NCBI RefSeq assembly: GCF_007097365.1
Contig: NZ_VJZR01000004.1
Location: 248,001-312,000 of the forward strand
DNA length: 64,000 bases
Direction of reading: 5' to 3'
Source of the DNA: Flavobacterium franklandianum
Lineage (GTDB): Bacteria > Bacteroidota > Bacteroidia > Flavobacteriales > Flavobacteriaceae
In this document: positions 1 to 64,000 of the stretch, piece by piece
How positions within the stretch are numbered: position 1 is the stretch's first letter
Layout of the letters: every line of letters starts with the position of its first letter
Notes under the pieces: generated by a model
Databases searched by the model: none
What the model saw: the letters and a program-made list of their open reading frames with translations, nothing else
Told to the model about the DNA's origin: nothing
Position numbers and translations under genes: made by a program

Positions 1-2117
1 CTATGAATTTCTGGACACCGCAAACGGGAAAAATGGGAGACGGCTGGGCTTATACTTATAGCGCAAAAAAAATAAAAGGATTCAAACAAACACACCAGCC
101 ATCGCCGTGGATGAATGATTACGGACAATTTTCAATTATGCCGGTTACAGGTAAATTGCGTTTTAAGGAAGACGAAAGAGAAAGTTGGTTTTCGCATAAA
201 TCAGAAACCGTAACGCCTTATTATTACAGCGTTTATCTGGCAGATCATGATGTAACGACTGAAATTGCGCCAACAGAAAGAGCCGCAAGATTTAGATTTA
301 CGTTCCCACAAACAGATGATGCTTATGTGGTTATTGATGCTTTTGACAAAGGTTCGTATGTAAAAATCATCCCATCTGAAAATAAAATCATTGGTTATAC
401 CACTAAAAATAGTGGTGGCGTTCCTGATAATTTCAAGAATTATTTTGTGATTGTTTTTGATAAAAGTTTTACAGTAACCAAAACTTTTGATGGCGATAAA
501 CTTTTAGATGCAATAGAAACTCAAGCAGATCATTCTGGTGCTATAATTGGTTTTAAAACTGTAAAAGGAGAAAAGGTAAATGCAAAAGTAGCTTCATCAT
601 TTATCAGTTATGAACAAGCCGAAAGAAACTTGAACGAACTTGGTAAAAATGATTTTGACCAAATAAAAGAAAAAGGTAAAAACGTATGGAACACTGAATT
701 AAGCCGTATTAAAGTAGGGGGAGGAACAGCAGAGCAATTCACTACTTTTTACTCCAGTTTATACCGTTCGCTTCTTTTTCCAAGAAAATTTTATGAGTTT
801 GATGCTAAAGGAAAAGTAGTTCACTATAGTCCTTATAACGGAAAAGTTTTGCCCGGATATATGTTTACAGATACAGGCTTTTGGGATACTTTCAGAGCTT
901 TGTTTCCTTTTTTAAATTTAATGTATCCTGAATTAAATCAGCAAATGCAGGAAGGTTTGTCAAATGCTTATAATGAAAGCGGCTGGTTGCCGGAATGGGC
1001 AAGTCCTGGTTTAAGAGATGTTATGGTGGGGAATAATTCGGCATCGGTTGTCGCAGAAGCGTATTTAAAAAGCGAAACCAAAAAGAATCCTGAAATTGAA
1101 AATTTATATAAAGCCTTGATTCACGGAGCGAATAATCAAGGTCCTTTAAGAGCAGTTGGGCGTTTGGGCGTTGATTATTATAATTCTTTAGGATATGTTC
1201 CTTATGATGCAGGAATCAACGAAAATGCTGCCAGAACATTAGAGTATGCATACGACGATTTCGCTATTTATAAATTAGGATTGGCATTAAATAAGCCAAA
1301 ATCAGAAACTGATCTGTATAAGAAACGCAGTTTGAATTATAAGAATTTGTTTGATTCTGAAAACAACTTGATGAGAGGAAAAAATAAAGACGGTAAATTT
1401 CAAACTCCTTTTAGTCCTTTTAAATGGGGTGATGCATTTACAGAAGGAAACAGCTGGCATTATTCCTGGTCGGTTTTTCATGATATGCAGGGTTTAATTG
1501 ATTTGATGGGAGGAAAAGATGTTTTTGTAAGTCAGTTGGATAAAGTATTTTCGTTAGCGCCTGTTTTTGACGAAAGTTATTACGGGAGTGTGATTCACGA
1601 AATTAGAGAAATGCAAATTGCCAATATGGGACAATATGCGCATGGAAATCAGCCAATTCAGCACATGACGTATTTGTACGATTATGCTGGAGAACCTTGG
1701 AAAACGCAATATTGGGTAAGAGAAACCATGAACAGAATGTACAAACCAACTCCTGATGGTTATTGTGGAGACGAGGATAACGGTCAAACTTCGGCTTGGT
1801 ATGTATTCTCTGCTATTGGGTTTTATCCCGTAACTCCTGCTAGTGATCAGTACGTTATTGGTACGCCTTTATTTAAAACTGTTAAAATAAAATTGCAAAA
1901 CGGAAAAGAAGTTTCTATTAATGCACCTCAAAATAATGCTGCAAATAAATACATTAAAAGTATGAAATTCAACGGAAAAGCGGATGCCAATAACTGGTTA
2001 AGCCATTCAGAATTATTAAAAGGAGCAACAATTGATTTTGAAATGAGCAACACGCCAAATAAAAATAGAGGAACTGCAAAAAAAGATTTTCCATATTCTC
2101 TTTCAACCGAAAAATAA
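1..2117 (+). CDS. GH92 alpha-mannosidase, 5' end cut by window edge
   Basis: This is a glycoside hydrolase family 92 enzyme, a family of calcium-dependent exo-alpha-mannosidases that trim mannose from glycans in the periplasm or at the cell surface. The frame is open to the left window edge, so the true start and signal peptide lie upstream; about 704 residues are visible. The C-terminal catalytic half carries the family signatures EGNSWHYSWSVFHD (about residue 480 counted from the Met at base 3) and GDEDNGQTSAWYVFSAIGF (about residue 588), the latter with the acidic residues expected at the active site. The N-terminal part (MNDYGQFSIMP) fits the family's beta-sandwich domain. The next gene starts about 130 bases later and has clearly different base composition. 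The family call is firm; the exact linkage specificity is not readable. Confidence 0.93.
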   Translation, partial: MNFWTPQTGKMGDGWAYTYSAKKIKGFKQTHQPSPWMNDYGQFSIMPVTGKLRFKEDERESWFSHKSETVTPYYYSVYLADHDVTTEIAPTERAARFRFTFPQTDDAYVVIDAFDKGSYVKIIPSENKIIGYTTKNSGGVPDNFKNYFVIVFDKSFTVTKTFDGDKLLDAIETQADHSGAIIGFKTVKGEKVNAKVASSFISYEQAERNLNELGKNDFDQIKEKGKNVWNTELSRIKVGGGTAEQFTTFYSSLYRSLLFPRKFYEFDAKGKVVHYSPYNGKVLPGYMFTDTGFWDTFRALFPFLNLMYPELNQQMQEGLSNAYNESGWLPEWASPGLRDVMVGNNSASVVAEAYLKSETKKNPEIENLYKALIHGANNQGPLRAVGRLGVDYYNSLGYVPYDAGINENAARTLEYAYDDFAIYKLGLALNKPKSETDLYKKRSLNYKNLFDSENNLMRGKNKDGKFQTPFSPFKWGDAFTEGNSWHYSWSVFHDMQGLIDLMGGKDVFVSQLDKVFSLAPVFDESYYGSVIHEIREMQIANMGQYAHGNQPIQHMTYLYDYAGEPWKTQYWVRETMNRMYKPTPDGYCGDEDNGQTSAWYVFSAIGFYPVTPASDQYVIGTPLFKTVKIKLQNGKEVSINAPQNNAANKYIKSMKFNGKADANNWLSHSELLKGATIDFEMSNTPNKNRGTAKKDFPYSLSTEK

Positions 2118-2246
2118 AAAAAATTATATTTTTTATCATTTTATCAATCTAAAATTTTGGTTACATAAAGACCTATTTCTTTCAACGTAATACAGAGTAC
2201 GAAGAAAATTAAAAACAGAAAGACCTGTATATAATGAATTAAATTA

Positions 2247-3359
2247 ATGGACAATAATACACTTTACACAAAGCCGCATTATCAAATTTTAGATGGACTT
2301 CGGGGTTTAGCAGCTATTATCGTGGTGTTCTTTCATCTTGCTGAGCCACTTGCCATCAGCCGCTTTGACAATGTTGTAAACCATGGTTACCTGGCTGTTG
2401 ATTTTTTCTTCCTTATATCCGGTTATGTAATTGGTTATGCGTACGATGACAGATGGAACAAATTAACCATAGGCAGTTTTCTTAGGCGCCGGTTCGAGCG
2501 GTTGCAACCATTGGTTGTATTGGGCATGACGCTTGGCGCCATCGGTTTTTACTTTACTGACTCAACCATATGGCCGCTTATTCATATGGTTCCTTTATGG
2601 AAGCTGATTGTGGTAATGCTGATAGGTTATACAATTTTGCCCATACCACTTTCTTTGGATATACGTGGATGGGAAGAAATGCACCCGCTCAATAGTGTTG
2701 GTTGGTCATTATTTTTCGAGTACATCGCCAATATTCTTTATGCGCTGGGAATAAGGAAATTATCTAATAAAGCATTAGCTTGTTTTGTAGTATTGGCAGG
2801 TGCAGTACTTTTGCATTTTGCTGTTACAAACCCTAACGGCGATGTGGCTGGTGGCTGGACACTGAATGCTTTACATATGCGCGTGGGGATAACGCGTACA
2901 ATATTTCCATTTTTTGCTGGTTTGCTTTTATTGCGGGTTGCACGGCCAACCTATATAAAAAATGCTTTTTTATGGTGTAGCCTGCTGGTTGCTGCAGTGT
3001 TGTTTATGCCAAGAATAGGCAGTGCAGAACATCTTTGGATGAATGGTTTGTATGAAGCTTTTTGCATTATCATTGTGTTTCCACTAATTGTATATATCGG
3101 TGCCAGCGGTGTGGTGCATAACCAAAGGGAAAATAAAATTTGTAAATTCCTCGGCAATATTTCCTATCCACTTTATATAACTCATTATGTATTGGTCTAT
3201 TTTTATGTGGCATGGGTAAGCAATCACAAGGGTATTACATTATCTCAGGCTTGGCCGTATGCGCTGCTCACATTTTCAGGAGCCATAGTTTTGGCTAATG
3301 CAAGTTTGAAGTTATACGATGAACCGGTAAGAGCTTGGTTGAGAAAAAAGCTGAAGTAG
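2247..3359 (+). CDS. acyltransferase 3 family membrane protein (OafA/YrhL type)
   Basis: A 370-residue integral membrane O-acyltransferase of the acyltransferase-3 family, which moves acyl groups onto cell-surface sugars or related acceptors. The N-terminus has the family hallmark DGLRGLAAIIVVFFH with the conserved Arg and catalytic-type His30, then about ten hydrophobic segments, and the C-terminal signature ISYPLYITHY near residue 310. The length is typical. The gene is visibly richer in G and C than the GH92 gene before it and the genes after the tRNA, which suggests acquisition. Its last 380 bases are repeated with some divergence about 2.46 kb downstream, beyond the GH32-like gene. The stop codon overlaps the proposed GTG start of the following lipoprotein gene, so the two are probably co-translated. 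The substrate is unknown. Confidence 0.9.
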   Translation: MDNNTLYTKPHYQILDGLRGLAAIIVVFFHLAEPLAISRFDNVVNHGYLAVDFFFLISGYVIGYAYDDRWNKLTIGSFLRRRFERLQPLVVLGMTLGAIGFYFTDSTIWPLIHMVPLWKLIVVMLIGYTILPIPLSLDIRGWEEMHPLNSVGWSLFFEYIANILYALGIRKLSNKALACFVVLAGAVLLHFAVTNPNGDVAGGWTLNALHMRVGITRTIFPFFAGLLLLRVARPTYIKNAFLWCSLLVAAVLFMPRIGSAEHLWMNGLYEAFCIIIVFPLIVYIGASGVVHNQRENKICKFLGNISYPLYITHYVLVYFYVAWVSNHKGITLSQAWPYALLTFSGAIVLANASLKLYDEPVRAWLRKKLK

Positions 3360-3370
3360 TGAAAAGTAAA
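2991..3370 (+). repeat. direct repeat copy 1 (3' end of acyltransferase gene)
   Basis: About 380 bases, from gctgcagtgttgttta to gtgaaaagtaaa, recur at 5448-5827 at a constant offset of 2457 bases without gaps. I see roughly 15-20 mismatches by eye, so identity is about 95 percent. The repeat runs from the last third of the acyltransferase through its stop codon and the first bases of the next gene (its GTG start). The copies bracket the GH32-like lipoprotein gene exactly. Confidence 0.93.
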
Positions 3371-5428
3371 ATAGTCAATTATACCCTGTCACTTGTGACC
3401 ATCGTCAGCATCATGTTATTTACAGGATGCGCTGAAAAACGACAGGCTACGCACCTGCTGTTAGGCGCATCACCGTGGAAGTTTGCGGAAATGCCTGCGC
3501 TTAGTACACTTTCACCGGAAAATCAAAAAGCTACGTTTAGTGGGGCTTCGGACAGCAGCAGTTTTACGATCAAACTAAAAGTTAATTTCAAAACCCAAAA
3601 GTCTGCCAGGTCCATACTCAACATCCCAGGAATACTAAGTGTGAAGTCGTTTCAACACAATGCGAAGGATCGGAAGTATCAAAATTATCCGGCTTATCCA
3701 ATGCCCGATGGTTCTGTTCCTGTACTGGAAGCTACTTTGCGGCTTTATTTTCCTGCCGAGCCGCAGGGCAAGGACATGCCAGTAGGCATTCCTCTGGGGA
3801 TGCTGGAAAAACCTGAAGGAGTGCATGAGGTCGTTCTTCATTTTTCGGGTGTTCGATGGACTTTATATGTAGACAACGAGCTACTTGACAATGATTTTGC
3901 CCTGGGCTACCCTAAATGGGGCAAACAAAATACATGGGAAATAGATTCTTCCCTGGTTTCTAAAGCTGAAATCTTCTTCCCGGGAATCGAACCACAAAAA
4001 GTAGTATTGGAAACACCCCGCATATCCCCTGAGATACAGTATTGGACCCCTGCTGGACATAATACATGGGTTGGCGATGTAGCTACCTTCTATCATCAGG
4101 GACGTTATCATATTTTTTATTTATTTGACCGCAGGGGTCATGAGAGCAAATTTGGAAAAGGGGCACATTATTTCGAGCACCTGTCAACAATTGACTTCAA
4201 AACATGGACCGAACATGATGCCGCAACCCCCATTGAGGAACAGTGGGAAACATTCGGAACTGGCACACCCTTTCTTTTTGACAACAAACTTTGTCTCAGC
4301 TACGGACTGCATACGACAAGAATTTATCCGAAGGAACAAACCATGTTACCTTTACAATGGGATTATTACAATAAACATGGCGTTACAGGCTCCTTCCGAT
4401 ATGATACCATTCCCGGCTATCCTGCCGGATCCACTTATTCGATCAGTGAAGATGGCATCAGCAAGTTTAAGAAAACTAAGATTCTGTTTCATCCATGTGA
4501 AAACCCAAGTGTTTATACCAATCCCGAAGGACACTTACGGATGTTGGCCAACTATGGAGCGAAAGGAACCTGGGAATCTAAATCCATTGATGGGGGCTGG
4601 AAATCTGTAAATGAGGCATTTCCGCCGGGTGGAGACTGTACATTCTTCTTCCGCTGGGGGAATTACGATTACGTGATTGGTGGTTTTACCGGTTTTTGGT
4701 CAAAACTGGCAAGTGCCTCTGAAGACAAATTCGTAGATGGTGTTAAAGCAGGTTTAGACTTTTACAATGGAATGAACGTGCCAGCGGTAACGGAGATAAA
4801 CGACGGCCGTTTCTTACTGGCGGGCTGGATTCCGATGGCTGGTTGGGGTGGAGCATTGACGATCCATGAAATGATTCAGTCTCCTGAGGGAAGGATTGGA
4901 ACCAAATGGATGGAAGAAATCATACCTGCGACACAAAAAGAAAGATCATTGTCGATAGAAATTAAAGAGACTTCCACTTTTGCAACAGGGTCTTCTTCTT
5001 CTTTTTTGCTAACCTTTGATGTGGAGCCAGGAACTGATCTAAACGGAAAAATGGCTGCGCTTTTATTGGGTGCGAATGCTGAAGATCAGGCCTGTGAAGT
5101 ACAAATCAGTCCCAGCGTCAAAAAAGCTCAATACGGTAACGGGCAGACCAGAAATTTTTCGGGTGCAGAGAAATCCTTGCGGGAGGGCGGGTCTACAAAT
5201 GCTGCACGCAATTATGCAATTGATAATATGGCAGGTACAGATAAACCTTTCAAGGTTCGCATGATTGTCAAGTATGTAGATAAATTTGGTGGGTCACTGA
5301 TCGATACAGAAATTGCAGGTCAGCGTACCATGATTGTGTTCCGGCCAAACCTGAAAGTTGAAAAGCTATTGCTTAGGTCTGAAAAAACTGGGATCAAAAA
5401 TGTTAGAATCTCGGCTCTCAAAAATTAA
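3359..5428 (+). CDS. GH32-like five-bladed propeller hydrolase, lipoprotein
   Basis: A 689-residue putative glycoside hydrolase of the GH32/GH43-like beta-propeller type. I choose the GTG at 3359, which overlaps the preceding TAG stop, because it gives a clean lipoprotein signal (hydrophobic core, then LFTGC with Cys24); an ATG at 3335 in the same frame would add eight charged residues. An N-terminal domain of about 220 residues looks like a laminin-G-like sandwich. The propeller starts near residue 230 with HNTWVGDVATFYHQGRYHIF, where the Asp of GD sits where GH32 enzymes have their nucleophile. HLSTIDFKTWTEH follows, and CENPSVY near residue 380 may supply the acid/base Glu. A beta-sandwich domain follows to the end. 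The classical WMNDPNG, RDP and EC boxes are not intact, so fructanase activity should not be assumed. The gene is GC-rich like its neighbour and is flanked by the 380-base direct repeats. Confidence 0.75.
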   Translation: MKSKIVNYTLSLVTIVSIMLFTGCAEKRQATHLLLGASPWKFAEMPALSTLSPENQKATFSGASDSSSFTIKLKVNFKTQKSARSILNIPGILSVKSFQHNAKDRKYQNYPAYPMPDGSVPVLEATLRLYFPAEPQGKDMPVGIPLGMLEKPEGVHEVVLHFSGVRWTLYVDNELLDNDFALGYPKWGKQNTWEIDSSLVSKAEIFFPGIEPQKVVLETPRISPEIQYWTPAGHNTWVGDVATFYHQGRYHIFYLFDRRGHESKFGKGAHYFEHLSTIDFKTWTEHDAATPIEEQWETFGTGTPFLFDNKLCLSYGLHTTRIYPKEQTMLPLQWDYYNKHGVTGSFRYDTIPGYPAGSTYSISEDGISKFKKTKILFHPCENPSVYTNPEGHLRMLANYGAKGTWESKSIDGGWKSVNEAFPPGGDCTFFFRWGNYDYVIGGFTGFWSKLASASEDKFVDGVKAGLDFYNGMNVPAVTEINDGRFLLAGWIPMAGWGGALTIHEMIQSPEGRIGTKWMEEIIPATQKERSLSIEIKETSTFATGSSSSFLLTFDVEPGTDLNGKMAALLLGANAEDQACEVQISPSVKKAQYGNGQTRNFSGAEKSLREGGSTNAARNYAIDNMAGTDKPFKVRMIVKYVDKFGGSLIDTEIAGQRTMIVFRPNLKVEKLLLRSEKTGIKNVRISALKN

Positions 5429-5447
5429 TATAGTAATTTGTGACAAA

Positions 5448-5816
5448 GCTGCGGTGTTGTTTATACCAAGAATAGGTAGTTCAGAACATCTATGGATGAA
5501 TGGCTTGTATGAAGTTTTTTGCATTATCATTGTGTTTCAGCTAATTGTATATATCGGTGCCAGCGGTGTGGTGCATAACCAAACGGAAAATAAAATTTGT
5601 AAATTCCTCGGCAACATTTCCTATCCACTTTATATAACTCATTATGTGTTGGACTATTTTTATGTGGCATGGGTTAGCAATCACAAGGGTATTACATTAT
5701 CTCAGGCTTGGCCGTATGCGCTGCTCACATTTTCAGGAGCCATAGTTTTGGCTTATGCAAGTTTGAAGTTATATGATGAACCGGTAAGAGCTTGGTTGAG
5801 AAAAAAGCTGAAGTAG
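5448..5816 (+). pseudogene. duplicated C-terminal fragment of the acyltransferase
   Basis: The reading frame continues the acyltransferase protein from about residue 249 to its C-terminus (122 residues), with conservative and non-conservative changes relative to the upstream copy, for example SAEHLW to SSEHLW, FPLIVY to FQLIVY and LVYFYV to LDYFYV. The N-terminal two thirds, including the catalytic His, are absent. The open frame extends upstream to 5358 only by running out of frame through the end of the GH32-like gene, so that extension is not protein history. The fragment cannot be an active enzyme. Several mismatches change amino acids, which fits drift without selection or an origin from a different allele. 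Confidence 0.85.
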
Positions 5817-5827
5817 TGAAAAGTAAA
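5448..5827 (+). repeat. direct repeat copy 2
   Basis: Partner of 2991-3370. The match begins at gctgcggtgttgttta, just after the end of the GH32-like gene, and stops after gtgaaaagtaaa; beyond that the sequences differ completely. The flanking unique sequence on the left (tagtaatttgtgacaaa) and on the right (gtattgtctacttgcgg) shows sharp junctions. Confidence 0.92.
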
Positions 5828-6473
5828 GTATTGTCTACTTGCGGTTTATTTGGCTATGTTTATTTTTCAGTTCCCTGCTACCTGCAAGGCTACAATGGAT
5901 TGAAATAAATTTGTTTCCACTATTTTAAAGTTTAGGTTGATTCTCATCAGTTCGTTTTTTTGAACTTTGCGAAGAGGTTTTACCAATAGACTTGTTGTTA
6001 CATATCAAAATTTTCAAAAGTTTTGTCATTGTGAAAGGATTGTCTGAAACTCTACTCGTTTCAATGCTTCTTTTATTGGTAACGGTAATTTCTTTACCGT
6101 CTTTATCATGGTGTATGATTTTTAAAAATACCGGCAGGAGTAGTGCTTGTCTTTAGAGCTTAATTTAATGTTAGTGTATCTTAATATTAAGATAAAAATC
6201 AAAGCACAGATTGAATGCAGAATGTGCGCGAAAATGTCTGATACCACTTATCAAAAGAGAGGTTAACTTTGCTTCGATGTCCTTCTTAACGGACGTTTTG
6301 AATATAGCCTGTGACCACATATTGGATATTCCCATTACTTCGTGTGCTTGTTCTAAACGCTGTTTGGCGTTGGATGTGTGTCGAAGCGGACGGTGTTGAT
6401 TTCCAAACCGTTTGAGTCAATTAAATAGTGGTATTATCTATCTAATAAACTGGGATATAGGATTAAATAAGAA
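5828..6473. other. gene-poor stretch with decayed coding traces on the minus strand
   Basis: No intact gene is visible. On the minus strand, 6152-5925 is open for about 75 codons without a start (it contains HHDKDGKEITVTNKRSIE and ends QPKL). From about 6420 down to 6210, two adjacent frames read like broken pieces of one protein (LEINTVRFDTHPTPNS, then AKQRLEQAHEVMGISN), as if a frameshift near 6380 separates them. I cannot name the family. The stretch lies between the acquired acyltransferase/GH32-like block and the 3' end of a tRNA gene, where remains of an integrated element would be expected. Confidence 0.4.
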
Positions 6474-6507
6474 CGGGACAAGGAAGAAAATTTCTTCTTT
6501 GTCCCGT
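6474..6507 (-). terminator. hairpin downstream of tRNA-Arg
   Basis: Long near-perfect inverted repeat: cgggacaaggaagaaa pairs with tttcttctttgtcccg, one G-T pair aside. It lies directly 3' of the tRNA on the minus strand and probably ends or processes its transcript. Confidence 0.65.
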
Positions 6508-6511
6508 CTAG

Positions 6512-6585
6512 TGACCGCGGCTGGATTCAAACCAGCAACCTCTTGAGCCGTAATCAAGTGCGCTATTCAGTTGCGCCACGTGGCC
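6512..6585 (-). tRNA. tRNA-Arg (anticodon ACG)
   Basis: Read on the minus strand, a 74-base cloverleaf can be drawn: acceptor GGCCACG with CGCGGTC, a D-arm, anticodon stem CTTGA/TCAAG enclosing loop TTACGGC with anticodon ACG, a variable loop, T-arm GCTGG-TTTGAAT-CCAGC, and discriminator A. CCA is not encoded. The fifth acceptor pair is A-C rather than a Watson-Crick pair. The ACG anticodon (A34 normally edited to inosine) reads CGU, CGC and CGA. The 3' end faces the acquired-looking DNA at lower coordinates, the usual geometry for a tRNA used as an integration site. Confidence 0.93.
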
Positions 6586-6694
6586 ATTTTTGTGAGTGCA
6601 AATATAGGTATTTTTTGCAATCTTGCAAACCTAAATATGAAATTATATTGATTTTTTTTTAAATCAAAATTCTCAAATCAAGAATCTGGATTCA

Positions 6695-6835
6695 TCAATC
6701 TAATGCTCTTGTAGTTACATAATATCTATAACCAATGATAGCCATTTGCCATTTCTTGGTTTTGGACAAATCCAGTCCGCTTTTAGTGAAACTCGGCAGA
6801 ATAAGCTTGTTTATTTTGGCTAGAATTTTGAACAT
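6695..6835 (-). CDS. 46-residue basic small protein
   Basis: Short gene on the minus strand: ATG at 6835-6833, TGA at 6697-6695, 46 codons. The protein starts MFKILAKINKLILPSF, continues with KKWQMAIIGYRYYVTT and ends RALD. It is basic, has an amphipathic or weakly hydrophobic N-terminus and no signal peptide. It is clearly protein-like (aromatic cluster WQMAIIGYRYYV, balanced composition) and sits alone between the tRNA and the terminator of the M56 gene. I believe similar 45-50 residue proteins are common in Flavobacteriia, but I cannot name a function. Confidence 0.65.
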   Translation of the reverse strand: MFKILAKINKLILPSFTKSGLDLSKTKKWQMAIIGYRYYVTTRALD

Positions 6836-6861
6836 ATCTGTTTTTTTTTCAAAGATATAAA

Positions 6862-6895
6862 AAAAGACGGTCTTGATTAAGGACCGTCTTTAGGG
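6862..6895 (-). terminator. rho-independent terminator of the M56 operon
   Basis: The inverted repeat aaagacggtc / gaccgtcttt with an 8-base loop is followed on the minus strand by a run of T. It lies just past the stop codon of the M56 gene at 6910. Confidence 0.85.
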
Positions 6896-6909
6896 TAATA
6901 GTTGAAAAA

Positions 6910-8799
6910 TTATTTTCCTATTTGCGCTTTCATTTTAGTTTCGTATTCTTCCATTTGCAACTCGTAGGTTTTCATTTTTTTTTCAAAAGCCTCCATTGCG
7001 GTATTAAAAGGTTCCATTTGTTTATCAAATTCCTCCATTTGTTTATCAAATTCTTTCATTTGTGGTTCTAAAGCTTCCATTTTTTTATTGAAATCCTCCA
7101 TTTTGATTTCGAACTCTTTCCACGCTTTTTTGTCTCCATTTATTGGATCTCCTTTTGGAGCTTTTGGAGCCTTTGGAAAAACGGGAGGTTTTGGGTTTTT
7201 TAAGGTAAATGCAGGTGGTGTTGGAGGTGTTGGTGGCGAAGGAATATCAATATTATCCGCTGATTGATGGATTGTTTTGGTAGTAATTCTTATTGTTTTT
7301 CCAGTTTTATTTACATCCATTTTCTGAATAGTATTCTGATCTAGAAGTAAGAGTTCGTTTTTATCAACTTTTTCGTCATTAATGTAAATATCATTTTCAT
7401 TGATGGTTTTAGAGAATTTCTTAGTGACAACTCTAATAGTTCCTATATCTGATTTTTTGTTAACATCGATGCTTTCAATTTCATTTGGATCTAATTTATC
7501 TAAATCCTCCTGACTCACTTTGGCTCCATCGATAAAAATTTCTTTTTCAGTGAATACTAAAGGTGCATTAGGTGAAATCAAGACACTTTTTTGGTTGATA
7601 ACCGCTCTATCATCTGTTCCGAAATCGGCGGATAGTTCTCCGTTTATATTTTTAGAAACTATAATTCCAAATGTTTTTATGGCTTCTGTTCCTTTGGTTG
7701 CCATTTTCTTTGAAATATCTTTGCCTTTTTTTAAATTCACTTTGATGGCAATCAATTCGTTTTCTGAATTTCTTTCCATACTAGAAAAAGTAGCAATAAT
7801 TGCGTAATTCTCTTTTAAAGCCTTAGTTTTTTCTTTTAATTCAGCATCGGTGGTATTCTTGTTTATTTTGTAAACATCTACCGCATTTTCAATTGATTTT
7901 ACATGATCAATAGTTGTAAGTTCTGGTTCTTTTTCTTGCGCAACGACTTTCACCTGAAAGAAGAACACAAATGCACCTAATATTGGAAGTATTAAAGCAT
8001 ACTTCCAAGAATTCCTTTTGTTTGATTGATTTTTGTTTAACATAACGATTCGTTTTTTGATTAATGATTGATAAAAATGATTGGTAATGGCAACACAATT
8101 TTCCTGTGTTGTTATTTTTAAAAGCGTCAATTGATAGGCTTTTTTGTCGGATATGGTTTTAGAAGCTTCACTGTCGGCGATGAATTCTAGATTTTGAGCA
8201 ATGGCATTTTTGTACAACCACACTATCGGATTGAACCAAAAAACGACACAAAACAGCCTTGAAATCAAAACGTCAATGGTATGATTTTGAGCGCTATGCA
8301 CTTTTTCGTGTTCCAAAATATTTTCCAATTCCGTCTCGCTGTATAGTGATGAATTATACACAATAGAATTGAAATAGGAAAAAGGAGAAACATTTTCGGA
8401 GACGTCAATAAACTTGAAATCGGCTTGATGCTGGATGGTTTTTCCTTTGAGAATCATAGAAAGACTGAAAAAATCAAAAGCGAATTTCACTAAGAATGCC
8501 AGAATTCCAATTGAATAAACAATAGCTAAAACAAGATACCAATTGATTTCAAACGCTTCATTTTCGACGGGAGTTGTCATCGGAATATTCGACCAATCAA
8601 TAGTTGTAGGACTTGGATCAACCCAAACTATTTTTGTAAAAACAACCAACGGCAATTCTACCGATGTGATTAATCCCGCCAATAAAAACCAACGATTGCT
8701 GTTGAAAAAAGTTTCTTTTCGCAACAAAATATGATAGGACAAATAAAATAGGCCTATTAATCCACTAGATTTGAAGAGGTATATAAATAGCGTTTCCAT
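6910..8799 (-). CDS. M56 (BlaR1-type) membrane metallopeptidase sensor
   Basis: A 629-residue membrane zinc protease of the BlaR1/MecR1 M56 family, which in characterised systems senses an envelope signal and triggers loss of the paired BlaI repressor. Three N-terminal membrane segments (about residues 4-22, 36-58, 87-112) precede the cytoplasmic zinc site HEKVH (His164, Glu165, His168) with the downstream ligand region LEFIADSEA (residues 204-212). Another membrane segment follows near 267-285. The periplasmic part has no penicillin-binding serine motifs. Instead it has two repeats of a short module (DLDKLDPNEIESIDV and ELLLLDQNTIQKMDV, each followed by a TIR-beta strand), a Pro-rich linker near 515-545, and a charged C-terminal tail with repeated KQMEEF-like heptads. 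It lies 4 bases after the BlaI-type gene. The signal sensed is unknown. Confidence 0.9.
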   Translation of the reverse strand: METLFIYLFKSSGLIGLFYLSYHILLRKETFFNSNRWFLLAGLITSVELPLVVFTKIVWVDPSPTTIDWSNIPMTTPVENEAFEINWYLVLAIVYSIGILAFLVKFAFDFFSLSMILKGKTIQHQADFKFIDVSENVSPFSYFNSIVYNSSLYSETELENILEHEKVHSAQNHTIDVLISRLFCVVFWFNPIVWLYKNAIAQNLEFIADSEASKTISDKKAYQLTLLKITTQENCVAITNHFYQSLIKKRIVMLNKNQSNKRNSWKYALILPILGAFVFFFQVKVVAQEKEPELTTIDHVKSIENAVDVYKINKNTTDAELKEKTKALKENYAIIATFSSMERNSENELIAIKVNLKKGKDISKKMATKGTEAIKTFGIIVSKNINGELSADFGTDDRAVINQKSVLISPNAPLVFTEKEIFIDGAKVSQEDLDKLDPNEIESIDVNKKSDIGTIRVVTKKFSKTINENDIYINDEKVDKNELLLLDQNTIQKMDVNKTGKTIRITTKTIHQSADNIDIPSPPTPPTPPAFTLKNPKPPVFPKAPKAPKGDPINGDKKAWKEFEIKMEDFNKKMEALEPQMKEFDKQMEEFDKQMEPFNTAMEAFEKKMKTYELQMEEYETKMKAQIGK

Positions 8800-8803
8800 A
8801 CGA

Positions 8804-9160
8804 TTATTTATTTTCGATCATCTCTAAAATCTCACGTAATTCCTCGGCTGAAATCTTTTCTTCTTTGGCAAAAAACGATACCATATTTTTATAAGAACTA
8901 TCAAAATACGTATCGATAGCTGTGTTCATAAACCGCTTTCTGTAGTCTTCCATTTTTACGATAGGGAAGTATTGGTGGGTGTTGCCAAAAGCATTGTGCG
9001 ACACAAAACCTTTTTCTTCCAAGTTTCTGATAATCGTCGAAAGTGTGTTGTAATGAGGTTGTTCTTCAGTAATTTCAGCTAGAACTTCTTTTACAAAAGC
9101 TTTTTCTAGCTTCCATAAAATTTGCATAATTTCCTCTTCTTTGTTGGTGAGTTTTTGCAT
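8804..9160 (-). CDS. BlaI/MecI-family repressor
   Basis: A 118-residue winged-helix repressor, first gene of the two-gene operon with the M56 sensor. I choose the Met at 9160 (MQKLTNKEEEIMQILW), where the family normally starts, rather than the in-frame Met at 9199, which lies inside the operator. The winged helix covers about residues 5-75 (NTLSTIIRNLEEKGFV is the recognition region), followed by a C-terminal helical dimerisation part. By analogy with BlaI, it binds the three palindromes just upstream and represses its own operon until the M56 partner triggers its cleavage. Confidence 0.93.
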   Translation of the reverse strand: MQKLTNKEEEIMQILWKLEKAFVKEVLAEITEEQPHYNTLSTIIRNLEEKGFVSHNAFGNTHQYFPIVKMEDYRKRFMNTAIDTYFDSSYKNMVSFFAKEEKISAEELREILEMIENK

Positions 9161-9197
9161 AATTGTATCGTTTTTATCTTTCTTGAAACAAACGTAC

Positions 9198-9253
9198 AAC
9201 TATATTTATAGTTATCAAACTGTTTTTATAGTTATTTAACTATATTTTAAGTT
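9198..9253 (-). promoter_or_regulatory. three tandem BlaI-type operators, 20-base spacing
   Basis: Three 16-base sites begin at 9198, 9218 and 9238: aactatatttatagtt, aactgtttttatagtt and aactatattttaagtt. The first is an AACTATA-tt-TATAGTT palindrome; the others keep the AAC...GTT frame and most of the arms. The exact 20-base period (about two helix turns) places three repressor dimers on one face of the DNA. The sites lie 38-93 bases upstream of the BlaI-type start codon, in the expected promoter. Confidence 0.8.
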
Positions 9254-9282
9254 TTAAGTGGAATGATTTGGTTTTGAGATGC

Positions 9283-10500
9283 TTAATTATTTTCAGTTCG
9301 CAACATTCGATTCAGCCAAAGGCAGCTAATTGCCGCCAACATTCCTAAAGTTCCCATAACAACCCAATTGATTTGATACCCAAAATGTGCAATAATATCC
9401 AATCCAGTTTTTGAACAAGCAATGTGAGCTAGGCTAAAACTCATCGTAAATAGTCCCATATATTGTCCTTCTTGCCCTTTTGGAGCTCGGTTCAGTGCAA
9501 CAGCATTTGTCAAAGGGAAAGCAAAAATTTCTCCAAGAGATAGTAAAACAATACTTATTAATAAGATAAACACCCAAGAATCGAGTAGTAAAATATAATA
9601 TCCTAATGCAACGCACAAAGCACCATAACCAATGATTTTAATTTTATTGATTTTTTTTCTTTCTATTCGGCTTACAATAGGCATTTCTAATAAGAAAACT
9701 AAAAGTCCGTTCAGGGAAAGGAGCATTCCGGTTTGAAACTCGGTCAAGCCAAATTTTTCGTTATGATACAAAGGAAGAGTGGTGAAAATTTGAAAAAACA
9801 CCATCGCAATGATAAAAATAATAAACAATAACAACCAGAATGGTTTGTCTTTATAAATGGACTTTCGGTTGATTAGCGTTGGTATTTCGCCTATCGCTAG
9901 AGGAATTCTTTTTTTCTCTTTGACTGTCAAAGCAAAAATCAGAATGGCAATGATACAAGAACTACCATCAACCCAAAACAAACCTTGATAGCCCATTCCT
10001 AAAATAATTAAACCGCCCAAAGTGGGACCAGCAGCAAAACCAAGATTTACCGACAAACGCACCAACGACAGGGCACGAACTCTGTTTTCGGGTTTGGCAT
10101 ACACACTCAATGACACAAACATTGCCGGTCGAAACATATCGGCAATGGTCATAATCCCAAACATTCCCAAACACAAACCCCAAAAACTAGTGATGTATTG
10201 CAGAATAAAAAATAGAATTCCACTCGTAAAAAGACTGAAAACCATTATTTTATAAAACCCAATTTTATCGGTCAATTTGCCGCCAAGCCACGAACCAAGC
10301 ATTGAACCTAATCCAAAAGCAACCATAATCCATCCCACTTGACCGTAGGTAAAATGCAGATTTTCCTTTAAATATCGGGATAAAAAAGGCAAAACCATCG
10401 TTCCCGCACGATTGATAAAAGTGATGAGCGCCAGAATCCAAACTTCACGCCGGAAGCCTCTAAAATTATTGATGTAACTGCGGAGTCCTGTTCTAAGCAT
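9283..10500 (-). CDS. MFS transporter
   Basis: A 405-residue major facilitator superfamily permease with about twelve membrane segments. I choose Met at 10500 (MLRTGLRSYINNFRGF) because it starts close to the first membrane helix; the frame stays open to 10578 and adds 26 less hydrophobic residues. The signature loop between helices 2 and 3 reads GSWLGGKLTDKIG. A second-half loop, SRIERKKINKIK, is also typical. It looks like a drug- or metabolite-efflux type antiporter, but the substrate cannot be read. It is divergent in function from the BlaI/M56 operon and lies upstream of it on the same strand, 30 bases before the third operator. Confidence 0.88.
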   Translation of the reverse strand: MLRTGLRSYINNFRGFRREVWILALITFINRAGTMVLPFLSRYLKENLHFTYGQVGWIMVAFGLGSMLGSWLGGKLTDKIGFYKIMVFSLFTSGILFFILQYITSFWGLCLGMFGIMTIADMFRPAMFVSLSVYAKPENRVRALSLVRLSVNLGFAAGPTLGGLIILGMGYQGLFWVDGSSCIIAILIFALTVKEKKRIPLAIGEIPTLINRKSIYKDKPFWLLLFIIFIIAMVFFQIFTTLPLYHNEKFGLTEFQTGMLLSLNGLLVFLLEMPIVSRIERKKINKIKIIGYGALCVALGYYILLLDSWVFILLISIVLLSLGEIFAFPLTNAVALNRAPKGQEGQYMGLFTMSFSLAHIACSKTGLDIIAHFGYQINWVVMGTLGMLAAISCLWLNRMLRTENN

Positions 10501-10576
10501 TGGGAAATTTCTTGTTGGCAAAGCTACAAAGATTTTCAGGAGCTTTTTCCACAAGACATTCGCATTTAAAATTTTC

Positions 10577-10775
10577 AACCACGAATTTCAAGAATTAGTA
10601 CTAATTTTATAACTTTCAAAATGAAATTCATTTTGCTTTTTAAAAATTAACAGAATGTAATTTGTGTGAATTTGTGCAATTCGTGGCTAATTTTTTTTAA
10701 TCTGTCGTAATCTGTGGCAAAAAATACAGCTTGACAAGTTCCGCCCACAAGCAGTAAATTCGTGGCTAACTTTTT
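10577..10775. repeat. dispersed repeat text with cacgaatt/aattcgtggc arms
   Basis: This AT-rich intergenic stretch contains ccacgaatt (10579), aattcgtggctaa (10678), taatctgtggcaaaaaa (about 10710) and aattcgtggctaac (10758). The outer elements are inverted relative to each other. A related element is at 12957-13008. No gene is visible between 10501 and 10865. Confidence 0.5.
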
Positions 10776-10865
10776 TTAAATGAAATGCCTTGGAATAGTA
10801 TTTTCTCTAAAATATAAACGTTGTGGCTTTCTAACTTTTAAACTATTTTTGCTAAAATTTATACG

Positions 10866-11468
10866 ATGAGAACGATTCTACCTTTTGTATTTTTAACACT
10901 ATTCAATTTTGGTTTTGCCCAAGAAAAATTTGATGTGGCGGCTGCCGAAAAATTTCAAAAAGAGTTAAATTCCGAATATGCCGATGCCAAAACAAGTCCA
11001 TTGACAGTAGAAGATTTGGCAACATTCAAAAGCTTGGGTTTTTATCCTATAAGCGAAAAGTTTTTTGTTACTGCAATATTTGTTAGAACCGAGAACGAAA
11101 AACCGTTCGAAATGAAAACTTCGACCGAAAGAAAACCAATGTATGTAAAATTCGGTGAAGCGCATTTTGAAATGGATGGAAAATCATTACAATTGAACAT
11201 TTACCAAAACATTGAATTATCCAAAAAAGAGGAATATAAAGACTATTTGTTCTTGCCTTTTTCCGATTTAACTTGCGGAAAGGAAAGTTATATTGGCGGA
11301 AAATATATCGATATGAAAACCCCAAAAGGAGACACAATAGTTATTGATTTCAATACGTCATACAATCCTCTATGTGCTTATAATCATAAATATTCCTGCC
11401 CTAAAGTACCATTAGAAAACGATTTGAACATAGAAATTAAGGCAGGTGTTAAAAAATTCCATGACTAA
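10866..11468 (+). CDS. DUF1684 family exported protein
   Basis: A 200-residue protein with a cleavable signal peptide (hydrophobic core FVFLTLFNFGFA, residues 6-18). The C-terminal half has the family's conserved core: GGKYIDM near residue 141, IVIDFNTSYNPLCAYNHKYS near 156-175, and a CPKVPLEND motif, with two cysteines that could pair or bind metal. DUF1684 has no firmly assigned activity. The last base of its stop codon is the first base of the TatD start, so the two are translationally coupled. Confidence 0.9.
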   Translation: MRTILPFVFLTLFNFGFAQEKFDVAAAEKFQKELNSEYADAKTSPLTVEDLATFKSLGFYPISEKFFVTAIFVRTENEKPFEMKTSTERKPMYVKFGEAHFEMDGKSLQLNIYQNIELSKKEEYKDYLFLPFSDLTCGKESYIGGKYIDMKTPKGDTIVIDFNTSYNPLCAYNHKYSCPKVPLENDLNIEIKAGVKKFHD

Positions 11469-12133
11469 TGAAATACTTTAATCTACATACGCATCAATTC
11501 ACCAATCAACCCGAGGTGTTGGAATTGGTCAATCAATATCCACAGGAATTTGATGCCTCGATTCCGTTTTATTCCATCGGAATTCATCCATTATATATTG
11601 ACGAAAACCGATTGGAAAGCGATTTTAAAATTTTGGACGAAAAATTGGCTTTGCCCGAATGTTTGGCTCTTGGCGAATGCGGATTAGATAAAAGAAGCGA
11701 AACTCCGTTTGAATTGCAGCTATCCGTTTTTGAAAGGCAATTGGCTCTAGCCGAAAAATATCAAAAACCAGTTGTGATTCATTGTGTTGCCTCTTTTCAG
11801 GAACTTATCGAAATCAAGAAAAGATTGAAGGTTAGCGTTCCAATGCTAGTTCACGGATTTTCAAAGAAAGTAGAACTCGCCAAACAATTGATTGACAATG
11901 GATTTTATCTTTCGTTTGGTAAAAACTTGTTGCGATCCCGAAGCGTCGGGACCGAATTAGAATCCGTTTTTAAAAGTATTCCAAACGATAGATTCTTATT
12001 AGAAACCGATATGGTCGAGGAAGGAATTCAGGATGTTTACGCCTTGGCGGCGAAATATAAAGAATTAGGATTAAACGAATTACAAGAAATTGTAAATAGA
12101 AATTATAATCAAGTTTTTGATTTTAGATTGTAG
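11468..12133 (+). CDS. TatD-family metal-dependent hydrolase
   Basis: A 221-residue TatD-like hydrolase, a TIM-barrel metal enzyme with DNase activity in studied members. Metal ligands are visible in order: HTH near residue 8, Glu in LGECGLDKRS (about residue 74), His in VVIHCVAS (about 103), His in MLVHGFSK (about 127), and Asp in LLETDMVEE (about 178). It is slightly shorter than the usual 250-260 residues. It overlaps the DUF1684 gene by one base. Confidence 0.92.
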   Translation: MKYFNLHTHQFTNQPEVLELVNQYPQEFDASIPFYSIGIHPLYIDENRLESDFKILDEKLALPECLALGECGLDKRSETPFELQLSVFERQLALAEKYQKPVVIHCVASFQELIEIKKRLKVSVPMLVHGFSKKVELAKQLIDNGFYLSFGKNLLRSRSVGTELESVFKSIPNDRFLLETDMVEEGIQDVYALAAKYKELGLNELQEIVNRNYNQVFDFRL

Positions 12134-12188
12134 ATTAACGATTTTTGATTTTCAGGAACTTTAAACATTAAACTTGAAACAATAAATT

Positions 12189-12902
12189 ATGGCAGAATGG
12201 ACAGAAAGAGCGGAGCTCTTATTTAAAGCAGAAGGATTGGATAATTTAAGAAACGCCAATGTTTTGGTAGTAGGATTGGGTGGAGTTGGTTCCTTTGCAG
12301 CCGAATTTTTGGCAAGAGCCGGAGTCGGAACAATGACTATTGTGGATGGTGATATTGTAGATATAACTAATATTAATCGACAATTGCCAGCTTTGCATTC
12401 CACAGTAGGGCAACCCAAAGTAACTATTGTTGGCGATCGATTGATGGATATAAATCCCGAATTGAAATTGACTAAAATTAAAGAATTTTTATCGCCAGAA
12501 CGAGCTTTCGAAATTGTTTCAGCCGAATATGATTATGTTTTGGATTGCATTGACAGCATCACTCCTAAATTGAATTTAATCATTGGCGCCAAGCGAAAAA
12601 GAGTCAAAATTATTTCTTCGATGGGAGCAGGAGGAAAGATGGAAGCATCAAAAGTGAAGGTCGCCGATATTAATAACACAATGAATTGTTTCTTGGCAAA
12701 AACCGTTCGTCGTCGATTGAAAGAATTTAAAATTGATAAATTGAAAGTCGTTTTTTCGTCGGAAATTCAAGATGATTCCAGTTTAAAAATGACCGATGGT
12801 TCTAATTTCAAGAAATCTTTTTACGGAACTAACAGCTATATGCCAGGATTATTTGGATTGTATGCTGCTGAAACTGTGATTCGCTATTTACTTAAAAAGT
12901 AG
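12189..12902 (+). CDS. tcdA: tRNA threonylcarbamoyladenosine dehydratase (TcdA/CsdL)
   Basis: A 237-residue E1-like enzyme that cyclises N6-threonylcarbamoyladenosine at tRNA position 37 (t6A to ct6A) using ATP. The N-terminal nucleotide-binding site GLGGVGSFAAEFLARAG (about residues 29-45) is followed by DGDIVDITNINRQ, the acidic and Arg/Gln residues typical of ThiF/MoeB folds. SSMGAGGKMEASKV near 135-150 and a conserved C-terminal segment distinguish TcdA from the sulfur-carrier activators. It has no rhodanese domain, unlike the MoeB at 39000. The start is preceded by an A-rich heptamer-like leader. Confidence 0.93.
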   Translation: MAEWTERAELLFKAEGLDNLRNANVLVVGLGGVGSFAAEFLARAGVGTMTIVDGDIVDITNINRQLPALHSTVGQPKVTIVGDRLMDINPELKLTKIKEFLSPERAFEIVSAEYDYVLDCIDSITPKLNLIIGAKRKRVKIISSMGAGGKMEASKVKVADINNTMNCFLAKTVRRRLKEFKIDKLKVVFSSEIQDDSSLKMTDGSNFKKSFYGTNSYMPGLFGLYAAETVIRYLLKK

Positions 12903-12956
12903 TTTCCTAATAAATAACTCGAGGCAAATTGCCAGTGGTAGTTGGGAAATAATAGC

Positions 12957-13012
12957 CACTGATTCACAGATTTTAAGAATCTTTTTTAATCTGTGAATCT
13001 GTGGCAAAAAAA
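12957..13012. repeat. imperfect inverted repeat (ccactgattcacagatt ... aatctgtggc)
   Basis: The arms cactgattcacagatt and aatctgtgaatctgtgg flank a short AT-rich centre. The element shares taatctgtgg/gtggcaaaaaa text with 10700-10730 and is probably a copy of a small dispersed repeat. It lies between tcdA and the UbiA-type gene. Confidence 0.5.
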
Positions 13013-13056
13013 TACTGAGCTGAGCTTCTAGGAAGGAATCTAAAAAGAAATTAAAA

Positions 13057-13078
13057 AATCTGCAATCTAAAATCTAAA
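13057..13078 (+). repeat. heptamer-periodic leader ending in the start codon
   Basis: aatctgc-aatctaa-aatctaa-aATG: three seven-base units run in register into the ATG of the UbiA-type gene. The arrays before moaCB (40654) and the HAD gene (49961) end in the same AATG register. Confidence 0.55.
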
Positions 13079-14005
13079 ATGAATTACCTAAAACTCATCC
13101 GTTACCAAAACCTGTTAATGCTGGCCTTGATGCAGCTTATTTTTAGGTATGGTTTTCTCGAATTGCAAAATATTCCGTTGGCTTTGGCCGATTGGCAATA
13201 TATATTATTGGTTTTGGCAACGGCGTGTATTGCAGCTGGGGGTTACATTATCAATAATATATTTGATGTGGAAACCGACACGGAAAATAAACCCGAAAAT
13301 GTGGTTGTTAGCAAGTTTATTTCTGAAACCAAGGCATATAATCTGTATATTGGTTTTACCGTAATTGGTGTGGCGATGGGCTTTTATTTGTCGAATGTAA
13401 TTGGCAAACCCAGTTTTGCATCCATTTTTATAGTCATTGCTGCTACGCTTTATTTTTATGCCACGAGTTTGAAACAAAGCTTGCTCATAGGCAATTTTAT
13501 TGTGGCATTATTGCTTGCGTTTAGCGTGATTATCATTGGTATTTTCGATTTATTTCCTCTAACCAATGAAGAAAATCGACCTGTTATGGGATTGCTTTTT
13601 GGTATTCTTTTGGATTATGCAATCTTTGCTTTCATCATTAATTTCATCCGAGAAATTGTTAAAGATTTACAAGATGTTGAAGGCGATTCGATTCAAGAAA
13701 TGAGTACTTTGCCCATTGTTTTGGGCATAAATAGAACAGCAAAATTGGTTTTTGTATTGAGTTTTATTCCAGTAATTTTAATCCTGAATTATATTAATAC
13801 CAACTTATTTTCGTCGGAATTGCTTTTTGGAACGCTTTACGGATTGGTTTTTATATTGGCTCCGTTACTATACTTTATAGTAAAAATTTGGTTAGCAACA
13901 ACAACACAAGATTTTCATCATTTGAGTACCGTTCTAAAATGGATTCTGTTTTTCGGAATCCTTTCAATTGTGGTTATCAGCCTAAACATTAAATACAATG
14001 CTTAA
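13079..14005 (+). CDS. UbiA-superfamily prenyltransferase
   Basis: A 308-residue membrane prenyltransferase with eight or nine hydrophobic helices. The first Asp-rich motif reads NNIFDVETDTENKP (about residues 59-72) and the second reads EIVKDLQDVEGDS (about 198-210); both bind the Mg-diphosphate of the prenyl donor. Bacteroidota homologues of this type are often annotated as geranylgeranylglycerol-phosphate geranylgeranyltransferase-like. The actual acceptor (lipid, quinone ring or haem) cannot be told here. Its last 8 bases overlap the Maf gene, indicating a small operon. Confidence 0.88.
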   Translation: MNYLKLIRYQNLLMLALMQLIFRYGFLELQNIPLALADWQYILLVLATACIAAGGYIINNIFDVETDTENKPENVVVSKFISETKAYNLYIGFTVIGVAMGFYLSNVIGKPSFASIFIVIAATLYFYATSLKQSLLIGNFIVALLLAFSVIIIGIFDLFPLTNEENRPVMGLLFGILLDYAIFAFIINFIREIVKDLQDVEGDSIQEMSTLPIVLGINRTAKLVFVLSFIPVILILNYINTNLFSSELLFGTLYGLVFILAPLLYFIVKIWLATTTQDFHHLSTVLKWILFFGILSIVVISLNIKYNA

Positions 14006-14582
14006 AAATAAATTACAAAAATACAAACTGATTTTGGCTTCGGGTTCGCCAAGACGTCAGCAATTCTTCAAAGATTTAGACCTCGATTTTGAAATTCGAT
14101 TGAAAGAAATCGAAGAAATTTTTCCACCAGAACTAAAAGCCGAAGAAATCACCAATTATTTGGCAGTACTCAAAGCCAGCGCTTTCGAAGGAGAATTGAA
14201 CGACAACGAAATCCTGATTACCAGCGATACGATTGTTTGGCACGAAAATATAGCTTTGGGTAAACCAAAAGATGCACAAGATGCCTTTGATATTCTAAAA
14301 TCATTATCGAATGCGACTCACGAAGTAATTACCTCGGTTTGTTTTAAAACCAATGTAGATTCAACTATAATGTTTGAAGTGACCAAAGTAACTTTTAATG
14401 AATTGAGTGATGAAGCTATTCACTATTACATAGAAAACTACAAACCCTTCGACAAAGCGGGAGCTTATGGCATTCAGGAATGGATTGGTTTTGTGGGCGT
14501 TTCAAAAATTGAAGGTTCGTATGCGAATGTAATGGGAATGCCTACGGATAAAGTTTATGAATATTTGAGTAATTTAGCATAA
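13998..14582 (+). CDS. maf: Maf-family nucleotide pyrophosphatase
   Basis: A 194-residue Maf protein, a house-cleaning pyrophosphatase that hydrolyses non-canonical or methylated nucleoside triphosphates. Motifs: LASGSPRRQQFF near residue 13, ITSDTIV near 74, GKPKDAQDAFDIL near 86, and DKAGAYGIQEW near 153. The length is normal. It overlaps the prenyltransferase gene and is followed 10 bases later by the MscS gene. Confidence 0.93.
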   Translation: MLKNKLQKYKLILASGSPRRQQFFKDLDLDFEIRLKEIEEIFPPELKAEEITNYLAVLKASAFEGELNDNEILITSDTIVWHENIALGKPKDAQDAFDILKSLSNATHEVITSVCFKTNVDSTIMFEVTKVTFNELSDEAIHYYIENYKPFDKAGAYGIQEWIGFVGVSKIEGSYANVMGMPTDKVYEYLSNLA

Positions 14583-14592
14583 AAATAGAGTT

Positions 14593-15123
14593 ATGGACTA
14601 CCTAAATGATTTTACAAAAGAATTAATTGCAACTGGAATTTTATTAATCTTGGTTATTTTGTCGCGTCTAATCGTTTCAAAATTGATAAGGAGTTTTGCC
14701 AAAAGAAGTCAAACTATAGAAAAACGAACCCGATTAGTACTCAAATACATTCATTTGCTGATGAATATAATTGCAGTGATAGGTTTAATTATAATTTGGG
14801 GAGTTCAGACAAAAGATATTTTTATAGTATTTTCTTCTATTGCAACGGTTGTTGGAGTAGCAATGTTTGCACAATGGTCGATTTTGAGTAATATCACTTC
14901 AGGAATTATCTTGTTCTTTTCATTTCCGTATAAAATTGGGGATTATATTTTCATTCATGACAAAGATTTTCCCATCGAAGCCGAAATCGAAGACATTGGC
15001 GCATTTCACGTGTATTTGAAAACCCCAAAAGGTGAAATTATGGTCTATCCTAATAATTTAATGTTGCAAATAGGAATAACAATTTTAAAACATCCTGATG
15101 AAGAAAAAGAGTTTACGGATTAG
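14593..15123 (+). CDS. small MscS-type mechanosensitive channel
   Basis: A 176-residue protein of the MscS fold in minimal form. Two hydrophobic helices (about residues 13-33 and 53-74) precede the pore-lining helix region (SIATVVGVAMFAQWSILSN) and the beta domain (PYKIGDYIFIHD). It lacks the large C-terminal vestibule of E. coli MscS, which is common among Bacteroidota small channels. It probably releases osmolytes under hypo-osmotic shock at the inner membrane. Confidence 0.85.
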   Translation: MDYLNDFTKELIATGILLILVILSRLIVSKLIRSFAKRSQTIEKRTRLVLKYIHLLMNIIAVIGLIIIWGVQTKDIFIVFSSIATVVGVAMFAQWSILSNITSGIILFFSFPYKIGDYIFIHDKDFPIEAEIEDIGAFHVYLKTPKGEIMVYPNNLMLQIGITILKHPDEEKEFTD

Positions 15124-15253
15124 TTTTTAGTGTTAATCATATAAGAATTTCAAAGAATAATACAGCACTTTGGAAGTATATGAATCTAATATTTACTTGT
15201 TCCACCAATTTGCTTATTTATTAATTTTAAACAGCTCCTATTAATCTTTTTGA

Positions 15254-17077
15254 ATGCTTCAAATACAAAAAACGAATTGCCTAATTTTTATAATTTTTTG
15301 CTTTCAACTGTCTTTTTCTCAAGAAAAAGTTGCCCAAAAAGATAGTTTAGAAGTATACAAGAACATACAAAACTATTCAAAAAAACACAAATTCACTAAG
15401 TTTGTGCACAAGTTGGTTTTTAAACCCATCAATCCCAAACAAATACTTAGAAAAAAAGTTGTTAGGCAAAATTATCAAGCCTTTGAGGGTAAGATTATTC
15501 GAAATATCAATATTATAACACTGGACCCTTTTGGTTATTCCGAGATTGATTCAACCAAAAAACCTCGAAATTGGGTCGAAAAAAACGGAAATTCCATTCA
15601 CATAAAAACCAAAAAATTAGCCATACAAAATGTATTGCTTATTCGAGAAAACAAACCTTTTGATTCCTTATTAGTAAAAGAATCGGTTCGTTTGATAAGA
15701 ACACAAAGTTATATTAACAGAGTTGTCATTACACCCCAATTAATTACTAAAAATGGAGATTCAGTTGATATTTATATTCGAGTTTTAGATACTTGGAGTT
15801 TTCTTCCAAAGGCTTCGTTCTCGAATTCAAAGGGGAAAATTCAATTGAATGAGCGAAATTTTTTTGGTTTAGGTCATACACTAAACAGTCAATATCAAAA
15901 AAGATATGATGATGGTAATAATGCCTCTAATCTAGAATATATTATCCCAAATATCAAAAACACCTTCATTAAAACGGCAGTACTTTATAATAAGGATTTG
16001 GATGATAATTATGGAAAATCCATAACCATCGATCGTCCTTTTTATTCGCCTTTTGCAAAGTGGGCTGGAGGAATAAATTTGAATCAACAATTTAGAAGTG
16101 ATACTCTCACAGACTCTAATTTAGTGTATGCCAAGCAACGTTTCAAATACAATTCGCAGGAATTTTGGGGTGGTTATGCTTTTAGAATTTCTAAAGATAG
16201 TACCGAAAATAGTAGGATTACAAACTTAATTGTCTCGGGCAGGTTTTTTAATGTCAACTATATAGAAAGCCCAACTATCGCCTATGATCCCATCGATTTT
16301 TATTCGTCAGAACAATTTTTTCTTTCCGGAATTGGGATTTCAACTAGGAAATACGTTGAAGATAGGTATGTTTTTAAGAACGGAATTATCGAGGATGTTC
16401 CCATTGGAAAAATATATGGAATAACAGCGGGGTATCAATCTAAAAATAATAATCAACGTTTTTATTTGGGTGGACAAGCATCTTTTGGAAATTATTTTAA
16501 ATGGGGATTTTTAAGTCTCAACTTTGAACTGGGAACATTCTTTAACAAATTGGTTACCAATCAGACAGCATTTTCTTTCCAGGCCAATTATTTTACCAAT
16601 TTGATTGATATTGGAAAATGGAAAGTACGACAGTTCATTAAACCACAATTGACTATTGGGATTAACAGACAGAATTCTATTGGAGACCAACTCACCATCA
16701 ACGAAAATAATGGTATTAAAGGTTTCAAAAGTGCTATTTATGGCAATCAAAAAATGATATTGACTTTTCAAACGCAAACTTATTCCCCTTGGAAAGTTTT
16801 TGGTTTTCGATTAAATCCATATTTTAATTACACCATCGCCATGCTTGGAAATGAAAAAACTAGCTTGCGAGATAATCAAGTTTTTTCAAAAATTGGTATT
16901 GGATTCCAAATCACAAATGATTATTTGGTGTTTCGTACTTTCCAGATTTCGCTAGCATATTATCCTACAATTCCAAGCAATGGCAATAATGTTTTAAAAA
17001 CAAATTCTTTTGAAACTTCTGATTTTGGGTTTCAAGATTTTGGATTAGACAAACCAAGAACCGTGATTTATAAATAA
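15254..17077 (+). CDS. outer-membrane barrel protein with POTRA-like N-terminus
   Basis: A 607-residue protein with a signal peptide (LIFIIFCFQLSFSQ) and a soluble region up to about residue 180 containing at least one POTRA-like unit (GKIIRNINIITLDPFGY near residue 78, then IQNVLLIRENKPFDSLLVKE and VDIYIRVLDTWSF). The rest alternates aromatic and polar residues as in a transmembrane barrel (GHTLNSQYQKRYDDG, IKTAVLYNKDLDDNYG) and ends close to an aromatic strand. This resembles Omp85/BamA-like barrels in outline, but the classical BamA motifs are not evident, so the role in assembly or transport is uncertain. It is monocistronic here. Confidence 0.65.
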   Translation: MLQIQKTNCLIFIIFCFQLSFSQEKVAQKDSLEVYKNIQNYSKKHKFTKFVHKLVFKPINPKQILRKKVVRQNYQAFEGKIIRNINIITLDPFGYSEIDSTKKPRNWVEKNGNSIHIKTKKLAIQNVLLIRENKPFDSLLVKESVRLIRTQSYINRVVITPQLITKNGDSVDIYIRVLDTWSFLPKASFSNSKGKIQLNERNFFGLGHTLNSQYQKRYDDGNNASNLEYIIPNIKNTFIKTAVLYNKDLDDNYGKSITIDRPFYSPFAKWAGGINLNQQFRSDTLTDSNLVYAKQRFKYNSQEFWGGYAFRISKDSTENSRITNLIVSGRFFNVNYIESPTIAYDPIDFYSSEQFFLSGIGISTRKYVEDRYVFKNGIIEDVPIGKIYGITAGYQSKNNNQRFYLGGQASFGNYFKWGFLSLNFELGTFFNKLVTNQTAFSFQANYFTNLIDIGKWKVRQFIKPQLTIGINRQNSIGDQLTINENNGIKGFKSAIYGNQKMILTFQTQTYSPWKVFGFRLNPYFNYTIAMLGNEKTSLRDNQVFSKIGIGFQITNDYLVFRTFQISLAYYPTIPSNGNNVLKTNSFETSDFGFQDFGLDKPRTVIYK

Positions 17078-17200
17078 GGTTTTACAATTTTAGAAATTGA
17101 AATTATTTAACAGATTTATAAAATGAGCATCTATCAATCCTAAATTTTTTGTCAAGTCAAGCAAAAATGTATATCAATAATCAATTAGAATTGAATCTGG

Positions 17201-18226
17201 TTAATAATTCCTTCCCCAAGGATGTTTCACCAAATAATTATTACAGCTTTCGCATTCGCGACCTATTTGCCAAGTAAGCGAAATTTCGTGAACACCTTGG
17301 GTATTGCCCATTTTTGAAGTATTGATGTCATAGGAATAACCAAAAACAAAGCGATCCAACTGGATGGATCCAAAAAGATTGAGGGAAGTTAATAAATGAC
17401 TATTGTTGCTTTTTTCTTCCGGATTAGTCGCTGCGAGGATTCCAACGATAAAAGGTTTTAACTCTAAAGCGGTGCCAAAATCCAAGCGATTGTATTGAGC
17501 TTGACGGATATAATTGGCTGTCACTAACACATTGGTTTCCTCTGGAAAAAAGGACATTGGACTGTCATCCAAGCTCAAGGAATAGCCGCTGTGAACACTT
17601 AAAAATAATTCCAACGGAACGGCTGCATAATCCGTAAAGGCAATATTGGGTTTGTTCAGGTGTTTCAAAGAAGCACCAAACCAAGCTTTGTCACTGTATA
17701 ATAATATACCCGATGAAAAGTCAAAAAAACCAATTTTGTCGTTAGCGTTCAAAACTCCCGGATCGGTAGTTTCGCCATTAATTGAGCCGTCATTGGGATT
17801 AATTTGATCTTCCAATAAAAGATTGCTAAAGTTGAAATTTTTGTGTCCATAACCCGCTTCTATGCCCAATCGGAATCGCCATTCATCATTCAAATTGACA
17901 TTATACGAATACACGCCGTTGATTTGAGTGTAGTTGTATTTGGTAAAAACTTCTCTTTGATTTAAAATCGTTAAACCCAAACCCATTTCTCTTTCACGAC
18001 CAATGGGACTATTGACAAAAGCATATTCGGTGTCAATTCTTCTATTTTCATTAGGCCATTGTGATCGGTGGATTAGCCCTGTGTATCCTGTGACCAAAGT
18101 TCCCGTAAAGGCAGGATTTAAAGATTCAGGAACCAAAAAATATTGCGTAAATATGGGGTCTTGCGCTTTAACCTCAGCAATTGATAAGGTGGTTAATAGT
18201 ATGTATAAAACAAGTTTTAGTTTCAT
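17201..18226 (-). CDS. PorP/SprF-family type IX secretion partner
   Basis: A 341-residue outer-membrane beta-barrel protein of the PorP/SprF family, whose members pair with individual type B substrates of the type IX secretion system and help their delivery to the surface. The signal peptide ends near residue 21 (AEVKAQ). The family N-terminus DPIFTQYFLVPESLNPAFTG follows, then GLIHRSQWPN and repeated barrel strands. It lies 11 bases downstream of the 3017-residue adhesin on the same strand, matching the sprB-sprF arrangement of Flavobacterium johnsoniae. Confidence 0.95.
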   Translation of the reverse strand: MKLKLVLYILLTTLSIAEVKAQDPIFTQYFLVPESLNPAFTGTLVTGYTGLIHRSQWPNENRRIDTEYAFVNSPIGREREMGLGLTILNQREVFTKYNYTQINGVYSYNVNLNDEWRFRLGIEAGYGHKNFNFSNLLLEDQINPNDGSINGETTDPGVLNANDKIGFFDFSSGILLYSDKAWFGASLKHLNKPNIAFTDYAAVPLELFLSVHSGYSLSLDDSPMSFFPEETNVLVTANYIRQAQYNRLDFGTALELKPFIVGILAATNPEEKSNNSHLLTSLNLFGSIQLDRFVFGYSYDINTSKMGNTQGVHEISLTWQIGRECESCNNYLVKHPWGRNY

Positions 18227-18237
18227 TATTTAGTTTC

Positions 18238-21200
18238 TTATTTTATTAATACAAAAGGGTGATTGTCATTGACAACAGTGCCATAAAAGGTTTCTCCGCT
18301 CACTTTACAATAGTAATTACCATTTTCAGCATTGATGTCTTTTATTTTCCCGTCCCAACCTCGCAAAACATCTCCTGATTCGGAATAAATCATCGAACCC
18401 CAAGTATCGTAAATGTCCATTCTGACGTTTTTCAAAGCCTTGGTTACCGGTCTAAAAGTATCATTCAGGGTATCATTGTTGGGAGTGAAAGCATTGGGAA
18501 CGACCAATACATAGCCTTTTCCAACAATTAGAGTAATTTTTTGAATATAAACGCATCCAAAAGGATAAGTGACCGTTTGTGTCACTACATAGTCTTTTGG
18601 ATTCACAAAAGTATGCATCGGATTGAGTTCTGTAGAAAAAGTTCCATCACCAAAATCCCAAACCACACCGATGTAATCGCCAGTTGCCGTATTGGTAAAC
18701 TGTATGGGATCATTGATGGAATAAGTACCATAGGTCGAATAGGCATAAGAACTAACAGTAAAAGAAGGAGATCCAAGCGTTGGAATTGCAACAGTAAAAG
18801 TATAATTCGATTTACATCCAATGGCATCGGTAGCAGTCAGAATCACCGTTCCGTTTTGGGTAGTATTCATCATTTCATTATTGGCACCGCTAACCGTTCC
18901 GCTGGACCAAACCAATTGATAAGGCGGAACTCCACCCGAAACTTGAGCTACAAAAGTTTGTTTTACGGATTTAGTATCACAGTCAAAATCTGTTTTGGTA
19001 ACCACTCCAGTCACAATAGGTGGTGGACGATTGATGCTGTATTGCGCTTGTTTGGAACAACCGTTGACATCGGTTACAGTAACCAAATAATTTCCTGCGG
19101 GAATGTTGACTAAATCCTCGGTTGTTGCTCCGTTTGACCAAGCATAAGTAAAAGGAGCAGAACCACCAGAAACGAGGAGATTGATGGCTCCGGTATTGGC
19201 ATTATTACAGTCCAAAGCATTAGTCAAATTGGCTGAAAGTACTAATTGTTGCGGTTCGAGAATGATAAAAGTTCGGGTAATTGTACAAGGCTTGCTATCA
19301 ACAATGGTTACAGTGTAAGAACCTGGTTTTAGATTATTTCGAGTCGTTCCTGTTACAGCTCCATCACTCCAAGTCAAGGTTACAGGTGCAATTCCTCCAA
19401 CAAAATTGAGCGTTATACTGCCATTATTCGCTCCAAAACAACTGATGTTTTTTACCACTGGATTAACAGTAAAAATGGGAGCTTCGGGAATGTTGACGGT
19501 TACTGTTTTGGTACAATTCAAGGCATCGGTAACGGTAATGGTGTAGTCACCAGCCGAAAGATTGCTTTGAGAAGTGCCAGTTCCCAAATTGCTCCAAGTA
19601 ATTTGATAAGGCGAAACACCACCAGTAACTACAAGGTTTATGGATGCATTATTGTCGCCATAACAAACAATAGGAGTCGTGGTTGCAGTTATTTTTATTT
19701 CTGAATTTTGTGTTAGGATTACAGACAAGTTTTTGACACAACCCAAATTATCAGTAACGATTAAAGTATAAGTTCCGGCAAAAAGATTCGTTAAGTTTTG
19801 ATTGGAACTAGTGAAACCATTTGCCCCTGTCCAAGCAAAAGTATAAGGAGCAGTTCCTCCAACAACATTTACGTTTATCATTCCCGTTGAATCTCCAAAA
19901 CAAAAAATGTTGGTTTTACTTCCCAAAGTTACCGCCAAAATAGGAGGCTCGGTTATGGTAAAAGTCGCCGTTTTGGGACCACAATTATTGGCGTCAGAAA
20001 CAGAAACTACATAAGTTCCGGGACTTAAATTAGATAAATCTTCGGTGGTGGCATACGGAATTCCATTTTTTGTCCAAGCGATTTTATAATTTAAAGTGCC
20101 GCCAGCTACTGTGATTTTAATTTCGCCATTGGCAGCATTAAAACACGAAATATCTTTTTCTAAATCGGTGGTGATGATAATTTCGGCGGGTTGTGTGATG
20201 GTTACTGTTTGAACTTTGGTACAATTATTAGAATCGGTTACCGTCAAATGATACGTTCCTGTAATCAATCCTGTTAATGATGGCGTGGTTTGTACTGGTA
20301 TTGTATCCCAAGAATAATTCAAAGTTCCCGCTCCACCACTGGCTAAAATAGTTACAGCTCCGGTGCTATTTCCAAAACAATCTACATTGGTTTGAGAAGC
20401 TATTGAAGTGACAATTCCATTGGGTTCTGTTATGGTGGCTTGGGTTGTGGTAGAACAACCTTTGGCATCTGTAATAGTAACAGTATAAGTTCCTGTGGGT
20501 AAATTTACGGCAACATCCGAAGTTTGAACAGGTGTTGTGTTCCAAGAATAAGTATAAGGAAATGTTCCTCCATTTGCAGTGACTGTTGCCGAACCAGTAC
20601 TGTTTCCAGAACAAAAAACATTCGTTTGCGCCGTAATGCTTGCCGTCATCCCAATAGGTTCGGTGATAGTAACAGCTGTCGAGGTGCTACAACCATTTAG
20701 ATCAGAAATCAAAACACTATAATTACCCGCTTTTAATCCTGTGGCTGTTGCCGATGTTTGAACCGGAACCGTATTCCAAGAATAGGAGTAAGGCGCTGTT
20801 CCTCCGATTACTGTTACAGTGGCACTTCCGTTATTTCCGCCAAAACAACTCACATTTGTCGAATTGGAAATGGTCGAGCTCAATCCTCCTGAAGGTTGCG
20901 TAATAATTACTTGTTGCACTTTGGAACACCCATTCGCATCGGTTACGGTTAAAGTAAAAGTACCGGCTACTAATCCAGTAGCAGTGGCTGTTGTTTGAAC
21001 AGGAACGGTATCCCAAGAATAGCTTAAAATTCCTGTGCCTCCACTAACAAAAACTGTAGCCGAACCCGTATTATTTCCAAAACACAATACATTCGTTTGA
21101 GAAGCAATTGATGTCACAATCGCGTTTGGTTCCGTAATTATAGCTTGTTTTTGTATCGAACAAGTATTGGCATCGGTAATGGTGACAGTATAAGTTCCTG

Positions 21201-24200
21201 CTTTCAATCCTGTGGCTGTGGCCGTGGTTTGAACGGGAATGGTATTCCAAGAATAGGTTAAAGTTCCAATTCCACCAGTTGCTGTTACCGTTGCCGATCC
21301 CGTTGCATCACCAGCACAACTCACATTCGTTTGAGATGATATAGTTGCCGTTATGCCACTTGGCTGTGTAATAATTATTCCAAGTAGCGTCTTAACACTC
21401 CCATTGGCATCCGTAACTTTGATGTCATAAGTGCCTGCTGCTAAGGCTGTAAAAGTATGATTTGTAGCAGCTGAATCAGTCATAGTACTTATCATTCCTC
21501 CTCCTTGCAAGGTCAGTACATAATCATAAGGACCAACAGATTGCTGGGTAATATCCACTTTAATAACTCCAGTCGAATAACCAAAACATTTAATATCACT
21601 GTGTGCTACCAAATCCTCTTGGATAATCAACGGTAAAGGCGAAGTCAAAGTAAAATCTAATACTATTGGACTACAAAGTCCATCATTGATAGTGAGCGAA
21701 TAATTTCCGGCAGGAACATTTGCAATACCTTGGCTCGTAGCCGAAAAACTATTCGGTCCTGACCACAAATAATTGTAAATACCCGATCCGCCTGTTACTG
21801 TAACATTAATGGAACCATCATTGGCTCCAACAGAACTCACATTAAAACCACTATAATTCGATAAAATACTGGAAGTTATAATGGCTGGATTCACCGTTAT
21901 TTTATAATCGAAAGGCTGACCCGTACACGAAACACCATTATTATCGAAAGTAGCAGTCGCAGTATAAATTATTGTAAGTGGGCTAGTGGTAGTATTGGTT
22001 AATGTTTGCGCTAAAATGGTGTCCGTTCCCGAAGCAGCTGCACCCGTAATTCCCGAAGGAATAGTTGCTATCCATTTGAAAGTAACATTTCCAGTAGTTA
22101 GACTTGATAATGAAATTGGCAAACTGTTGCTACCAGAACATAGTGTTTGATTGGCTCCCGAAAAAACAACTTTTGGTGATGGATTGACAGTAACAACGAC
22201 GGTAAATGTATTTCCTGTACAACTTCCTGATTTAGGGGTAACGGTATAGGTGGCACTTTGAACCGAATCGGTTGGATTAGTTAGTGTTCCTTTAATTGTA
22301 GTTTGGTTTGTTAATGCTGCACCACCCAAAACTCCTCCTGTAACCACTGGAATTCCCCAAGAATAAGTGGTTCCTGTCGGGACGATATTTCCACCTCCGT
22401 CCAAAGGAATTATCGAAAAAGAGGTGTTGGAACAAATAGTTTGCAACTGGGCAGTGGTAATTGATGGAACTGGATTAACCGTTATCGTATAAGGATATGT
22501 AATTCCTTGACAGCTAACGCCACTATTCGATTCGGCTGTTGCCAAATAGGTAACCACGATGGGAAGATTGGTCGTATTGATTAATGTTTGAACTGGAATT
22601 GTATTGGTGCCACTCGCAATAACTCCTGAAATTCCTGCTGTTTGCACTGCTGTCCAAGCAAAAGTTGCTCCTGTAGCTGTACTACTTAAAGTAACTAAAT
22701 TAGAGGATGAACCGGAACATAAAGTTTGATTTGTTGGTGTAAAGCTGACAGATGGTGATGGGTTTATCGTGATGGTAAGCGTTTTTGATAATCCTGAGCA
22801 ACCATTCAAATTTGGAGTTACTGTGATAGTGGCAACAATAGGACTGTTTCCATTATTGATAGCTGTAAATGCTGGAATATCGCCTACACCATTGGCTCCT
22901 AATCCAATGGTCGAATTAGTGTTAGTCCAGTTATAAATTGTATTTGGAATTGCTCCCGAAAATACAATAGCGCTAGTAGATTGTCCGTTGCAAACCGTTT
23001 GATTCGAAAGGACATCCACTGTTGGTGATGGATTAACGGTGATCGTAAAATTTGTGGGTGTTCCAATACAACCATTTGCTTTTGGCGTAACGGTTATGTT
23101 CGCTATTATTGGCGATGTTCCAATATTGGTTGTAGTAAAACTGGGTATGTTTCCACTTCCTGTTGCTGCTAGACCTATTGAAGTAGTATCATTTGTCCAA
23201 TCAAAAGTAGTTCCGGTAACGCTTCCGGTAAATGTTATAATACTACTCGCAACACCATTGCATCTGACGAGATTAGATATCGTGTTTATCGTTGGTTTTG
23301 GATTGACGGTGATGGTAAATGTTTTGGATGAACCGGGACAACTATTAGCCGATGGTGTTACAGTAATTGTAGCAATCACGGGTGTCGTTCCTGAATTTAT
23401 AGCAGTAAAGCTTGGAATTGAATTGGCTCCAGAAGCTGCAACTCCTATGCTTGTAATACTAGACGACCAAGTATAAGTGGTGCCCAAAATAGATCCAGTA
23501 AAATCGATTTGTGAACTTGTTTCTCCAGCACAAAGAACAACGTTTGTAGTTGCATTGACATCGGGTTTTGGATTTACCGATACAACCACATCAAATGGCG
23601 AACCAGAACAACCATTGAATGATGGGGTAACAGTGTAAGTTGCTGTTTGAACAACATTGGTTGGATTGGTCAAAGTGCCAGATATAGTGGTTTGATCTAA
23701 ACCTGTATTTCCATTGGTCAAACCTCCCGTTACTGTAGGATTACTCCAAGAATAAGTAGTTCCTGTAGGGATCAAATTTCCAGAACCATTCGTTGGTGTA
23801 ACTGTAAATAAGACACCACTACAACTAGTTGCAGTCATATTTGCGGCAATAAATGGTTTCGGTTTTACGGTTATGGTATAAGGAAATACTGCTCCTGAAC
23901 AAGTAGTACCACTGGCCAATGTTGCCGTAGCATTGTAGGTTACAACGATGTTGGAATTGGTGCTATTTGTTAAAGTTTGGGCAGGGATTGTATTATTATT
24001 TCCACTTGTTACAACTCCAGATATTCCAGCGGGCTGAACGGCTGTCCAATTAAAAGTAGCTCCCGCAACACTGCTTAAGGTAACTACAGTCGAAGTATCT
24101 CCAGAACAAATGGTTTGATTAATAGGTGAAAAGCTTACTACTGGAGTTGGGTTTACAGTAATCATAAAAGTTTGGGTTGCTCCTGGACATCCATTGGCTG

Positions 24201-27200
24201 TTGGAGTGACACTTATTGTTGCCGTAATCGGTGCTGTAGTTGTGTTTTTTGGTGTAAATGCTGGTATATTCCCCGTTCCGTTAAGGGCTAAACCAATAGC
24301 AGAATTTGAATTTGTCCACAAATAAGTAGTTCCCACAACTGTATTACTGAAGATAATGGGAGTTGTTATCACTTCATTACAATAATCTTTATTGGTCACT
24401 ACCACAGCACTTGGCGTAGGATTGACAGTGATAGAAAATGTTTTTGGAACTCCATTGCAGCCCAATGCATTTGATGGGGTAACCGTTACGGTAGCCACAA
24501 CAGGAGAATTCCCAGTATTTATTGCTGTAAAAATTGGGATATTACCTGTTCCGCTTGCAGCCAATCCAATGGAAGGATTGTCGTTGTTCCACGAAAAAGT
24601 AGTTCCTGCAGTTGCACTTGCAAAAGCTATCCCATTTTGTATAGCATTATGGCATAACGATAAGTTACTTACAGCATTTACAGTTGCTTCTGGATTTACG
24701 GTAATAGTAAATGTTTTTGGAGTTCCAGAACAACCATTTAGAGAAGGTATTACTTCTATAGTTGCTGTTAAAATAGTAGTTCCTGTATTTGTAAGTGTAA
24801 ATGGATTAATGTTGCCAGAACCTGTGGCAGGAAGCCCGATACTTATATTTGAATTTTTCCAACTAAAAATTGTACCAGATTCAGACCCTACAAAAGTTAT
24901 GAGATTAGACAACTGACCTTTACATTTTTGTTGACTCAGGACATCATTTACCTGTGGTGTGGGTTTGATTATAAACGAACCATTTACAGTAGTAGGGCCA
25001 CATTCATTGGTAACTTTTAATGAATAAGAGATAGTTCCAGAGGCACTATAACTTACGGATGGATTGATAGCTGTTGATGTTGGTGGTGTTCCACCAGGGA
25101 AACTCCATTCATAAGTCAGAGGCGATTGTGTTCCGCAATTTGTAACAACTGCCGTTGGACTAATGGTGGTACTGGGCAAAATTTGACAAAGAGATGCAAT
25201 CGGATTTAGGGTTACCGTTGGCGGTTTCTTTATCGTAACGATTTGCGAAGAGGGGAAACTTCCACAAGAATTAGTTGCCGTAAGTGTAATGGTGTAAGTT
25301 CCGGGTTCTGTAAAATTATACGATGCGTTTGTTGTGGTTTGATTTGGAATTGTTGCAATACTTGTTCCGCAATAAGCAGGAACATAGGTAACATTCCAAA
25401 CATAAGTGGGTGGAGAACAAGAATTGGTCGTAACAGTGGTATTCGTTGCGGTAATAGCTTGCGGTGAGCAACCAGAGCTGTTGTTCAAGGTGAAATTTGG
25501 AACTAGTGGGGCTTCTATGCAGATTTGTTGATTTTTTGGTGATGAAATACTACAACTCCCTCCTGTATTAGCTGTCATTGTAACTGTGTAGATACCTGGT
25601 CCAGAAAAGATATGATTAACATTTGGAGTAGTTGTTACAAATCCAGAATTAATGGTGTTTGAAGCTCCACTTGCCGGGTCTCCAAAGTCCCAAGTAAATT
25701 TCGTATCTCTAGCGCAATTAGCAGAATAGCCTAAAATAGAAGTATTGGTAAATAAAACATTTGTTGTACTACAGGCTGATGAAGGAGCTGTGAAATTTGG
25801 TTTTGCAGTAGATATTGTATTCCCTCCATCAACTGTGCCTTCAGTAGAATCGCAAGCATTTGATACCGTCAACTTTATGATGAAATTTTTATTTGGGCAA
25901 CTGTTTGTTTTATAAGAATAAGGTACTGGATAATTTTCGGAAGATATAGGGTTTAAAGGTTTATAATATGTAGTTTTTATCATATCGTCCTGATTCAAAT
26001 TTAATATAGCAGAACCATCTCCATAATCTATAGCATAAGTTGTTCCTGGAGAGTTTAAAGCCCAATTTCCAATAGTATATTGAATAGTAGGACTAGGAAT
26101 ACACATATCTTTAGATCCGCCTGGGTTAAGAATCCCTCCAGATGGATTTGATACGTTTTTTACAATATATGTTTTAGAATTACTACATCCATTACCTGAA
26201 GCACTAATTACCATATTATATACACCTAATTGTGGATAAGTATGTGATTTGGGAAAACTAACATTATTTTCGGTTGAGCCATCTCCCCAGTTTATAGAAT
26301 AAGAAGTAATACACGGTGTAACAGAAAGATTGCCAACAGTTATTGTATAAGAAGTATTTGAAATTGATGCTGTAGCACAATTATTAAATTGAGTTGATGG
26401 TGTAGCACTAGGATTTGTATCTTGAAAATTAATATCAGGTTTTTGATTGACTGTTAGTGTATGACTCACCTGAGAAGAAGTACAACCATTAGAATCTGTA
26501 ACAGTCAATTTTACTGTAATACTGCCAGTTCCACATCCCAAAGAGGTTAGTGAATGGATTGGATTCGCAATTGTTGAAGTTGTTCCATCTCCAAAATCCC
26601 AAGCATAAGTATAAGGAGCTGTACCTATTGTGATATTTGATGTAAATTGAATTGGGCTTCCTGAACAGGTAGAAGCGGTTGCATTTGTTGAAAAATCAAT
26701 AATAGGAAGTGGGTTGACTTTAAATAGGATTGTTTTTTCACATCCGTTACTATCTTTATAGGTAATATTGGATGTGCCTTCGGTAATCCCTTTTACTAAT
26801 CCTGTGTTGTCAACAGTTGCAACAGAGGTATTTGAAGAAACCCACGAATTTGCCGTTCCAGAGCCATTCAAGTTTGAAGTTGAACCAATACAAGTATTTA
26901 AACTTCCTGTGATTGTTGGCAAAGAATTTACCGTAACCGTTGCACTACCAGTTTGGGTTTGCGTTCCTGATGAATCTGTAACACTTACTAATGTATAAAC
27001 ATAAACTCCAGCAGTAGTTGTTGGTACATTAACTTTAGCAATATCACCTGTCGAAACAATATTAATATTTGCACCCGTTCCTATTTTATAAACAAAAGTA
27101 TATGGAGCAGTTCCTCCCGAACCTGAAAAAGTGATTTGTGGAGCCGTTGCATTTTGGCATACTGTCGCTGTCCCAGAAATAGTAGCCGTTGGTAATAGCA

Positions 27201-27291
27201 AATTAATGTCTCCACTATTGTTTTTAGCATTCAAAAAACAACTAAAATGCGCTAAAACCAATAAAAACAGAATCTTATAAAGCTTCTTCAT
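18238..27291 (-). CDS. giant SprB-like surface adhesin with type B T9SS sorting domain
   Basis: A 3017-residue secreted adhesin. The signal peptide covers about residues 1-22. Residues up to about 750 hold Ig-like and PKD modules (YAWDFGDGTTST near 230; FTWDFGDPASG near 530). Residues about 780-1800 hold eleven tandem 90-95 residue modules, each beginning around an N/S-x-x-x-C segment and ending TFTITVNPxP. Residues about 1810-2830 hold thirteen SprB-type repeats of 70-75 residues (core NVSCFGGNNGSATVTVIGGT ... YTVTITDANGC). One more PKD module (VVWDFGDGTFST) precedes the C-terminal gliding-motility-associated type B sorting domain starting at VPNAFTPNNDTLND (about residue 2930). Secretion needs the T9SS and probably the adjacent PorP/SprF protein. 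Roles in gliding or attachment follow by analogy with SprB. Confidence 0.95.
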   Translation of the reverse strand: MKKLYKILFLLVLAHFSCFLNAKNNSGDINLLLPTATISGTATVCQNATAPQITFSGSGGTAPYTFVYKIGTGANINIVSTGDIAKVNVPTTTAGVYVYTLVSVTDSSGTQTQTGSATVTVNSLPTITGSLNTCIGSTSNLNGSGTANSWVSSNTSVATVDNTGLVKGITEGTSNITYKDSNGCEKTILFKVNPLPIIDFSTNATASTCSGSPIQFTSNITIGTAPYTYAWDFGDGTTSTIANPIHSLTSLGCGTGSITVKLTVTDSNGCTSSQVSHTLTVNQKPDINFQDTNPSATPSTQFNNCATASISNTSYTITVGNLSVTPCITSYSINWGDGSTENNVSFPKSHTYPQLGVYNMVISASGNGCSNSKTYIVKNVSNPSGGILNPGGSKDMCIPSPTIQYTIGNWALNSPGTTYAIDYGDGSAILNLNQDDMIKTTYYKPLNPISSENYPVPYSYKTNSCPNKNFIIKLTVSNACDSTEGTVDGGNTISTAKPNFTAPSSACSTTNVLFTNTSILGYSANCARDTKFTWDFGDPASGASNTINSGFVTTTPNVNHIFSGPGIYTVTMTANTGGSCSISSPKNQQICIEAPLVPNFTLNNSSGCSPQAITATNTTVTTNSCSPPTYVWNVTYVPAYCGTSIATIPNQTTTNASYNFTEPGTYTITLTATNSCGSFPSSQIVTIKKPPTVTLNPIASLCQILPSTTISPTAVVTNCGTQSPLTYEWSFPGGTPPTSTAINPSVSYSASGTISYSLKVTNECGPTTVNGSFIIKPTPQVNDVLSQQKCKGQLSNLITFVGSESGTIFSWKNSNISIGLPATGSGNINPFTLTNTGTTILTATIEVIPSLNGCSGTPKTFTITVNPEATVNAVSNLSLCHNAIQNGIAFASATAGTTFSWNNDNPSIGLAASGTGNIPIFTAINTGNSPVVATVTVTPSNALGCNGVPKTFSITVNPTPSAVVVTNKDYCNEVITTPIIFSNTVVGTTYLWTNSNSAIGLALNGTGNIPAFTPKNTTTAPITATISVTPTANGCPGATQTFMITVNPTPVVSFSPINQTICSGDTSTVVTLSSVAGATFNWTAVQPAGISGVVTSGNNNTIPAQTLTNSTNSNIVVTYNATATLASGTTCSGAVFPYTITVKPKPFIAANMTATSCSGVLFTVTPTNGSGNLIPTGTTYSWSNPTVTGGLTNGNTGLDQTTISGTLTNPTNVVQTATYTVTPSFNGCSGSPFDVVVSVNPKPDVNATTNVVLCAGETSSQIDFTGSILGTTYTWSSSITSIGVAASGANSIPSFTAINSGTTPVIATITVTPSANSCPGSSKTFTITVNPKPTINTISNLVRCNGVASSIITFTGSVTGTTFDWTNDTTSIGLAATGSGNIPSFTTTNIGTSPIIANITVTPKANGCIGTPTNFTITVNPSPTVDVLSNQTVCNGQSTSAIVFSGAIPNTIYNWTNTNSTIGLGANGVGDIPAFTAINNGNSPIVATITVTPNLNGCSGLSKTLTITINPSPSVSFTPTNQTLCSGSSSNLVTLSSTATGATFAWTAVQTAGISGVIASGTNTIPVQTLINTTNLPIVVTYLATAESNSGVSCQGITYPYTITVNPVPSITTAQLQTICSNTSFSIIPLDGGGNIVPTGTTYSWGIPVVTGGVLGGAALTNQTTIKGTLTNPTDSVQSATYTVTPKSGSCTGNTFTVVVTVNPSPKVVFSGANQTLCSGSNSLPISLSSLTTGNVTFKWIATIPSGITGAAASGTDTILAQTLTNTTTSPLTIIYTATATFDNNGVSCTGQPFDYKITVNPAIITSSILSNYSGFNVSSVGANDGSINVTVTGGSGIYNYLWSGPNSFSATSQGIANVPAGNYSLTINDGLCSPIVLDFTLTSPLPLIIQEDLVAHSDIKCFGYSTGVIKVDITQQSVGPYDYVLTLQGGGMISTMTDSAATNHTFTALAAGTYDIKVTDANGSVKTLLGIIITQPSGITATISSQTNVSCAGDATGSATVTATGGIGTLTYSWNTIPVQTTATATGLKAGTYTVTITDANTCSIQKQAIITEPNAIVTSIASQTNVLCFGNNTGSATVFVSGGTGILSYSWDTVPVQTTATATGLVAGTFTLTVTDANGCSKVQQVIITQPSGGLSSTISNSTNVSCFGGNNGSATVTVIGGTAPYSYSWNTVPVQTSATATGLKAGNYSVLISDLNGCSTSTAVTITEPIGMTASITAQTNVFCSGNSTGSATVTANGGTFPYTYSWNTTPVQTSDVAVNLPTGTYTVTITDAKGCSTTTQATITEPNGIVTSIASQTNVDCFGNSTGAVTILASGGAGTLNYSWDTIPVQTTPSLTGLITGTYHLTVTDSNNCTKVQTVTITQPAEIIITTDLEKDISCFNAANGEIKITVAGGTLNYKIAWTKNGIPYATTEDLSNLSPGTYVVSVSDANNCGPKTATFTITEPPILAVTLGSKTNIFCFGDSTGMINVNVVGGTAPYTFAWTGANGFTSSNQNLTNLFAGTYTLIVTDNLGCVKNLSVILTQNSEIKITATTTPIVCYGDNNASINLVVTGGVSPYQITWSNLGTGTSQSNLSAGDYTITVTDALNCTKTVTVNIPEAPIFTVNPVVKNISCFGANNGSITLNFVGGIAPVTLTWSDGAVTGTTRNNLKPGSYTVTIVDSKPCTITRTFIILEPQQLVLSANLTNALDCNNANTGAINLLVSGGSAPFTYAWSNGATTEDLVNIPAGNYLVTVTDVNGCSKQAQYSINRPPPIVTGVVTKTDFDCDTKSVKQTFVAQVSGGVPPYQLVWSSGTVSGANNEMMNTTQNGTVILTATDAIGCKSNYTFTVAIPTLGSPSFTVSSYAYSTYGTYSINDPIQFTNTATGDYIGVVWDFGDGTFSTELNPMHTFVNPKDYVVTQTVTYPFGCVYIQKITLIVGKGYVLVVPNAFTPNNDTLNDTFRPVTKALKNVRMDIYDTWGSMIYSESGDVLRGWDGKIKDINAENGNYYCKVSGETFYGTVVNDNHPFVLIK

Positions 27292-27482
27292 AGGTGTTTA
27301 ATATAAAACTCCAAACTTACAAATAATAAAAATCGATTCCTTACGGTTTTCCTCATTTTGAATTATTTTTATTATTGGGTTTATTGTTAATCATTTCATT
27401 TTCCCAAAGAAAATATAAAATACTATTTAGAAATTCAATAAATTACTACATTTGGACTTATAGCAAAACAAACTACAGAAAA

Positions 27483-30014
27483 ATGCAGAAAGCTTTAACT
27501 TCATATTTTATAATTTTCCTTCTTTTCTCTTCAATTATTAATGCACAACAACCCCATAAACCAAATTCGGTAGCAATTTACAATCAAATTCAGAAATTGA
27601 GTTTCTTGGGTTCAGTGCTTTATATTGCAGCGCATCCCGATGACGAAAATACTCGATTAATTTCCTATTTCTCTAATGAAACTAAAGCAAGAACTGCTTA
27701 TTTATCCTTAACTCGTGGCGATGGCGGACAAAATTTAATTGGCCCACAACTTCGAGAATTATTAGGGGTTATCAGAACTCAAGAATTGATTGAAGCTCGA
27801 AAAATTGATGGTAGTGAACAATTATTTACCCGTGCCAATGATTTTGGCTATTCCAAAAATGCTGAGGAAACAGTTCAAATTTGGGACAAAGAGAAGGTTC
27901 TATCGGATATTGTTTTTGCCATTCGAAAATTTCAACCGGATATTATTATCAACCGTTTTGACCATCGAACATCAGGAAACACCCACGGCCATCATTCTGC
28001 ATCTGCTATTTTGAGTGCCGAAAGTTTTAATAAAACTAATGATCCAAAGGTTTTTCCTGAGCAATTGAGTTTAGTAAAACCTTGGCAAACTAAACGCCAG
28101 TTTTTTAATCCTTCTTGGTGGTTTTACGGAAGTCAAGCAAAATTTGATGCAGCCGATAAAACCAATTTTATTTCAATGCAAACGGGTGTTTATTACACCG
28201 CTACAGGGAAATCAAATCAGGAAATCGCTGCCTTGAGTCGCAGTTGCCATCAGTCGCAAGGCTTCGGAAGCACCGGAAATAGGGGAGAAGAAACCGAATA
28301 TTTAGAATTGATAAACGGAGAATTACCGAAAGATAAAGCAAATGTTTTTGATGGTATTGATACCACTTGGAATCGAGTAAATGGCGGAAAACCCATTGGC
28401 GAAATGCTTTCAAAAATTGCTGCAGAATTTGATTTTATCAATCCTTCTGCAAGTATTCCGGATTTGGTGAAAGCCTATTCTATGATACAATCTTTGGACG
28501 ACAATCATTGGAAAACCCTGAAATCTGAAGAAATAAAAAATGTCATTGCCGCTTGCGCAGGATTGTATCTTGAAGCTGTAGCGCAAAATCAGGAAGCAAC
28601 TCCAGGGAGTCTTATTAAATTGAAACTCGAAGCGATTAATAGAAGCCCAATCGAAATGCAATTGTTAAGTGTCACCACTTTGCCGGATCAAAAAAATACC
28701 ATTCAAAATGTAGTGCTTAAAAATAATATTTTACAAAATAGTTCTATCGATTTACAGCTGCCTTCTACTATCGAATTCACACAACCGTATTGGCTTAAAG
28801 ACAAAGGAACCGAAGGAATGTACACAGTTCCCGACCAGAAAAACATAGGAATTCCTGATGTAATTCGGGAAGCGAAAGTGGTTTTCAATATTAATATTAA
28901 AGAAATCGAAATTCCCTTTGAAAGAATTGTAGTTTATAAATACAATGACGATGTTAAGGGCGAAATGTATAATTATTTGGATGTTGTTCCCGAAGTAACG
29001 ACAAGTATTCTTGATAAAGTTTCTCTTTTCAAAGACAACAAAAAGAAATATATTGGGGTGAAAATCAAGGCCGGAAAAGAGGCTGTAAAAGGTGATTTAC
29101 AATTGGAATTGCCTAATAGTTGGATTGTTCAACCCAAATCTATTCCTTTTAATTTAGATAAAAAAGGTCTAGAACAAACCCTTTATTTTGAGGTGACACC
29201 ACCCAATTCACAAGAAGAAGCTATAGCCCAAAGTGTTGCTATTATTGACGGAAAGCGCTATGACAAGGAGCAAATTACCATTGATTTTGACCATATAACC
29301 AAACAACAAGTCTTGAAACCCTCGGAATCCAAGTTCATCCGATTGGATTTGAAAACGAATAACCAAAGAATTGGGTATATTATGGGAGCCGGCGATGAAG
29401 TTCCCAATAGTCTGATGCAAATGGGGTACAAAGTAACTCTGCTCAATCCCGAAGAAATTTCACCTGAAAAAATGGCTAATTTTGATATGGTCATAACAGG
29501 AATTCGCGCTTATAATACGTTGCAAGCATTGGCAAACAAGCAAAATTTCCTTTTTGATTTTGTAAAAGGAGGAAAAACAATGCTCGTACAATACAATACA
29601 CCAAATGATTTGGTAACCGAAAATATTGCTCCATTTCCAATGAAAATATCCCGTGACAGAGTTACGGAGGAAAACGCTGAAGTTCGTTTTTTAGCGCCTA
29701 ATCATCCCGTTTTAAATTCGCCAAATAAAATTACTGCCAAAGATTTTCAAGGTTGGAAACAAGAACAAGGATTGTATTATCCCAATACTTTTGACAAAGC
29801 GTTTACACCCATTTTATCATCGAACGATAAAGGGGAAACACCTAAAAATGGAGCCTTGTTAATCGCTCCCTACGGAAAAGGATACTATATTTACACTGGT
29901 TTAAGTCTCTTTAGAGAATTACCCGAAGGAATTTCTGGAGCTTATAAATTGTTAGCCAATATCATTTCTTTGCAAAATCCTGTGACTATTCCTGCTGAAA
30001 AAGTGAAACCTTAA
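27483..30014 (+). CDS. exported PIG-L deacetylase with C-terminal glutamine-amidotransferase-like domain
   Basis: An 843-residue protein. I choose Met at 27483 because MQKALTSYFIIFLLFSSIINAQ is a clear signal peptide; the frame is open to 27375 but that part is not signal-like. The PIG-L/LmbE zinc deacetylase domain starts with YIAAHPDDEN (residues 47-56) and has the second zinc motif DHRTSGNTHGHHSA. A middle region of beta-sandwich type follows. The last 220 residues (RIGYIMGAGDEVPNSLMQMG to NGALLIAPYGKGYYIYTGLS) look like a class I glutamine-amidotransferase-like fold without an evident catalytic triad. Probable action is deacetylation of an N-acetylated sugar in the periplasm. The gene precedes a small peptide gene and a symporter, suggesting uptake of the product. 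Confidence 0.85.
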   Translation: MQKALTSYFIIFLLFSSIINAQQPHKPNSVAIYNQIQKLSFLGSVLYIAAHPDDENTRLISYFSNETKARTAYLSLTRGDGGQNLIGPQLRELLGVIRTQELIEARKIDGSEQLFTRANDFGYSKNAEETVQIWDKEKVLSDIVFAIRKFQPDIIINRFDHRTSGNTHGHHSASAILSAESFNKTNDPKVFPEQLSLVKPWQTKRQFFNPSWWFYGSQAKFDAADKTNFISMQTGVYYTATGKSNQEIAALSRSCHQSQGFGSTGNRGEETEYLELINGELPKDKANVFDGIDTTWNRVNGGKPIGEMLSKIAAEFDFINPSASIPDLVKAYSMIQSLDDNHWKTLKSEEIKNVIAACAGLYLEAVAQNQEATPGSLIKLKLEAINRSPIEMQLLSVTTLPDQKNTIQNVVLKNNILQNSSIDLQLPSTIEFTQPYWLKDKGTEGMYTVPDQKNIGIPDVIREAKVVFNINIKEIEIPFERIVVYKYNDDVKGEMYNYLDVVPEVTTSILDKVSLFKDNKKKYIGVKIKAGKEAVKGDLQLELPNSWIVQPKSIPFNLDKKGLEQTLYFEVTPPNSQEEAIAQSVAIIDGKRYDKEQITIDFDHITKQQVLKPSESKFIRLDLKTNNQRIGYIMGAGDEVPNSLMQMGYKVTLLNPEEISPEKMANFDMVITGIRAYNTLQALANKQNFLFDFVKGGKTMLVQYNTPNDLVTENIAPFPMKISRDRVTEENAEVRFLAPNHPVLNSPNKITAKDFQGWKQEQGLYYPNTFDKAFTPILSSNDKGETPKNGALLIAPYGKGYYIYTGLSLFRELPEGISGAYKLLANIISLQNPVTIPAEKVKP

Positions 30015-30025
30015 CTACTCAAATT

Positions 30026-30133
30026 ATGGAAACGAAAAAAAATAAAGTTTGGAAAAAAAGCTACACTTGGGTTCTGGTAGCGAATGCTTTTTATATTTTG
30101 ATTTTTTGTTTATTAATGAAATTATATTCTTAG
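30026..30133 (+). CDS. 35-residue single-pass membrane peptide
   Basis: ATG at 30026, TAG at 30131-30133. It has a basic N-terminus (METKKNKVWKKS) followed by one hydrophobic helix (WVLVANAFYILIFCLLM), giving an inside-positive topology. It is placed 11 bases after the deacetylase gene and 3 bases before the symporter start, so it is translated as part of the operon. The tight spacing and the clean K/N-in topology make it a real small gene, probably an accessory subunit of the symporter. I know no name for it. Confidence 0.7.
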   Translation: METKKNKVWKKSYTWVLVANAFYILIFCLLMKLYS

Positions 30134-30136
30134 CCT

Positions 30137-31858
30137 ATGCAACTATTTGATTGGATTGTTCTTGTTGTAACCTTACTTTTTATAGTGATTTACGGCGTAT
30201 GGAAAACGAAGGGAAGTAAAAATGTAGAAGAGTATATTTTGGGCAGTAACGAAACGCCTTGGTACACTGTAGGACTATCGGTTATGGCGACTCAAGCCAG
30301 CGCGATTACTTTTCTTTCGACACCGGGTCAGGCCTATCACGACGGAATGGGATTTTTACAATTCTATTTTGGTTTGCCCATTGCAATGGTAGTTATTTGC
30401 GTGACTTTTATACCATTGTACCACAAATACAAGGTTTTTACCGCTTATGAATACCTCGAAAAACGTTTCGATTTAAAAACGCGTTCTCTTGCCGCGATTC
30501 TTTTTTTGGTTCAAAGAGGTTTAGGAACTGGATTGACAATTTATGCACCCGCAATAATTTTGTCGGCTTTGTTGGGTTGGAATTTAACGGCAATGAATAT
30601 TGCAATAGGTGTTCTTGTAATAATTTATACTTTTTCAGGAGGAACAAAAGCTGTAAATGTGACCCAAAAACAGCAAATGTTTGTCATTATGTCGGGAATG
30701 TTTATCACGTTTTTCTTGATTTTAAATTATTTGCCCAATGATATGACTTTTACTAGTGCTTTGCATATTGCAGGGGCAAATGACAAAATGAATATCGTTG
30801 ATTTTTCGTTTAATCCAGAGGAGAAATATACGTTTTGGAGCGGAATAACGGGAGGTTTTTTCTTAGCATTGGCTTATTTTGGTACCGATCAATCACAGGT
30901 GGGACGTTATTTATCTGGAAAATCTGTTCGTGAAAGTCAAATGGGTTTGATTATGAATGGATTGCTAAAAGTACCCATGCAATTCTTTATTTTGCTTACT
31001 GGAGTGATGGTTTTTGTGTTTTTCCAATTCAATCCCGTTCCTTTAAATTTTAACCCCAATAATAAAATCATTATTGAGAAATCCAAATATAAAAATGAAT
31101 ACCATGTATTAGAAAAAAAATTGGAAGCACTTTCAGAAGATAAGAAAGTGATTAACTTATTGTATATAGACCAGCTCAATCAAGATTATGACAATCCAAT
31201 ACTCCGAAAAGAATTAGTTGCTCTATCGAGTAAAGAAAAAGATTTGAGAGATCACGCCAAAGACCTTATTCAAAAGGCAGATGACCGCAGTGAAACCAAT
31301 GATAAAGACTATGTTTTCTTTCATTTTATTCTGAATTATTTGCCCAAAGGGTTAATAGGTTTACTACTTGCAGTGATTATTTCTGCGGCAATGTCATCAA
31401 CGGCTTCCGGATTAAATGCACTCGCTTCGACCACGGCGATCGATATATATAAGAGAAATATTAAAGAAGAAAAAAGCGAAAAACATTATGTTAATGTTAC
31501 TAAATTTTTCACCTTGTTTTGGGGAATAATTGCCATCCTTTTTGCCAGCATTGGAACTCTTTTTGAAAATTTGATTCAATTGGTGAACATTGTGGGTTCC
31601 ATTTTCTACGGAACGGTTTTGGGGATTTTCCTCGTTGGTTTTTACATCAAATTTGTTCACGCCAAGGCTATTTTTTATAGTGCTGTAATTAGCCAAATTA
31701 CCATATTTATTATTTACTATTTTGCCATATATATTTATCCAAGTGGCGAAGAAAAATTAGGGTATTTATGGCTCAATTTCATTGGTGCAATGTTAACAAT
31801 TGTATTGTCAATTATTATGCAGGCGCTTTTTAGAAAGGAAAAAGTGAGTATTGCTTAA
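30137..31858 (+). CDS. sodium:solute symporter (SSS family)
   Basis: A 573-residue sodium-coupled transporter with about 13-14 membrane helices. Family features include WYTVGLSVMATQASAITFLS (residues 42-61), the Na-site region GTDQSQVGRYLSGKS (about 253-267), and AMSSTASGLNALASTTAIDI (about 418-437). A soluble insertion with many charged residues (about 310-395) separates two helices, which is longer than in simple SSS members. In the operon with the PIG-L deacetylase it probably imports a sugar or amino-sugar. Confidence 0.92.
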   Translation: MQLFDWIVLVVTLLFIVIYGVWKTKGSKNVEEYILGSNETPWYTVGLSVMATQASAITFLSTPGQAYHDGMGFLQFYFGLPIAMVVICVTFIPLYHKYKVFTAYEYLEKRFDLKTRSLAAILFLVQRGLGTGLTIYAPAIILSALLGWNLTAMNIAIGVLVIIYTFSGGTKAVNVTQKQQMFVIMSGMFITFFLILNYLPNDMTFTSALHIAGANDKMNIVDFSFNPEEKYTFWSGITGGFFLALAYFGTDQSQVGRYLSGKSVRESQMGLIMNGLLKVPMQFFILLTGVMVFVFFQFNPVPLNFNPNNKIIIEKSKYKNEYHVLEKKLEALSEDKKVINLLYIDQLNQDYDNPILRKELVALSSKEKDLRDHAKDLIQKADDRSETNDKDYVFFHFILNYLPKGLIGLLLAVIISAAMSSTASGLNALASTTAIDIYKRNIKEEKSEKHYVNVTKFFTLFWGIIAILFASIGTLFENLIQLVNIVGSIFYGTVLGIFLVGFYIKFVHAKAIFYSAVISQITIFIIYYFAIYIYPSGEEKLGYLWLNFIGAMLTIVLSIIMQALFRKEKVSIA

Positions 31859-31887
31859 ATTATTTTTTTTGGAATTTAAAAATAATT

Positions 31888-31918
31888 AAACTGTCTTTTA
31901 AGGCAGTTTTTTTTGTTT
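31888..31918 (+). terminator. terminator after the symporter
   Basis: The hairpin aaactgtctt / aaggcagttt with a three-base loop (one wobble pair) is followed by a T run. It closes the deacetylase-symporter operon. Confidence 0.8.
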
Positions 31919-32083
31919 TAAAAATTACCAACTTCAGGTACAATTAACTTCAATACTTCGACACTTCATTTTTCTTACAAATGAATCAATTTTAAACAAG
32001 ACAAAAACATCCTCTTTTGTAAAAGTTATCTTAGTAACTATTTTTAATAAAATTATAATTATTATTTTCAAAAATAGAGAGTT

Positions 32084-32116
32084 TTGTAACATTTGTTACT
32101 TTCGAAATTATTTTTG
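32084..32116 (+). promoter_or_regulatory. candidate promoter of the sqr operon
   Basis: TTG at 32084-32086, 22 bases, then TATTTTTG at 32109-32116. This matches the Bacteroidota consensus TTG-N17-23-TAnnTTTG. The leader to the sqr start would be about 80 bases and contains an imperfect inverted repeat around agctat/atagct (32140-32180). The rest of 31919-32202 is AT-rich with no gene. Confidence 0.55.
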
Positions 32117-32202
32117 CTAGCTATCTTTAACCTGTTAAATAGCTATAAATAGTTATGATTTTAATAAATAGGTCATAGCTGTTAAGTTTAAAATATTTAT
32201 TT

Positions 32203-33438
32203 ATGAAAAAGTTAGTGATACTTGGAGCAGGAACCGCTGGAACTATGATGGCAAGTCACCTGAGAAAAAAATTAAGCAAATCGGACTGGGAAATAACGAT
32301 TATTGACCAATGCAAGCCCCATTATTATCAACCGGGATTTTTGTTTTTACCATTTGATACTTATAAACCCGAAGATGTAAAAAAGTCTATTGACGAATTC
32401 ATTCCAAAAGGAGTGAAACTGATTCGAGAAAAAATTGACGTTATAGACAAAGATTCAGATACTGTTGTATTAGATGACGGCAAAAAATTTAAATACAATA
32501 TTTTAATCCTAGCCACAGGAACAAAGACTGCTCCCGGAGAAGTCGCGGGAATGTTAGGAGAGTATTGGTACAAATCGATTTTTGACTTTTATACTTATGA
32601 AGGGGCATTGGCACTGCGAGACAAATTAAGACTTTGGAAAGGCGGAAAACTAGTAGTTCATATTACCGAAATGCCTATTAAATGTCCTGTTGCTCCGCTA
32701 GAATTTGCTTTTCTTGCCGATTCATTCTTTATAAAAAAGGGAATGCGTGATAAAGTGGACATTACTTATGTTACACCACTTTCTGGAGCATTTACAAAAG
32801 AAAAATGTACTACAGCATTAACCTATTTATTAAACGATAAAAACATCAAAATTGTACCTGATTTTGCCGTTGAACACATCGATGGAGCCAATGGAAAAAT
32901 TGTAGATTATGGGGGAGAGGAAGTCCCTTTTGATTTATTGGTTACTATCCCAACCAATATGGGTGATGAATTAATGGCTCGTTCTGGAATCGGAAACGAA
33001 TTAAATTATGTTCCAACAGATAAAAATACGTTGCAAACCAAAGTGAAGGAAAACATTTTTGCATTGGGCGACTGTACTGATGTTCCTGCGTCCAAAGCAG
33101 GTTCTGTGGCTCACTTTCAAGCTGAAATATTGACTGAAAACATTCTACTTTATATAAAAGGTAAGGAATTAAAACCTGATTTTGATGGTCACGCCAATTG
33201 TTTTATTGAAACTGGTCACGGAAAAGCGCTCTTGATAGATTTTAATTACGAATTCGAACCCGTTAAAGGGAAATTTCCATTTGCAGGAATTGGTCCTTTG
33301 AATTTGCTTACGGAATCCCGTTTGAATCATTGGGGTAAATTAGCTTTTAGATGGATTTATTGGAATATGCTATTACCAGCAAGAAAATTGCCTTTTATTA
33401 CTCCAAAAATGAGCAAATCAGGAAAAAATTTTAACTAA
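32203..33438 (+). CDS. sqr: sulfide:quinone oxidoreductase-like FAD enzyme
   Basis: A 411-residue flavoprotein of the SQR family, which oxidises sulfide to polysulfide or bound sulfur and passes electrons to the quinone pool at the membrane. The FAD site GAGTAGTMMASHL is at residues 8-20, ATGTKT near 104, and the second FAD motif ALGDCTDVPASKAGSVAHFQ at 287-306. Cys161 (MPIKCPVAPLEF) and Cys333 (HANCFIETG) lie where SQRs keep their two redox cysteines. The C-terminus is amphipathic (RWIYWNMLLPARKLPF), suited to membrane association. It is the first gene of a three-gene sulfur operon with DsrC/TusE-like and DsrE2-like proteins, which supports sulfide as substrate. Confidence 0.88.
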   Translation: MKKLVILGAGTAGTMMASHLRKKLSKSDWEITIIDQCKPHYYQPGFLFLPFDTYKPEDVKKSIDEFIPKGVKLIREKIDVIDKDSDTVVLDDGKKFKYNILILATGTKTAPGEVAGMLGEYWYKSIFDFYTYEGALALRDKLRLWKGGKLVVHITEMPIKCPVAPLEFAFLADSFFIKKGMRDKVDITYVTPLSGAFTKEKCTTALTYLLNDKNIKIVPDFAVEHIDGANGKIVDYGGEEVPFDLLVTIPTNMGDELMARSGIGNELNYVPTDKNTLQTKVKENIFALGDCTDVPASKAGSVAHFQAEILTENILLYIKGKELKPDFDGHANCFIETGHGKALLIDFNYEFEPVKGKFPFAGIGPLNLLTESRLNHWGKLAFRWIYWNMLLPARKLPFITPKMSKSGKNFN

Positions 33439-33468
33439 AAATAATGTTTAATATAAAATAAATAAAAG

Positions 33469-33777
33469 ATGGAAAAAGTATATGCAGGAAAAACTGTTGG
33501 TGTAGATAAAGAGGGTTATTTGACAGATTTATCCCAATGGAATGCAGCAATTGCGATGGAAATTGCTAAAGAAGAAGGAGTGGAACTTACGGCCAAACAT
33601 TTTGAAGTACTCTCTTATTTACAAGACCAACAACGAAAAGAAGTGGCGTTGTCTATAAGAAGTATTGGAAAAAGTGGTGTTGTTGACATTAAACAATTTT
33701 ATGAATTGTTTCCTAAGGGGCCATTAAAAATAGCAAGCAAAATGGCTGGAATTCCAAAACCTAAAAGCTGTATTTAA
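33469..33777 (+). CDS. DsrC/TusE-family sulfur carrier with a single C-terminal cysteine
   Basis: A 102-residue protein of the DsrC/TusE/DsvC family. The C-terminal arm reads ASKMAGIPKPKSCI. The penultimate Cys101 is the sulfur-carrying residue of the family. Eleven residues earlier, where true DsrC has its second cysteine, this protein has Ser90, and there is no other cysteine. It therefore cannot form the intramolecular trisulfide described for DsrC and should act as a one-cysteine persulfide carrier like TusE. Its place between sqr and a DsrE2-like gene points to sulfur traffic rather than tRNA thiolation, but both remain possible. Confidence 0.92.
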   Translation: MEKVYAGKTVGVDKEGYLTDLSQWNAAIAMEIAKEEGVELTAKHFEVLSYLQDQQRKEVALSIRSIGKSGVVDIKQFYELFPKGPLKIASKMAGIPKPKSCI

Positions 33778-33788
33778 ATTAATTAATC

Positions 33789-34274
33789 ATGGAAGATAAA
33801 AGTAAATTTCCCGTAAAAAAAGTATTATTTATTTGTTCTAAAGCTACTTTAGAAAGTGTTTATGCTTGCTTTATAATGGCCAATGGCGCAAGAATGGAAG
33901 GCATAGAATCTGAAATATTTTTTACTTTTTTTGGATTAGAGGCTATTCAAAAAAATAAATTAGACCATTTGCATGTAGCTACCGTTGGTAATCCAGCCAT
34001 GCATATGCCAACAATGATAGGAGGTTTGCCAGGAATGGAAGCCTTAGCTACCAAAATGATGAAATCTAAAATGGAAAAATTAGACATTCCACCCGTAGGT
34101 GAATTTTTAGAAATAATGGTCGCATCGGGTGTGAAAATATGGGCTTGTAAACTAGCCATGGAAATGTTCGATTTGAAAAGAGAGGATTTAATAGATGATG
34201 TAGAAGATATTCTGACGGTTGGAGATTTTTATGGTCGAGCTGAGGGTCAAGGAACCCAGATTATATTTATCTAG
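33789..34274 (+). CDS. DsrE2-like sulfurtransferase
   Basis: A 161-residue protein of the DsrE/DsrF family, DsrE2-like subgroup. It opens with a KKVLFICSKATLESVYACF beta-alpha unit and has the likely persulfide-carrying cysteine in VKIWACKLAMEMF (about Cys120). DsrE2 proteins accept sulfur and pass it to TusA- or DsrC-type carriers in sulfur oxidisers. One could expect membrane helices in some DsrE2 proteins; this one looks amphipathic rather than clearly membrane-spanning. It lies 11 bases after the DsrC/TusE-like gene. Confidence 0.88.
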   Translation: MEDKSKFPVKKVLFICSKATLESVYACFIMANGARMEGIESEIFFTFFGLEAIQKNKLDHLHVATVGNPAMHMPTMIGGLPGMEALATKMMKSKMEKLDIPPVGEFLEIMVASGVKIWACKLAMEMFDLKREDLIDDVEDILTVGDFYGRAEGQGTQIIFI

Positions 34275-34293
34275 TTTATATTGAATATTGGTT

Positions 34294-34328
34294 AAAAGGC
34301 AATGGCTATACAAAAGTTATTGCCTTTT
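34294..34328 (+). terminator. terminator after the sulfur operon
   Basis: Perfect arms aaaaggcaat / attgcctttt with a 15-base loop, followed by T. The remaining stretch to 34572 is AT-rich, with a possible -7 element TAATTTTG at 34494-34501 ahead of moaA. Confidence 0.8.
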
Positions 34329-34572
34329 TTGGTTTACAATCTTTTTAACCATAAAGTTAAAAATTTCTATCTGGTTTTTTTATCGAAATTGCAAAAACAG
34401 AAGTAAATATTACTTATTTGTGCTTTTTTTTTAGGATAAATTGAATATGTTTGAAAAATTATAAAAACGCCTACTGATTTTAAAAAGAATGCCTAATTTT
34501 GAAATAAAATTAAATAGACTCAACTAGTTTTAATCATAAATTGACTGAAAAATACACAAAAAATAATAAATT

Positions 34573-35553
34573 ATGTTGAAAGATAATTTTGGAAGAGCAC
34601 ACGATTATCTTCGGATCTCGCTTACCGATGTTTGCAATTTTAGATGTCAGTATTGCATTCCAGACGAAAATACTTCTTTTATGCCTTCTTCTCGTTTGAT
34701 GACGGTCGATGAAATTGATACTATAGCCCAAGAATTTGTGAAATTGGGGGTCAAAAAAATACGCCTTACCGGAGGAGAACCTTTGGTCAGAAAAGATGCT
34801 GAAAAAATTATATTAGCACTTTCCAAATATCCTGTTGAACTTACTTTAACAACAAATGGCCTCCGAACCAATGAGTTTATTGATGTTTTTAAAAAAGCAG
34901 GAATAAAATCGATCAATGTCAGTCTTGATACATTAGATAAAGACCAGTTTTTTACCATTACCAAGCGCAATGTTTTTGATAAAGTTTGGGATAACATTCA
35001 GCAACTTATAGACGAAGGATTTCATGTTAAAATTAATACAGTTGTAATGCGTGATTTTAATGATTCTGAAATTCTCGATTTTATCCAATGGACAAAAGAA
35101 CAGCCCGTTCACATCAGATTTATTGAGTTTATGCCTTTTGATAAAAACCAATGGAACACTCAGAAAGTATTTAGTTATCAGGAAATTATGGATGTTGCGG
35201 CAACAAAATACAGTTTCATCCGAATGAAAGATGGTTTGAATGAAACTGCCAAAAAATTCAAACCCTTGGGTCACGAAGGTACTTTTGCAGTTATCAGCAC
35301 AATGAGCGCTCCGTTTTGCAGCAATTGTAACCGAATGCGATTAACCGCCGATGGTAAAATGAAGAATTGTTTATTTTCAAAAGGCGAAGCCGATATTTTG
35401 ACCGCTTTACGAAATTCAGAAGATATTGTTCCAATTATAAAACAATGTGTGGCAAGCAAAGAAGAAGCATTGGGCGGACAATTTCAAGGCGATTATAAAA
35501 AAATTGATGCTACAAAAATCGCCAACAGAAGCATGATAAACATTGGAGGATAA
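34573..35553 (+). CDS. moaA: GTP 3',8-cyclase MoaA
   Basis: A 326-residue radical-SAM enzyme that starts molybdenum-cofactor synthesis by converting GTP to the 3',8-cyclo form. The N-terminal cluster motif is CNFRCQYC (Cys21, Cys25, Cys28). The second iron-sulfur site near the C-terminus is CSNCNRMRLTADGKMKNC. The protein ends with the double glycine (SMINIGG) that is essential in MoaA. The gene begins the Moco cluster, about 300 bases after the sulfur operon. Confidence 0.97.
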   Translation: MLKDNFGRAHDYLRISLTDVCNFRCQYCIPDENTSFMPSSRLMTVDEIDTIAQEFVKLGVKKIRLTGGEPLVRKDAEKIILALSKYPVELTLTTNGLRTNEFIDVFKKAGIKSINVSLDTLDKDQFFTITKRNVFDKVWDNIQQLIDEGFHVKINTVVMRDFNDSEILDFIQWTKEQPVHIRFIEFMPFDKNQWNTQKVFSYQEIMDVAATKYSFIRMKDGLNETAKKFKPLGHEGTFAVISTMSAPFCSNCNRMRLTADGKMKNCLFSKGEADILTALRNSEDIVPIIKQCVASKEEALGGQFQGDYKKIDATKIANRSMINIGG

Positions 35554-35609
35554 CCCTTTTTTTTGAATACCGTTATTCCTTTTTTGGCATATCGAAAATA
35601 AATATAAAA

Positions 35610-36785
35610 ATGATAAATGTAAAAGAAGCCAAAAAGCTAATCGAAGAGAATTGCTGTACATTGAGAGTAGAAACCTTGACCTTGCTTGAAGCCAACGGAA
35701 GCATTTTGGCGGAGCCTATTTATGCCGTAATAGACACGCCACCGTTCCACCAATCGGCAATGGATGGATATGCTTTTTCCTTTGAAAATTGGGACAAAAA
35801 AAGTGATTTAACGGTCATTGGCGAAATTCAAACGGGTAATTATTCAAACAAAATAGTACAATCGAATGAAGTTGTAAGGATATATACTGGAGCTCCAATT
35901 CCTCCGGGTACAGATACTGTTGTAATGCAGGAAAAAATTAGTAAAGACGGAAATACGATTCAAATTCTGGATCCTTTTTTGGTCAAAGGTACGAATGTTC
36001 GTCCTCAAGGTTCTCAGACACAAAAAGGAGAAATGGCGTTGCAAGAAAGACAGTTGTTGACACCAGTTGCGATTTCTTTTTTAGCAGGAATTGGTATCAG
36101 TAAAGTGAATGTTTTTTCGAAACCAACTGTGAGTATTATTGTAACGGGCAAAGAACTTGCTGCTGCAAATGACGAAATCTCAGAAGGAAAAATTTTCGAA
36201 TCCAATTCCATTGGTCTGATTGCAGCACTCCACCAATTAGGAATAAATCCAGTTTCCGTCGAAGTGGTCGATGATGTCGAAGAAGAAATTGAAAAAGCCA
36301 TTTCCAATCAATTGAGTTCCGATATTCTGATTCTTACGGGTGGAGTTTCGGTGGGTGATTATGATTTAGTTCCCGATTCATTAGAAAAATGTGGGGTTCA
36401 AAAAATATTTCACAAAATCAAACAAAAACCAGGAAAACCCTTTTATTTTGGGCGTCACAACCAAACCTTGGTATTTGCTTTGCCTGGAAATCCAGCGGCG
36501 GTAATGAGCTGTTTTTATGAATATGTGGCTCAGGTAATTAGCAGTTTTACACAGAAAGAATATTTCAAGAAAATGGCATTTCCATTGGCAGACGATTTTA
36601 ATAAGAATGCTGGTTTAACCTTTTTTCTGAAAGGAAAAATGGGTGAAAAAGCGGTGACTGTTTTGAACAATCAAGAAAGTTATAAGCTCAATTCTTTTGC
36701 TGTGGCGGATTGCCTGATTGAATTTGATGAAGAGAAAGAGATTTTCAAAAAAGGGGATTTGGTAAATGTTAGAATGATTTTGTAA
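35610..36785 (+). CDS. moeA: molybdopterin molybdotransferase MoeA
   Basis: A 391-residue MoeA that inserts molybdate into adenylated molybdopterin. Visible motifs are PPFHQSAMDGYAF near residue 46, RIYTGAPIPPGTD near 90, and LTGGVSVGDYD near 241, which is the MPT-binding GDYD loop. LPGNPAAVMSCF near 294 is also typical. The length is normal. Confidence 0.97.
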   Translation: MINVKEAKKLIEENCCTLRVETLTLLEANGSILAEPIYAVIDTPPFHQSAMDGYAFSFENWDKKSDLTVIGEIQTGNYSNKIVQSNEVVRIYTGAPIPPGTDTVVMQEKISKDGNTIQILDPFLVKGTNVRPQGSQTQKGEMALQERQLLTPVAISFLAGIGISKVNVFSKPTVSIIVTGKELAAANDEISEGKIFESNSIGLIAALHQLGINPVSVEVVDDVEEEIEKAISNQLSSDILILTGGVSVGDYDLVPDSLEKCGVQKIFHKIKQKPGKPFYFGRHNQTLVFALPGNPAAVMSCFYEYVAQVISSFTQKEYFKKMAFPLADDFNKNAGLTFFLKGKMGEKAVTVLNNQESYKLNSFAVADCLIEFDEEKEIFKKGDLVNVRMIL

Positions 36786-36832
36786 AGCTTTTTTGTCATA
36801 ATATTTTGTTGCCTCTTTTCAAAACATTAATA

Positions 36833-36955
36833 GCCTCAAGCTTTAGCTGGAGAATAAAATTTAGATGATTAATATGGCTTTAGCCAAAATAGTATTGTTT
36901 TTGGCTAAAGCCAATGTTACATTGATTACCTATTCCTCCAGCTAAAGCTGAAGGC
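36833..36955. repeat. nested inverted-repeat (REP-like) element
   Basis: The outer arms gcctcaagctttagctgga (36833) and tcctccagctaaagctgaag (36934) are inverted copies with small mismatches. Inside them tggctttagcca (36875-36886) and tggctaaagcca (36902-36913) are exact inverted copies, each itself nearly palindromic. The element could fold as one long hairpin or as two cruciforms. It fills most of the moeA to regulator gap, where no gene is visible. Confidence 0.75.
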
Positions 36956-37007
36956 AATAGAAAATTATTGATAGGCTGAATAGTTATGCTTTTTTAAACT
37001 AAAAAAA

Positions 37008-37340
37008 ATGAAAAATTTAATAATCAAAGGACATCTTTCGATTGAAAATAGCAAAGGCCATTTGATGGGAATGGGAAAAAAAGAATTGCTCGAAAAAATC
37101 AAAGAAACGGGTTCTATCAAAGCGGCTGCAATCGAAATGAAAATTTCCTATCGGCACGCTTGGGAAATGATAAAAAAAATGAACACTATTTCAGATGCTC
37201 CTCTGGTTATAAAAAACACGGGCGGTTCCAGCGGAGGTGGTACTATTGTTACAAAAGAAGGTGAGGAACTGATAGCTTGTTACATCAAATTGAACGCTGC
37301 TTTCGAAGAATTTAAAGAGCAAATCTGTAAAACTATTTAA
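37008..37340 (+). CDS. ModE-like winged-helix regulator, DNA-binding domain only
   Basis: A 110-residue LysR/ModE N-terminal type winged helix. The core is KIKETGSIKAAAIEMKISYRHAWEMIKKM (positions 30-60), and NTGGSSGGGTIVTKEGEELI forms the wing as in ModE. The TOBE molybdate-binding domains of full ModE are missing, so it cannot sense molybdate the classical way. The Moco-cluster location nevertheless supports a role in molybdenum metabolism. It is followed 5 bases later by the TauE/SafE gene. Confidence 0.88.
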   Translation: MKNLIIKGHLSIENSKGHLMGMGKKELLEKIKETGSIKAAAIEMKISYRHAWEMIKKMNTISDAPLVIKNTGGSSGGGTIVTKEGEELIACYIKLNAAFEEFKEQICKTI

Positions 37341-37344
37341 ACGT

Positions 37345-38076
37345 ATGTACCAAGAAATTTTATTTTATGTGTTGCTGGTGCTGGTCGCTTTTCTTTATTC
37401 TTCTGTGGGTCACGGTGGAGCAAGTGGCTATTTGGCGTTAATGGCATTTTTTTCATTTGCCCCCGAGACAATGCGATCAACGGCTTTATTGCTGAATATT
37501 TTTGTTTCATTAATTGCTTTTATTCAATATTATCGTGGCGGATTTTTTAAATGGAATTTGTTTTGGCCATTTGCACTTGCTTCTTTTCCAGCGGCATTTA
37601 TCGGTGGAATGATTACAGTTGATGTTGGTTTGTATAAAAAAATTCTAGCGGTACTTTTGCTGTTTTCGGTGGTAAAATTGTTGGGAATTAAATTCAAAAC
37701 TGCAACATTCGATCTAAGGCAAAACGTCTTCCTCGCGCTTTTAATAGGGGCAATCATCGGATTATTTTCAGGAATGATAGGAATAGGTGGTGGCATTATT
37801 TTGACTCCAATTATTTTACTGATGCATTGGGCAGATATGAAAAAAACTGCCGCAGTTTCGTCTTTATTCATTTTTGTAAATTCAATTGCTGGATTTGCAG
37901 GGCTTTTTACCAAAGGGTTTGAATTTAAAACAGAAATGGGATGGATGATTGTTCTTGCATTAATTGGCGGAATTGCAGGATCTTATTTTGGAGCTAATAA
38001 ATTTAAAAGTGATTTTTTGAATAAATTATTAGCCATCGTCTTGATTATAGCTTCCATAAAATTAATTTTTACCTGA
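37345..38076 (+). CDS. TauE/SafE-family membrane exporter
   Basis: A 243-residue membrane protein with about eight helices. It has the duplicated family motif: SSVGHGGASGYLALMAFF near residue 19 and GMIGIGGGIILTPIILLM near residue 141. Members move sulfite, sulfoacetate, taurine-derived or other small anions across the inner membrane. Placement in a Moco cluster next to sulfur genes suggests export of sulfite or uptake of a related oxyanion, but the substrate cannot be read from sequence. Confidence 0.88.
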   Translation: MYQEILFYVLLVLVAFLYSSVGHGGASGYLALMAFFSFAPETMRSTALLLNIFVSLIAFIQYYRGGFFKWNLFWPFALASFPAAFIGGMITVDVGLYKKILAVLLLFSVVKLLGIKFKTATFDLRQNVFLALLIGAIIGLFSGMIGIGGGIILTPIILLMHWADMKKTAAVSSLFIFVNSIAGFAGLFTKGFEFKTEMGWMIVLALIGGIAGSYFGANKFKSDFLNKLLAIVLIIASIKLIFT

Positions 38077-38078
38077 TA

Positions 38079-38666
38079 ATGGATACTAAAATAAAACACA
38101 TAAATGCTTATATTTTGGCAGGTGGCAAAAGCTCAAGAATGGGCACTGACAAAGGTTTGCTTCTCTTTGAAGGAAAACCAATGATTCAATATGTAATGGA
38201 GCAAATGCAACCCATTTTTGACAAAATAGTTATCGTTTCTAATAATCTCGAATACGAAAAATTTGGATTGGAAGTGATTCCCGATTTGATAAAAGCGATT
38301 GGACCTGCAGGTGGAATTTACACCGCTTTAAATCATTCGGATTGTCAATTGAATTTTATGGTGAGTTGCGATATGCCTTTTGTGACTGCAGCAGCGATTG
38401 AATTTATTTTAAAAAATGCTCAGGAAAACCAAATTGTTTTATTGGAAAATCAAGGAAAAATAGAACCCTTGTTTGGAATATATTCTAAAGAGTGTGAGGA
38501 GATTTGGTTGCAACTCATCGGGCAAGAAAAGGTTAAATTACAAGACATGGTTTTGCACTTTAGATTGAAGACGATTCCAGTTGAAAATAACGAAATTTTT
38601 GCAGCAACCTTTTTCAAAAACATCAATACAAAGGAGGATTTTAACAACGTATCTAAACTAATTTAA
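38079..38666 (+). CDS. mobA: molybdenum cofactor guanylyltransferase MobA
   Basis: A 195-residue nucleotidyltransferase that adds GMP to Mo-molybdopterin, making the bis-MGD cofactor of the DMSO-reductase family. The GTP site is LAGGKSSRMGTDKGLL (residues 13-28). Later motifs are IKAIGPAGGIYTAL near 70-83 and VSCDMPFV near 95. Its presence implies that the cell makes MGD-type molybdoenzymes, although none lies in this window. It starts 2 bases after the exporter gene. Confidence 0.95.
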   Translation: MDTKIKHINAYILAGGKSSRMGTDKGLLLFEGKPMIQYVMEQMQPIFDKIVIVSNNLEYEKFGLEVIPDLIKAIGPAGGIYTALNHSDCQLNFMVSCDMPFVTAAAIEFILKNAQENQIVLLENQGKIEPLFGIYSKECEEIWLQLIGQEKVKLQDMVLHFRLKTIPVENNEIFAATFFKNINTKEDFNNVSKLI

Positions 38667-38667
38667 A

Positions 38668-38901
38668 ATGGACATAAACTTACTGGCGTTTGGAATAATT
38701 GCCGAAATAACAGGCAAATCAGCGTGGAAAATGGCTGGGATAAAAGATACCAATGAGTTGATAAATAACTTGGAAACACAATTCCCTGCATTGTCCACAA
38801 CAAGTTTTTCTATTGCTGTAAATAGAAAAGTAATTCAGGACAATATAATATTTAACGAGAATGATACAATAGCTTTGCTTCCCCCATTTTCAGGCGGATA
38901 A
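38668..38901 (+). CDS. moaD: molybdopterin synthase small subunit MoaD
   Basis: A 77-residue ubiquitin-like sulfur carrier that ends in the required double glycine (ALLPPFSGG). As a thiocarboxylate it donates sulfur to precursor Z on MoaE. It starts one base after mobA ends. Confidence 0.95.
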   Translation: MDINLLAFGIIAEITGKSAWKMAGIKDTNELINNLETQFPALSTTSFSIAVNRKVIQDNIIFNENDTIALLPPFSGG

Positions 38902-38999
38902 AATGTTCTTATGAACCATTAAGTAATTTAAGGTTCATTCAGCAAAAAACTTAATTTTCTTAATGATTGAAATAAGTAACGGATACTTGTAAAGAATAT

Positions 39000-40127
39000 A
39001 TGAAGACAATAGTTAGTCATAATAGATACCAAAGACAAATACAACTCAAGGAAATTGGGCAAGAGGGTCAGGACAAAATTGCACAAGCAAAAGTGCTGGT
39101 AATTGGAGCTGGCGGTTTGGGTTGCCCTGCTTTGCAATACCTTGCTGCCGCTGGTGTGGGGAAGATTGGTGTTGTTGATTTTGATGTGGTCGAAATGTCA
39201 AATTTACAACGCCAAGTTCTGTATGCGGTGGATGATATTGGTCAATCGAAAGCTATTATGGCTTCAAAAAAACTCAATTTACTCAACCCGGAAATTACAA
39301 TTGATATTTATAATTTACAAATTACTAATGAAAATGCACTTGAAATTCTGGAAAACTATGATATTATAATCGATGGTTCCGATAATTTTGCCACACGATA
39401 TCTCATTAATGATGCTTGTGTACTTCTCAACAAACCTCTGATTTATGGGGCTGTTTTGCGTTTTGAAGGACAAATTGGGATTTTTAATTTGGCAGATAAA
39501 ATAACAAATATCAAAACCAATTATCGTGATTTATTTCCAAAACCTCCCAGTTTGGATTCTGCTATTTCGTGTAATGATGTGGGTGTTTTTGGCGTGATTC
39601 CGGGGATTATTGGAACAATGCAAGCCACGGAAGCCTTAAAAATTATCACAGGTGTTGGCAAGCCATTGGCTAATAAAATAATTTCGTACAACGCATTAGA
39701 AAATTCTTTCTACGATTTTGAAATTATTGCAAATGCTAACCAATCCTTCGATTTCCCGAAAAGCAAAGCTGCATTTTTAGACTATAATTATCAATGTTTT
39801 TGCAATTCAAATTCAGTTAATGAAAGCCTTTCTGTTGAAGAATTTGACAGTCTTAGAAAGCAAGAGAAAATAACCATTATTGATGTTCGGGAAAAAGGAG
39901 AACTTCCGGTGGTAGATGGGTTTACTTTTATTTTAATTCCATTGAGTGAATTTGAAAATAGGGTTTTGACCATTTCAACTCAAAATAGAATAGTAGTTTT
40001 TTGCAAATCGGGTCAACGAAGCGCAAAAGCCGTAAAAATACTAAAAGAAAAATTTCCTAATTGCAGCGCTTATAGTTTGGCTGGTGGAATCGATGAATGG
40101 AAAATAAAAAATTTAAAAAACAGATAA
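39000..40127 (+). CDS. moeB: MoaD-activating enzyme MoeB fused to a rhodanese domain
   Basis: A 375-residue fusion. The MoeB/ThiF adenylation domain has GAGGLGCPALQYLAAAGVG (residues 36-54), DFDVVEMSNLQRQVL (59-73) and ISCNDVGVFGVIPGIIG (about 195-212). The C-terminal 100 residues form a rhodanese domain with active-site loop VVFCKSGQRS. The architecture lets one protein adenylate MoaD and supply its sulfur. The two CxxC pairs that bind zinc in E. coli MoeB are not seen; only a CFC sequence (near residue 263) is present between the domains. The stop codon overlaps the moaE start. Confidence 0.93.
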   Translation: MKTIVSHNRYQRQIQLKEIGQEGQDKIAQAKVLVIGAGGLGCPALQYLAAAGVGKIGVVDFDVVEMSNLQRQVLYAVDDIGQSKAIMASKKLNLLNPEITIDIYNLQITNENALEILENYDIIIDGSDNFATRYLINDACVLLNKPLIYGAVLRFEGQIGIFNLADKITNIKTNYRDLFPKPPSLDSAISCNDVGVFGVIPGIIGTMQATEALKIITGVGKPLANKIISYNALENSFYDFEIIANANQSFDFPKSKAAFLDYNYQCFCNSNSVNESLSVEEFDSLRKQEKITIIDVREKGELPVVDGFTFILIPLSEFENRVLTISTQNRIVVFCKSGQRSAKAVKILKEKFPNCSAYSLAGGIDEWKIKNLKNR

Positions 40128-40573
40128 TGAAAGAGAAAAACACACACAACGTATTTATCAATGGACCAATAACGCCCGAGTTTATTGCTAATAGCATTGC
40201 CAAACACAGCACCAAAACCGACATTGGAGCACACGATATATTTTTAGGACAAGTCCGAAGCGATATAATTGAAGGCAAAACAGTGGTTGCTATCAACTAC
40301 GAAGCCTATCAGGAAATGGCGGACGAACTTTTCCACGAAATCCGTGAAGCTGCGTTTGCCAAATACAATTTAGTGTGTATGCACATTTATCATAGCCTTG
40401 GAGCGGTAAAAGCGGGTGAAATATGCCTGTTTGTATTTGTTTCATCCAAACACCGCAAAGAAGCTTTTGACGCTTGTCAGGATATTGTCGAACAAATAAA
40501 GGCGATGACTCCCATCTGGGGAAAAGAAATTTTCGAAGATGATTCTTTTGTATGGAAAGAAAATCAACTTTAG
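40127..40573 (+). CDS. moaE: molybdopterin synthase large subunit MoaE
   Basis: A 148-residue MoaE, the catalytic half of molybdopterin synthase. I choose the ATG at 40127, overlapping the moeB stop by one base; an in-frame ATG at 40097 would extend into moeB. Key motifs are HDIFLGQVRSD (about 38-48), IYHSLGAVKAGEICLFVFVSSKHR and IKAMTPIWGKE with the conserved lysines. Confidence 0.95.
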   Translation: MKEKNTHNVFINGPITPEFIANSIAKHSTKTDIGAHDIFLGQVRSDIIEGKTVVAINYEAYQEMADELFHEIREAAFAKYNLVCMHIYHSLGAVKAGEICLFVFVSSKHRKEAFDACQDIVEQIKAMTPIWGKEIFEDDSFVWKENQL

Positions 40574-40574
40574 T

Positions 40575-40646
40575 AATGGCAATATCAATGGCAATAACAA
40601 TATTAATGTCAATGTCAATAACAATGTCAATGTCAATGTCAAAAAC
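40575..40646 (+). repeat. hexamer array (aatgtc/aataac/aatggc)
   Basis: Twelve consecutive six-base units of the form aatNNc start right after the moaE stop codon; aatgtc occurs five times. Variation between units is limited to the last three or four bases. Confidence 0.8.
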
Positions 40647-40653
40647 AATTATT

Positions 40654-40811
40654 TCCAACTTCCAACTTCCAACCTCTAACTTCTAACTTCCAACCTCTAA
40701 CCTCTAACTTCTAACTTCTAACTTCTAACTTCTAACTTCTAACTTCTAACTTCTAACTTCCAACCTCTAACCTCTAACCTCTAACCTCTAACCTCTAACC
40801 TCAAACCTCAA
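40654..40811 (+). repeat. heptamer tandem array abutting moaCB start
   Basis: Twenty-two uninterrupted seven-base units of the form tcYaacY (tctaact, tctaacc, tccaact, tccaacc, last unit tcaaacc) run from 40654 to 40807. A 23rd unit, tcaaATG, contains the moaCB start codon. Together with the hexamer array this is the entire moaE-moaCB gap. Confidence 0.93.
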
Positions 40812-41723
40812 ATGGTCAATATAACATTCAAATCCAATACCCTTCGGATTGCCAAAGCGCAAGCCGTTGTAAGAGTCAGCAAAAAAGAAACTATTGATGC
40901 CATTGTCAATAAAACAGTTCCTAAAGGAGATGTTTTCGAGATGGCCAAAACCGCAGGACTCTTTGCCGTAAAACGCACCAGTGATATGATTCCGGATTGT
41001 CATCCCATTCCTGTAGAATTTACCGCTGTTCGATATACTATAAACGAGTTGGAAATCGCTATCGAAATCGAAGTACATACTATTTACAAAACAGGAGTTG
41101 AAGTCGAAGCAATGCACGGAGCCTCGGTTGTGGCGTTGACGATGTATGATATGCTGAAACCTATCGACAAAGGAATCGAAATTCATTCTATAAAATTATT
41201 GGAAAAAAGAGGAGGCAAATCCGATTTTACCGATAAATTCCGCACCGATTTGAAAGCAGCCGTCATTGTATGTTCCGACAGTATTTCGGCTGGGAAAAAA
41301 ATTGACATGGCTGGAAAAGCCATTATCCAAAAATTAGAAACCTGTAATGTTAGTATTAGCGATTATTCGATTATTTCGGACGATACAGTTGGGATTCAAG
41401 AAAAAGTTTTGGATTTGTATGCGCAAAATATAGACCTTATAATATTGACTGGTGGAACAGGGATTTCGCCAAGAGATAATTCGCCAGAAGCCATAAAACC
41501 GCTTTTAGATAGAGAAATTCCAGGTATTATGGAAGCCGCACGCAATTATGGGCAAGATCGCACCCCTTTTTCTATGTTGTCACGTGGGATTGCTGGAATG
41601 ATAGGCAAAACACTAATTATGACTTTGCCTGGTTCAACCAAAGGAGCTCAGGAATCTATGGACGCTTTGTTTCCCTCTCTTTTGCATATTTTTAGAGTGG
41701 TCGAAGGAAAACAACACGAATAA
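40812..41723 (+). CDS. moaCB: MoaC-MoaB fusion (cyclic pyranopterin phosphate synthase + molybdopterin adenylyltransferase)
   Basis: A 303-residue two-domain protein. Residues 1-150 are MoaC, which with MoaA makes cyclic pyranopterin monophosphate (motifs [20 protein letters not shown] and [21 protein letters not shown]). Residues about 155-303 are MoaB/Mog-like, which adenylates molybdopterin before molybdate insertion ([38 protein letters not shown]). MoaCB fusions are known in other bacteria. The start codon lies inside the last unit of a heptamer array, so repeat length could affect translation. It is last in the Moco cluster. Confidence 0.95.
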
Positions 41724-41781
41724 TAAATTTGTAAAGCAATTATAATTCAATTATAGGAAAAACTATTGTAAATTTTATTTT

Positions 41782-41819
41782 AAAAGAGAATCTTTTTAAG
41801 ATTCTCTTTTTTTTTATTT
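41782..41819 (+). terminator. terminator of the Moco cluster
   Basis: Perfect arms aaaagagaatc / gattctctttt with a short loop, followed by nine or more T. Confidence 0.9.
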
Positions 41820-41981
41820 TAATAAATAACACACTTTAGTCCTGTTTTTATTTCATTTTAATTATTATTTTTTTTAGTATTTGAGTCAAATTTAACCATT
41901 AATTTAATAAAATTAACATTTAAATTGTTTAATGTTTAGTGTTTTAATTAAACAAGATGAATTCGTGTTTTTATTTCGTTA

Positions 41982-42027
41982 TATGATATTTGTCATATTA
42001 TTGGACTCAAATATCGAATAAATTTAC
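41982..42027 (+). promoter_or_regulatory. Crp/Fnr-like dyad plus AAATTTAC box before the hexaheme gene
   Basis: TATGA-tatttg-TCATA (41982-41997) matches the TGTGA-N6-TCACA class at eight of ten arm bases. Thirty and a half bases from its centre begins aaatttac (42020-42027), overlapping TAAATTTA, a near match to the -7 element. The dyad centre would lie about 41 bases upstream of transcription start, a class II activator position. The same arrangement recurs at 44800-44845. Other sequence in 41820-42100 is featureless AT-rich DNA. Confidence 0.65.
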
Positions 42028-42100
42028 ATCATAAACACATCTTAATATTATGTTAAGATTTCCAAAAAAATAAAATAAATTAAAAAAAACAAACAAAATT

Positions 42101-43174
42101 ATGAAAGCAGTTAAACAAATTATGTTAGTTGTTTTGGGGCTATTTTTTTTCGCCTTACAAGGGTGTTCTCACGAAGACTATATTCCAGTTCCTGGTCCAG
42201 CGGGTGCAGATGGAACAAATGGAACAAATGGAATTGATGGAACTACAGAATGTGCTACTTGTCACTCTAAAGCACACACAGGTCCAATTAAAGCTTCTTA
42301 TGCTTTGTCTGTTCATGCAATTGAAACCTTACATGAAACTACAAATGCAAGTGGAGCCACAATTACTCTAAAGACTTCAGAATATACAAACAGGACGGGT
42401 TGTGTTCAGTGTCATACCAGTCAAGGTTATATAGATAAAGTAAATGGCGATGTTCTTAAAACTGGGACTGGAACAGCCTTAGGTTTTCCTGCTTATCCAG
42501 GAGGTAAACAAGCAATTTCTTGTACAACATGCCATGATAAACATTCTAGTTTTGATTTTAAAAATGATGGTAATGATTTTGCTCTTAGACAAGGGTTTAC
42601 CCCAGTTGTTTTAGCTACAGATGCTTCTTATAAAATTGAAATGGGTACAAGTAATACTTGTGTCAACTGTCACCAACCAAGAGCTATAGTACCTACAACA
42701 GGGGACATTAAATTGAGTAATCGTTTTGGACCTCATTATGGTCCACAATCTACCTTATTAGAAGGTATTCAAGGAGCTTTAATTGTTGGATCAACTCCTT
42801 ATCCAGCACCTAAGTCTGCTAAACATAGAACAGGCGCATCTTGTGTAACTTGTCATATGGGTAAAGATAGTGAAGCTACAAACGGAGCCCATACATGGAA
42901 GCCGACTCCAAATGCTTGTACTACTTGTCATGCAGGAGGTACTCCAACTTCTGTTACTGGTTATGCTGCTGATATGGCAACATTAGAAGAGTTATTAGTT
43001 GCAAAAGGAGCTTATAGTACTACTACGAACTCTTTAACTACAGCTACAGTTCCTATTAAAGTGGCACAAGCAGCTTGGAATTATGTTATGTTAAAACAAG
43101 ATAAGAGTAATGGGGTTCATAATCCAGCCTACGCAAAAGCTTTATTGAAAAACTCAATTGAAGCTATAAAATAA
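42101..43174 (+). CDS. hexaheme c-type cytochrome lipoprotein
   Basis: A 357-residue multihaem cytochrome. The lipoprotein signal ends ALQGC (Cys22), followed by acidic SHEDY, which resembles Bacteroidota surface-export signals. Residues 31-48 are a short collagen-like run of G-x-x triplets. Six CxxCH haem sites follow: CATCH (51), CVQCH (101), then CTTCH, CVNCH, CVTCH and CTTCH through about residue 290, with spare histidines for axial ligation. The protein could shuttle electrons at or outside the outer membrane, or carry an enzymatic haem; no known reductase signature is recognised. It is first in an operon with a monohaem lipoprotein and a DUF5777 barrel and has the Crp/Fnr-like site upstream. 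Confidence 0.92.
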   Translation: MKAVKQIMLVVLGLFFFALQGCSHEDYIPVPGPAGADGTNGTNGIDGTTECATCHSKAHTGPIKASYALSVHAIETLHETTNASGATITLKTSEYTNRTGCVQCHTSQGYIDKVNGDVLKTGTGTALGFPAYPGGKQAISCTTCHDKHSSFDFKNDGNDFALRQGFTPVVLATDASYKIEMGTSNTCVNCHQPRAIVPTTGDIKLSNRFGPHYGPQSTLLEGIQGALIVGSTPYPAPKSAKHRTGASCVTCHMGKDSEATNGAHTWKPTPNACTTCHAGGTPTSVTGYAADMATLEELLVAKGAYSTTTNSLTTATVPIKVAQAAWNYVMLKQDKSNGVHNPAYAKALLKNSIEAIK

Positions 43175-43182
43175 AAAATAGA

Positions 43183-43215
43183 ATACCTCTGGGCTTAGTC
43201 TCAGAGGTATTTATT
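43183..43215 (+). terminator. terminator or attenuator after the hexaheme gene
   Basis: atacctctg / cagaggtat arms with a 10-base loop, followed by ttattttaaa. The weak T run may allow read-through to the monohaem gene. 43216-43341 holds no gene. Confidence 0.7.
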
Positions 43216-43341
43216 TTAAATTGTTAAAGAATAGAAATTATTTTTTAACAATACAACAATTGCTCACATAACTTTAAATCTTTTGGCAATGAAAATTGTT
43301 GCATAAGACTCTATAGCAATTATTCAATAAAAAAATAAAAG

Positions 43342-43725
43342 ATGAAAAAAATATTTCAATACTTAATGATGTTAACAGTGATTTTGATGGCTACATCCTG
43401 TTATTATGACGAGATGCCACCAGAAGCTGAAATTGTTATTCCAGAAGTAGTTTCTTACTCAAAAGATATTCAACCATTATGGGATCAAGATTGCGTAAGT
43501 TGTCATAAAACGGGAGCGACTGCCCCTGATTTAATAACGGCCAATTCCTATTTAGCGTTAACGAAAAATAACAAATATGTTATTCCAGGAAATGCGGCTG
43601 CAAGTAGTTTGCACAAATCTCTAGTTGGAGATGGTGCAGCAATTATGCCAACTGCAGGAAAATGGAGCGATTCAAAAATTGCTTTGGTGGACAAATGGAT
43701 CAACAATGGAGCGCTTAATAATTAA
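43342..43725 (+). CDS. monohaem c-type cytochrome lipoprotein
   Basis: A 127-residue lipoprotein (signal ending MATSC, Cys20) with YYDE right after the lipidated cysteine. A single haem site CVSCH (about residue 52) opens a compact cytochrome domain whose N-terminal text YSKDIQPLWDQDCVSCH is typical of small planctomycete/Bacteroidota-type cytochrome c domains. Met ligand candidates lie in IMPTAGKWSD. It lies 17 bases before the DUF5777 gene, so the two form one unit. Confidence 0.9.
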   Translation: MKKIFQYLMMLTVILMATSCYYDEMPPEAEIVIPEVVSYSKDIQPLWDQDCVSCHKTGATAPDLITANSYLALTKNNKYVIPGNAAASSLHKSLVGDGAAIMPTAGKWSDSKIALVDKWINNGALNN

Positions 43726-43741
43726 CTATAAATTGAAAATC

Positions 43742-44602
43742 ATGAAATTATTAAAAACACTATTTATAGTTGTGTTTGCTTTGCCAACGATGTTATTGGC
43801 TCAAGAGCAAAAAGACACTACCGCCGTTGTTGTTGACAGCGTTGCACCAGTTATAGAAGTAGAATTGGAGCGAGCCGCTTTCGAAAGTACTTCATTGATC
43901 GAAAACCAAACCAATCGTGTGTATTCAAAGGGTACTATCGAAATGATCATGAATCACCGTTTTGGTTTAGTGACCGGAACAAATGATTTAATTGGAATTT
44001 GGGCACCAGCCAATATTCGTTTAGCCGTAAATTATTCGATTACCGATAGAATTACTGTTGGATACGGAACTACCAAAGACTTTAGATTGCAAGATTTTAG
44101 TTTGAAAGCAGCTATTTTACGCCAAACAGTCAATGGAAAAATGCCAGTGAGTGTTACTTATTATGGAAATGCATCGCTTAGTGCTTTGCCAAAAGAGAAT
44201 TTTTATAACACGTCAGATCGTTGGTCATTTTATAACCAAATCATAATTGCAAAACGTTTGAGTAAAATGTTTTCGTTACAAATTGGGCCAAGTTATTCCC
44301 ACTACAATGTAGTCGAAGCTGGAATGTATAATGATTTATTTGCCATTCAGTTTGGTGGTCGAGCCAAAGTGACATCAGGAATCTCTATTCTATTGGATGT
44401 GAATCAGCCAATTAGTTCTCAAGAAGCTTTGCCTAAATCTGGATTTTCTGTTGGAACAGAATTTTCGACCGTTGGACATACCTTTCAAATTTTCGTAAGC
44501 AATTACAGAGGAATAATAAATCAAACTAGTAATATGTTCAATCAAAATGACTTCTTCAAAGGTGATTTTGCTATTGGATTTAATATAGGAAGAACTTGGT
44601 AA
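43742..44602 (+). CDS. DUF5777-family outer-membrane beta-barrel protein
   Basis: A 286-residue barrel. I choose Met at 43742 (MKLLKTLFIVVFALPTMLLAQ, a good signal peptide); the frame is open further upstream only across the cytochrome gene. The body alternates hydrophobic and polar residues (IRLAVNYSITDRITVGYGTT, FQIFVSNYRGII), as in an outer-membrane barrel, and it ends with aromatic Trp. DUF5777 has no assigned function. Coupling to two cytochrome lipoproteins suggests a porin-cytochrome conduit, by analogy with MtrCAB-type complexes, though the families differ. Confidence 0.82.
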   Translation: MKLLKTLFIVVFALPTMLLAQEQKDTTAVVVDSVAPVIEVELERAAFESTSLIENQTNRVYSKGTIEMIMNHRFGLVTGTNDLIGIWAPANIRLAVNYSITDRITVGYGTTKDFRLQDFSLKAAILRQTVNGKMPVSVTYYGNASLSALPKENFYNTSDRWSFYNQIIIAKRLSKMFSLQIGPSYSHYNVVEAGMYNDLFAIQFGGRAKVTSGISILLDVNQPISSQEALPKSGFSVGTEFSTVGHTFQIFVSNYRGIINQTSNMFNQNDFFKGDFAIGFNIGRTW

Positions 44603-44655
44603 TAGTCTATTAATCCCATTTGTGTTAACCACAATACTGTGTAACACTTCAATAA

Positions 44656-44708
44656 AAAAAGAGGATTCTGACTCCATAAAAGGATAAGTTTATCCTCTTT
44701 TTTTTGCA
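44656..44708 (+). terminator. terminator after the DUF5777 gene
   Basis: The compact hairpin aggataa-gt-ttatcct at 44681-44696 is followed by ctttttttt. A wider pairing of aaaagaggat with atcctctttt encloses it. Confidence 0.85.
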
Positions 44709-44799
44709 TTTATAAAGAATAGTTTTAGGTATTTTGCTAATTTTTTTTATTCAAATATTTGATTTTAAAGTAGTTGAATTTAGTTTAAAAATTTAAAAG

Positions 44800-44845
44800 T
44801 ATGATAAATATCATTGAAATTAAGATAAAATTGATAGAAATTTAC
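44800..44845 (+). promoter_or_regulatory. Crp/Fnr-like dyad plus AAATTTAC box before the FeS gene
   Basis: TATGA-taaata-TCATT (44800-44815) followed by aaatttac at 44838-44845. The distance from the dyad centre to the box is 30.5 bases, identical to the hexaheme promoter at 41982-42027. The FeS gene starts 84 bases beyond the box. The gap 44709-44928 has no gene. Confidence 0.65.
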
Positions 44846-44928
44846 AAGAGAATTCTAATTCAAAACACAAATAATACTATAAGAATAGTTATTGTTTTAT
44901 GAATTTCTAAAAGGTAATATATAACAAT

Positions 44929-45864
44929 ATGGAAAAAGAAAATAACAATTCATCCAGAAGGAATTTTCTAAAATTGGGTGCTTTAGGAGGAATAGCTTTG
45001 GCAGGAACTGCAATTGCAAACGCCGTTATTGATGAAAGTCCAAAAATTACAGAAAAAAAAGTAAAAGTACTTACTGCTGATGGAAAATTAGTAGAAATTG
45101 ATAGCTCTCTGGTTGATCACCACGCATCCAATGATGATTTTTCGAATGCAGAACTTCGTCAAGGAGTGGAAGGGAAAAAATTTATTCGTGTGATCGATTT
45201 AGGCAAATGTGCCAATGAGAGAAAATGTATTACAGGATGTCAAAAAGCACATAATGTTTTAGCACCAGTGGAGTATATAAAGGTAAAAAAAATGCAAAAT
45301 TCGCCTTTAGAATCTCCATATTGGTTTCCAACTATGTGTTACCATTGCGACAATCCTCCTTGTACAAAAGTTTGCCCTGTAGATGCAACATTCAAACGTT
45401 CTGACGGAATTGTGGCTATGGATTACGAACGTTGTATAGGTTGTAAATTTTGTATAGCTGCTTGTCCATATTCAGCTCGTACATTCAATTTTGGAAGACC
45501 TGAACAAGTAAAATTTACCGAAGAACATAAAAACGATACTTCCGATCCAAATCACTGTAGAACGCCTTACGCTCAGGAAGGAACGGTGGCAAAATGTGAT
45601 TTCTGCACAGATCGTTCAGCTCAAGGATTATTACCAGCTTGTGTTATTGAATGTCCAAACGGTGCCATTTATCACGGTGATGAATTAGAAGATGTTGTCT
45701 CTAACGGAGAAGATACCGTTAGATTAAAAAAATTATTACAAGACAGAGCAGGATATCGCCAATTTGAAGAATTGGGAACAAAACCAAGGGTCTATTATTT
45801 ACCACCAGTGAAACGTGATTTTCCGTTTGAAGATGCAACCCAAGCTCAAAATACAAAGGAGTAA
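44929..45864 (+). CDS. Tat-exported 4Fe-4S dicluster protein (PsrB/DsrO type)
   Basis: A 311-residue periplasmic ferredoxin-like electron carrier. The Tat signal is SSRRNFLKLGALGGIALAG (residues 8-26). Iron-sulfur cysteines occur in four groups: CANERKCITGC, CYHCDNPPCTKVCP, CIGCKFCIAACP, and the CDFC...CVIEC pair, enough for four [4Fe-4S] clusters as in PsrB, TtrB, NrfC or DsrO. It passes electrons between a membrane quinol protein (next gene) and a periplasmic catalytic partner. A Mo-bis-MGD or siroheme partner is not encoded nearby. It forms an operon with the NrfD protein 19 bases downstream. Confidence 0.93.
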   Translation: MEKENNNSSRRNFLKLGALGGIALAGTAIANAVIDESPKITEKKVKVLTADGKLVEIDSSLVDHHASNDDFSNAELRQGVEGKKFIRVIDLGKCANERKCITGCQKAHNVLAPVEYIKVKKMQNSPLESPYWFPTMCYHCDNPPCTKVCPVDATFKRSDGIVAMDYERCIGCKFCIAACPYSARTFNFGRPEQVKFTEEHKNDTSDPNHCRTPYAQEGTVAKCDFCTDRSAQGLLPACVIECPNGAIYHGDELEDVVSNGEDTVRLKKLLQDRAGYRQFEELGTKPRVYYLPPVKRDFPFEDATQAQNTKE

Positions 45865-45883
45865 TCTTTTTAAAAAATAAAAA

Positions 45884-47245
45884 ATGTCTAAAAATATAAA
45901 TAAACACGAAACCTTTACTCAAGAAGAGTATATGGTGATGAAAAACGACCTGCTTCGTCCAATAGCAAAAATTGGAAAAGCCGGTAAAATATGGATTGCA
46001 TTTCTAGTGGTCGTATTATTAGCTGGAATTGTTGCCTATATTATACAAGAAACTAAAAGCAAATATGTTACTACTAGTTTAAGAGATTATACAATGTGGG
46101 GAATATACATTTCTAACTTTTTGTTTATGGTCGCCATCGGTTTAGTAGGCGTGCTAATGTCGGCTGTACTTAAACTTACTAATTTTGAATGGTACAGACC
46201 CCTTTCCAGAATAGCCGAAGTTATTGCTATTGGTGCCATAATGTTTGGTGGGATAAGTATTGTTGTGGCAATGGGAAGACCCGATAGATTATTAAATTTA
46301 TTCATTCATGGTAGAATTCAGTCGCCTATTATTTGGGATGTTATCGGAATTTCAACAGATCTTGCAGCTTGCATTATTTTGCTTTTTATTCCATTAATTC
46401 CTTCATTGGTGACCTGTAAAAACCATTTGAAAAATTTACCTAAATGGCAATTAAAAATGTACAATATGCTTTCTTTTGGATGGCAAGGCACTCCCGAACA
46501 ATGGGAAATATTAAAAAAAACTATGAAAGTATTGACGGCTTTGGTAATTCCGTTGGGAGTTGTGATTTGCACGATTACGGCTTGGTTGTTTGCAACAACG
46601 CTAAGACCAGAATGGGATAGTACAAATTTTGGAGCCTATTTTGTTTCAAATGCCTTTTTATTGAGTGTAGCTGTAATGACTTTAGCCACTTTTGTTTTTA
46701 GAAAAGCTTATAATTTTGAAAAATATTTAACCGAAATGCACTTCGATAAATTGGGACAAGCTTTGGTATTAATGGCTTTAATTCACGGCTATTTTAATGT
46801 CAACGAATATTTGATTCCCGCTTATAAAATGTCGGGATTACACGAAAACACACTGCTAAACTTATTTACAGGCAAAGAAGCCGCTTTTTATTGGTCAGTA
46901 GTAATTTTTGGTATAATTGTACCCATTTTATTGCCCCTATTTCCAAAAATGCGAAAACCACTTCCTTTGACAATTATTTCAATTGTAGTATTAATTGCAG
47001 GCTGGTTTAGACTTTATTTAATTGTAATTCCAGGATTACTTCATCCTTATCTTCCAATACAAGACGTACCTGAATCGTGGACACATTATTTTCCTAGTGT
47101 GGTAGAAATGACCGTTGTTGCTGCAACATTTGCTGGCGTACTATTAATAGTGACTTTGTTCTCAAGATATTTTCCTATTATTTCTGTATGGGAAGTAGCA
47201 GAAGGTGAATTAGAAGGAAAAGAAGAAATATTTAATTATAAATAA
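45884..47245 (+). CDS. NrfD/PsrC-family membrane quinol protein
   Basis: A 453-residue integral membrane protein with about ten helices, of the NrfD/PsrC/DsrP family, which exchanges electrons between menaquinone and a partner iron-sulfur protein. A charged N-terminal stretch precedes helix 1 (WIAFLVVVLLAGIVAYII). Typical text includes GRPDRLLNLFIHGRIQSPIIW near residue 129 and ENTLLNLFTGKEAAFYW near 325. At 453 residues it is longer than minimal NrfD, closer to ten-helix members such as ActC or DsrP. Combined with the upstream FeS protein it forms a quinol/periplasm electron module. Confidence 0.92.
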   Translation: MSKNINKHETFTQEEYMVMKNDLLRPIAKIGKAGKIWIAFLVVVLLAGIVAYIIQETKSKYVTTSLRDYTMWGIYISNFLFMVAIGLVGVLMSAVLKLTNFEWYRPLSRIAEVIAIGAIMFGGISIVVAMGRPDRLLNLFIHGRIQSPIIWDVIGISTDLAACIILLFIPLIPSLVTCKNHLKNLPKWQLKMYNMLSFGWQGTPEQWEILKKTMKVLTALVIPLGVVICTITAWLFATTLRPEWDSTNFGAYFVSNAFLLSVAVMTLATFVFRKAYNFEKYLTEMHFDKLGQALVLMALIHGYFNVNEYLIPAYKMSGLHENTLLNLFTGKEAAFYWSVVIFGIIVPILLPLFPKMRKPLPLTIISIVVLIAGWFRLYLIVIPGLLHPYLPIQDVPESWTHYFPSVVEMTVVAATFAGVLLIVTLFSRYFPIISVWEVAEGELEGKEEIFNYK

Positions 47246-47252
47246 TTTACAG

Positions 47253-47810
47253 ATGAAAAAGCATACCTATTTCTTAATATCTTGCTTAGTAATTTTGTTT
47301 TCGATTACAACTTCCTACGCACAAGATAAAGAAGCAAAAATTACCTTAACCTTTAAAAAAATAGATTCAGTCAACGTTTGCAAAGCTTTTGTGACTTCAG
47401 AAGGACAACCCGTAATTGAAGTACCGGTAAATTTATCGGTCAAACGATTGTTTGCTAAGTTGCCTATTGGAGATGCCATTGCTACAGATTCTACAGGGGT
47501 TGCGACTTTCGAATTTCCTAATGATATACCCTCTAAAAACGGCAAATTAACCCTATTTGCTAGTATAGTAGATGACGAAAACTATATGAACTCTGAAACT
47601 AGTGGAGAAGTGAATTGGGGCACAGTAGTTGTAACTGATAACTCCAATATAGATGAACGTTCTTTTTCTGCAGGACGAGATAGAGCACCAATATATTTTA
47701 TAACGATTTCACTGTTAATTTTAGGCTTGATATGGGGAACTTTATTGTTTGCAGTTTTGCAGGTTTTCAAAATAAAAAAATTAGGAAAAATTCAAGAAAT
47801 TAAAGAGTAA
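47253..47810 (+). CDS. membrane-anchored periplasmic protein of unknown function
   Basis: A 185-residue protein with a signal peptide (SCLVILFSITTSYAQ), a beta-rich periplasmic domain (about 24-145, with APVNLSVKRLFAKLP-like Ig or carboxypeptidase-regulatory text), and a C-terminal membrane helix (YFITISLLILGLIWGTLLFA, about 148-168) with a basic cytoplasmic tail. It starts 7 bases after the NrfD gene, so it is probably a structural subunit of the complex. I do not recognise a named family. Confidence 0.78.
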   Translation: MKKHTYFLISCLVILFSITTSYAQDKEAKITLTFKKIDSVNVCKAFVTSEGQPVIEVPVNLSVKRLFAKLPIGDAIATDSTGVATFEFPNDIPSKNGKLTLFASIVDDENYMNSETSGEVNWGTVVVTDNSNIDERSFSAGRDRAPIYFITISLLILGLIWGTLLFAVLQVFKIKKLGKIQEIKE

Positions 47811-47846
47811 CATTTATAACAAGTATTAATATTAAAATTCAAAAAA

Positions 47847-48242
47847 ATGAAAAAAATCTTTTTTGGGCTAGCTATTATGGCAGCCTTTATGTTCGCCCAA
47901 ACTTCTAATGCTCAAGCAAAACCAAAAGGAAAAGAATGGAAAGTTCCTGCTGCAGATGCTGGTAAAAAAAGCCCAGCTGGTGTTGAGGCTGCTGCTGGTA
48001 AAGCATTGTGGGGAACCAATTGTAAATCATGTCACGGTACAAAAGGATTGGGTGACGGTCCTAAAGCAGAAAAAATTGACATTTCTAGTGGTGATTTTTC
48101 TTCTAAAGACTTCCAATCTAAATCTGATGGATCATTGTTTTACTACACAAAAATTGGTAGAAAACCAATGCCTTCTTATAAAGAAAAATTAAGTGATTCT
48201 GAAATATGGCAATTAGTGGCCTATATGAGAACAATGAAATAA
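47847..48242 (+). CDS. periplasmic class I cytochrome c
   Basis: A 131-residue small cytochrome with a cleavable signal peptide (ending SNAQA). The haem site is CKSCH (about residue 60) followed by GTKGLGDGPKAEKID, the usual class I pattern, and a Met ligand in GRKPMPSY (about residue 110). It lacks a lipobox, so it is soluble. It is last in the operon FeS - NrfD - membrane protein - cytochrome, and could accept electrons from the module or deliver them to an oxidase. Confidence 0.93.
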   Translation: MKKIFFGLAIMAAFMFAQTSNAQAKPKGKEWKVPAADAGKKSPAGVEAAAGKALWGTNCKSCHGTKGLGDGPKAEKIDISSGDFSSKDFQSKSDGSLFYYTKIGRKPMPSYKEKLSDSEIWQLVAYMRTMK

Positions 48243-48268
48243 TACTTTAAATAATTTATAATAGAATT

Positions 48269-48299
48269 AGGGTTTGAGCAATCTAACCCTTTTTTTTTG
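48269..48299 (+). terminator. terminator of the FeS-NrfD-cytochrome operon
   Basis: agggtt / aaccct stem followed by ttttttttt just after the cytochrome gene. Confidence 0.75.
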
Positions 48300-48330
48300 G
48301 TTTAATTTAATGGTAATTTAATGTAACAAA

Positions 48331-48360
48331 AAATCCTGTTTGAATATTCAAACAGGATTT
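48331..48360 (-). terminator. terminator of the DUF2911 gene
   Basis: Exact 30-base palindrome: arms aaatcctgtttgaat / attcaaacaggattt. It lies between convergent genes and can serve both strands. Confidence 0.85.
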
Positions 48361-48383
48361 CATTTGTAATGAATTTGTAATAA

Positions 48384-49229
48384 TTATTTTTTGCTCCACT
48401 CAGCAATACTATCTTTATTCATTTTTACATAGTCTTGATTCTTGGCGGATTCTGCGCTTGCAAGTGAAATTTTAGCCGTTTCAATGGCTCCATTTTTGTC
48501 GCCTTGTTTGGCTTGAATCAACGATTTTAAACGATTAAACCAAAAAGGTTTGTCTTTGCTCATTTCCAAGGCTTTATTTACATAAGACAAAGCTTTGGTC
48601 AAATCTCCATTTGACTGAAATAAATACTGCGCTGATGAAAAATAATCACCAGCTCCTGGTCCTGCCAAAACTTTATCAATACTCGCCATAGCCATTTTTG
48701 CGGAGGGCACTTCAAACTTAACAGCTACTATCGTTTTCTCCCAAGATAATTCAAGATGAGCAAAATTATTGTCTAAATTATTAATTCCAATAGTAAAACT
48801 TTCGACTAACCTATCGATATGCTCTGACTTTACAGTGGCTTTCAAAGCCACTTTTGTTTCGTCCCAATTTTCTGGATTTCCCCAATTGTCTGTTGCAGTG
48901 TAGAAGATGATTTCCCAATTATCAGCTCTGGGAGTAGTGTATAAAGCATATTTCCCTTTTGCCAATGTTTTTCCTTCAATGACTACATCGTCGCTAAAAG
49001 AAATAGTGGTGTTTTCATTAGCTCCAGTTCTCCATAATTTACCAAAAGGAACTAAGTTATTGAATACATCTCTTCCTTTTGCACTAGGTCTTGAATAAAC
49101 GATTTCAACATTGGTCAAACCAACTACTTGTATTACTGTCGATTTTGGACTTGGTTGCGGTGTTTTTACTTGAGCCTCGGTCACATAATTGGCAATAATC
49201 ATTGCCAAAACAAAAATAATCTTTTTCAT
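48384..49229 (-). CDS. DUF2911 exported protein with TPR-like C-terminus
   Basis: A 281-residue periplasmic or secreted protein. I choose Met at 49229 (MKKIIFVLAMIIANYVTEAQ), a clear signal peptide; an in-frame Met eight codons upstream breaks it. The DUF2911 core has VEIVYSRPSAKGRDVFN and GKLWRTGANENTTISF near residues 42-80. The C-terminal hundred residues are helical with TPR-like text (GDLTKALSYVNKALEMSKDK). The function of DUF2911 is unknown. Confidence 0.9.
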   Translation of the reverse strand: MKKIIFVLAMIIANYVTEAQVKTPQPSPKSTVIQVVGLTNVEIVYSRPSAKGRDVFNNLVPFGKLWRTGANENTTISFSDDVVIEGKTLAKGKYALYTTPRADNWEIIFYTATDNWGNPENWDETKVALKATVKSEHIDRLVESFTIGINNLDNNFAHLELSWEKTIVAVKFEVPSAKMAMASIDKVLAGPGAGDYFSSAQYLFQSNGDLTKALSYVNKALEMSKDKPFWFNRLKSLIQAKQGDKNGAIETAKISLASAESAKNQDYVKMNKDSIAEWSKK

Positions 49230-49291
49230 AGTGTTTAATTTAGATTTGTTCAAAATTACAAATTCAAGGATTTAAAAATGTTAAATATTCC

Positions 49292-49957
49292 TTAATTCGA
49301 ATAGTTGTATTTAGAGATGATTTCAAAACTCAATTCGTTTAAATGTTCTACAACAACATCTGCTAAAGACAAATCTTGTAGTTTCGAATTTTCGCTATTG
49401 TAACCCACACAAAAAATACCAGCCGCTTTTGCAGCCCTAATACCATTAGTACTATCTTCGATTACGATGCAATTTTCTTTTGGAGCAGTTGATAAGCTAG
49501 CTGCATATTCAAAGATGGCTGGATGCGGTTTTGAATTGGGAAAATCTTCTCCGCTTACAATATGCGTGAAATATTGATGCAAATTAAATCGCTTGAAGAC
49601 TCTTTCAATCGTTACTTTCGCTGCCGAAGAAGCCAGAATTAATTGCATTCCATTTTGGTGTAAATCCTGAATTAATTGCTCGACGCCTTCAATCAAATAC
49701 AAATCTTCTTTGCTGTCGAAAGCATCATTAAAAAGGGTGCGTTTTCTTTGAATTAAATCTTCTACTTCACCATCAATCGGGAATATTTCTTTTAGTTTCT
49801 GAAACGTATTTCGGGTCGAATTTCCCATAAAGGAAGTAAACATAGTTGCCGAAACATCAATATTTAATTCGGCAAAGTGTTGAAAATAAGCATAGCTGTG
49901 TACGGGTTCCGTGTCGACGATTACGCCGTCCATATCAAAAATTACTGTTTGTATCAT
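49292..49957 (-). CDS. HAD-family phosphatase (beta-phosphoglucomutase-like subfamily)
   Basis: A 221-residue haloacid dehalogenase-type hydrolase. Motif I FDMDGVIVDTEP (residues 7-18), motif II LILASSAAK near 115, the conserved Lys/Pro region SGEDFPNSKPHPAIF, and motif IV IVIEDSTNGIRAAKAAG near 173 are all present, with a helical cap between I and II. The substrate is a sugar phosphate or nucleotide. Its start codon is preceded by heptamer-periodic DNA. Confidence 0.9.
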   Translation of the reverse strand: MIQTVIFDMDGVIVDTEPVHSYAYFQHFAELNIDVSATMFTSFMGNSTRNTFQKLKEIFPIDGEVEDLIQRKRTLFNDAFDSKEDLYLIEGVEQLIQDLHQNGMQLILASSAAKVTIERVFKRFNLHQYFTHIVSGEDFPNSKPHPAIFEYAASLSTAPKENCIVIEDSTNGIRAAKAAGIFCVGYNSENSKLQDLSLADVVVEHLNELSFEIISKYNYSN

Positions 49958-49960
49958 TGT

Positions 49961-50018
49961 AAGTTAGAGGTTAGAAGTTAGAGGTTAGAAGTTAAGAAGT
50001 TAGAGTATAGAAATTAGG
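49961..50018 (-). repeat. heptamer array upstream of the HAD gene
   Basis: On the + strand aagttag-aggttag-aagttag-aggttag-aagttaa, then degenerate copies. Read along the minus-strand gene this is ctaactt/ctaacct, the same pyrimidine-rich heptamer and orientation as before moaCB, ending aacttac-AATG at the start codon. A related ctgcaacct text continues to about 50065. Confidence 0.75.
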
Positions 50019-50069
50019 AGTTTAAATCTGCAACCTGCAACCTGAAATCTGCAACCTGCTATCTAAAAA

Positions 50070-50597
50070 CTAATCCAGTTTTCCATCAAAATGGAGATTC
50101 CATTTTCCGTGCACTTTCATCACTTGTTCAATGACTTCGCGAGCGGCACCTTTTCCTCCATTTTTATGAGAAATGTATTTAGAAATAGCTTTGATTTCAG
50201 GGCTTGCATCTTGCGGACAAGTTGGTAATCCAACTAATTTCATCACGTGAAAATCAGGAATATCATCTCCCATATACAATACTGTTTCCGGTTTTATATT
50301 GTAAAGTTCGATATATTCTTTATAAGTTTCGACTTTATCAGGACAACCAAGATGAATATCGGTAATACCCAAATTTCGCAAACGGACCCGAACACCTTCG
50401 TTGCTACCACCCGAAATCACACATACATTATAACCACTTTCTACGGCAGCTTTCAAGGCAAAACCATCGCGAATATTCATTGTTCGTAGCATTTCGCCTT
50501 CATTGGTCACAAAAACAGATCCATCCGTCAGAACACCATCTATGTCAAAAATGAAGGTGGTGATTTCGTTCATTATTTCTTTATAACTTTTTGCCAT
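50070..50597 (-). CDS. kdsC: KdsC-like HAD phosphatase (Kdo 8-phosphate phosphatase)
   Basis: A 175-residue C0-type HAD phosphatase without a cap domain. Motifs are FIFDIDGVLTDG (residues 16-27), VCVISGG (about 57), and MGDDIPDFHVM (about 118), with CPDKVETYKEY typical of KdsC. It would dephosphorylate Kdo 8-phosphate in the lipopolysaccharide core pathway. The first 17 bases overlap the DUF2520 gene; a second Met at 50573 would avoid the overlap. Confidence 0.85.
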   Translation of the reverse strand: MAKSYKEIMNEITTFIFDIDGVLTDGSVFVTNEGEMLRTMNIRDGFALKAAVESGYNVCVISGGSNEGVRVRLRNLGITDIHLGCPDKVETYKEYIELYNIKPETVLYMGDDIPDFHVMKLVGLPTCPQDASPEIKAISKYISHKNGGKGAAREVIEQVMKVHGKWNLHFDGKLD

Positions 50598-51342
50598 TAT
50601 TTTGTATTGATTGGGTTAGTGTTTTATATATATTATTTTGATTTTCGTCCAATAAAAAAGCTATATGACTGGCAATAGTTTGCATATCGTTTCTGATTGC
50701 TGGGCCTGTTTGCGCTTCTTTTGGCGAAAGACTCATAACCTTGTTTGCCGTTTCCAAAATTAAGGGCTTTAGAATTTCAAAAGGAACTTTATTTGCTTCA
50801 CAAATTTCATTACCCATTTGGTACAGATGATTCACGAAGTTATTGACAAAAACGGCCGAAACATGTAGCGCTTTTCGTTGTTCGGAATTGATTTTGAAAA
50901 CAGTATCAGAAATGGATTGTGCCACTTTTTCCAATAATTCAAAATCGGTTTCATTTTCGCTTTCTAAACAAATGGGGATTTGGCTAAAATTAACGGTTTT
51001 GTTTTTTGAAAAAGTTTGTAGGGGATAAAAACTTCCTTTTCTGTTCTTTTTGTCCAATGCATCTAATGCAACACTGCCCGAAGTATGCACAACTAGACGA
51101 TTCTCGAAAGGAAGTTGCGACAATACTTTTGCAATAGCATCGTCTGAAACGGCAATAATGTATAAATCGGCTTGGGCCAAATTGTTATAATCATCCGTAA
51201 TTTTATTGGAATCGAGTAGGTGAGTTACCGCATCTTTTTGCCTTGAAAACACTTGTGTCACTTCCACTTTTTTGCTTTTGGCGAAAGCCTCAATCAAATG
51301 ATGAGACACATTTCCAGAACCAATTAGTACAACTTTAATCAT
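50581..51342 (-). CDS. Rossmann-like/DUF2520 protein
   Basis: A 253-residue NAD(P)-binding protein. The N-terminal Rossmann motif is VVLIGSGNVSHHLIEAF (residues 4-20), and the C-terminal helical DUF2520 domain contains ALHVSAVFVNNFVNHL and TGPAIRNDM (about 170-225). It resembles ketopantoate- or pyrroline-carboxylate-reductase-like enzymes, but the reaction is unassigned. It is first of a minus-strand set with the two HAD genes. Confidence 0.9.
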   Translation of the reverse strand: MIKVVLIGSGNVSHHLIEAFAKSKKVEVTQVFSRQKDAVTHLLDSNKITDDYNNLAQADLYIIAVSDDAIAKVLSQLPFENRLVVHTSGSVALDALDKKNRKGSFYPLQTFSKNKTVNFSQIPICLESENETDFELLEKVAQSISDTVFKINSEQRKALHVSAVFVNNFVNHLYQMGNEICEANKVPFEILKPLILETANKVMSLSPKEAQTGPAIRNDMQTIASHIAFLLDENQNNIYKTLTQSIQNNGKKL

Positions 51343-51540
51343 TTGGCAAAATTAATCAAAAAAAAAATAAAAGTCGATACATTCTATGTCAATTGATTTT
51401 TAAATAAAAACCTGTCAAATATCATTTTTATACAAGTATCAATGCCTTAAATTTGGATTAAATTAACAAATGCTCAAAGGGACTATTCAACTATTTTAGT
51501 TACTTTTGACAAGATTTTTAAAAAACGTAAATTCCTACAG

Positions 51541-54500
51541 ATGATTAATAAATTAACTTCCATTTTATTTTCCACACGGTTGATGGCTATACTCTTCCTG
51601 ACTTTTGCAATTGCAATGGGAGCGGGAACTTTTATAGAAAGTAAATACAATACCGACACAGCTCGAATTTGGGTTTATAATGCCTGGTGGTTCGAGGGAA
51701 TTATGTTGATTTTTATGATCAATTTCATTGGAAACATCAAGCGTTATAATCTATTAAGAAAAGAAAAATGGGCAACTCTTATGCTACATTTGTCTTTTGT
51801 TATTATCATTGCTGGTGCTTTTATCACTCGCTACATTAGTTATGAAGGAATGATGCCAATTCGCGAAGGCAATACCGAAAATGTATTTTATTCAGATAAA
51901 ATGTACCTTTCCGTATATGTTGATGGAGAGTATCAAGGTGGAATGAAACGTAGGGTTTTCGAAAAAACATTATTGCTTTCGCCTGTAACCAATAATAATT
52001 TTTCTATTTCAGACCAATTTGCAGAAACCAAATTTGACGTGGATTATGTCAGCTTCCAGATGGGAGTCAAACAAGTGATTAAACCTGATGCCAAAGGCAG
52101 TTTGCTTTTTAAATTGGTCGAAGCTGGCGAAGGGGGACGTGAAGAACATTTCTTGAAAGAAGGCGAAGTTCAAAACGTTCACAACACCCTTTTTGCCTTA
52201 AATAAATTCACACAAGGTGCCATAAATATAACCATTAACGATAGTATTTCTACGATTCAAACCCCATTTGCTGGCGAGTATATGCGAATGGCCGACAAAT
52301 TGCAAGGCAAAGTAGCCAAAGATATTGTACAACCATTAATGATGCGTTCCTTGTACAGCATTGGCGATATGAGAATTGTGTTTCCAGAGCCAGCCATAAA
52401 AGGAGTTATTGGATATGATGCGACAAATGATTTTAAAGCCAAAGAACATAACGATGCCCTAACAGTCAAATTAACCGCGGATGGTCAAGAAAAAACGATA
52501 ACATTAATTGGAACCAAAGGCTTAGTTGGACAATCTCAAACCGTAAAAATTGGAAAATTAGACTACACTTTTTTCTACGGAAATAAAGTCTATACTTTAC
52601 CTTTTAGCATAAAATTGAATGATTTTATTGCTCAGAAATATCCTGGAACGGAACGTAGTTATTCTTCTTATGAAAGTAAAGTGACTGTTCAAAACAAAAA
52701 TGACGTTTTTGATGCTCGAATCTTTATGAATAATATTTTAGATTATGAAGGCTATCGCTTTTTTCAATCCTCGTTCGACCCAGATGAAATGGGAACGGTA
52801 TTGTCTGTAAGCCACGATTATTGGGGAACTATGATTACTTATTTTGGATATTTTATGTTGTATTTTGCACTAATGGCTATTATGTTTACCAAACATTCTC
52901 GCTTTGCCGATTTAAAAAGAAAACTAGAAGTAGTGAAAACTAAAAAAGCAAAATTTCTAACGCTACTACTTTTATTTTTGAGTTTTGGTGCATTTGCCCA
53001 AAATCATAATTCAGCTCAGTTTTTATCCGAAAAACAATTAGATTCTATTATCGAAAAACGCAAAGTTTCTGAAGAACACGCTGCCAAATTCGGAAGATTA
53101 ATTGTTCAGGATGCTGGTGGTAGAATGAAACCAATAAACACTTTCTCATCTGAATTATTGCGAAAAGTAAGCCATCAAAATACGTACAAAGGAATGAATT
53201 CTGACCAAGTGTTTTTGTCGATGACGCAAGGAGGAAACATTTGGATTCAAGTGCCCCTGATTTATATAAAATCAGGAAATGATAGTATTCGTAAGATTAT
53301 CGGAATCGATGCTGAAAAAAAATACGCTTCGTTTATAGACTTTTTTGATAGTAAGGGAAATTATAAATTGATGCCTTACCTGGATGCAGCCTACAAAGCG
53401 GCCAATCCGAACCAATTTGAAAAGGACTTTATAGAAACCGACAAAAAAGTAAATTTGATGGAATCGGCGCTGAGTGGAACTATCATGAAAATTTTCCCTA
53501 TTCCTAATGATCCCAATAACAAATGGGTTTCCTTTCCTGAATTGACCAATTCGGGGTTAAAAGGAATGGCAGCAACTTATACTCAAAATATTCTTCAAAT
53601 GTATTTTACAGCATTAGAAAAAGCATCCATTTCTAAAGATTACAAAGATGCAGATGGATTATTAGAAAGCATTAACGGTTTCCAAAAGAAATATGGTAGT
53701 AAGGTGTTGCCAAGTGACCAAAAAATCACATCTGAAATCTTGTATAACAAATATGATGTGTTCCAGAAATTACCGTATTGGTATATTTATGCGGCCATTT
53801 TGATGCTCTTATTCACTATTCTAAAAATATTCAAAGAAAGAAAATTTCTCGATTATGCTATTAATACGATGCACATTATCATCGGTTTACTTTTTGGTTT
53901 GCATACGCTCGCATTAATTGCTCGTTGGTACATTTCGGGTCACGCACCTTGGAGTAATGCCTATGAATCTATTATTTATGTAGCGTGGGCAACGATGTTT
54001 TTTGGCTTGGCTTTCGACAGAAAATCCAAACTTACTGTGGCTTCCTCTGCCTTCGTGGCTGCAATGATTTTGACTGCTGCTTATATGAATTGGATAGATC
54101 CAGAAATAGGTAATTTACAACCCGTTTTGAATTCCTATTGGTTAATGATTCACGTGGCAATTATCGTGGCGAGTTACGGACCATTTGCCTTGGGAATGAT
54201 TCTAGGATTGGTTTCTTTACTTCTGATTTTGTTTACCAATGAAAAGAACAAGGAAAAAATGGAATTGAATATCAAAGAAATAAAATACATCAACGAAATG
54301 TCATTGACTATTGGATTGATAATGCTTACGATCGGAAATTTTCTTGGTGGACAATGGGCCAACGAAAGCTGGGGTCGTTACTGGGGTTGGGATCCAAAAG
54401 AAACTTGGGCATTGATTAGTATTATGGTCTATGCTTTTGTGATTCACGCTCGTTTTGTTCCGGCGCTAAGAGGTAAATGGATATTCAGCTTAATGAGTGT

Positions 54501-54687
54501 TTTTGCGTTCTTGTCTATTTTGTTTACTTACTTTGGAGTGAATTTTCACTTGGTTGGATTGCATTCCTACGCCAGTGGCGAAGCACATTCGTTAAACTGG
54601 ATTTGGTATTCAATGGGAGCAATTACACTTATTGGTGCTATTACCTATCCAAAAGCTAGAAAATATTATACGAAGAGAAAATTATAA
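51541..54687 (+). CDS. ccsBA: cytochrome c biogenesis protein CcsBA (ResB-CcsA fusion)
   Basis: A 1048-residue fusion that carries haem across the inner membrane and attaches it to apocytochromes c (system II). The N-terminal half is ResB/CcsB-like: helices near residues 12-32, 44-63, 74-94 and 430-450 around a long periplasmic domain. The C-terminal half is CcsA-like, with the haem-handling WWD region NESWGRYWGWDPKETWAL (about residues 940-957) and flanking conserved histidines (HLVGLHSYASGEAH). It directly serves the three cytochromes c encoded upstream. It is monocistronic, with a bidirectional terminator after it. Confidence 0.96.
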   Translation: MINKLTSILFSTRLMAILFLTFAIAMGAGTFIESKYNTDTARIWVYNAWWFEGIMLIFMINFIGNIKRYNLLRKEKWATLMLHLSFVIIIAGAFITRYISYEGMMPIREGNTENVFYSDKMYLSVYVDGEYQGGMKRRVFEKTLLLSPVTNNNFSISDQFAETKFDVDYVSFQMGVKQVIKPDAKGSLLFKLVEAGEGGREEHFLKEGEVQNVHNTLFALNKFTQGAINITINDSISTIQTPFAGEYMRMADKLQGKVAKDIVQPLMMRSLYSIGDMRIVFPEPAIKGVIGYDATNDFKAKEHNDALTVKLTADGQEKTITLIGTKGLVGQSQTVKIGKLDYTFFYGNKVYTLPFSIKLNDFIAQKYPGTERSYSSYESKVTVQNKNDVFDARIFMNNILDYEGYRFFQSSFDPDEMGTVLSVSHDYWGTMITYFGYFMLYFALMAIMFTKHSRFADLKRKLEVVKTKKAKFLTLLLLFLSFGAFAQNHNSAQFLSEKQLDSIIEKRKVSEEHAAKFGRLIVQDAGGRMKPINTFSSELLRKVSHQNTYKGMNSDQVFLSMTQGGNIWIQVPLIYIKSGNDSIRKIIGIDAEKKYASFIDFFDSKGNYKLMPYLDAAYKAANPNQFEKDFIETDKKVNLMESALSGTIMKIFPIPNDPNNKWVSFPELTNSGLKGMAATYTQNILQMYFTALEKASISKDYKDADGLLESINGFQKKYGSKVLPSDQKITSEILYNKYDVFQKLPYWYIYAAILMLLFTILKIFKERKFLDYAINTMHIIIGLLFGLHTLALIARWYISGHAPWSNAYESIIYVAWATMFFGLAFDRKSKLTVASSAFVAAMILTAAYMNWIDPEIGNLQPVLNSYWLMIHVAIIVASYGPFALGMILGLVSLLLILFTNEKNKEKMELNIKEIKYINEMSLTIGLIMLTIGNFLGGQWANESWGRYWGWDPKETWALISIMVYAFVIHARFVPALRGKWIFSLMSVFAFLSILFTYFGVNFHLVGLHSYASGEAHSLNWIWYSMGAITLIGAITYPKARKYYTKRKL

Positions 54688-54690
54688 ATT

Positions 54691-54732
54691 CCATAAAAAA
54701 GGTTCAACTTAATGTTGGACCTTTTTTTATGG
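54691..54732. terminator. bidirectional terminator between convergent genes
   Basis: Near-perfect palindrome ccataaaaaaggttcaac / gttggacctttttttatgg with a short loop. It ends ccsBA and overlaps the stop codon of the AraC-type gene. Confidence 0.9.
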
Positions 54733-55932
54733 AATTTCATTTTGTTGGGCAATGTGTTTTTGTGGTGAATTCCCAGTTATGTTTTTAAAACTCGTGAAAA
54801 AAGGATTGTAGGAGGCAAATCCAACTTCTTTTGCTAAGGTATCCAGAGTATTCGTTTTTAAATAATTGGATTCAATTAGTCGAATGGAATGATGAATTCG
54901 AATTTTCTTTTTATAATCCGAAAACGAGATTTTCGAATGGTATTTAAAAAGATAATTTAAATTGCTCTTTGGGATGTTTAGTTTTACTGCTAAATCGGAA
55001 ATTGAAAATCTTGAATCCTTGAAGAATTCAAATTCTTTGGATACTTTCTCAATTTGAACAATATATTGCACAATATTTTTGTCTATTTTTTCTTTTAGTT
55101 TGCGGTCTTGAAGATTAATGAAGTCTTTATTAATTTCAACAATCCAATCGGATTCCATTACCTTAATAGGTTTTTTTTCTTCCTTTAGAGTATTATTAAA
55201 AATCGGATAACCATAGAGTATTTCTGGAGATATTAGAATTTTAATAAAAGTGGATATCCAGACAATGGCACCGATCCACTGAAAACGTTCGCCTGCAATA
55301 AAACCGTGATGATTATTGTCGTCTAGAAAAAGAGCCGTAAAAAGTTTTAAAGAATTGATTATTAATAGTGAAAATAATAAAATAGTCCAGTATTTAATTA
55401 ATCTATTGTGTTTATTTACGACTTGGGATACTTCTCTTTTTGCCCATATATTTTTGTTAAGCATATCGTAAGCCAAAAAACAGTAGACTATATTGTAAAG
55501 AAACAAGACGGAGTAAGACGAAAAATAAAAGGCGTTAGTTAGAAAATTATAGGTACTGACGATGGATATATTTAATGCCAAAAAAACTACGGGAAATATA
55601 AAATGGGCTAGGTCTGATTTTAAGAATAGCTTCTCGTCGGCAATCAAATTTTTAAAACACAAATAAAAACTCGGAATAATCAGTATTAAAAATTTACTGT
55701 AATTAACATAATAATCTTGTAGAAAACCTAAATAGCCAAAAGGGAAAATACCAAATAATAAAAAACGAATTGCAATTAAAAGAAAAATAAAGATTAAATA
55801 GCGGTTCATCATTCTATTAATAATATAGTTTGACATTGTAATAATTACAGTCAAAAACCCAAATAATCCAGTAATGATGAAAAGTAAATTAATAATCAAG
55901 GGTTGTGTTTTTTGAAAGAAATTAAAAAACAA
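54727..55932 (-). CDS. membrane-bound AraC-family regulator
   Basis: A 401-residue protein with about seven or eight hydrophobic helices in residues 10-235, then a linker, and a C-terminal AraC-type double helix-turn-helix (about residues 300-395). In the first HTH, FSISDLAVKLNIPKSNLNYL is visible, and in the second LDTLAKEVGFASYNPFFTSF. Such membrane-tethered AraC proteins are frequent in Bacteroidota and presumably sense a small molecule in the membrane. The target is unknown; it stands divergent from the surface-protein cluster starting at 56215, which is a plausible target. Confidence 0.88.
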   Translation of the reverse strand: MFFNFFQKTQPLIINLLFIITGLFGFLTVIITMSNYIINRMMNRYLIFIFLLIAIRFLLFGIFPFGYLGFLQDYYVNYSKFLILIIPSFYLCFKNLIADEKLFLKSDLAHFIFPVVFLALNISIVSTYNFLTNAFYFSSYSVLFLYNIVYCFLAYDMLNKNIWAKREVSQVVNKHNRLIKYWTILLFSLLIINSLKLFTALFLDDNNHHGFIAGERFQWIGAIVWISTFIKILISPEILYGYPIFNNTLKEEKKPIKVMESDWIVEINKDFINLQDRKLKEKIDKNIVQYIVQIEKVSKEFEFFKDSRFSISDLAVKLNIPKSNLNYLFKYHSKISFSDYKKKIRIHHSIRLIESNYLKTNTLDTLAKEVGFASYNPFFTSFKNITGNSPQKHIAQQNEIP

Positions 55933-56214
55933 TTCTCAGCAAAGTTTTCCAGAGCACAAAAATATAGATATATATGTTAGTAATTCAATCTGTTTAGGTT
56001 CAAAAAATTTGGAAATTAACTAATTTGTTTGAGTATCAATAGTAGAATAATTCTTTTTCCTATTCTTAAAATTGATTTTAGGGTGCTATTTCAAGATTTA
56101 ATAGTTACTAAAAACTTAAAAAATCTTACTATTTTAACTGTTTTGTGTAGTTTGTCGGACTTAATGATTCAATTATCTATTTTTTAGCTTAATATTGTTG
56201 AAAACTAGAGTCCT
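55933..56214. other. intergenic region between divergent genes, no gene seen
   Basis: This 282-base AT-rich stretch separates the AraC-type regulator and the surface cluster. I see no open frame, strong hairpin or clear TAnnTTTG element; it should contain both promoters. Confidence 0.5.
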
Positions 56215-56697
56215 ATGAAATATTTACTTTTACTTTTCAGTATAACTTTTCAAGGTCAAGTCCTCCACCATCAAATGCTTTCTTCCCAAGGAATTTCCAC
56301 AAAAACACCCGATGGCTTTTTAATAAGACAAACTGTAGGCCAACAAAGTTTGACGGGAACTTCCACAAATAAGGAGTATGTTGTAATGCAAGGATTTCAG
56401 CAAAGTATGTGGGGTAAATATATTGCCTCAAATAATGTTGATGCTTTCCAAGGGATTACAACCACAACCTATCCGAACCCTTTTACCCAAACTATCAATT
56501 TTCAGTTTTCAAGGCCAGTCACTGATATGATATCCATTTCAATTTTTGATTTTTTGGGAAGGTTGATTTTTCAAAAAAATACAAAATCGGTCAACGATAT
56601 CCTGACCATCGATTTGATGGGATTACCCACTTCAGAATACCTAATACATCTAAAAACCAACAGCCTCAATTATTATACTAAAATTATCAAAAAATGA
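56215..56697 (+). CDS. small T9SS type A sorting-domain protein
   Basis: A 160-residue secreted protein. After a short hydrophobic N-terminus, residues 15-75 include the Bacteroidota text RQTVGQQSL and YVVMQGFQQSMW. The C-terminal 80 residues form a type A type IX sorting domain: TTYPNPFTQTINFQFS, FDFLGRLIFQKN, and the final LKTNSLNYYTKIIKK. Little more than the sorting domain is present, so it is probably an anchor or an accessory surface protein. Its stop overlaps the start of the next gene. Confidence 0.85.
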   Translation: MKYLLLLFSITFQGQVLHHQMLSSQGISTKTPDGFLIRQTVGQQSLTGTSTNKEYVVMQGFQQSMWGKYIASNNVDAFQGITTTTYPNPFTQTINFQFSRPVTDMISISIFDFLGRLIFQKNTKSVNDILTIDLMGLPTSEYLIHLKTNSLNYYTKIIKK

Positions 56698-57314
56698 TAA
56701 AAAACTACCTACTAATTGCCTTTCTCGCCGTTTCCTTCCAATTGTTTTCCCAAGAGACCTATTTTTTGGTGGGGAATAATTTTACCAAATATGTTTTTAA
56801 AAGCTCAGAAGGAGTGATGACCACTCAACTTCAAAGCGGCACCGGTTCAGCCTTTGAAATGGGATATTCATTTCCTGTCAAGAACGAAAAAATCTATTAT
56901 TCGATAGGCCTAACTTTGAACGACTACAACGCTGTGGCGGGTTCCCAGTCTGAAAGTTATCAGTGGGAAACAAAATATATTGGAGCCCAAAATGCGGTAA
57001 GTTATAATTTTACTCTTTCAAATAATTTTCAATTGGCTGTAAAAGGGGGAGTAAATCTTTCGACACTACTTTACGGTAAGCAAAACATCAATGGAGCTGT
57101 GTATGATTTGAAGGGACAAGATGAATTTTCGGGGCTATTCCTTTCGCCTTTTGCTGGGATTCAAACCAGATATCGATTGAATGACTTGGGTTATTTAAGT
57201 CTTGGATATACATTTTCTAAAAGTCTAAATCCATTCAACACTTCCGAAGAAAAATTATCATTTAATACAAATCAAATTCTGTTCGGTATCCATTTTAACA
57301 TCAATGAAAATTAA
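56694..57314 (+). CDS. outer-membrane beta-barrel protein
   Basis: A 206-residue protein with a signal peptide (MIKNYLLIAFLAVSFQLFSQ) and about eight alternating amphipathic strands (YSIGLTLNDYNAVAG, AVSYNFTLSNNFQLAVKGGV, FAGIQTRYRLNDLGYLSLGY), ending NQILFGIHFNINEN. This is the OmpW/porin-like small barrel pattern. It overlaps the sorting-domain gene by 4 bases and is followed 2 bases later by the fibre-like gene, so it may help export or anchor that product. Confidence 0.8.
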   Translation: MIKNYLLIAFLAVSFQLFSQETYFLVGNNFTKYVFKSSEGVMTTQLQSGTGSAFEMGYSFPVKNEKIYYSIGLTLNDYNAVAGSQSESYQWETKYIGAQNAVSYNFTLSNNFQLAVKGGVNLSTLLYGKQNINGAVYDLKGQDEFSGLFLSPFAGIQTRYRLNDLGYLSLGYTFSKSLNPFNTSEEKLSFNTNQILFGIHFNINEN

Positions 57315-57316
57315 TT

Positions 57317-60300
57317 ATGAAAAAGATAACTTTACTTTTACTTTTATTGGTTTCATCGGCAATTTATTCCCAGAAAAACGGGATTACTTATCAAGCAATT
57401 ATTTTTAATCCTAATGGTGAAAAAGTACCGGGAGTAAACAACACCAATGCTTCATTGGCAAATAAAAATATTTGTTTGCAATTCACGATTGTCGATACTA
57501 CTTCAAAGACGGAATACCAAGAAACCATCAATACAACAACGGACGAATTTGGAATGGTAAATACCATTATTGGTTCTGGAAATCAATCGGCGGGTTATGC
57601 CTTATCTTTTTCAGATATATATTGGGGGGGCAATCAAAAAAGCCTGAAAGTGGCATTGGACATAAATGGGAAATGCTCCAATTTTGTTGAAATTAGCAAC
57701 CAACTTTTTACTTCGGTACCTTCGGCTTTTTCTGCTCAAAATGCTGAAAACGTTACAGGTGTCGTGCCAATTGAAAGCGGTGGTACTAATGCCATTACAG
57801 TTCTTGGGGCAAAGAAAAATTTGGCCCTTGAAAATGTTGACAATACAAATGATTTGAATAAACCAATTGGCTTGGCAGCCCAAACTGCATTAAACCTGAA
57901 AGAGGATGCTGTAAATAAAAGTGTTAATGTTGCGACTGATGGAACTTCTAATTTCAAGTATCCTACGGTAAAAGCAGTAAAAACTTATGTGGATGCAAGC
58001 GAATCATTCAGTTCGTCTGGATTAACCACAGAAATCAACAGAGCCAAAGCCGCCGAAGGAGTTTTGACCGTAAGTATCACAACCGAAGCTAGCACAAGAG
58101 GAACAGCCGACGCAACTTTGACTACCAATTTGGCAGCAGAAATAGTAAGAGCCACAGCAGCAGAAACAGCTAACACGAATGCAATTTCATCGGAAGCTAC
58201 AACAGCAAGAACAGCCGAATTGGCAAATGCCAATGAGATAGCTTCTAATACTAATGCAATAACTACAGAAACAATAAGAGCAACTACAGTAGAAACTGCA
58301 CTTAATTCCTCCTTAAATTTAAAAGTTGACAAGGAAGCGGGTAAAGGTTTGTCTACAAATGACTACACCACTGCCGAGCAAATAAAACTTTCGAATCAAT
58401 CGGGAACAAATACAGGCGATCAGGATTTGAGTGCATTGGCAACAACCTCGGCAATAGCAACGGCCTTAAATTTGAAAGTGGACAAAGTATCGGGAAAAGA
58501 ACTGTCGACAAATGATTTTACAAATACAGAAAAAACAAAATTAGCTGCGATAATAGGAACAAATACAGGCGATCAAGATTTGAGTAGTTTTGCTACAACT
58601 ACAGCTTTAAATTTGAAAGCTAATTTAGCTTCGCCTATATTCACAGGAACTGTTTCTGGAATCGATAAAACTATGGTTGGATTGAGCAATATAGATAATA
58701 CCAGCGACGCGAATAAACCAGTCTCGACAGATACACAAACAGCATTAAATTCAAAAGCTTCGAATGCAGATTTAGATTTAAAAGCGCCTTTGGCATCCCC
58801 AACATTCACCGGAACGGTAACGGGTGTCACAGCGACAATGGTTGGATTGAGCAATGTGGATAATACTAGTGATGTGAACAAACCTGTTTCAGTAGAGATG
58901 CAAACGGCTTTAGATTTAAAAGCGCCATTGAATTCACCAACTTTCACCGGAATACCTTCATTACCAACAAGTACAGTTGCTGTTACACAAATAAACGGTG
59001 ATAATTCTTCAGCTTTAGCCACTACGCAATTTGTTAGCAATGCTCTAAATTCTGCCATAGCAGGAAATTTTGTAGACTTGACTAACGATCAAACAATTGG
59101 TGGTATTAAAACGTTCACTGCTGATGCAATTATTAATGGCATAACTGTAGGAAGGGGTAAATTCAATGAAAATTCTAATACTGCTGTCGGTCTAGGACCG
59201 TTAGAATTCAATGAAGGTTATGCAAACACAGGTATTGGCCGAGCAGCAGTAGCAGCAAATATTAATGGCAATGGAAATACAGGTGTTGGATATACTGCAT
59301 TGGTAAATAATATGAGTGGCAATGATAATGTAGCTATAGGAAGCCAAGCATTAGATACAAATATTTCTGGCTCTCAAAATATAGCTATCGGTCAAAATGC
59401 AGATGTTAGTATTGATGGCATTTCTAATGCTGTGGCTCTGGGGTCAAATGCTATTGTTACAGAATCGAACACCATACAATTAGGAAATACAAGTATTACT
59501 AATGTCCAAACTAGCGGTACTTTAACTGCCGGCGCTGTAATTTATCCCAATACAGATGGCACAGCTAATCAAGTTTTACAAACTGACGGTAGTGGCAACT
59601 TAAATTGGGTCAGTCCAACCGTAAGTGGTGTTGTACCTATTGCAAATGGCGGTACCGGCTCTGCTACTCAAATTTTTGTTGATTTAACTAACGATCAAAC
59701 CATTGCTGGAACTAAAATTTTTAGTTCCGATTTGAATATAAATAGTATAACAGTAGGCCGAGGTACAGGTAGCGTTGGAAGTAATACCGCCATCGGATTG
59801 AGTTCTCTTTTCTCCAACACCACAGGCAGCAACAACACCGCCAATGGCACTGCTGCCCTTTACTCCAACACCACAGGAAACTACAACACCGCCAGTGGAA
59901 GTGTTGCGCTTTATTCTAACATTATAGGATCCTATAACACCGCCAGCGGACAGCAAGCCCTTCAAAAAAACACTACAGGATCCCAAAACACCGCCAGCGG
60001 AATGCAAGCCCTTCAAAATAACACGACAGGATCCTCAAACACCGCCAGCGGAATGCAAGCTCTTCCAAATAACACCACTGGAAACAGCAACACCGCCTTA
60101 GGTCTTCTTTCCCTTTTTACCAACACCACAGGTAACAACAACACCGCCTTAGGTTACAATACAGGTAGAGGGATAACAACGGGTTCAGGCAACACTATCC
60201 TTGGAGCTGAGGTAACAGGTTTAGCCGAAGGGCTTACCAACAATATTATTTTAGCAAACAGTGTAGGGGATATAAAGGCACAAAATGATGGAACAAACTG

Positions 60301-61927
60301 GACCATGCAAGGAAAAGTTAACGCCACCGAATTTGTGGGTGCATTAACCGGTAATGCAACAACTGCCACTAATGTATCTGGCACCGTAGCTCTGGCTAAC
60401 GGCGGTACAGGTGCTACCACTAAAACAGCAGCTTTTAACGCTTTATCGCCTATGACAGCAGCAGGTGATTTAATTTATGGCGAAGCTTCAGGAGCTGGAA
60501 CACGATTGCCTGTAGGTACAGATACACAAGTATTAACTTTAGCAAGTGGCGTACCTACTTGGGCAAACCCTTCTTCTGGAGGCTCTTTTGTGGATTTGTC
60601 AACTAATCAAAACATAGAAGGCGTTAAAACTTTCAGTGCCGATGCAATAGTGAACGGGGTAATTATAGGTCGAGGAGCGGGTAACATAATATCAAATACA
60701 GCCAATGGTGCAAATGCTTTGATGAGTAACACAACAGGTTATGCAAATACAGCCAATGGTAAACAGGCTCTCCAAAACAATATAACAGGTAGTTTTAATA
60801 CTGCAAGTGGTGCAGAAGCCTTAACAACAAATACTACAGGCGATAATAATACTGCCAATGGGGCAGGGGCTTTATTAAATAATATTTCAGGAAATAACAA
60901 TACGGCGATCGGCTCAAGTGCTCTTTATTACAACACTACAGGGAATTCTAATACTGCAAATGGAGATGGGGCATTAGCTAATAACGCAGACGGAAATGAT
61001 AATACGGCAAATGGACGTGGCTCATTATATCGTAATTCATCAGGAGGTAATAATACGGCGGTTGGAAAATCTTCTTTGTATAATAATACTACGGGTGCTG
61101 ACAATACCGCTGTTGGTAGCGAAGCTCTTAATATGAATACAACAGGAACAGAAAATACCGCAAATGGGCGATATTCTCTTTTTTACAATGAAAGCGGAAG
61201 TCGTAACACCGCAACCGGAACTAACGCATTATCTAAAAACACAAGTGGTGAAGGAAACACAAGCATTGGTGCCTATGCTTTGAGGCTAAATAATGTTGGA
61301 TATGGAAACACTGCGACTGGATTGAATTCATTATATACCAATTCATCTGGTTATGAAAATACTGGTGGTGGTAGTGAAGCACTTTATTCAAATACCACAG
61401 GATTTCAAAATACCGCAAACGGATTTTATTCATTGGCTTCAAACACCACTGGAAGCCAAAATACTGGTATAGGTTATGGCGCAAATGTTTCAGCAGGTAA
61501 TTTAACAAATGCTACAGCAATTGGTAATGGATCAATTGTTGGCGCTAGTAATACTATTCAATTAGGAAACACTTCGGTTACCAACGTAAATACTAGCGGT
61601 TCCATTACTGCAAATGCAGAAATTAGTTCAGAAATAACATCAGGTTTTACTATTGATAGTTCTAATGCGGAACAGTTTAAAGGTAAAGTATTGATTTGTA
61701 ATCCAAGTAATGAAATTACAATTACTTTCAGCAACGATTTACCATTAGGATTCAATTGTATGGTACTCCAAAAAAGTAGTGATGCCAATAAAATTAATTT
61801 TGTTGGAGGTTCTGGAGTAAGTATGAAAAACAGAAATAACTTTACTGCTACAGCAGGGAATTATGCTATTGCCACTATTGTAAATATTGGTGGAAGTATA
61901 ATCGTTACTGCTGGAGATATGCAATAA
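57317..61927 (+). CDS. 1536-residue fibre-like surface protein with 17-residue head repeats
   Basis: The signal peptide (LLLLLLVSSAIYSQ) and a globular N-terminal domain (to about 150) are followed by an Ala/Thr-rich coiled-coil-like stalk (about 210-340). Next come phage-tail-fibre type repeats (KVDKEAGKGLSTNDYTTAEQ; ATMVGLSNVDNTSDVNKPVS; LASPTFTGTVTG), about 340-600. Three blocks of head-like repeats follow (about 610-735, 815-980, 1110-1420), mostly 17 residues long with the form NTAxGxxALxxNTTGxx. A small beta C-terminal domain ends the chain. No YadA membrane anchor, Peptidase_S74 chaperone or type IX sorting domain is visible. The product probably forms a trimeric elongated fibre; assembly and exit are unknown. 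Confidence 0.8.
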   Translation: MKKITLLLLLLVSSAIYSQKNGITYQAIIFNPNGEKVPGVNNTNASLANKNICLQFTIVDTTSKTEYQETINTTTDEFGMVNTIIGSGNQSAGYALSFSDIYWGGNQKSLKVALDINGKCSNFVEISNQLFTSVPSAFSAQNAENVTGVVPIESGGTNAITVLGAKKNLALENVDNTNDLNKPIGLAAQTALNLKEDAVNKSVNVATDGTSNFKYPTVKAVKTYVDASESFSSSGLTTEINRAKAAEGVLTVSITTEASTRGTADATLTTNLAAEIVRATAAETANTNAISSEATTARTAELANANEIASNTNAITTETIRATTVETALNSSLNLKVDKEAGKGLSTNDYTTAEQIKLSNQSGTNTGDQDLSALATTSAIATALNLKVDKVSGKELSTNDFTNTEKTKLAAIIGTNTGDQDLSSFATTTALNLKANLASPIFTGTVSGIDKTMVGLSNIDNTSDANKPVSTDTQTALNSKASNADLDLKAPLASPTFTGTVTGVTATMVGLSNVDNTSDVNKPVSVEMQTALDLKAPLNSPTFTGIPSLPTSTVAVTQINGDNSSALATTQFVSNALNSAIAGNFVDLTNDQTIGGIKTFTADAIINGITVGRGKFNENSNTAVGLGPLEFNEGYANTGIGRAAVAANINGNGNTGVGYTALVNNMSGNDNVAIGSQALDTNISGSQNIAIGQNADVSIDGISNAVALGSNAIVTESNTIQLGNTSITNVQTSGTLTAGAVIYPNTDGTANQVLQTDGSGNLNWVSPTVSGVVPIANGGTGSATQIFVDLTNDQTIAGTKIFSSDLNINSITVGRGTGSVGSNTAIGLSSLFSNTTGSNNTANGTAALYSNTTGNYNTASGSVALYSNIIGSYNTASGQQALQKNTTGSQNTASGMQALQNNTTGSSNTASGMQALPNNTTGNSNTALGLLSLFTNTTGNNNTALGYNTGRGITTGSGNTILGAEVTGLAEGLTNNIILANSVGDIKAQNDGTNWTMQGKVNATEFVGALTGNATTATNVSGTVALANGGTGATTKTAAFNALSPMTAAGDLIYGEASGAGTRLPVGTDTQVLTLASGVPTWANPSSGGSFVDLSTNQNIEGVKTFSADAIVNGVIIGRGAGNIISNTANGANALMSNTTGYANTANGKQALQNNITGSFNTASGAEALTTNTTGDNNTANGAGALLNNISGNNNTAIGSSALYYNTTGNSNTANGDGALANNADGNDNTANGRGSLYRNSSGGNNTAVGKSSLYNNTTGADNTAVGSEALNMNTTGTENTANGRYSLFYNESGSRNTATGTNALSKNTSGEGNTSIGAYALRLNNVGYGNTATGLNSLYTNSSGYENTGGGSEALYSNTTGFQNTANGFYSLASNTTGSQNTGIGYGANVSAGNLTNATAIGNGSIVGASNTIQLGNTSVTNVNTSGSITANAEISSEITSGFTIDSSNAEQFKGKVLICNPSNEITITFSNDLPLGFNCMVLQKSSDANKINFVGGSGVSMKNRNNFTATAGNYAIATIVNIGGSIIVTAGDMQ
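59790..60160 (+). repeat. 51-base near-identical tandem repeats inside the fibre gene
   Basis: Units beginning caccgccagcgg recur at 59939, 59990 and 60041, exactly 51 bases apart, with further units on both sides. They are much richer in C and G and more alike than the 51-base units in 60690-61470, which encode the same protein motif in AT-rich codons. Confidence 0.85.
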
Positions 61928-61975
61928 ATAAAATAAATTTAAAAAGAATAACACACCCAATAAATCAATACTAAA

Positions 61976-63466
61976 ATGAAAAAAACAACTTTAATTACGT
62001 TTCTATTTCTAGCCTTTAGTTTTCAAAGCTATGCAAATAATTTAATTGTGGGAACACCAATAATTAGTGGAAACACACTTACATTTACTATTAAATGGGA
62101 TAATAGTTGGTACGTTACTACTGGTCCATCAAATTGGGATGCCGTTTGGATTTTTGTTAAAAGACAATCCTGTGTAAGCGGAGGATCAAGTCCTTGGATA
62201 CACGGTCAATTGGCAGCAAGTGGACAATCGGTTACAGGTTCTGAACTTCAAATAGATTTGGCATCTGATAATAAGGGTGTCTTTATTAGAAGATCGGCTG
62301 CAGGGATGGGAAATATTACTCAAGCTACGATCACCTTAACCCTTGCAAGTGCAATTAACGGCGATAACGTCGGAGTTTATGGTATGGAAATGGTAAATAT
62401 TCCAGAAGGACAATTTTATATAGGTGATGGAACACCGAATTATAAAGCTTTTACAGATGGGGCAACTTCAAATCCTAAATTAATAGATGCTTCAGTACAA
62501 AGTGCTGGATTGGGGACTGTTAGTAATTATCAAAATCAAAACTTGGGGTCCTCAGTAAGCCTTCCTGGCACTTTTCCATTAGGATACGATAAATTTTATT
62601 GCATGAAATATGAAATTACCGCTGGACAGTATGTTGCTTTTTTAAATACATTAAGTTTTGCACAACAAATAAGAATGCAAAGAGATAACCAGCCAAATAC
62701 AACTCCTCCTGATTCTCCTGTTGGAACGATCTTTCATTGTTGGCCATGTGGAAATAATTCACCTAACGTTGTAATTGCAACTTCTGGTCAAAATACAACT
62801 CAAATTTCTCCAGCTGTTTATGCAAATGATTTAAACGGAAATGGAACTTTCAACGAAGATGAAGATGGAGCTGCATTAGGAATTACATTAAACATGAAAA
62901 ACTTTTTTGCTTTTTTAGATTGGGCTGCCATTAGACCAATGACGGAATTTGAATATGAAAAAGTTTGTAGAGGTCCTTTAAATCCGGTTGCATCAGAATA
63001 TTCTTGGGGCTCAACCGATTTATACAATGGATACAATGTTAATAATTATGGTTCTCCTTCCGCTTCTAATACCTCTTCAGGATTAGGAATGGGGAATTTA
63101 GGAACGAATAGAATTTTTAGGGCTGGAATAAACGCCAAAGCAACTTCTAACAGAAGTACTGCTGGTGCGTCTTATTATGGTGTATTAGATATGACTGGAA
63201 ACTTATGGGAATCCTGCATTGGTGGTTGGGGAAATGATTTTTCTGATTTTACCGCAGCAAATGGAGATGGGAATTTATTTGAAAGTGGAGATTCTAGCAA
63301 TAATGGCTCGGCTGATGTTGCAGGTTGGGCTAGTAATAAAATAATTGTAAAAGGTGGTGGAGCAAATTGGGTTGGAGGAGAATGGGCCACTATTTCAGCT
63401 AGAAATTGGACAAGCTTTGATAACTACGGATTTTTCCAAGGTGGACGTGGTGTTCGCTCAAATTAA
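61976..63466 (+). CDS. formylglycine-generating-enzyme-like (SUMF1/EgtB/PvdO family) exported protein
   Basis: A 496-residue protein with a signal peptide (TLITFLFLAFSFQSYA), an N-terminal beta domain (about 20-135), and a SUMF1-type domain. The domain opens with MEMVNIPEGQFYIGDG (about residues 138-153), continues with YCMKYEITAGQYVAFLN, and ends with the family closing motifs LDMTGNLWESCIGGWG (about 404-419) and RNWTSFDNYGFFQGGRGVR. The catalytic cysteine pair of true formylglycine enzymes is not obvious. Secreted SUMF1-like proteins of this kind are frequent in Bacteroidota with unknown activity. It follows the fibre gene by 49 bases. Confidence 0.85.
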   Translation: MKKTTLITFLFLAFSFQSYANNLIVGTPIISGNTLTFTIKWDNSWYVTTGPSNWDAVWIFVKRQSCVSGGSSPWIHGQLAASGQSVTGSELQIDLASDNKGVFIRRSAAGMGNITQATITLTLASAINGDNVGVYGMEMVNIPEGQFYIGDGTPNYKAFTDGATSNPKLIDASVQSAGLGTVSNYQNQNLGSSVSLPGTFPLGYDKFYCMKYEITAGQYVAFLNTLSFAQQIRMQRDNQPNTTPPDSPVGTIFHCWPCGNNSPNVVIATSGQNTTQISPAVYANDLNGNGTFNEDEDGAALGITLNMKNFFAFLDWAAIRPMTEFEYEKVCRGPLNPVASEYSWGSTDLYNGYNVNNYGSPSASNTSSGLGMGNLGTNRIFRAGINAKATSNRSTAGASYYGVLDMTGNLWESCIGGWGNDFSDFTAANGDGNLFESGDSSNNGSADVAGWASNKIIVKGGGANWVGGEWATISARNWTSFDNYGFFQGGRGVRSN

Positions 63467-63473
63467 AAAAAAT

Positions 63474-63989
63474 ATGATGAATAAATTAATTCTAACACTT
63501 TTTATTCTATTTGCAGCAACTATTACAGTTAATTCTCAAATTGTTTTACCAAGTATGAGAGCAGTTTTTAGTGCTAAAATCCCCACTACAATGTATTCTG
63601 GAGGAAAAGGATATGGTGCAATAGATCAAATCATTTCGCAGATGACTTGTACTCCAGAAACTATTCAATCTATATATTATGGTGGGATTGAATCCAATAC
63701 CAATATGCAAGTAGTGATGCAAAGTATATGTTTGCTTCCTCCAATTGAAAATATTTATTCTGGAGGTATGGGTTATGGTGAACAAGAAAAAACAATAGTC
63801 CAAACGATTTGTGCTCCTGTACCTATTGTTTCCATTTATTATGGAGGCACTGGTTATGGTTCCCAACAAGAAATAATTGTGCAGAATGTTTGTTTAGCGC
63901 CTCCGATAGAAACCATATTTTATGGAGGCACTGGTTATGGAAATCAACAGCAACAAATAATTCAAACCAATTGTATTCTAGTTCCTTAG
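63474..63989 (+). CDS. secreted protein of five 27-residue one-cysteine repeats
   Basis: A 171-residue protein; I choose Met at 63474 (or 63477), giving the signal peptide LILTLFILFAATITVNSQ. After a short lead the chain consists of five consecutive units of exactly 27 residues (last one 24) with the pattern I-Y-Y/S-G-G-x-G-Y-G ... Q-x-x-C-x-x-P, for example IYYGGTGYGSQQEIIVQNVC. Each unit has one cysteine, always at position 20. The GYG motif is lost in unit 2 (IYYGGIESNTNMQ). No known domain is recognised. It ends 11 bases before the window edge and closes the surface cluster. Confidence 0.8.
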   Translation: MMNKLILTLFILFAATITVNSQIVLPSMRAVFSAKIPTTMYSGGKGYGAIDQIISQMTCTPETIQSIYYGGIESNTNMQVVMQSICLLPPIENIYSGGMGYGEQEKTIVQTICAPVPIVSIYYGGTGYGSQQEIIVQNVCLAPPIETIFYGGTGYGNQQQQIIQTNCILVP

Positions 63990-64000
63990 AAAATAATGTT

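Follow-up and report, generated by a model that had tools for sequence, protein, structure and literature searches.

Three separable gene sets, one of them a predicted quinol-linked electron-transfer unit, lie side by side in a chromosomal slot of Flavobacterium franklandianum

Shewanella and Geobacter are the well-described cases of electron transfer at the cell surface, and in MtrCAB-type conduits a large barrel surrounds a decahaem. To our knowledge, surface electron transfer has hardly been described in Flavobacterium. Alternative complex III (ActABCDEF) is represented by structure 6btm from Flavobacterium johnsoniae. Here we compare with these and other systems a locus in the window, that is, the whole 64,000-nucleotide stretch of F. 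franklandianum DNA that was analysed. Positions 32203–48242 of the window hold three separable gene sets side by side over 16 kb, which we call module A (sqr-dsrC-dsrE2), module B (Moco genes) and unit C (FeS/NrfD and haem lipoprotein genes). A sequence-only reading had taken these genes for a single sulfur system. Its gene positions held, since every gene is open on the + strand close to where it had been placed and the families agree. The interpretation as a whole was partly borne out: the genes and the prediction made from MobA stand, and the single sulfur system does not.

Modules A and B

Module A starts with a gene for a type III sulfide:quinone reductase (sqr, 32203–33438) that scored 629.7 bits with NF049943, over the cut-off of 525. 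It is followed by genes for a DsrC/TusE-family carrier (33469–33777; PF04358 92.9 bits, TIGR03342 82.2 bits) and a DsrE2-type protein (33789–34274; PF13686 119.1 bits), the latter scoring 107.2 bits with NF047629, under the cut-off of 210. The DsrC keeps its penultimate C-terminal cysteine and has a serine where the second DsrC cysteine would be. Judging from these families, module A would serve sulfide detoxification and a sulfane-sulfur relay, with Sqr feeding electrons into the quinone pool and the sulfur carried by DsrE2 and DsrC/TusE. The sqr-dsrC-dsrE2 trio was found in five further carriers among 398 Flavobacterium genomes. Five of the six genomes with sqr also have unit C, and we considered this co-occurrence as a sign of joint function and rejected it because kinship accounts for it. 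In a comparison of 50 genomes (15 carriers and 35 non-carriers picked by hand, not at random), unit C is present in eight of the nine genomes nearest this one (ActB at least 88%) and sqr in five of them, and the lone sqr genome outside this group is without C.

Module B runs from MoaA (34573–35553; PF04055, PF06463) and MoeA (35610–36785; PF03453, PF00994, PF03454) through a ModE-like DNA-binding domain protein (37008–37340; TIGR00637 89.2 bits, slightly under the cut-off of 98.5), a TauE/SafE-family transporter (37345–38076; PF01925) and MobA (38079–38666; PF12804) to a MoeB/ThiF protein with a rhodanese domain (39000–40127; PF00899, PF00581), MoaE (40097–40573; PF02391) and MoaC fused to a MoaB/Mog-type domain (MoCF; 40812–41723; PF01967, PF00994). 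The Moco pathway had been called near-complete. Its genes were confirmed and, because an overlooked ORF at 38669–38902 ends in Gly-Gly as a MoaD-like small subunit would (a label given by eye), the pathway looks complete. Counterparts of this ORF occur at two other loci, L036 (49%) and L069 (51%). The TauE/SafE-family gene is also found within Moco clusters of the commoner type in G286 and G293 (L068, L080).

MobA had been read as predicting an MGD molybdoenzyme, and such an enzyme is present on another contig. A profile search of the genome with PF00384 gave one match, a NasA-type fusion among nitrate-assimilation-type genes (L002). The fusion scored 527.1 bits with the NasC model (cut-off 1100) and 485.3 bits with the NasA model (cut-off 1000), both under. 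Nitrate transport and nitrite-reduction genes lie beside it, the transporter labels being given by eye, and the fusion is probably an assimilatory nitrate reductase. Module B would provide complete Moco synthesis, with this NasA-type enzyme as its client in this genome. A sulfur-linked client had been expected; the only PF00384 enzyme found is unrelated to sulfur, the same search found no PsrA-like enzyme elsewhere in the genome, and no Moco client of the sulfite-oxidase type (PF00174) was found in this genome. Across the genus, a PF00384 frame of at least 1118 aa occurs in 39 genomes, of which 38 also have moaCB and 24 have it within 10 kb of the frame, tallies that were made by eye with the frames classed by length only. 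Two genomes, G376 and G192 (98% and 93% complete), have module B of the window's lineage and no PF00384 enzyme match, and in G242 Moco genes of the window's type lie beside a formate-dehydrogenase-like enzyme.

Unit C, its relatives and its heads

The first gene of unit C encodes a hexahaem lipoprotein (42101–43174), here called the head, with six CxxCH motifs, an MtrC/MtrF-like domain (PF22113 41.1 bits, cut-off 30) and a lipobox placed by eye (C-S-H-E-D). Next come a monohaem lipoprotein (43342–43725; C-Y-Y-D-E, one CxxCH) and a DUF5777 outer-membrane beta barrel (43742–44602), whose start codon was picked by comparison with relatives and which matched PF19089 at 234.8 bits on a longer ORF. 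The FeS-cluster protein that follows (44929–45864) has a Tat signal (SRRNFLK, by eye) and was recognised by its cysteine motifs, PF13247 and the DsrO model. The NrfD-family membrane protein (45884–47245; PF03916) is nearest ActC: its top PDB match is 6btm_C (157 bits, E 7.5e-45), and in a tree unit C takes its own branch for 20 of 22 rows, with ActC itself in a separate clade. A 185-aa protein (47253–47810), which by eye appears to have a signal sequence as well as a membrane helix at its C-terminus, had no match in Pfam, NCBIfam or PDB chains; it is kept next to NrfD and belongs to the FeS/NrfD unit. The last gene encodes a monohaem cytochrome c (47847–48242; PF00034, PF13442; signal sequence by eye) whose nearest solved chains are 9vr0_A and 7o9u_A cytochrome c552. 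This order is that of unit C in general, with the head as the exchangeable member.

We compared 35 such loci, which represent 34 genomes since G047 contributes two (L049 and L057). Named strains with unit C include F. alvei HR-AY and F. fluvii DSM 19978. Left out were the fragments L035, L037, L039 and L045, L072 from the same contig as L038, and L046 from Salipaludibacillus, whose FeS protein is 32% identical. L123 (G032), where the FeS protein is a phylum-level match (45% over 172 residues) and lies beside an MGD subunit, was treated as a different complex: its NrfD reaches only 23% identity, and neither a DUF5777 nor a monohaem gene turned up at this locus. The monohaem and DUF5777 genes occur together with FeS/NrfD in 31 of the 35 loci. 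Unit C with its lipoproteins and barrel is retained in several Bacteroidota families, and G103, G106, G125 and G133 have a tandem duplication of its FeS/NrfD/cytochrome part. A profile search found no MGD-type ORF in any of the 35 loci; the same profile picks up this genome's own ActB, weakly (17.4 bits). The locus had been described as lacking its catalytic subunit and the FeS/NrfD pair as missing a molybdoenzyme partner. This is literally true of MGD enzymes within the 16 kb, but none of the 35 units compared has one, and among 11 Flavobacterium genomes that carry C, six gave no match for moaCB (G162, G176, G209, G211, G216 and G285; 76–96% complete). Unit C lacks nothing and is complete without an MGD subunit. 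In openly available journal papers DUF5777 gave no match, and among the matches listed for the unit and for sqr/DsrC no title or shown abstract describes unit C; C is seemingly a conserved, undescribed gene set.

The heads differ between loci. By row, 14 have a hexahaem head, eight a dihaem, eight an EB_dh (three of these beside a hexahaem) and one a YceI head, and no head could be recognised in L121 or L122. Across 15 homologues the hexahaem head has six further (nearly) invariant histidines in addition to its six CxxCH motifs, so all of its haems are probably bis-His by the sequence pattern; six spare conserved histidines for six haems point to a carrier rather than an enzyme. An acidic residue lies at most four positions from the presumed lipid cysteine in 29 of 30 heads (position judged by eye), which resembles the export signal described in PMC5080379. 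The structure model of the hexahaem head had a mean pLDDT of 40.5 and was set aside, and a PDB sequence search with it gave weak matches only. The DUF5777 barrel was modelled, at low confidence (mean pLDDT 54), with about 12 strands; its first PDB matches were a COG4313 channel, a general porin and FapF, with query TM scores of 0.39–0.51. On this model the barrel is probably not wide enough to surround a multihaem protein, which counts against the predicted electron route over the outer membrane. An arrangement like a split Cyc2, with the monohaem lipoprotein inside the DUF5777 barrel, was dropped in view of the same low-confidence model of about 12 strands.

The best reading of unit C is a predicted quinol-linked electron branch to outer-membrane cytochromes, which probably takes electrons at the respiratory membrane and delivers them to outer-membrane haem proteins. 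The ActC-like NrfD subunit would oxidise (mena)quinol and the Tat-exported FeS protein would pass the electrons to the periplasmic cytochrome c. From there they would move to the outer-membrane monohaem lipoprotein and then to the interchangeable head cytochrome, here the hexahaem, with the DUF5777 barrel as an associated part. The genes and their order, their conservation, the separability of the modules, the exchange of heads and the lack of an MGD subunit in C are observations; we infer the direction of electron flow and the outer-membrane and surface position.

One slot and the readings of its contents

The chromosomal slot is an exchange site flanked by a PIG-L/SSF gene pair and by DUF2911-HAD-KdsC-ccsBA. 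It contains C alone in L040, L042, L067 and L076, B and C in G376, a Phs block with B and C in F. alvei, and A, B and C in this genome. This series is a clear natural case of respiratory modules swapped at one chromosomal address. Module A is separate from B and C in all five relatives, among the other carriers in the 398 Flavobacterium genomes, whose loci were compared. Of the five genomes in which module B of the window's lineage was seen, four have it next to C (the window's own, G192, G376 and F. alvei; not G242). The 4.5 Mb main contig of G286 carries moaCB at 0.01 Mb, unit C at 1.83 Mb and dsrC at 4.20 Mb; C is at least 1.8 Mb from both A and B, and A and B are 0.3 Mb apart if the contig is circular. 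The Moco genes of G286 are of the commoner lineage (60% identical). Sulfur genes do occur near C in some relatives, namely the Phs-type blocks of F. alvei and G192 and rhodanese/metallo-lactamase genes in L041 and L043.

We consider it fairly likely that 32203–48242 is a patchwork in one slot of a sulfide module (A), a Moco module (B) and a self-contained quinone-linked carrier unit (C). The earlier view, which we find quite improbable, was that all 16 kb form a single dedicated system for the respiration or oxidation of sulfur compounds, whose molybdoenzyme is elsewhere or lost. The co-location of A, B and C in this genome fits that view, as does the placement of B beside C in three relatives (G192, G376 and F. 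alvei). So does the slot in F. alvei, which holds, where the window has sqr, a PhsA-like block beside a Moco cluster of the same kind and C; the block comprises genes for a PhsA-like enzyme (454.6 bits, cut-off 694), FeS and NrfD proteins, YedE-type transport, a decahaem, rhodaneses and a porin, and G192 has a similar Phs-type block beside its Moco cluster. The sulfur idea thus finds a PsrA/PhsA-like enzyme in the same slot of a relative, but none in this genome. Moreover, the claim of one combined system fails in G286, where the modules are unlinked, and the Moco genes of G242 lie beside an enzyme of another kind. Because C is distant in G286, A is apart in five of five relatives, C occurs alone in the slot and in genomes without Moco genes, and the search of this genome gave one MGD enzyme, we dropped the single-system reading. 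The case is a warning that co-location in a single genome need not mean a single pathway.

Other explanations concern unit C itself. It could be a degenerated relic or duplicate of alternative complex III, reducing the same cytochrome c and supplying electrons to ordinary oxidases. The nearness of its NrfD to ActC is consistent with this, and the genome retains ACIII-type genes beside oxidase-type genes on C22, but a relic would hardly be conserved with lipoproteins and barrel in several Bacteroidota families or be duplicated in tandem in four genomes, and we regard this explanation as unlikely. Rather doubtful, too, is an enzyme system in which the exchangeable head acts as terminal reductase or oxidase and each kind of head has its own substrate. 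Heads from unrelated families do share one chassis, and open haem sites are conceivable in those of the EB_dh and dihaem types; however, the histidines of the hexahaem head follow the pattern of an electron carrier, and two loci have no recognisable head. As an electron branch, unit C may, tentatively, be an undescribed Bacteroidota system for electron export (or uptake) in which an ACIII-derived quinol dehydrogenase, lacking a molybdoenzyme-type subunit, serves surface haem heads exchanged as cassettes. If so, an otherwise aerobic Flavobacterium would gain a choice of extracellular redox partners through head exchange (hexahaem, dihaem, EB_dh and once YceI). With its compact, conserved chassis and exchangeable haem heads, unit C is a concrete candidate for surface electron transfer in Flavobacterium.

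Comparison with known systems

The consecutive genes for Sqr, the DsrE2-type and the DsrC/TusE-family proteins resemble the Sqr relay with DsrE2, TusA and DsrC, but the DsrC of the window keeps one of the two C-terminal cysteines. Like MtrCAB-type conduits, unit C pairs a barrel with a multihaem lipoprotein, in which an MtrC/MtrF-like domain is weakly recognised, and links them to a membrane protein of the quinone type. By contrast, its barrel is modelled, at low confidence, with about 12 strands, and its partner is a single-haem protein.

The best NCBIfam scores of the FeS and NrfD proteins go to DsrO and DsrP of DsrMKJOP. Both are under the cut-offs, however (172.6 against 200 and 89.6 against 350), the DsrO model is unspecific in that the FeS protein of the F. 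alvei Phs block scores 167.1, and no DsrM, DsrK or DsrJ was recognised among the genes of unit C. An FeS protein plus NrfD is also found with molybdoenzymes of the PhsABC/PsrABC type. Unlike these and the Ttr and Soe systems (CISM), unit C is without a molybdoenzyme in 35 loci, and its ActC-like NrfD has about 450 aa, against 314 aa for that of the F. alvei Phs block.

The likeness to alternative complex III lies in the NrfD nearest ActC and the monohaem cytochrome c that follows. The FeS protein (311 aa) matches the C-terminal part of ActB (6btm_B, 69.5 bits), although better scores, up to 91.4, come from other FeS subunits. Unit C has neither the multihaem ActA nor the molybdopterin-like domain of ActB, and it has one NrfD per unit and no ActF, the second NrfD in G103, G106, G125 and G133 being part of a second set. 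It has lipoproteins and a barrel instead, and a 185-aa protein without a PDB match. Unit C illustrates how an ACIII-type quinol subunit may be put to use without its usual partner.

Three gene sets between SSF and DUF2911

Contig C33, which carries the window, belongs to a genome of 3.83 Mb in 38 contigs. Three gene sets, all on the + strand, are flanked on one side by a PIG-L/SSF gene pair (27375-31858) and on the other by a DUF2911-HAD-KdsC-DUF2520-ccsBA series (48384-54687; KdsC and HAD labelled by eye). Module A (32203-34274) encodes a type III Sqr, a DsrC/TusE family protein and a DsrE2-type protein. Module B (34573-41723) encodes MoaA, MoeA, a ModE-like protein, TauE, MobA, MoaD, MoeB, MoaE and MoaC-MoaB, and module C (42101-48242) a hexahaem lipoprotein, a monohaem lipoprotein, a DUF5777 barrel, a Tat FeS protein, NrfD, a 185-aa protein and a cytochrome c. 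The gene content claimed for 32203-48242 by the sequence-only reading is thus confirmed, with MoaD and the 185-aa protein as additions. Degenerate short repeats (ctaacttctaactt...) form a run between moaE and moaC (40640-40810). The 3017-aa protein encoded at 18238-27291 is of gliding/adhesin type; it contains SprB repeats and PKD domains and has a CHU_C secretion domain.

That reading had also joined the modules into one system, which the comparison with other genomes does not support. Module A is a set separate from B and C. Window-type Sqr was found in 6 of 398 Flavobacterium genomes, including the window's own; in all five other carriers sqr is followed by dsrC and dsrE2, and both B and C are absent around it (14-20 kb fetched per locus). 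DsrC was found in 2 of 150 Flavobacterium genomes. On the 4.5-Mb main contig of genome G286 the modules are unlinked, with dsrC at 4,199,243, the FeS gene of C at 1,833,694 and moaCB, of a commoner lineage 60% identical to the window's, at 10,483. If this contig is circular, A and B are approximately 0.3 Mb apart and C is at least 1.8 Mb from each. Against the separateness of A and C, unit C is present in five of the six sqr genomes versus 11 of 150 Flavobacterium genomes overall. We attribute this co-occurrence to kinship among the nearest genomes. Among 50 genomes compared by ActB, a chosen and not a random set, nine (G316 placed from two fragments) have an ActB at least 88% identical to that of the window's genome, and eight of these carry C and five carry sqr; the only sqr genome outside this group, G457, is without C. 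Neither sqr nor dsrC was matched in the other six of the 11 C genomes (G162, G176, G211, G216, G242 and G285), of which G162 and G285 gave no ActB match above the threshold and so stand outside the kinship comparison.

The address itself, from the SSF gene to DUF2911, has variable content. C alone occupies it in four loci, one version (L076, the others being L040, L042 and L067) being divergent and dihaem-headed, and G374 (L086) has the same arrangement with the contig ending inside. G376 has B and C, the window has A, then B, then C, and F. alvei has a Phs-like block, then B (tauE and moaD unmatched), then C. The window's intergenic DNA 3' of SSF aligns with G376 to about base 225 (69%) and the DNA 5' of its sqr aligns over 79 bases with another sqr locus (73%), as expected if A inserted there.

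Molybdenum cofactor and its client

The F. alvei block encodes a PhsA-like enzyme (Tat signal by eye; 454.6 bits with the PhsA model, cut-off 694), a 178-aa FeS protein, a 314-aa NrfD, a decahaem protein, rhodaneses, a porin and two YedE-type proteins, one by family and one by eye. The same FeS, NrfD, YedE-type, decahaem and rhodanese genes adjoin B in G192, where the contig stops within the FeS gene. A sulfur-type molybdoenzyme therefore occupied this address in a sister and not in the window; an enzyme of the kind predicted earlier lies in the F. alvei slot, and a search with PF00384, the MGD-enzyme family, found none of this type in the window's genome. The islands in F. alvei (L131 7550-20000) and G192 (L070 8700-18753) are of a sulfur/chalcogen respiration type, with the PhsA-like enzyme in F. 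alvei only, the G192 contig ending before that position. Their decahaem protein is nearest ExtM of selenite/tellurite operons (192 bits, cut-off 800), and several rhodaneses, a porin and a Crp-like regulator are also present.

The client of module B is an enzyme elsewhere in the genome. MobA had been taken to predict an MGD enzyme, and one PF00384 protein does exist, nitrate-type by context and on another contig, C9. It is a 1171-aa fusion of a NasA/NapA/formate-dehydrogenase-type catalytic half, a NirB-like FAD half and a BFD domain. Beside it are an NrtABC-like ABC transporter, a Crp-type regulator, a SUMT-like protein and a rubredoxin-tailed protein with a nitrite/sulfite-reductase half domain (labels by eye save Pfam matches). 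This fusion is probably an assimilatory nitrate reductase; no NCBIfam score shown reaches its curated cut-off, the top being formate dehydrogenase alpha (593.8 vs 666). No PF00174 enzyme was found in the window's genome. Counted by eye with frames classed by length only, 39 of 150 Flavobacterium genomes have a PF00384 frame of at least 1118 aa, 38 of them have moaCB, and in 24 moaCB is within 10 kb of the frame.

The window's Moco cluster is of a rarer lineage, with moaCB identities of 94% (G192), 89% (G242) and at most 65% for other full-length matches. In G242 it adjoins a formate-dehydrogenase-like enzyme (Pfam; label by eye), away from C. The hexahaem gene of C stands next to this cluster in the window and likewise in G192, G376 and F. 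alvei, which makes B and C neighbours in four of the five genomes in which this B was found. A profile search found no PF00384 enzyme in G376 or G192, though both carry window-type B; in G376 (L036, L085) the cluster stands next to C in a 98%-complete genome. TauE was part of the combination read as a sulfur system. Moco clusters of the commoner lineage, in G286 and G293, contain tauE as well, so the gene is no sign of sulfur respiration.

Conservation and completeness of unit C

Unit C is self-contained and complete. We compared 35 rows from 34 genomes: the window and 34 further loci, some of them truncated at contig ends. In 31 rows FeS/NrfD comes with both the monohaem lipoprotein and DUF5777 (the L044 monohaem gene identified by position and CX4CH motif, not BLAST); these two are absent from L043 and L057 and cut off in L058 and L079. 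In L044, L118, L119 and L120 the monohaem lipoprotein has CX4CH in place of CxxCH. The 185-aa protein has a form of ~280-330 aa, or is fused with NrfD, in most of the distant loci.

The FeS/NrfD pair had been thought to lack a molybdoenzyme partner. A profile from five MGD proteins found none in any of the 35 loci (up to ~20 kb each), which argues against a missing partner; its own five proteins were recovered, as was the degenerate ActB domain at a weak 17.4 bits. In F. alvei the PhsA-like gene is outside the searched locus, ~22 kb upstream of the FeS gene of C. The moaCB gene was unmatched in 6 of 11 Flavobacterium genomes with C (those six 76-96% complete), so C seems not to need Moco. B-C adjacency in close relatives counts against the separability of the two, which the C genomes lacking a moaCB match favour. 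In a family-level sample NrfD exceeded 200 bits in 12 of 149 genomes, and in a phylum sample the FeS protein was matched at 1e-40 in 8 of 296, among them G032, which was put aside as another complex.

Four Flavobacteriaceae (L048, L050, L051, L052) have a tandem duplicate of the FeS/NrfD/185-aa/cytochrome part, with NrfD fused to the next gene in one copy in L048 and in L051. An extra set of NrfD, FeS protein and small four-haem cytochrome adjoins unit C in two Flavobacteriaceae (L050 14627-17041, L057 12360-14769), with no molybdoenzyme in either locus (Pfam run on L050 only).

Lipoprotein heads, electron path and known systems

The head, defined as the gene preceding the monohaem lipoprotein, is exchangeable: among the 35 rows we found hexahaem (14), dihaem (8), EB_dh (8, three alongside a hexahaem; that of L051 cut by the contig end) and YceI-like (1) heads, with none recognised in four and three cut. 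Typing was by Pfam for the EB_dh heads L052, L044, L053, L119 and L120 and the dihaem heads L041 and L073, and by BLAST for others. Directly 3' of the dihaem-headed C of L041 (13589-17330) are genes for a thioredoxin, a rhodanese and two metallo-lactamase/rhodanese fusions. Fifteen aligned hexahaem proteins share all six CxxCH motifs without exception, together with six other conserved His (72, 148, 212, 242, 264 and 340; His 72 in 14 of 15). These other His amount to one per haem, a pattern that suggests a bis-His electron carrier. An acidic residue follows the presumed lipid Cys within four positions in 29 of 30 heads, many with just one, and in F. johnsoniae the export signal worked out for surface lipoproteins is SDDFE (PMC5080379); together these make surface exposure of the heads plausible. 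The structure model of DUF5777 has ~12 strands at low confidence.

NrfD-like subunits are described as quinone-interacting membrane subunits (PMC8076601). The closest match of C's NrfD is subunit C of an alternative complex III (ACIII) structure. In a midpoint-rooted tree of 43 NrfD proteins, all 19 ActC rows group together (100/100), 20 of the 22 C rows make up a second clade (92/83), and the two remaining, long-branched C rows fall on the ActC side. We propose that quinol, which is menaquinol in this phylum, would be oxidised at the ActC-like NrfD subunit, with electrons passing first via the FeS protein and then via the periplasmic cytochrome c to the putative outer-membrane lipoproteins; flow could also run in the opposite direction. 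No description of unit C turned up in the literature searched, coverage of which excludes subscription journals and preprints. It is not a member of ACIII, of DsrMKJOP or of the CISM enzymes (Psr/Phs/Ttr/Soe type), whereas membership of the porin-cytochrome conduits is possible. Functionally, its nearest analogue would be an ACIII-type module for quinol oxidation combined with outer-membrane cytochromes.
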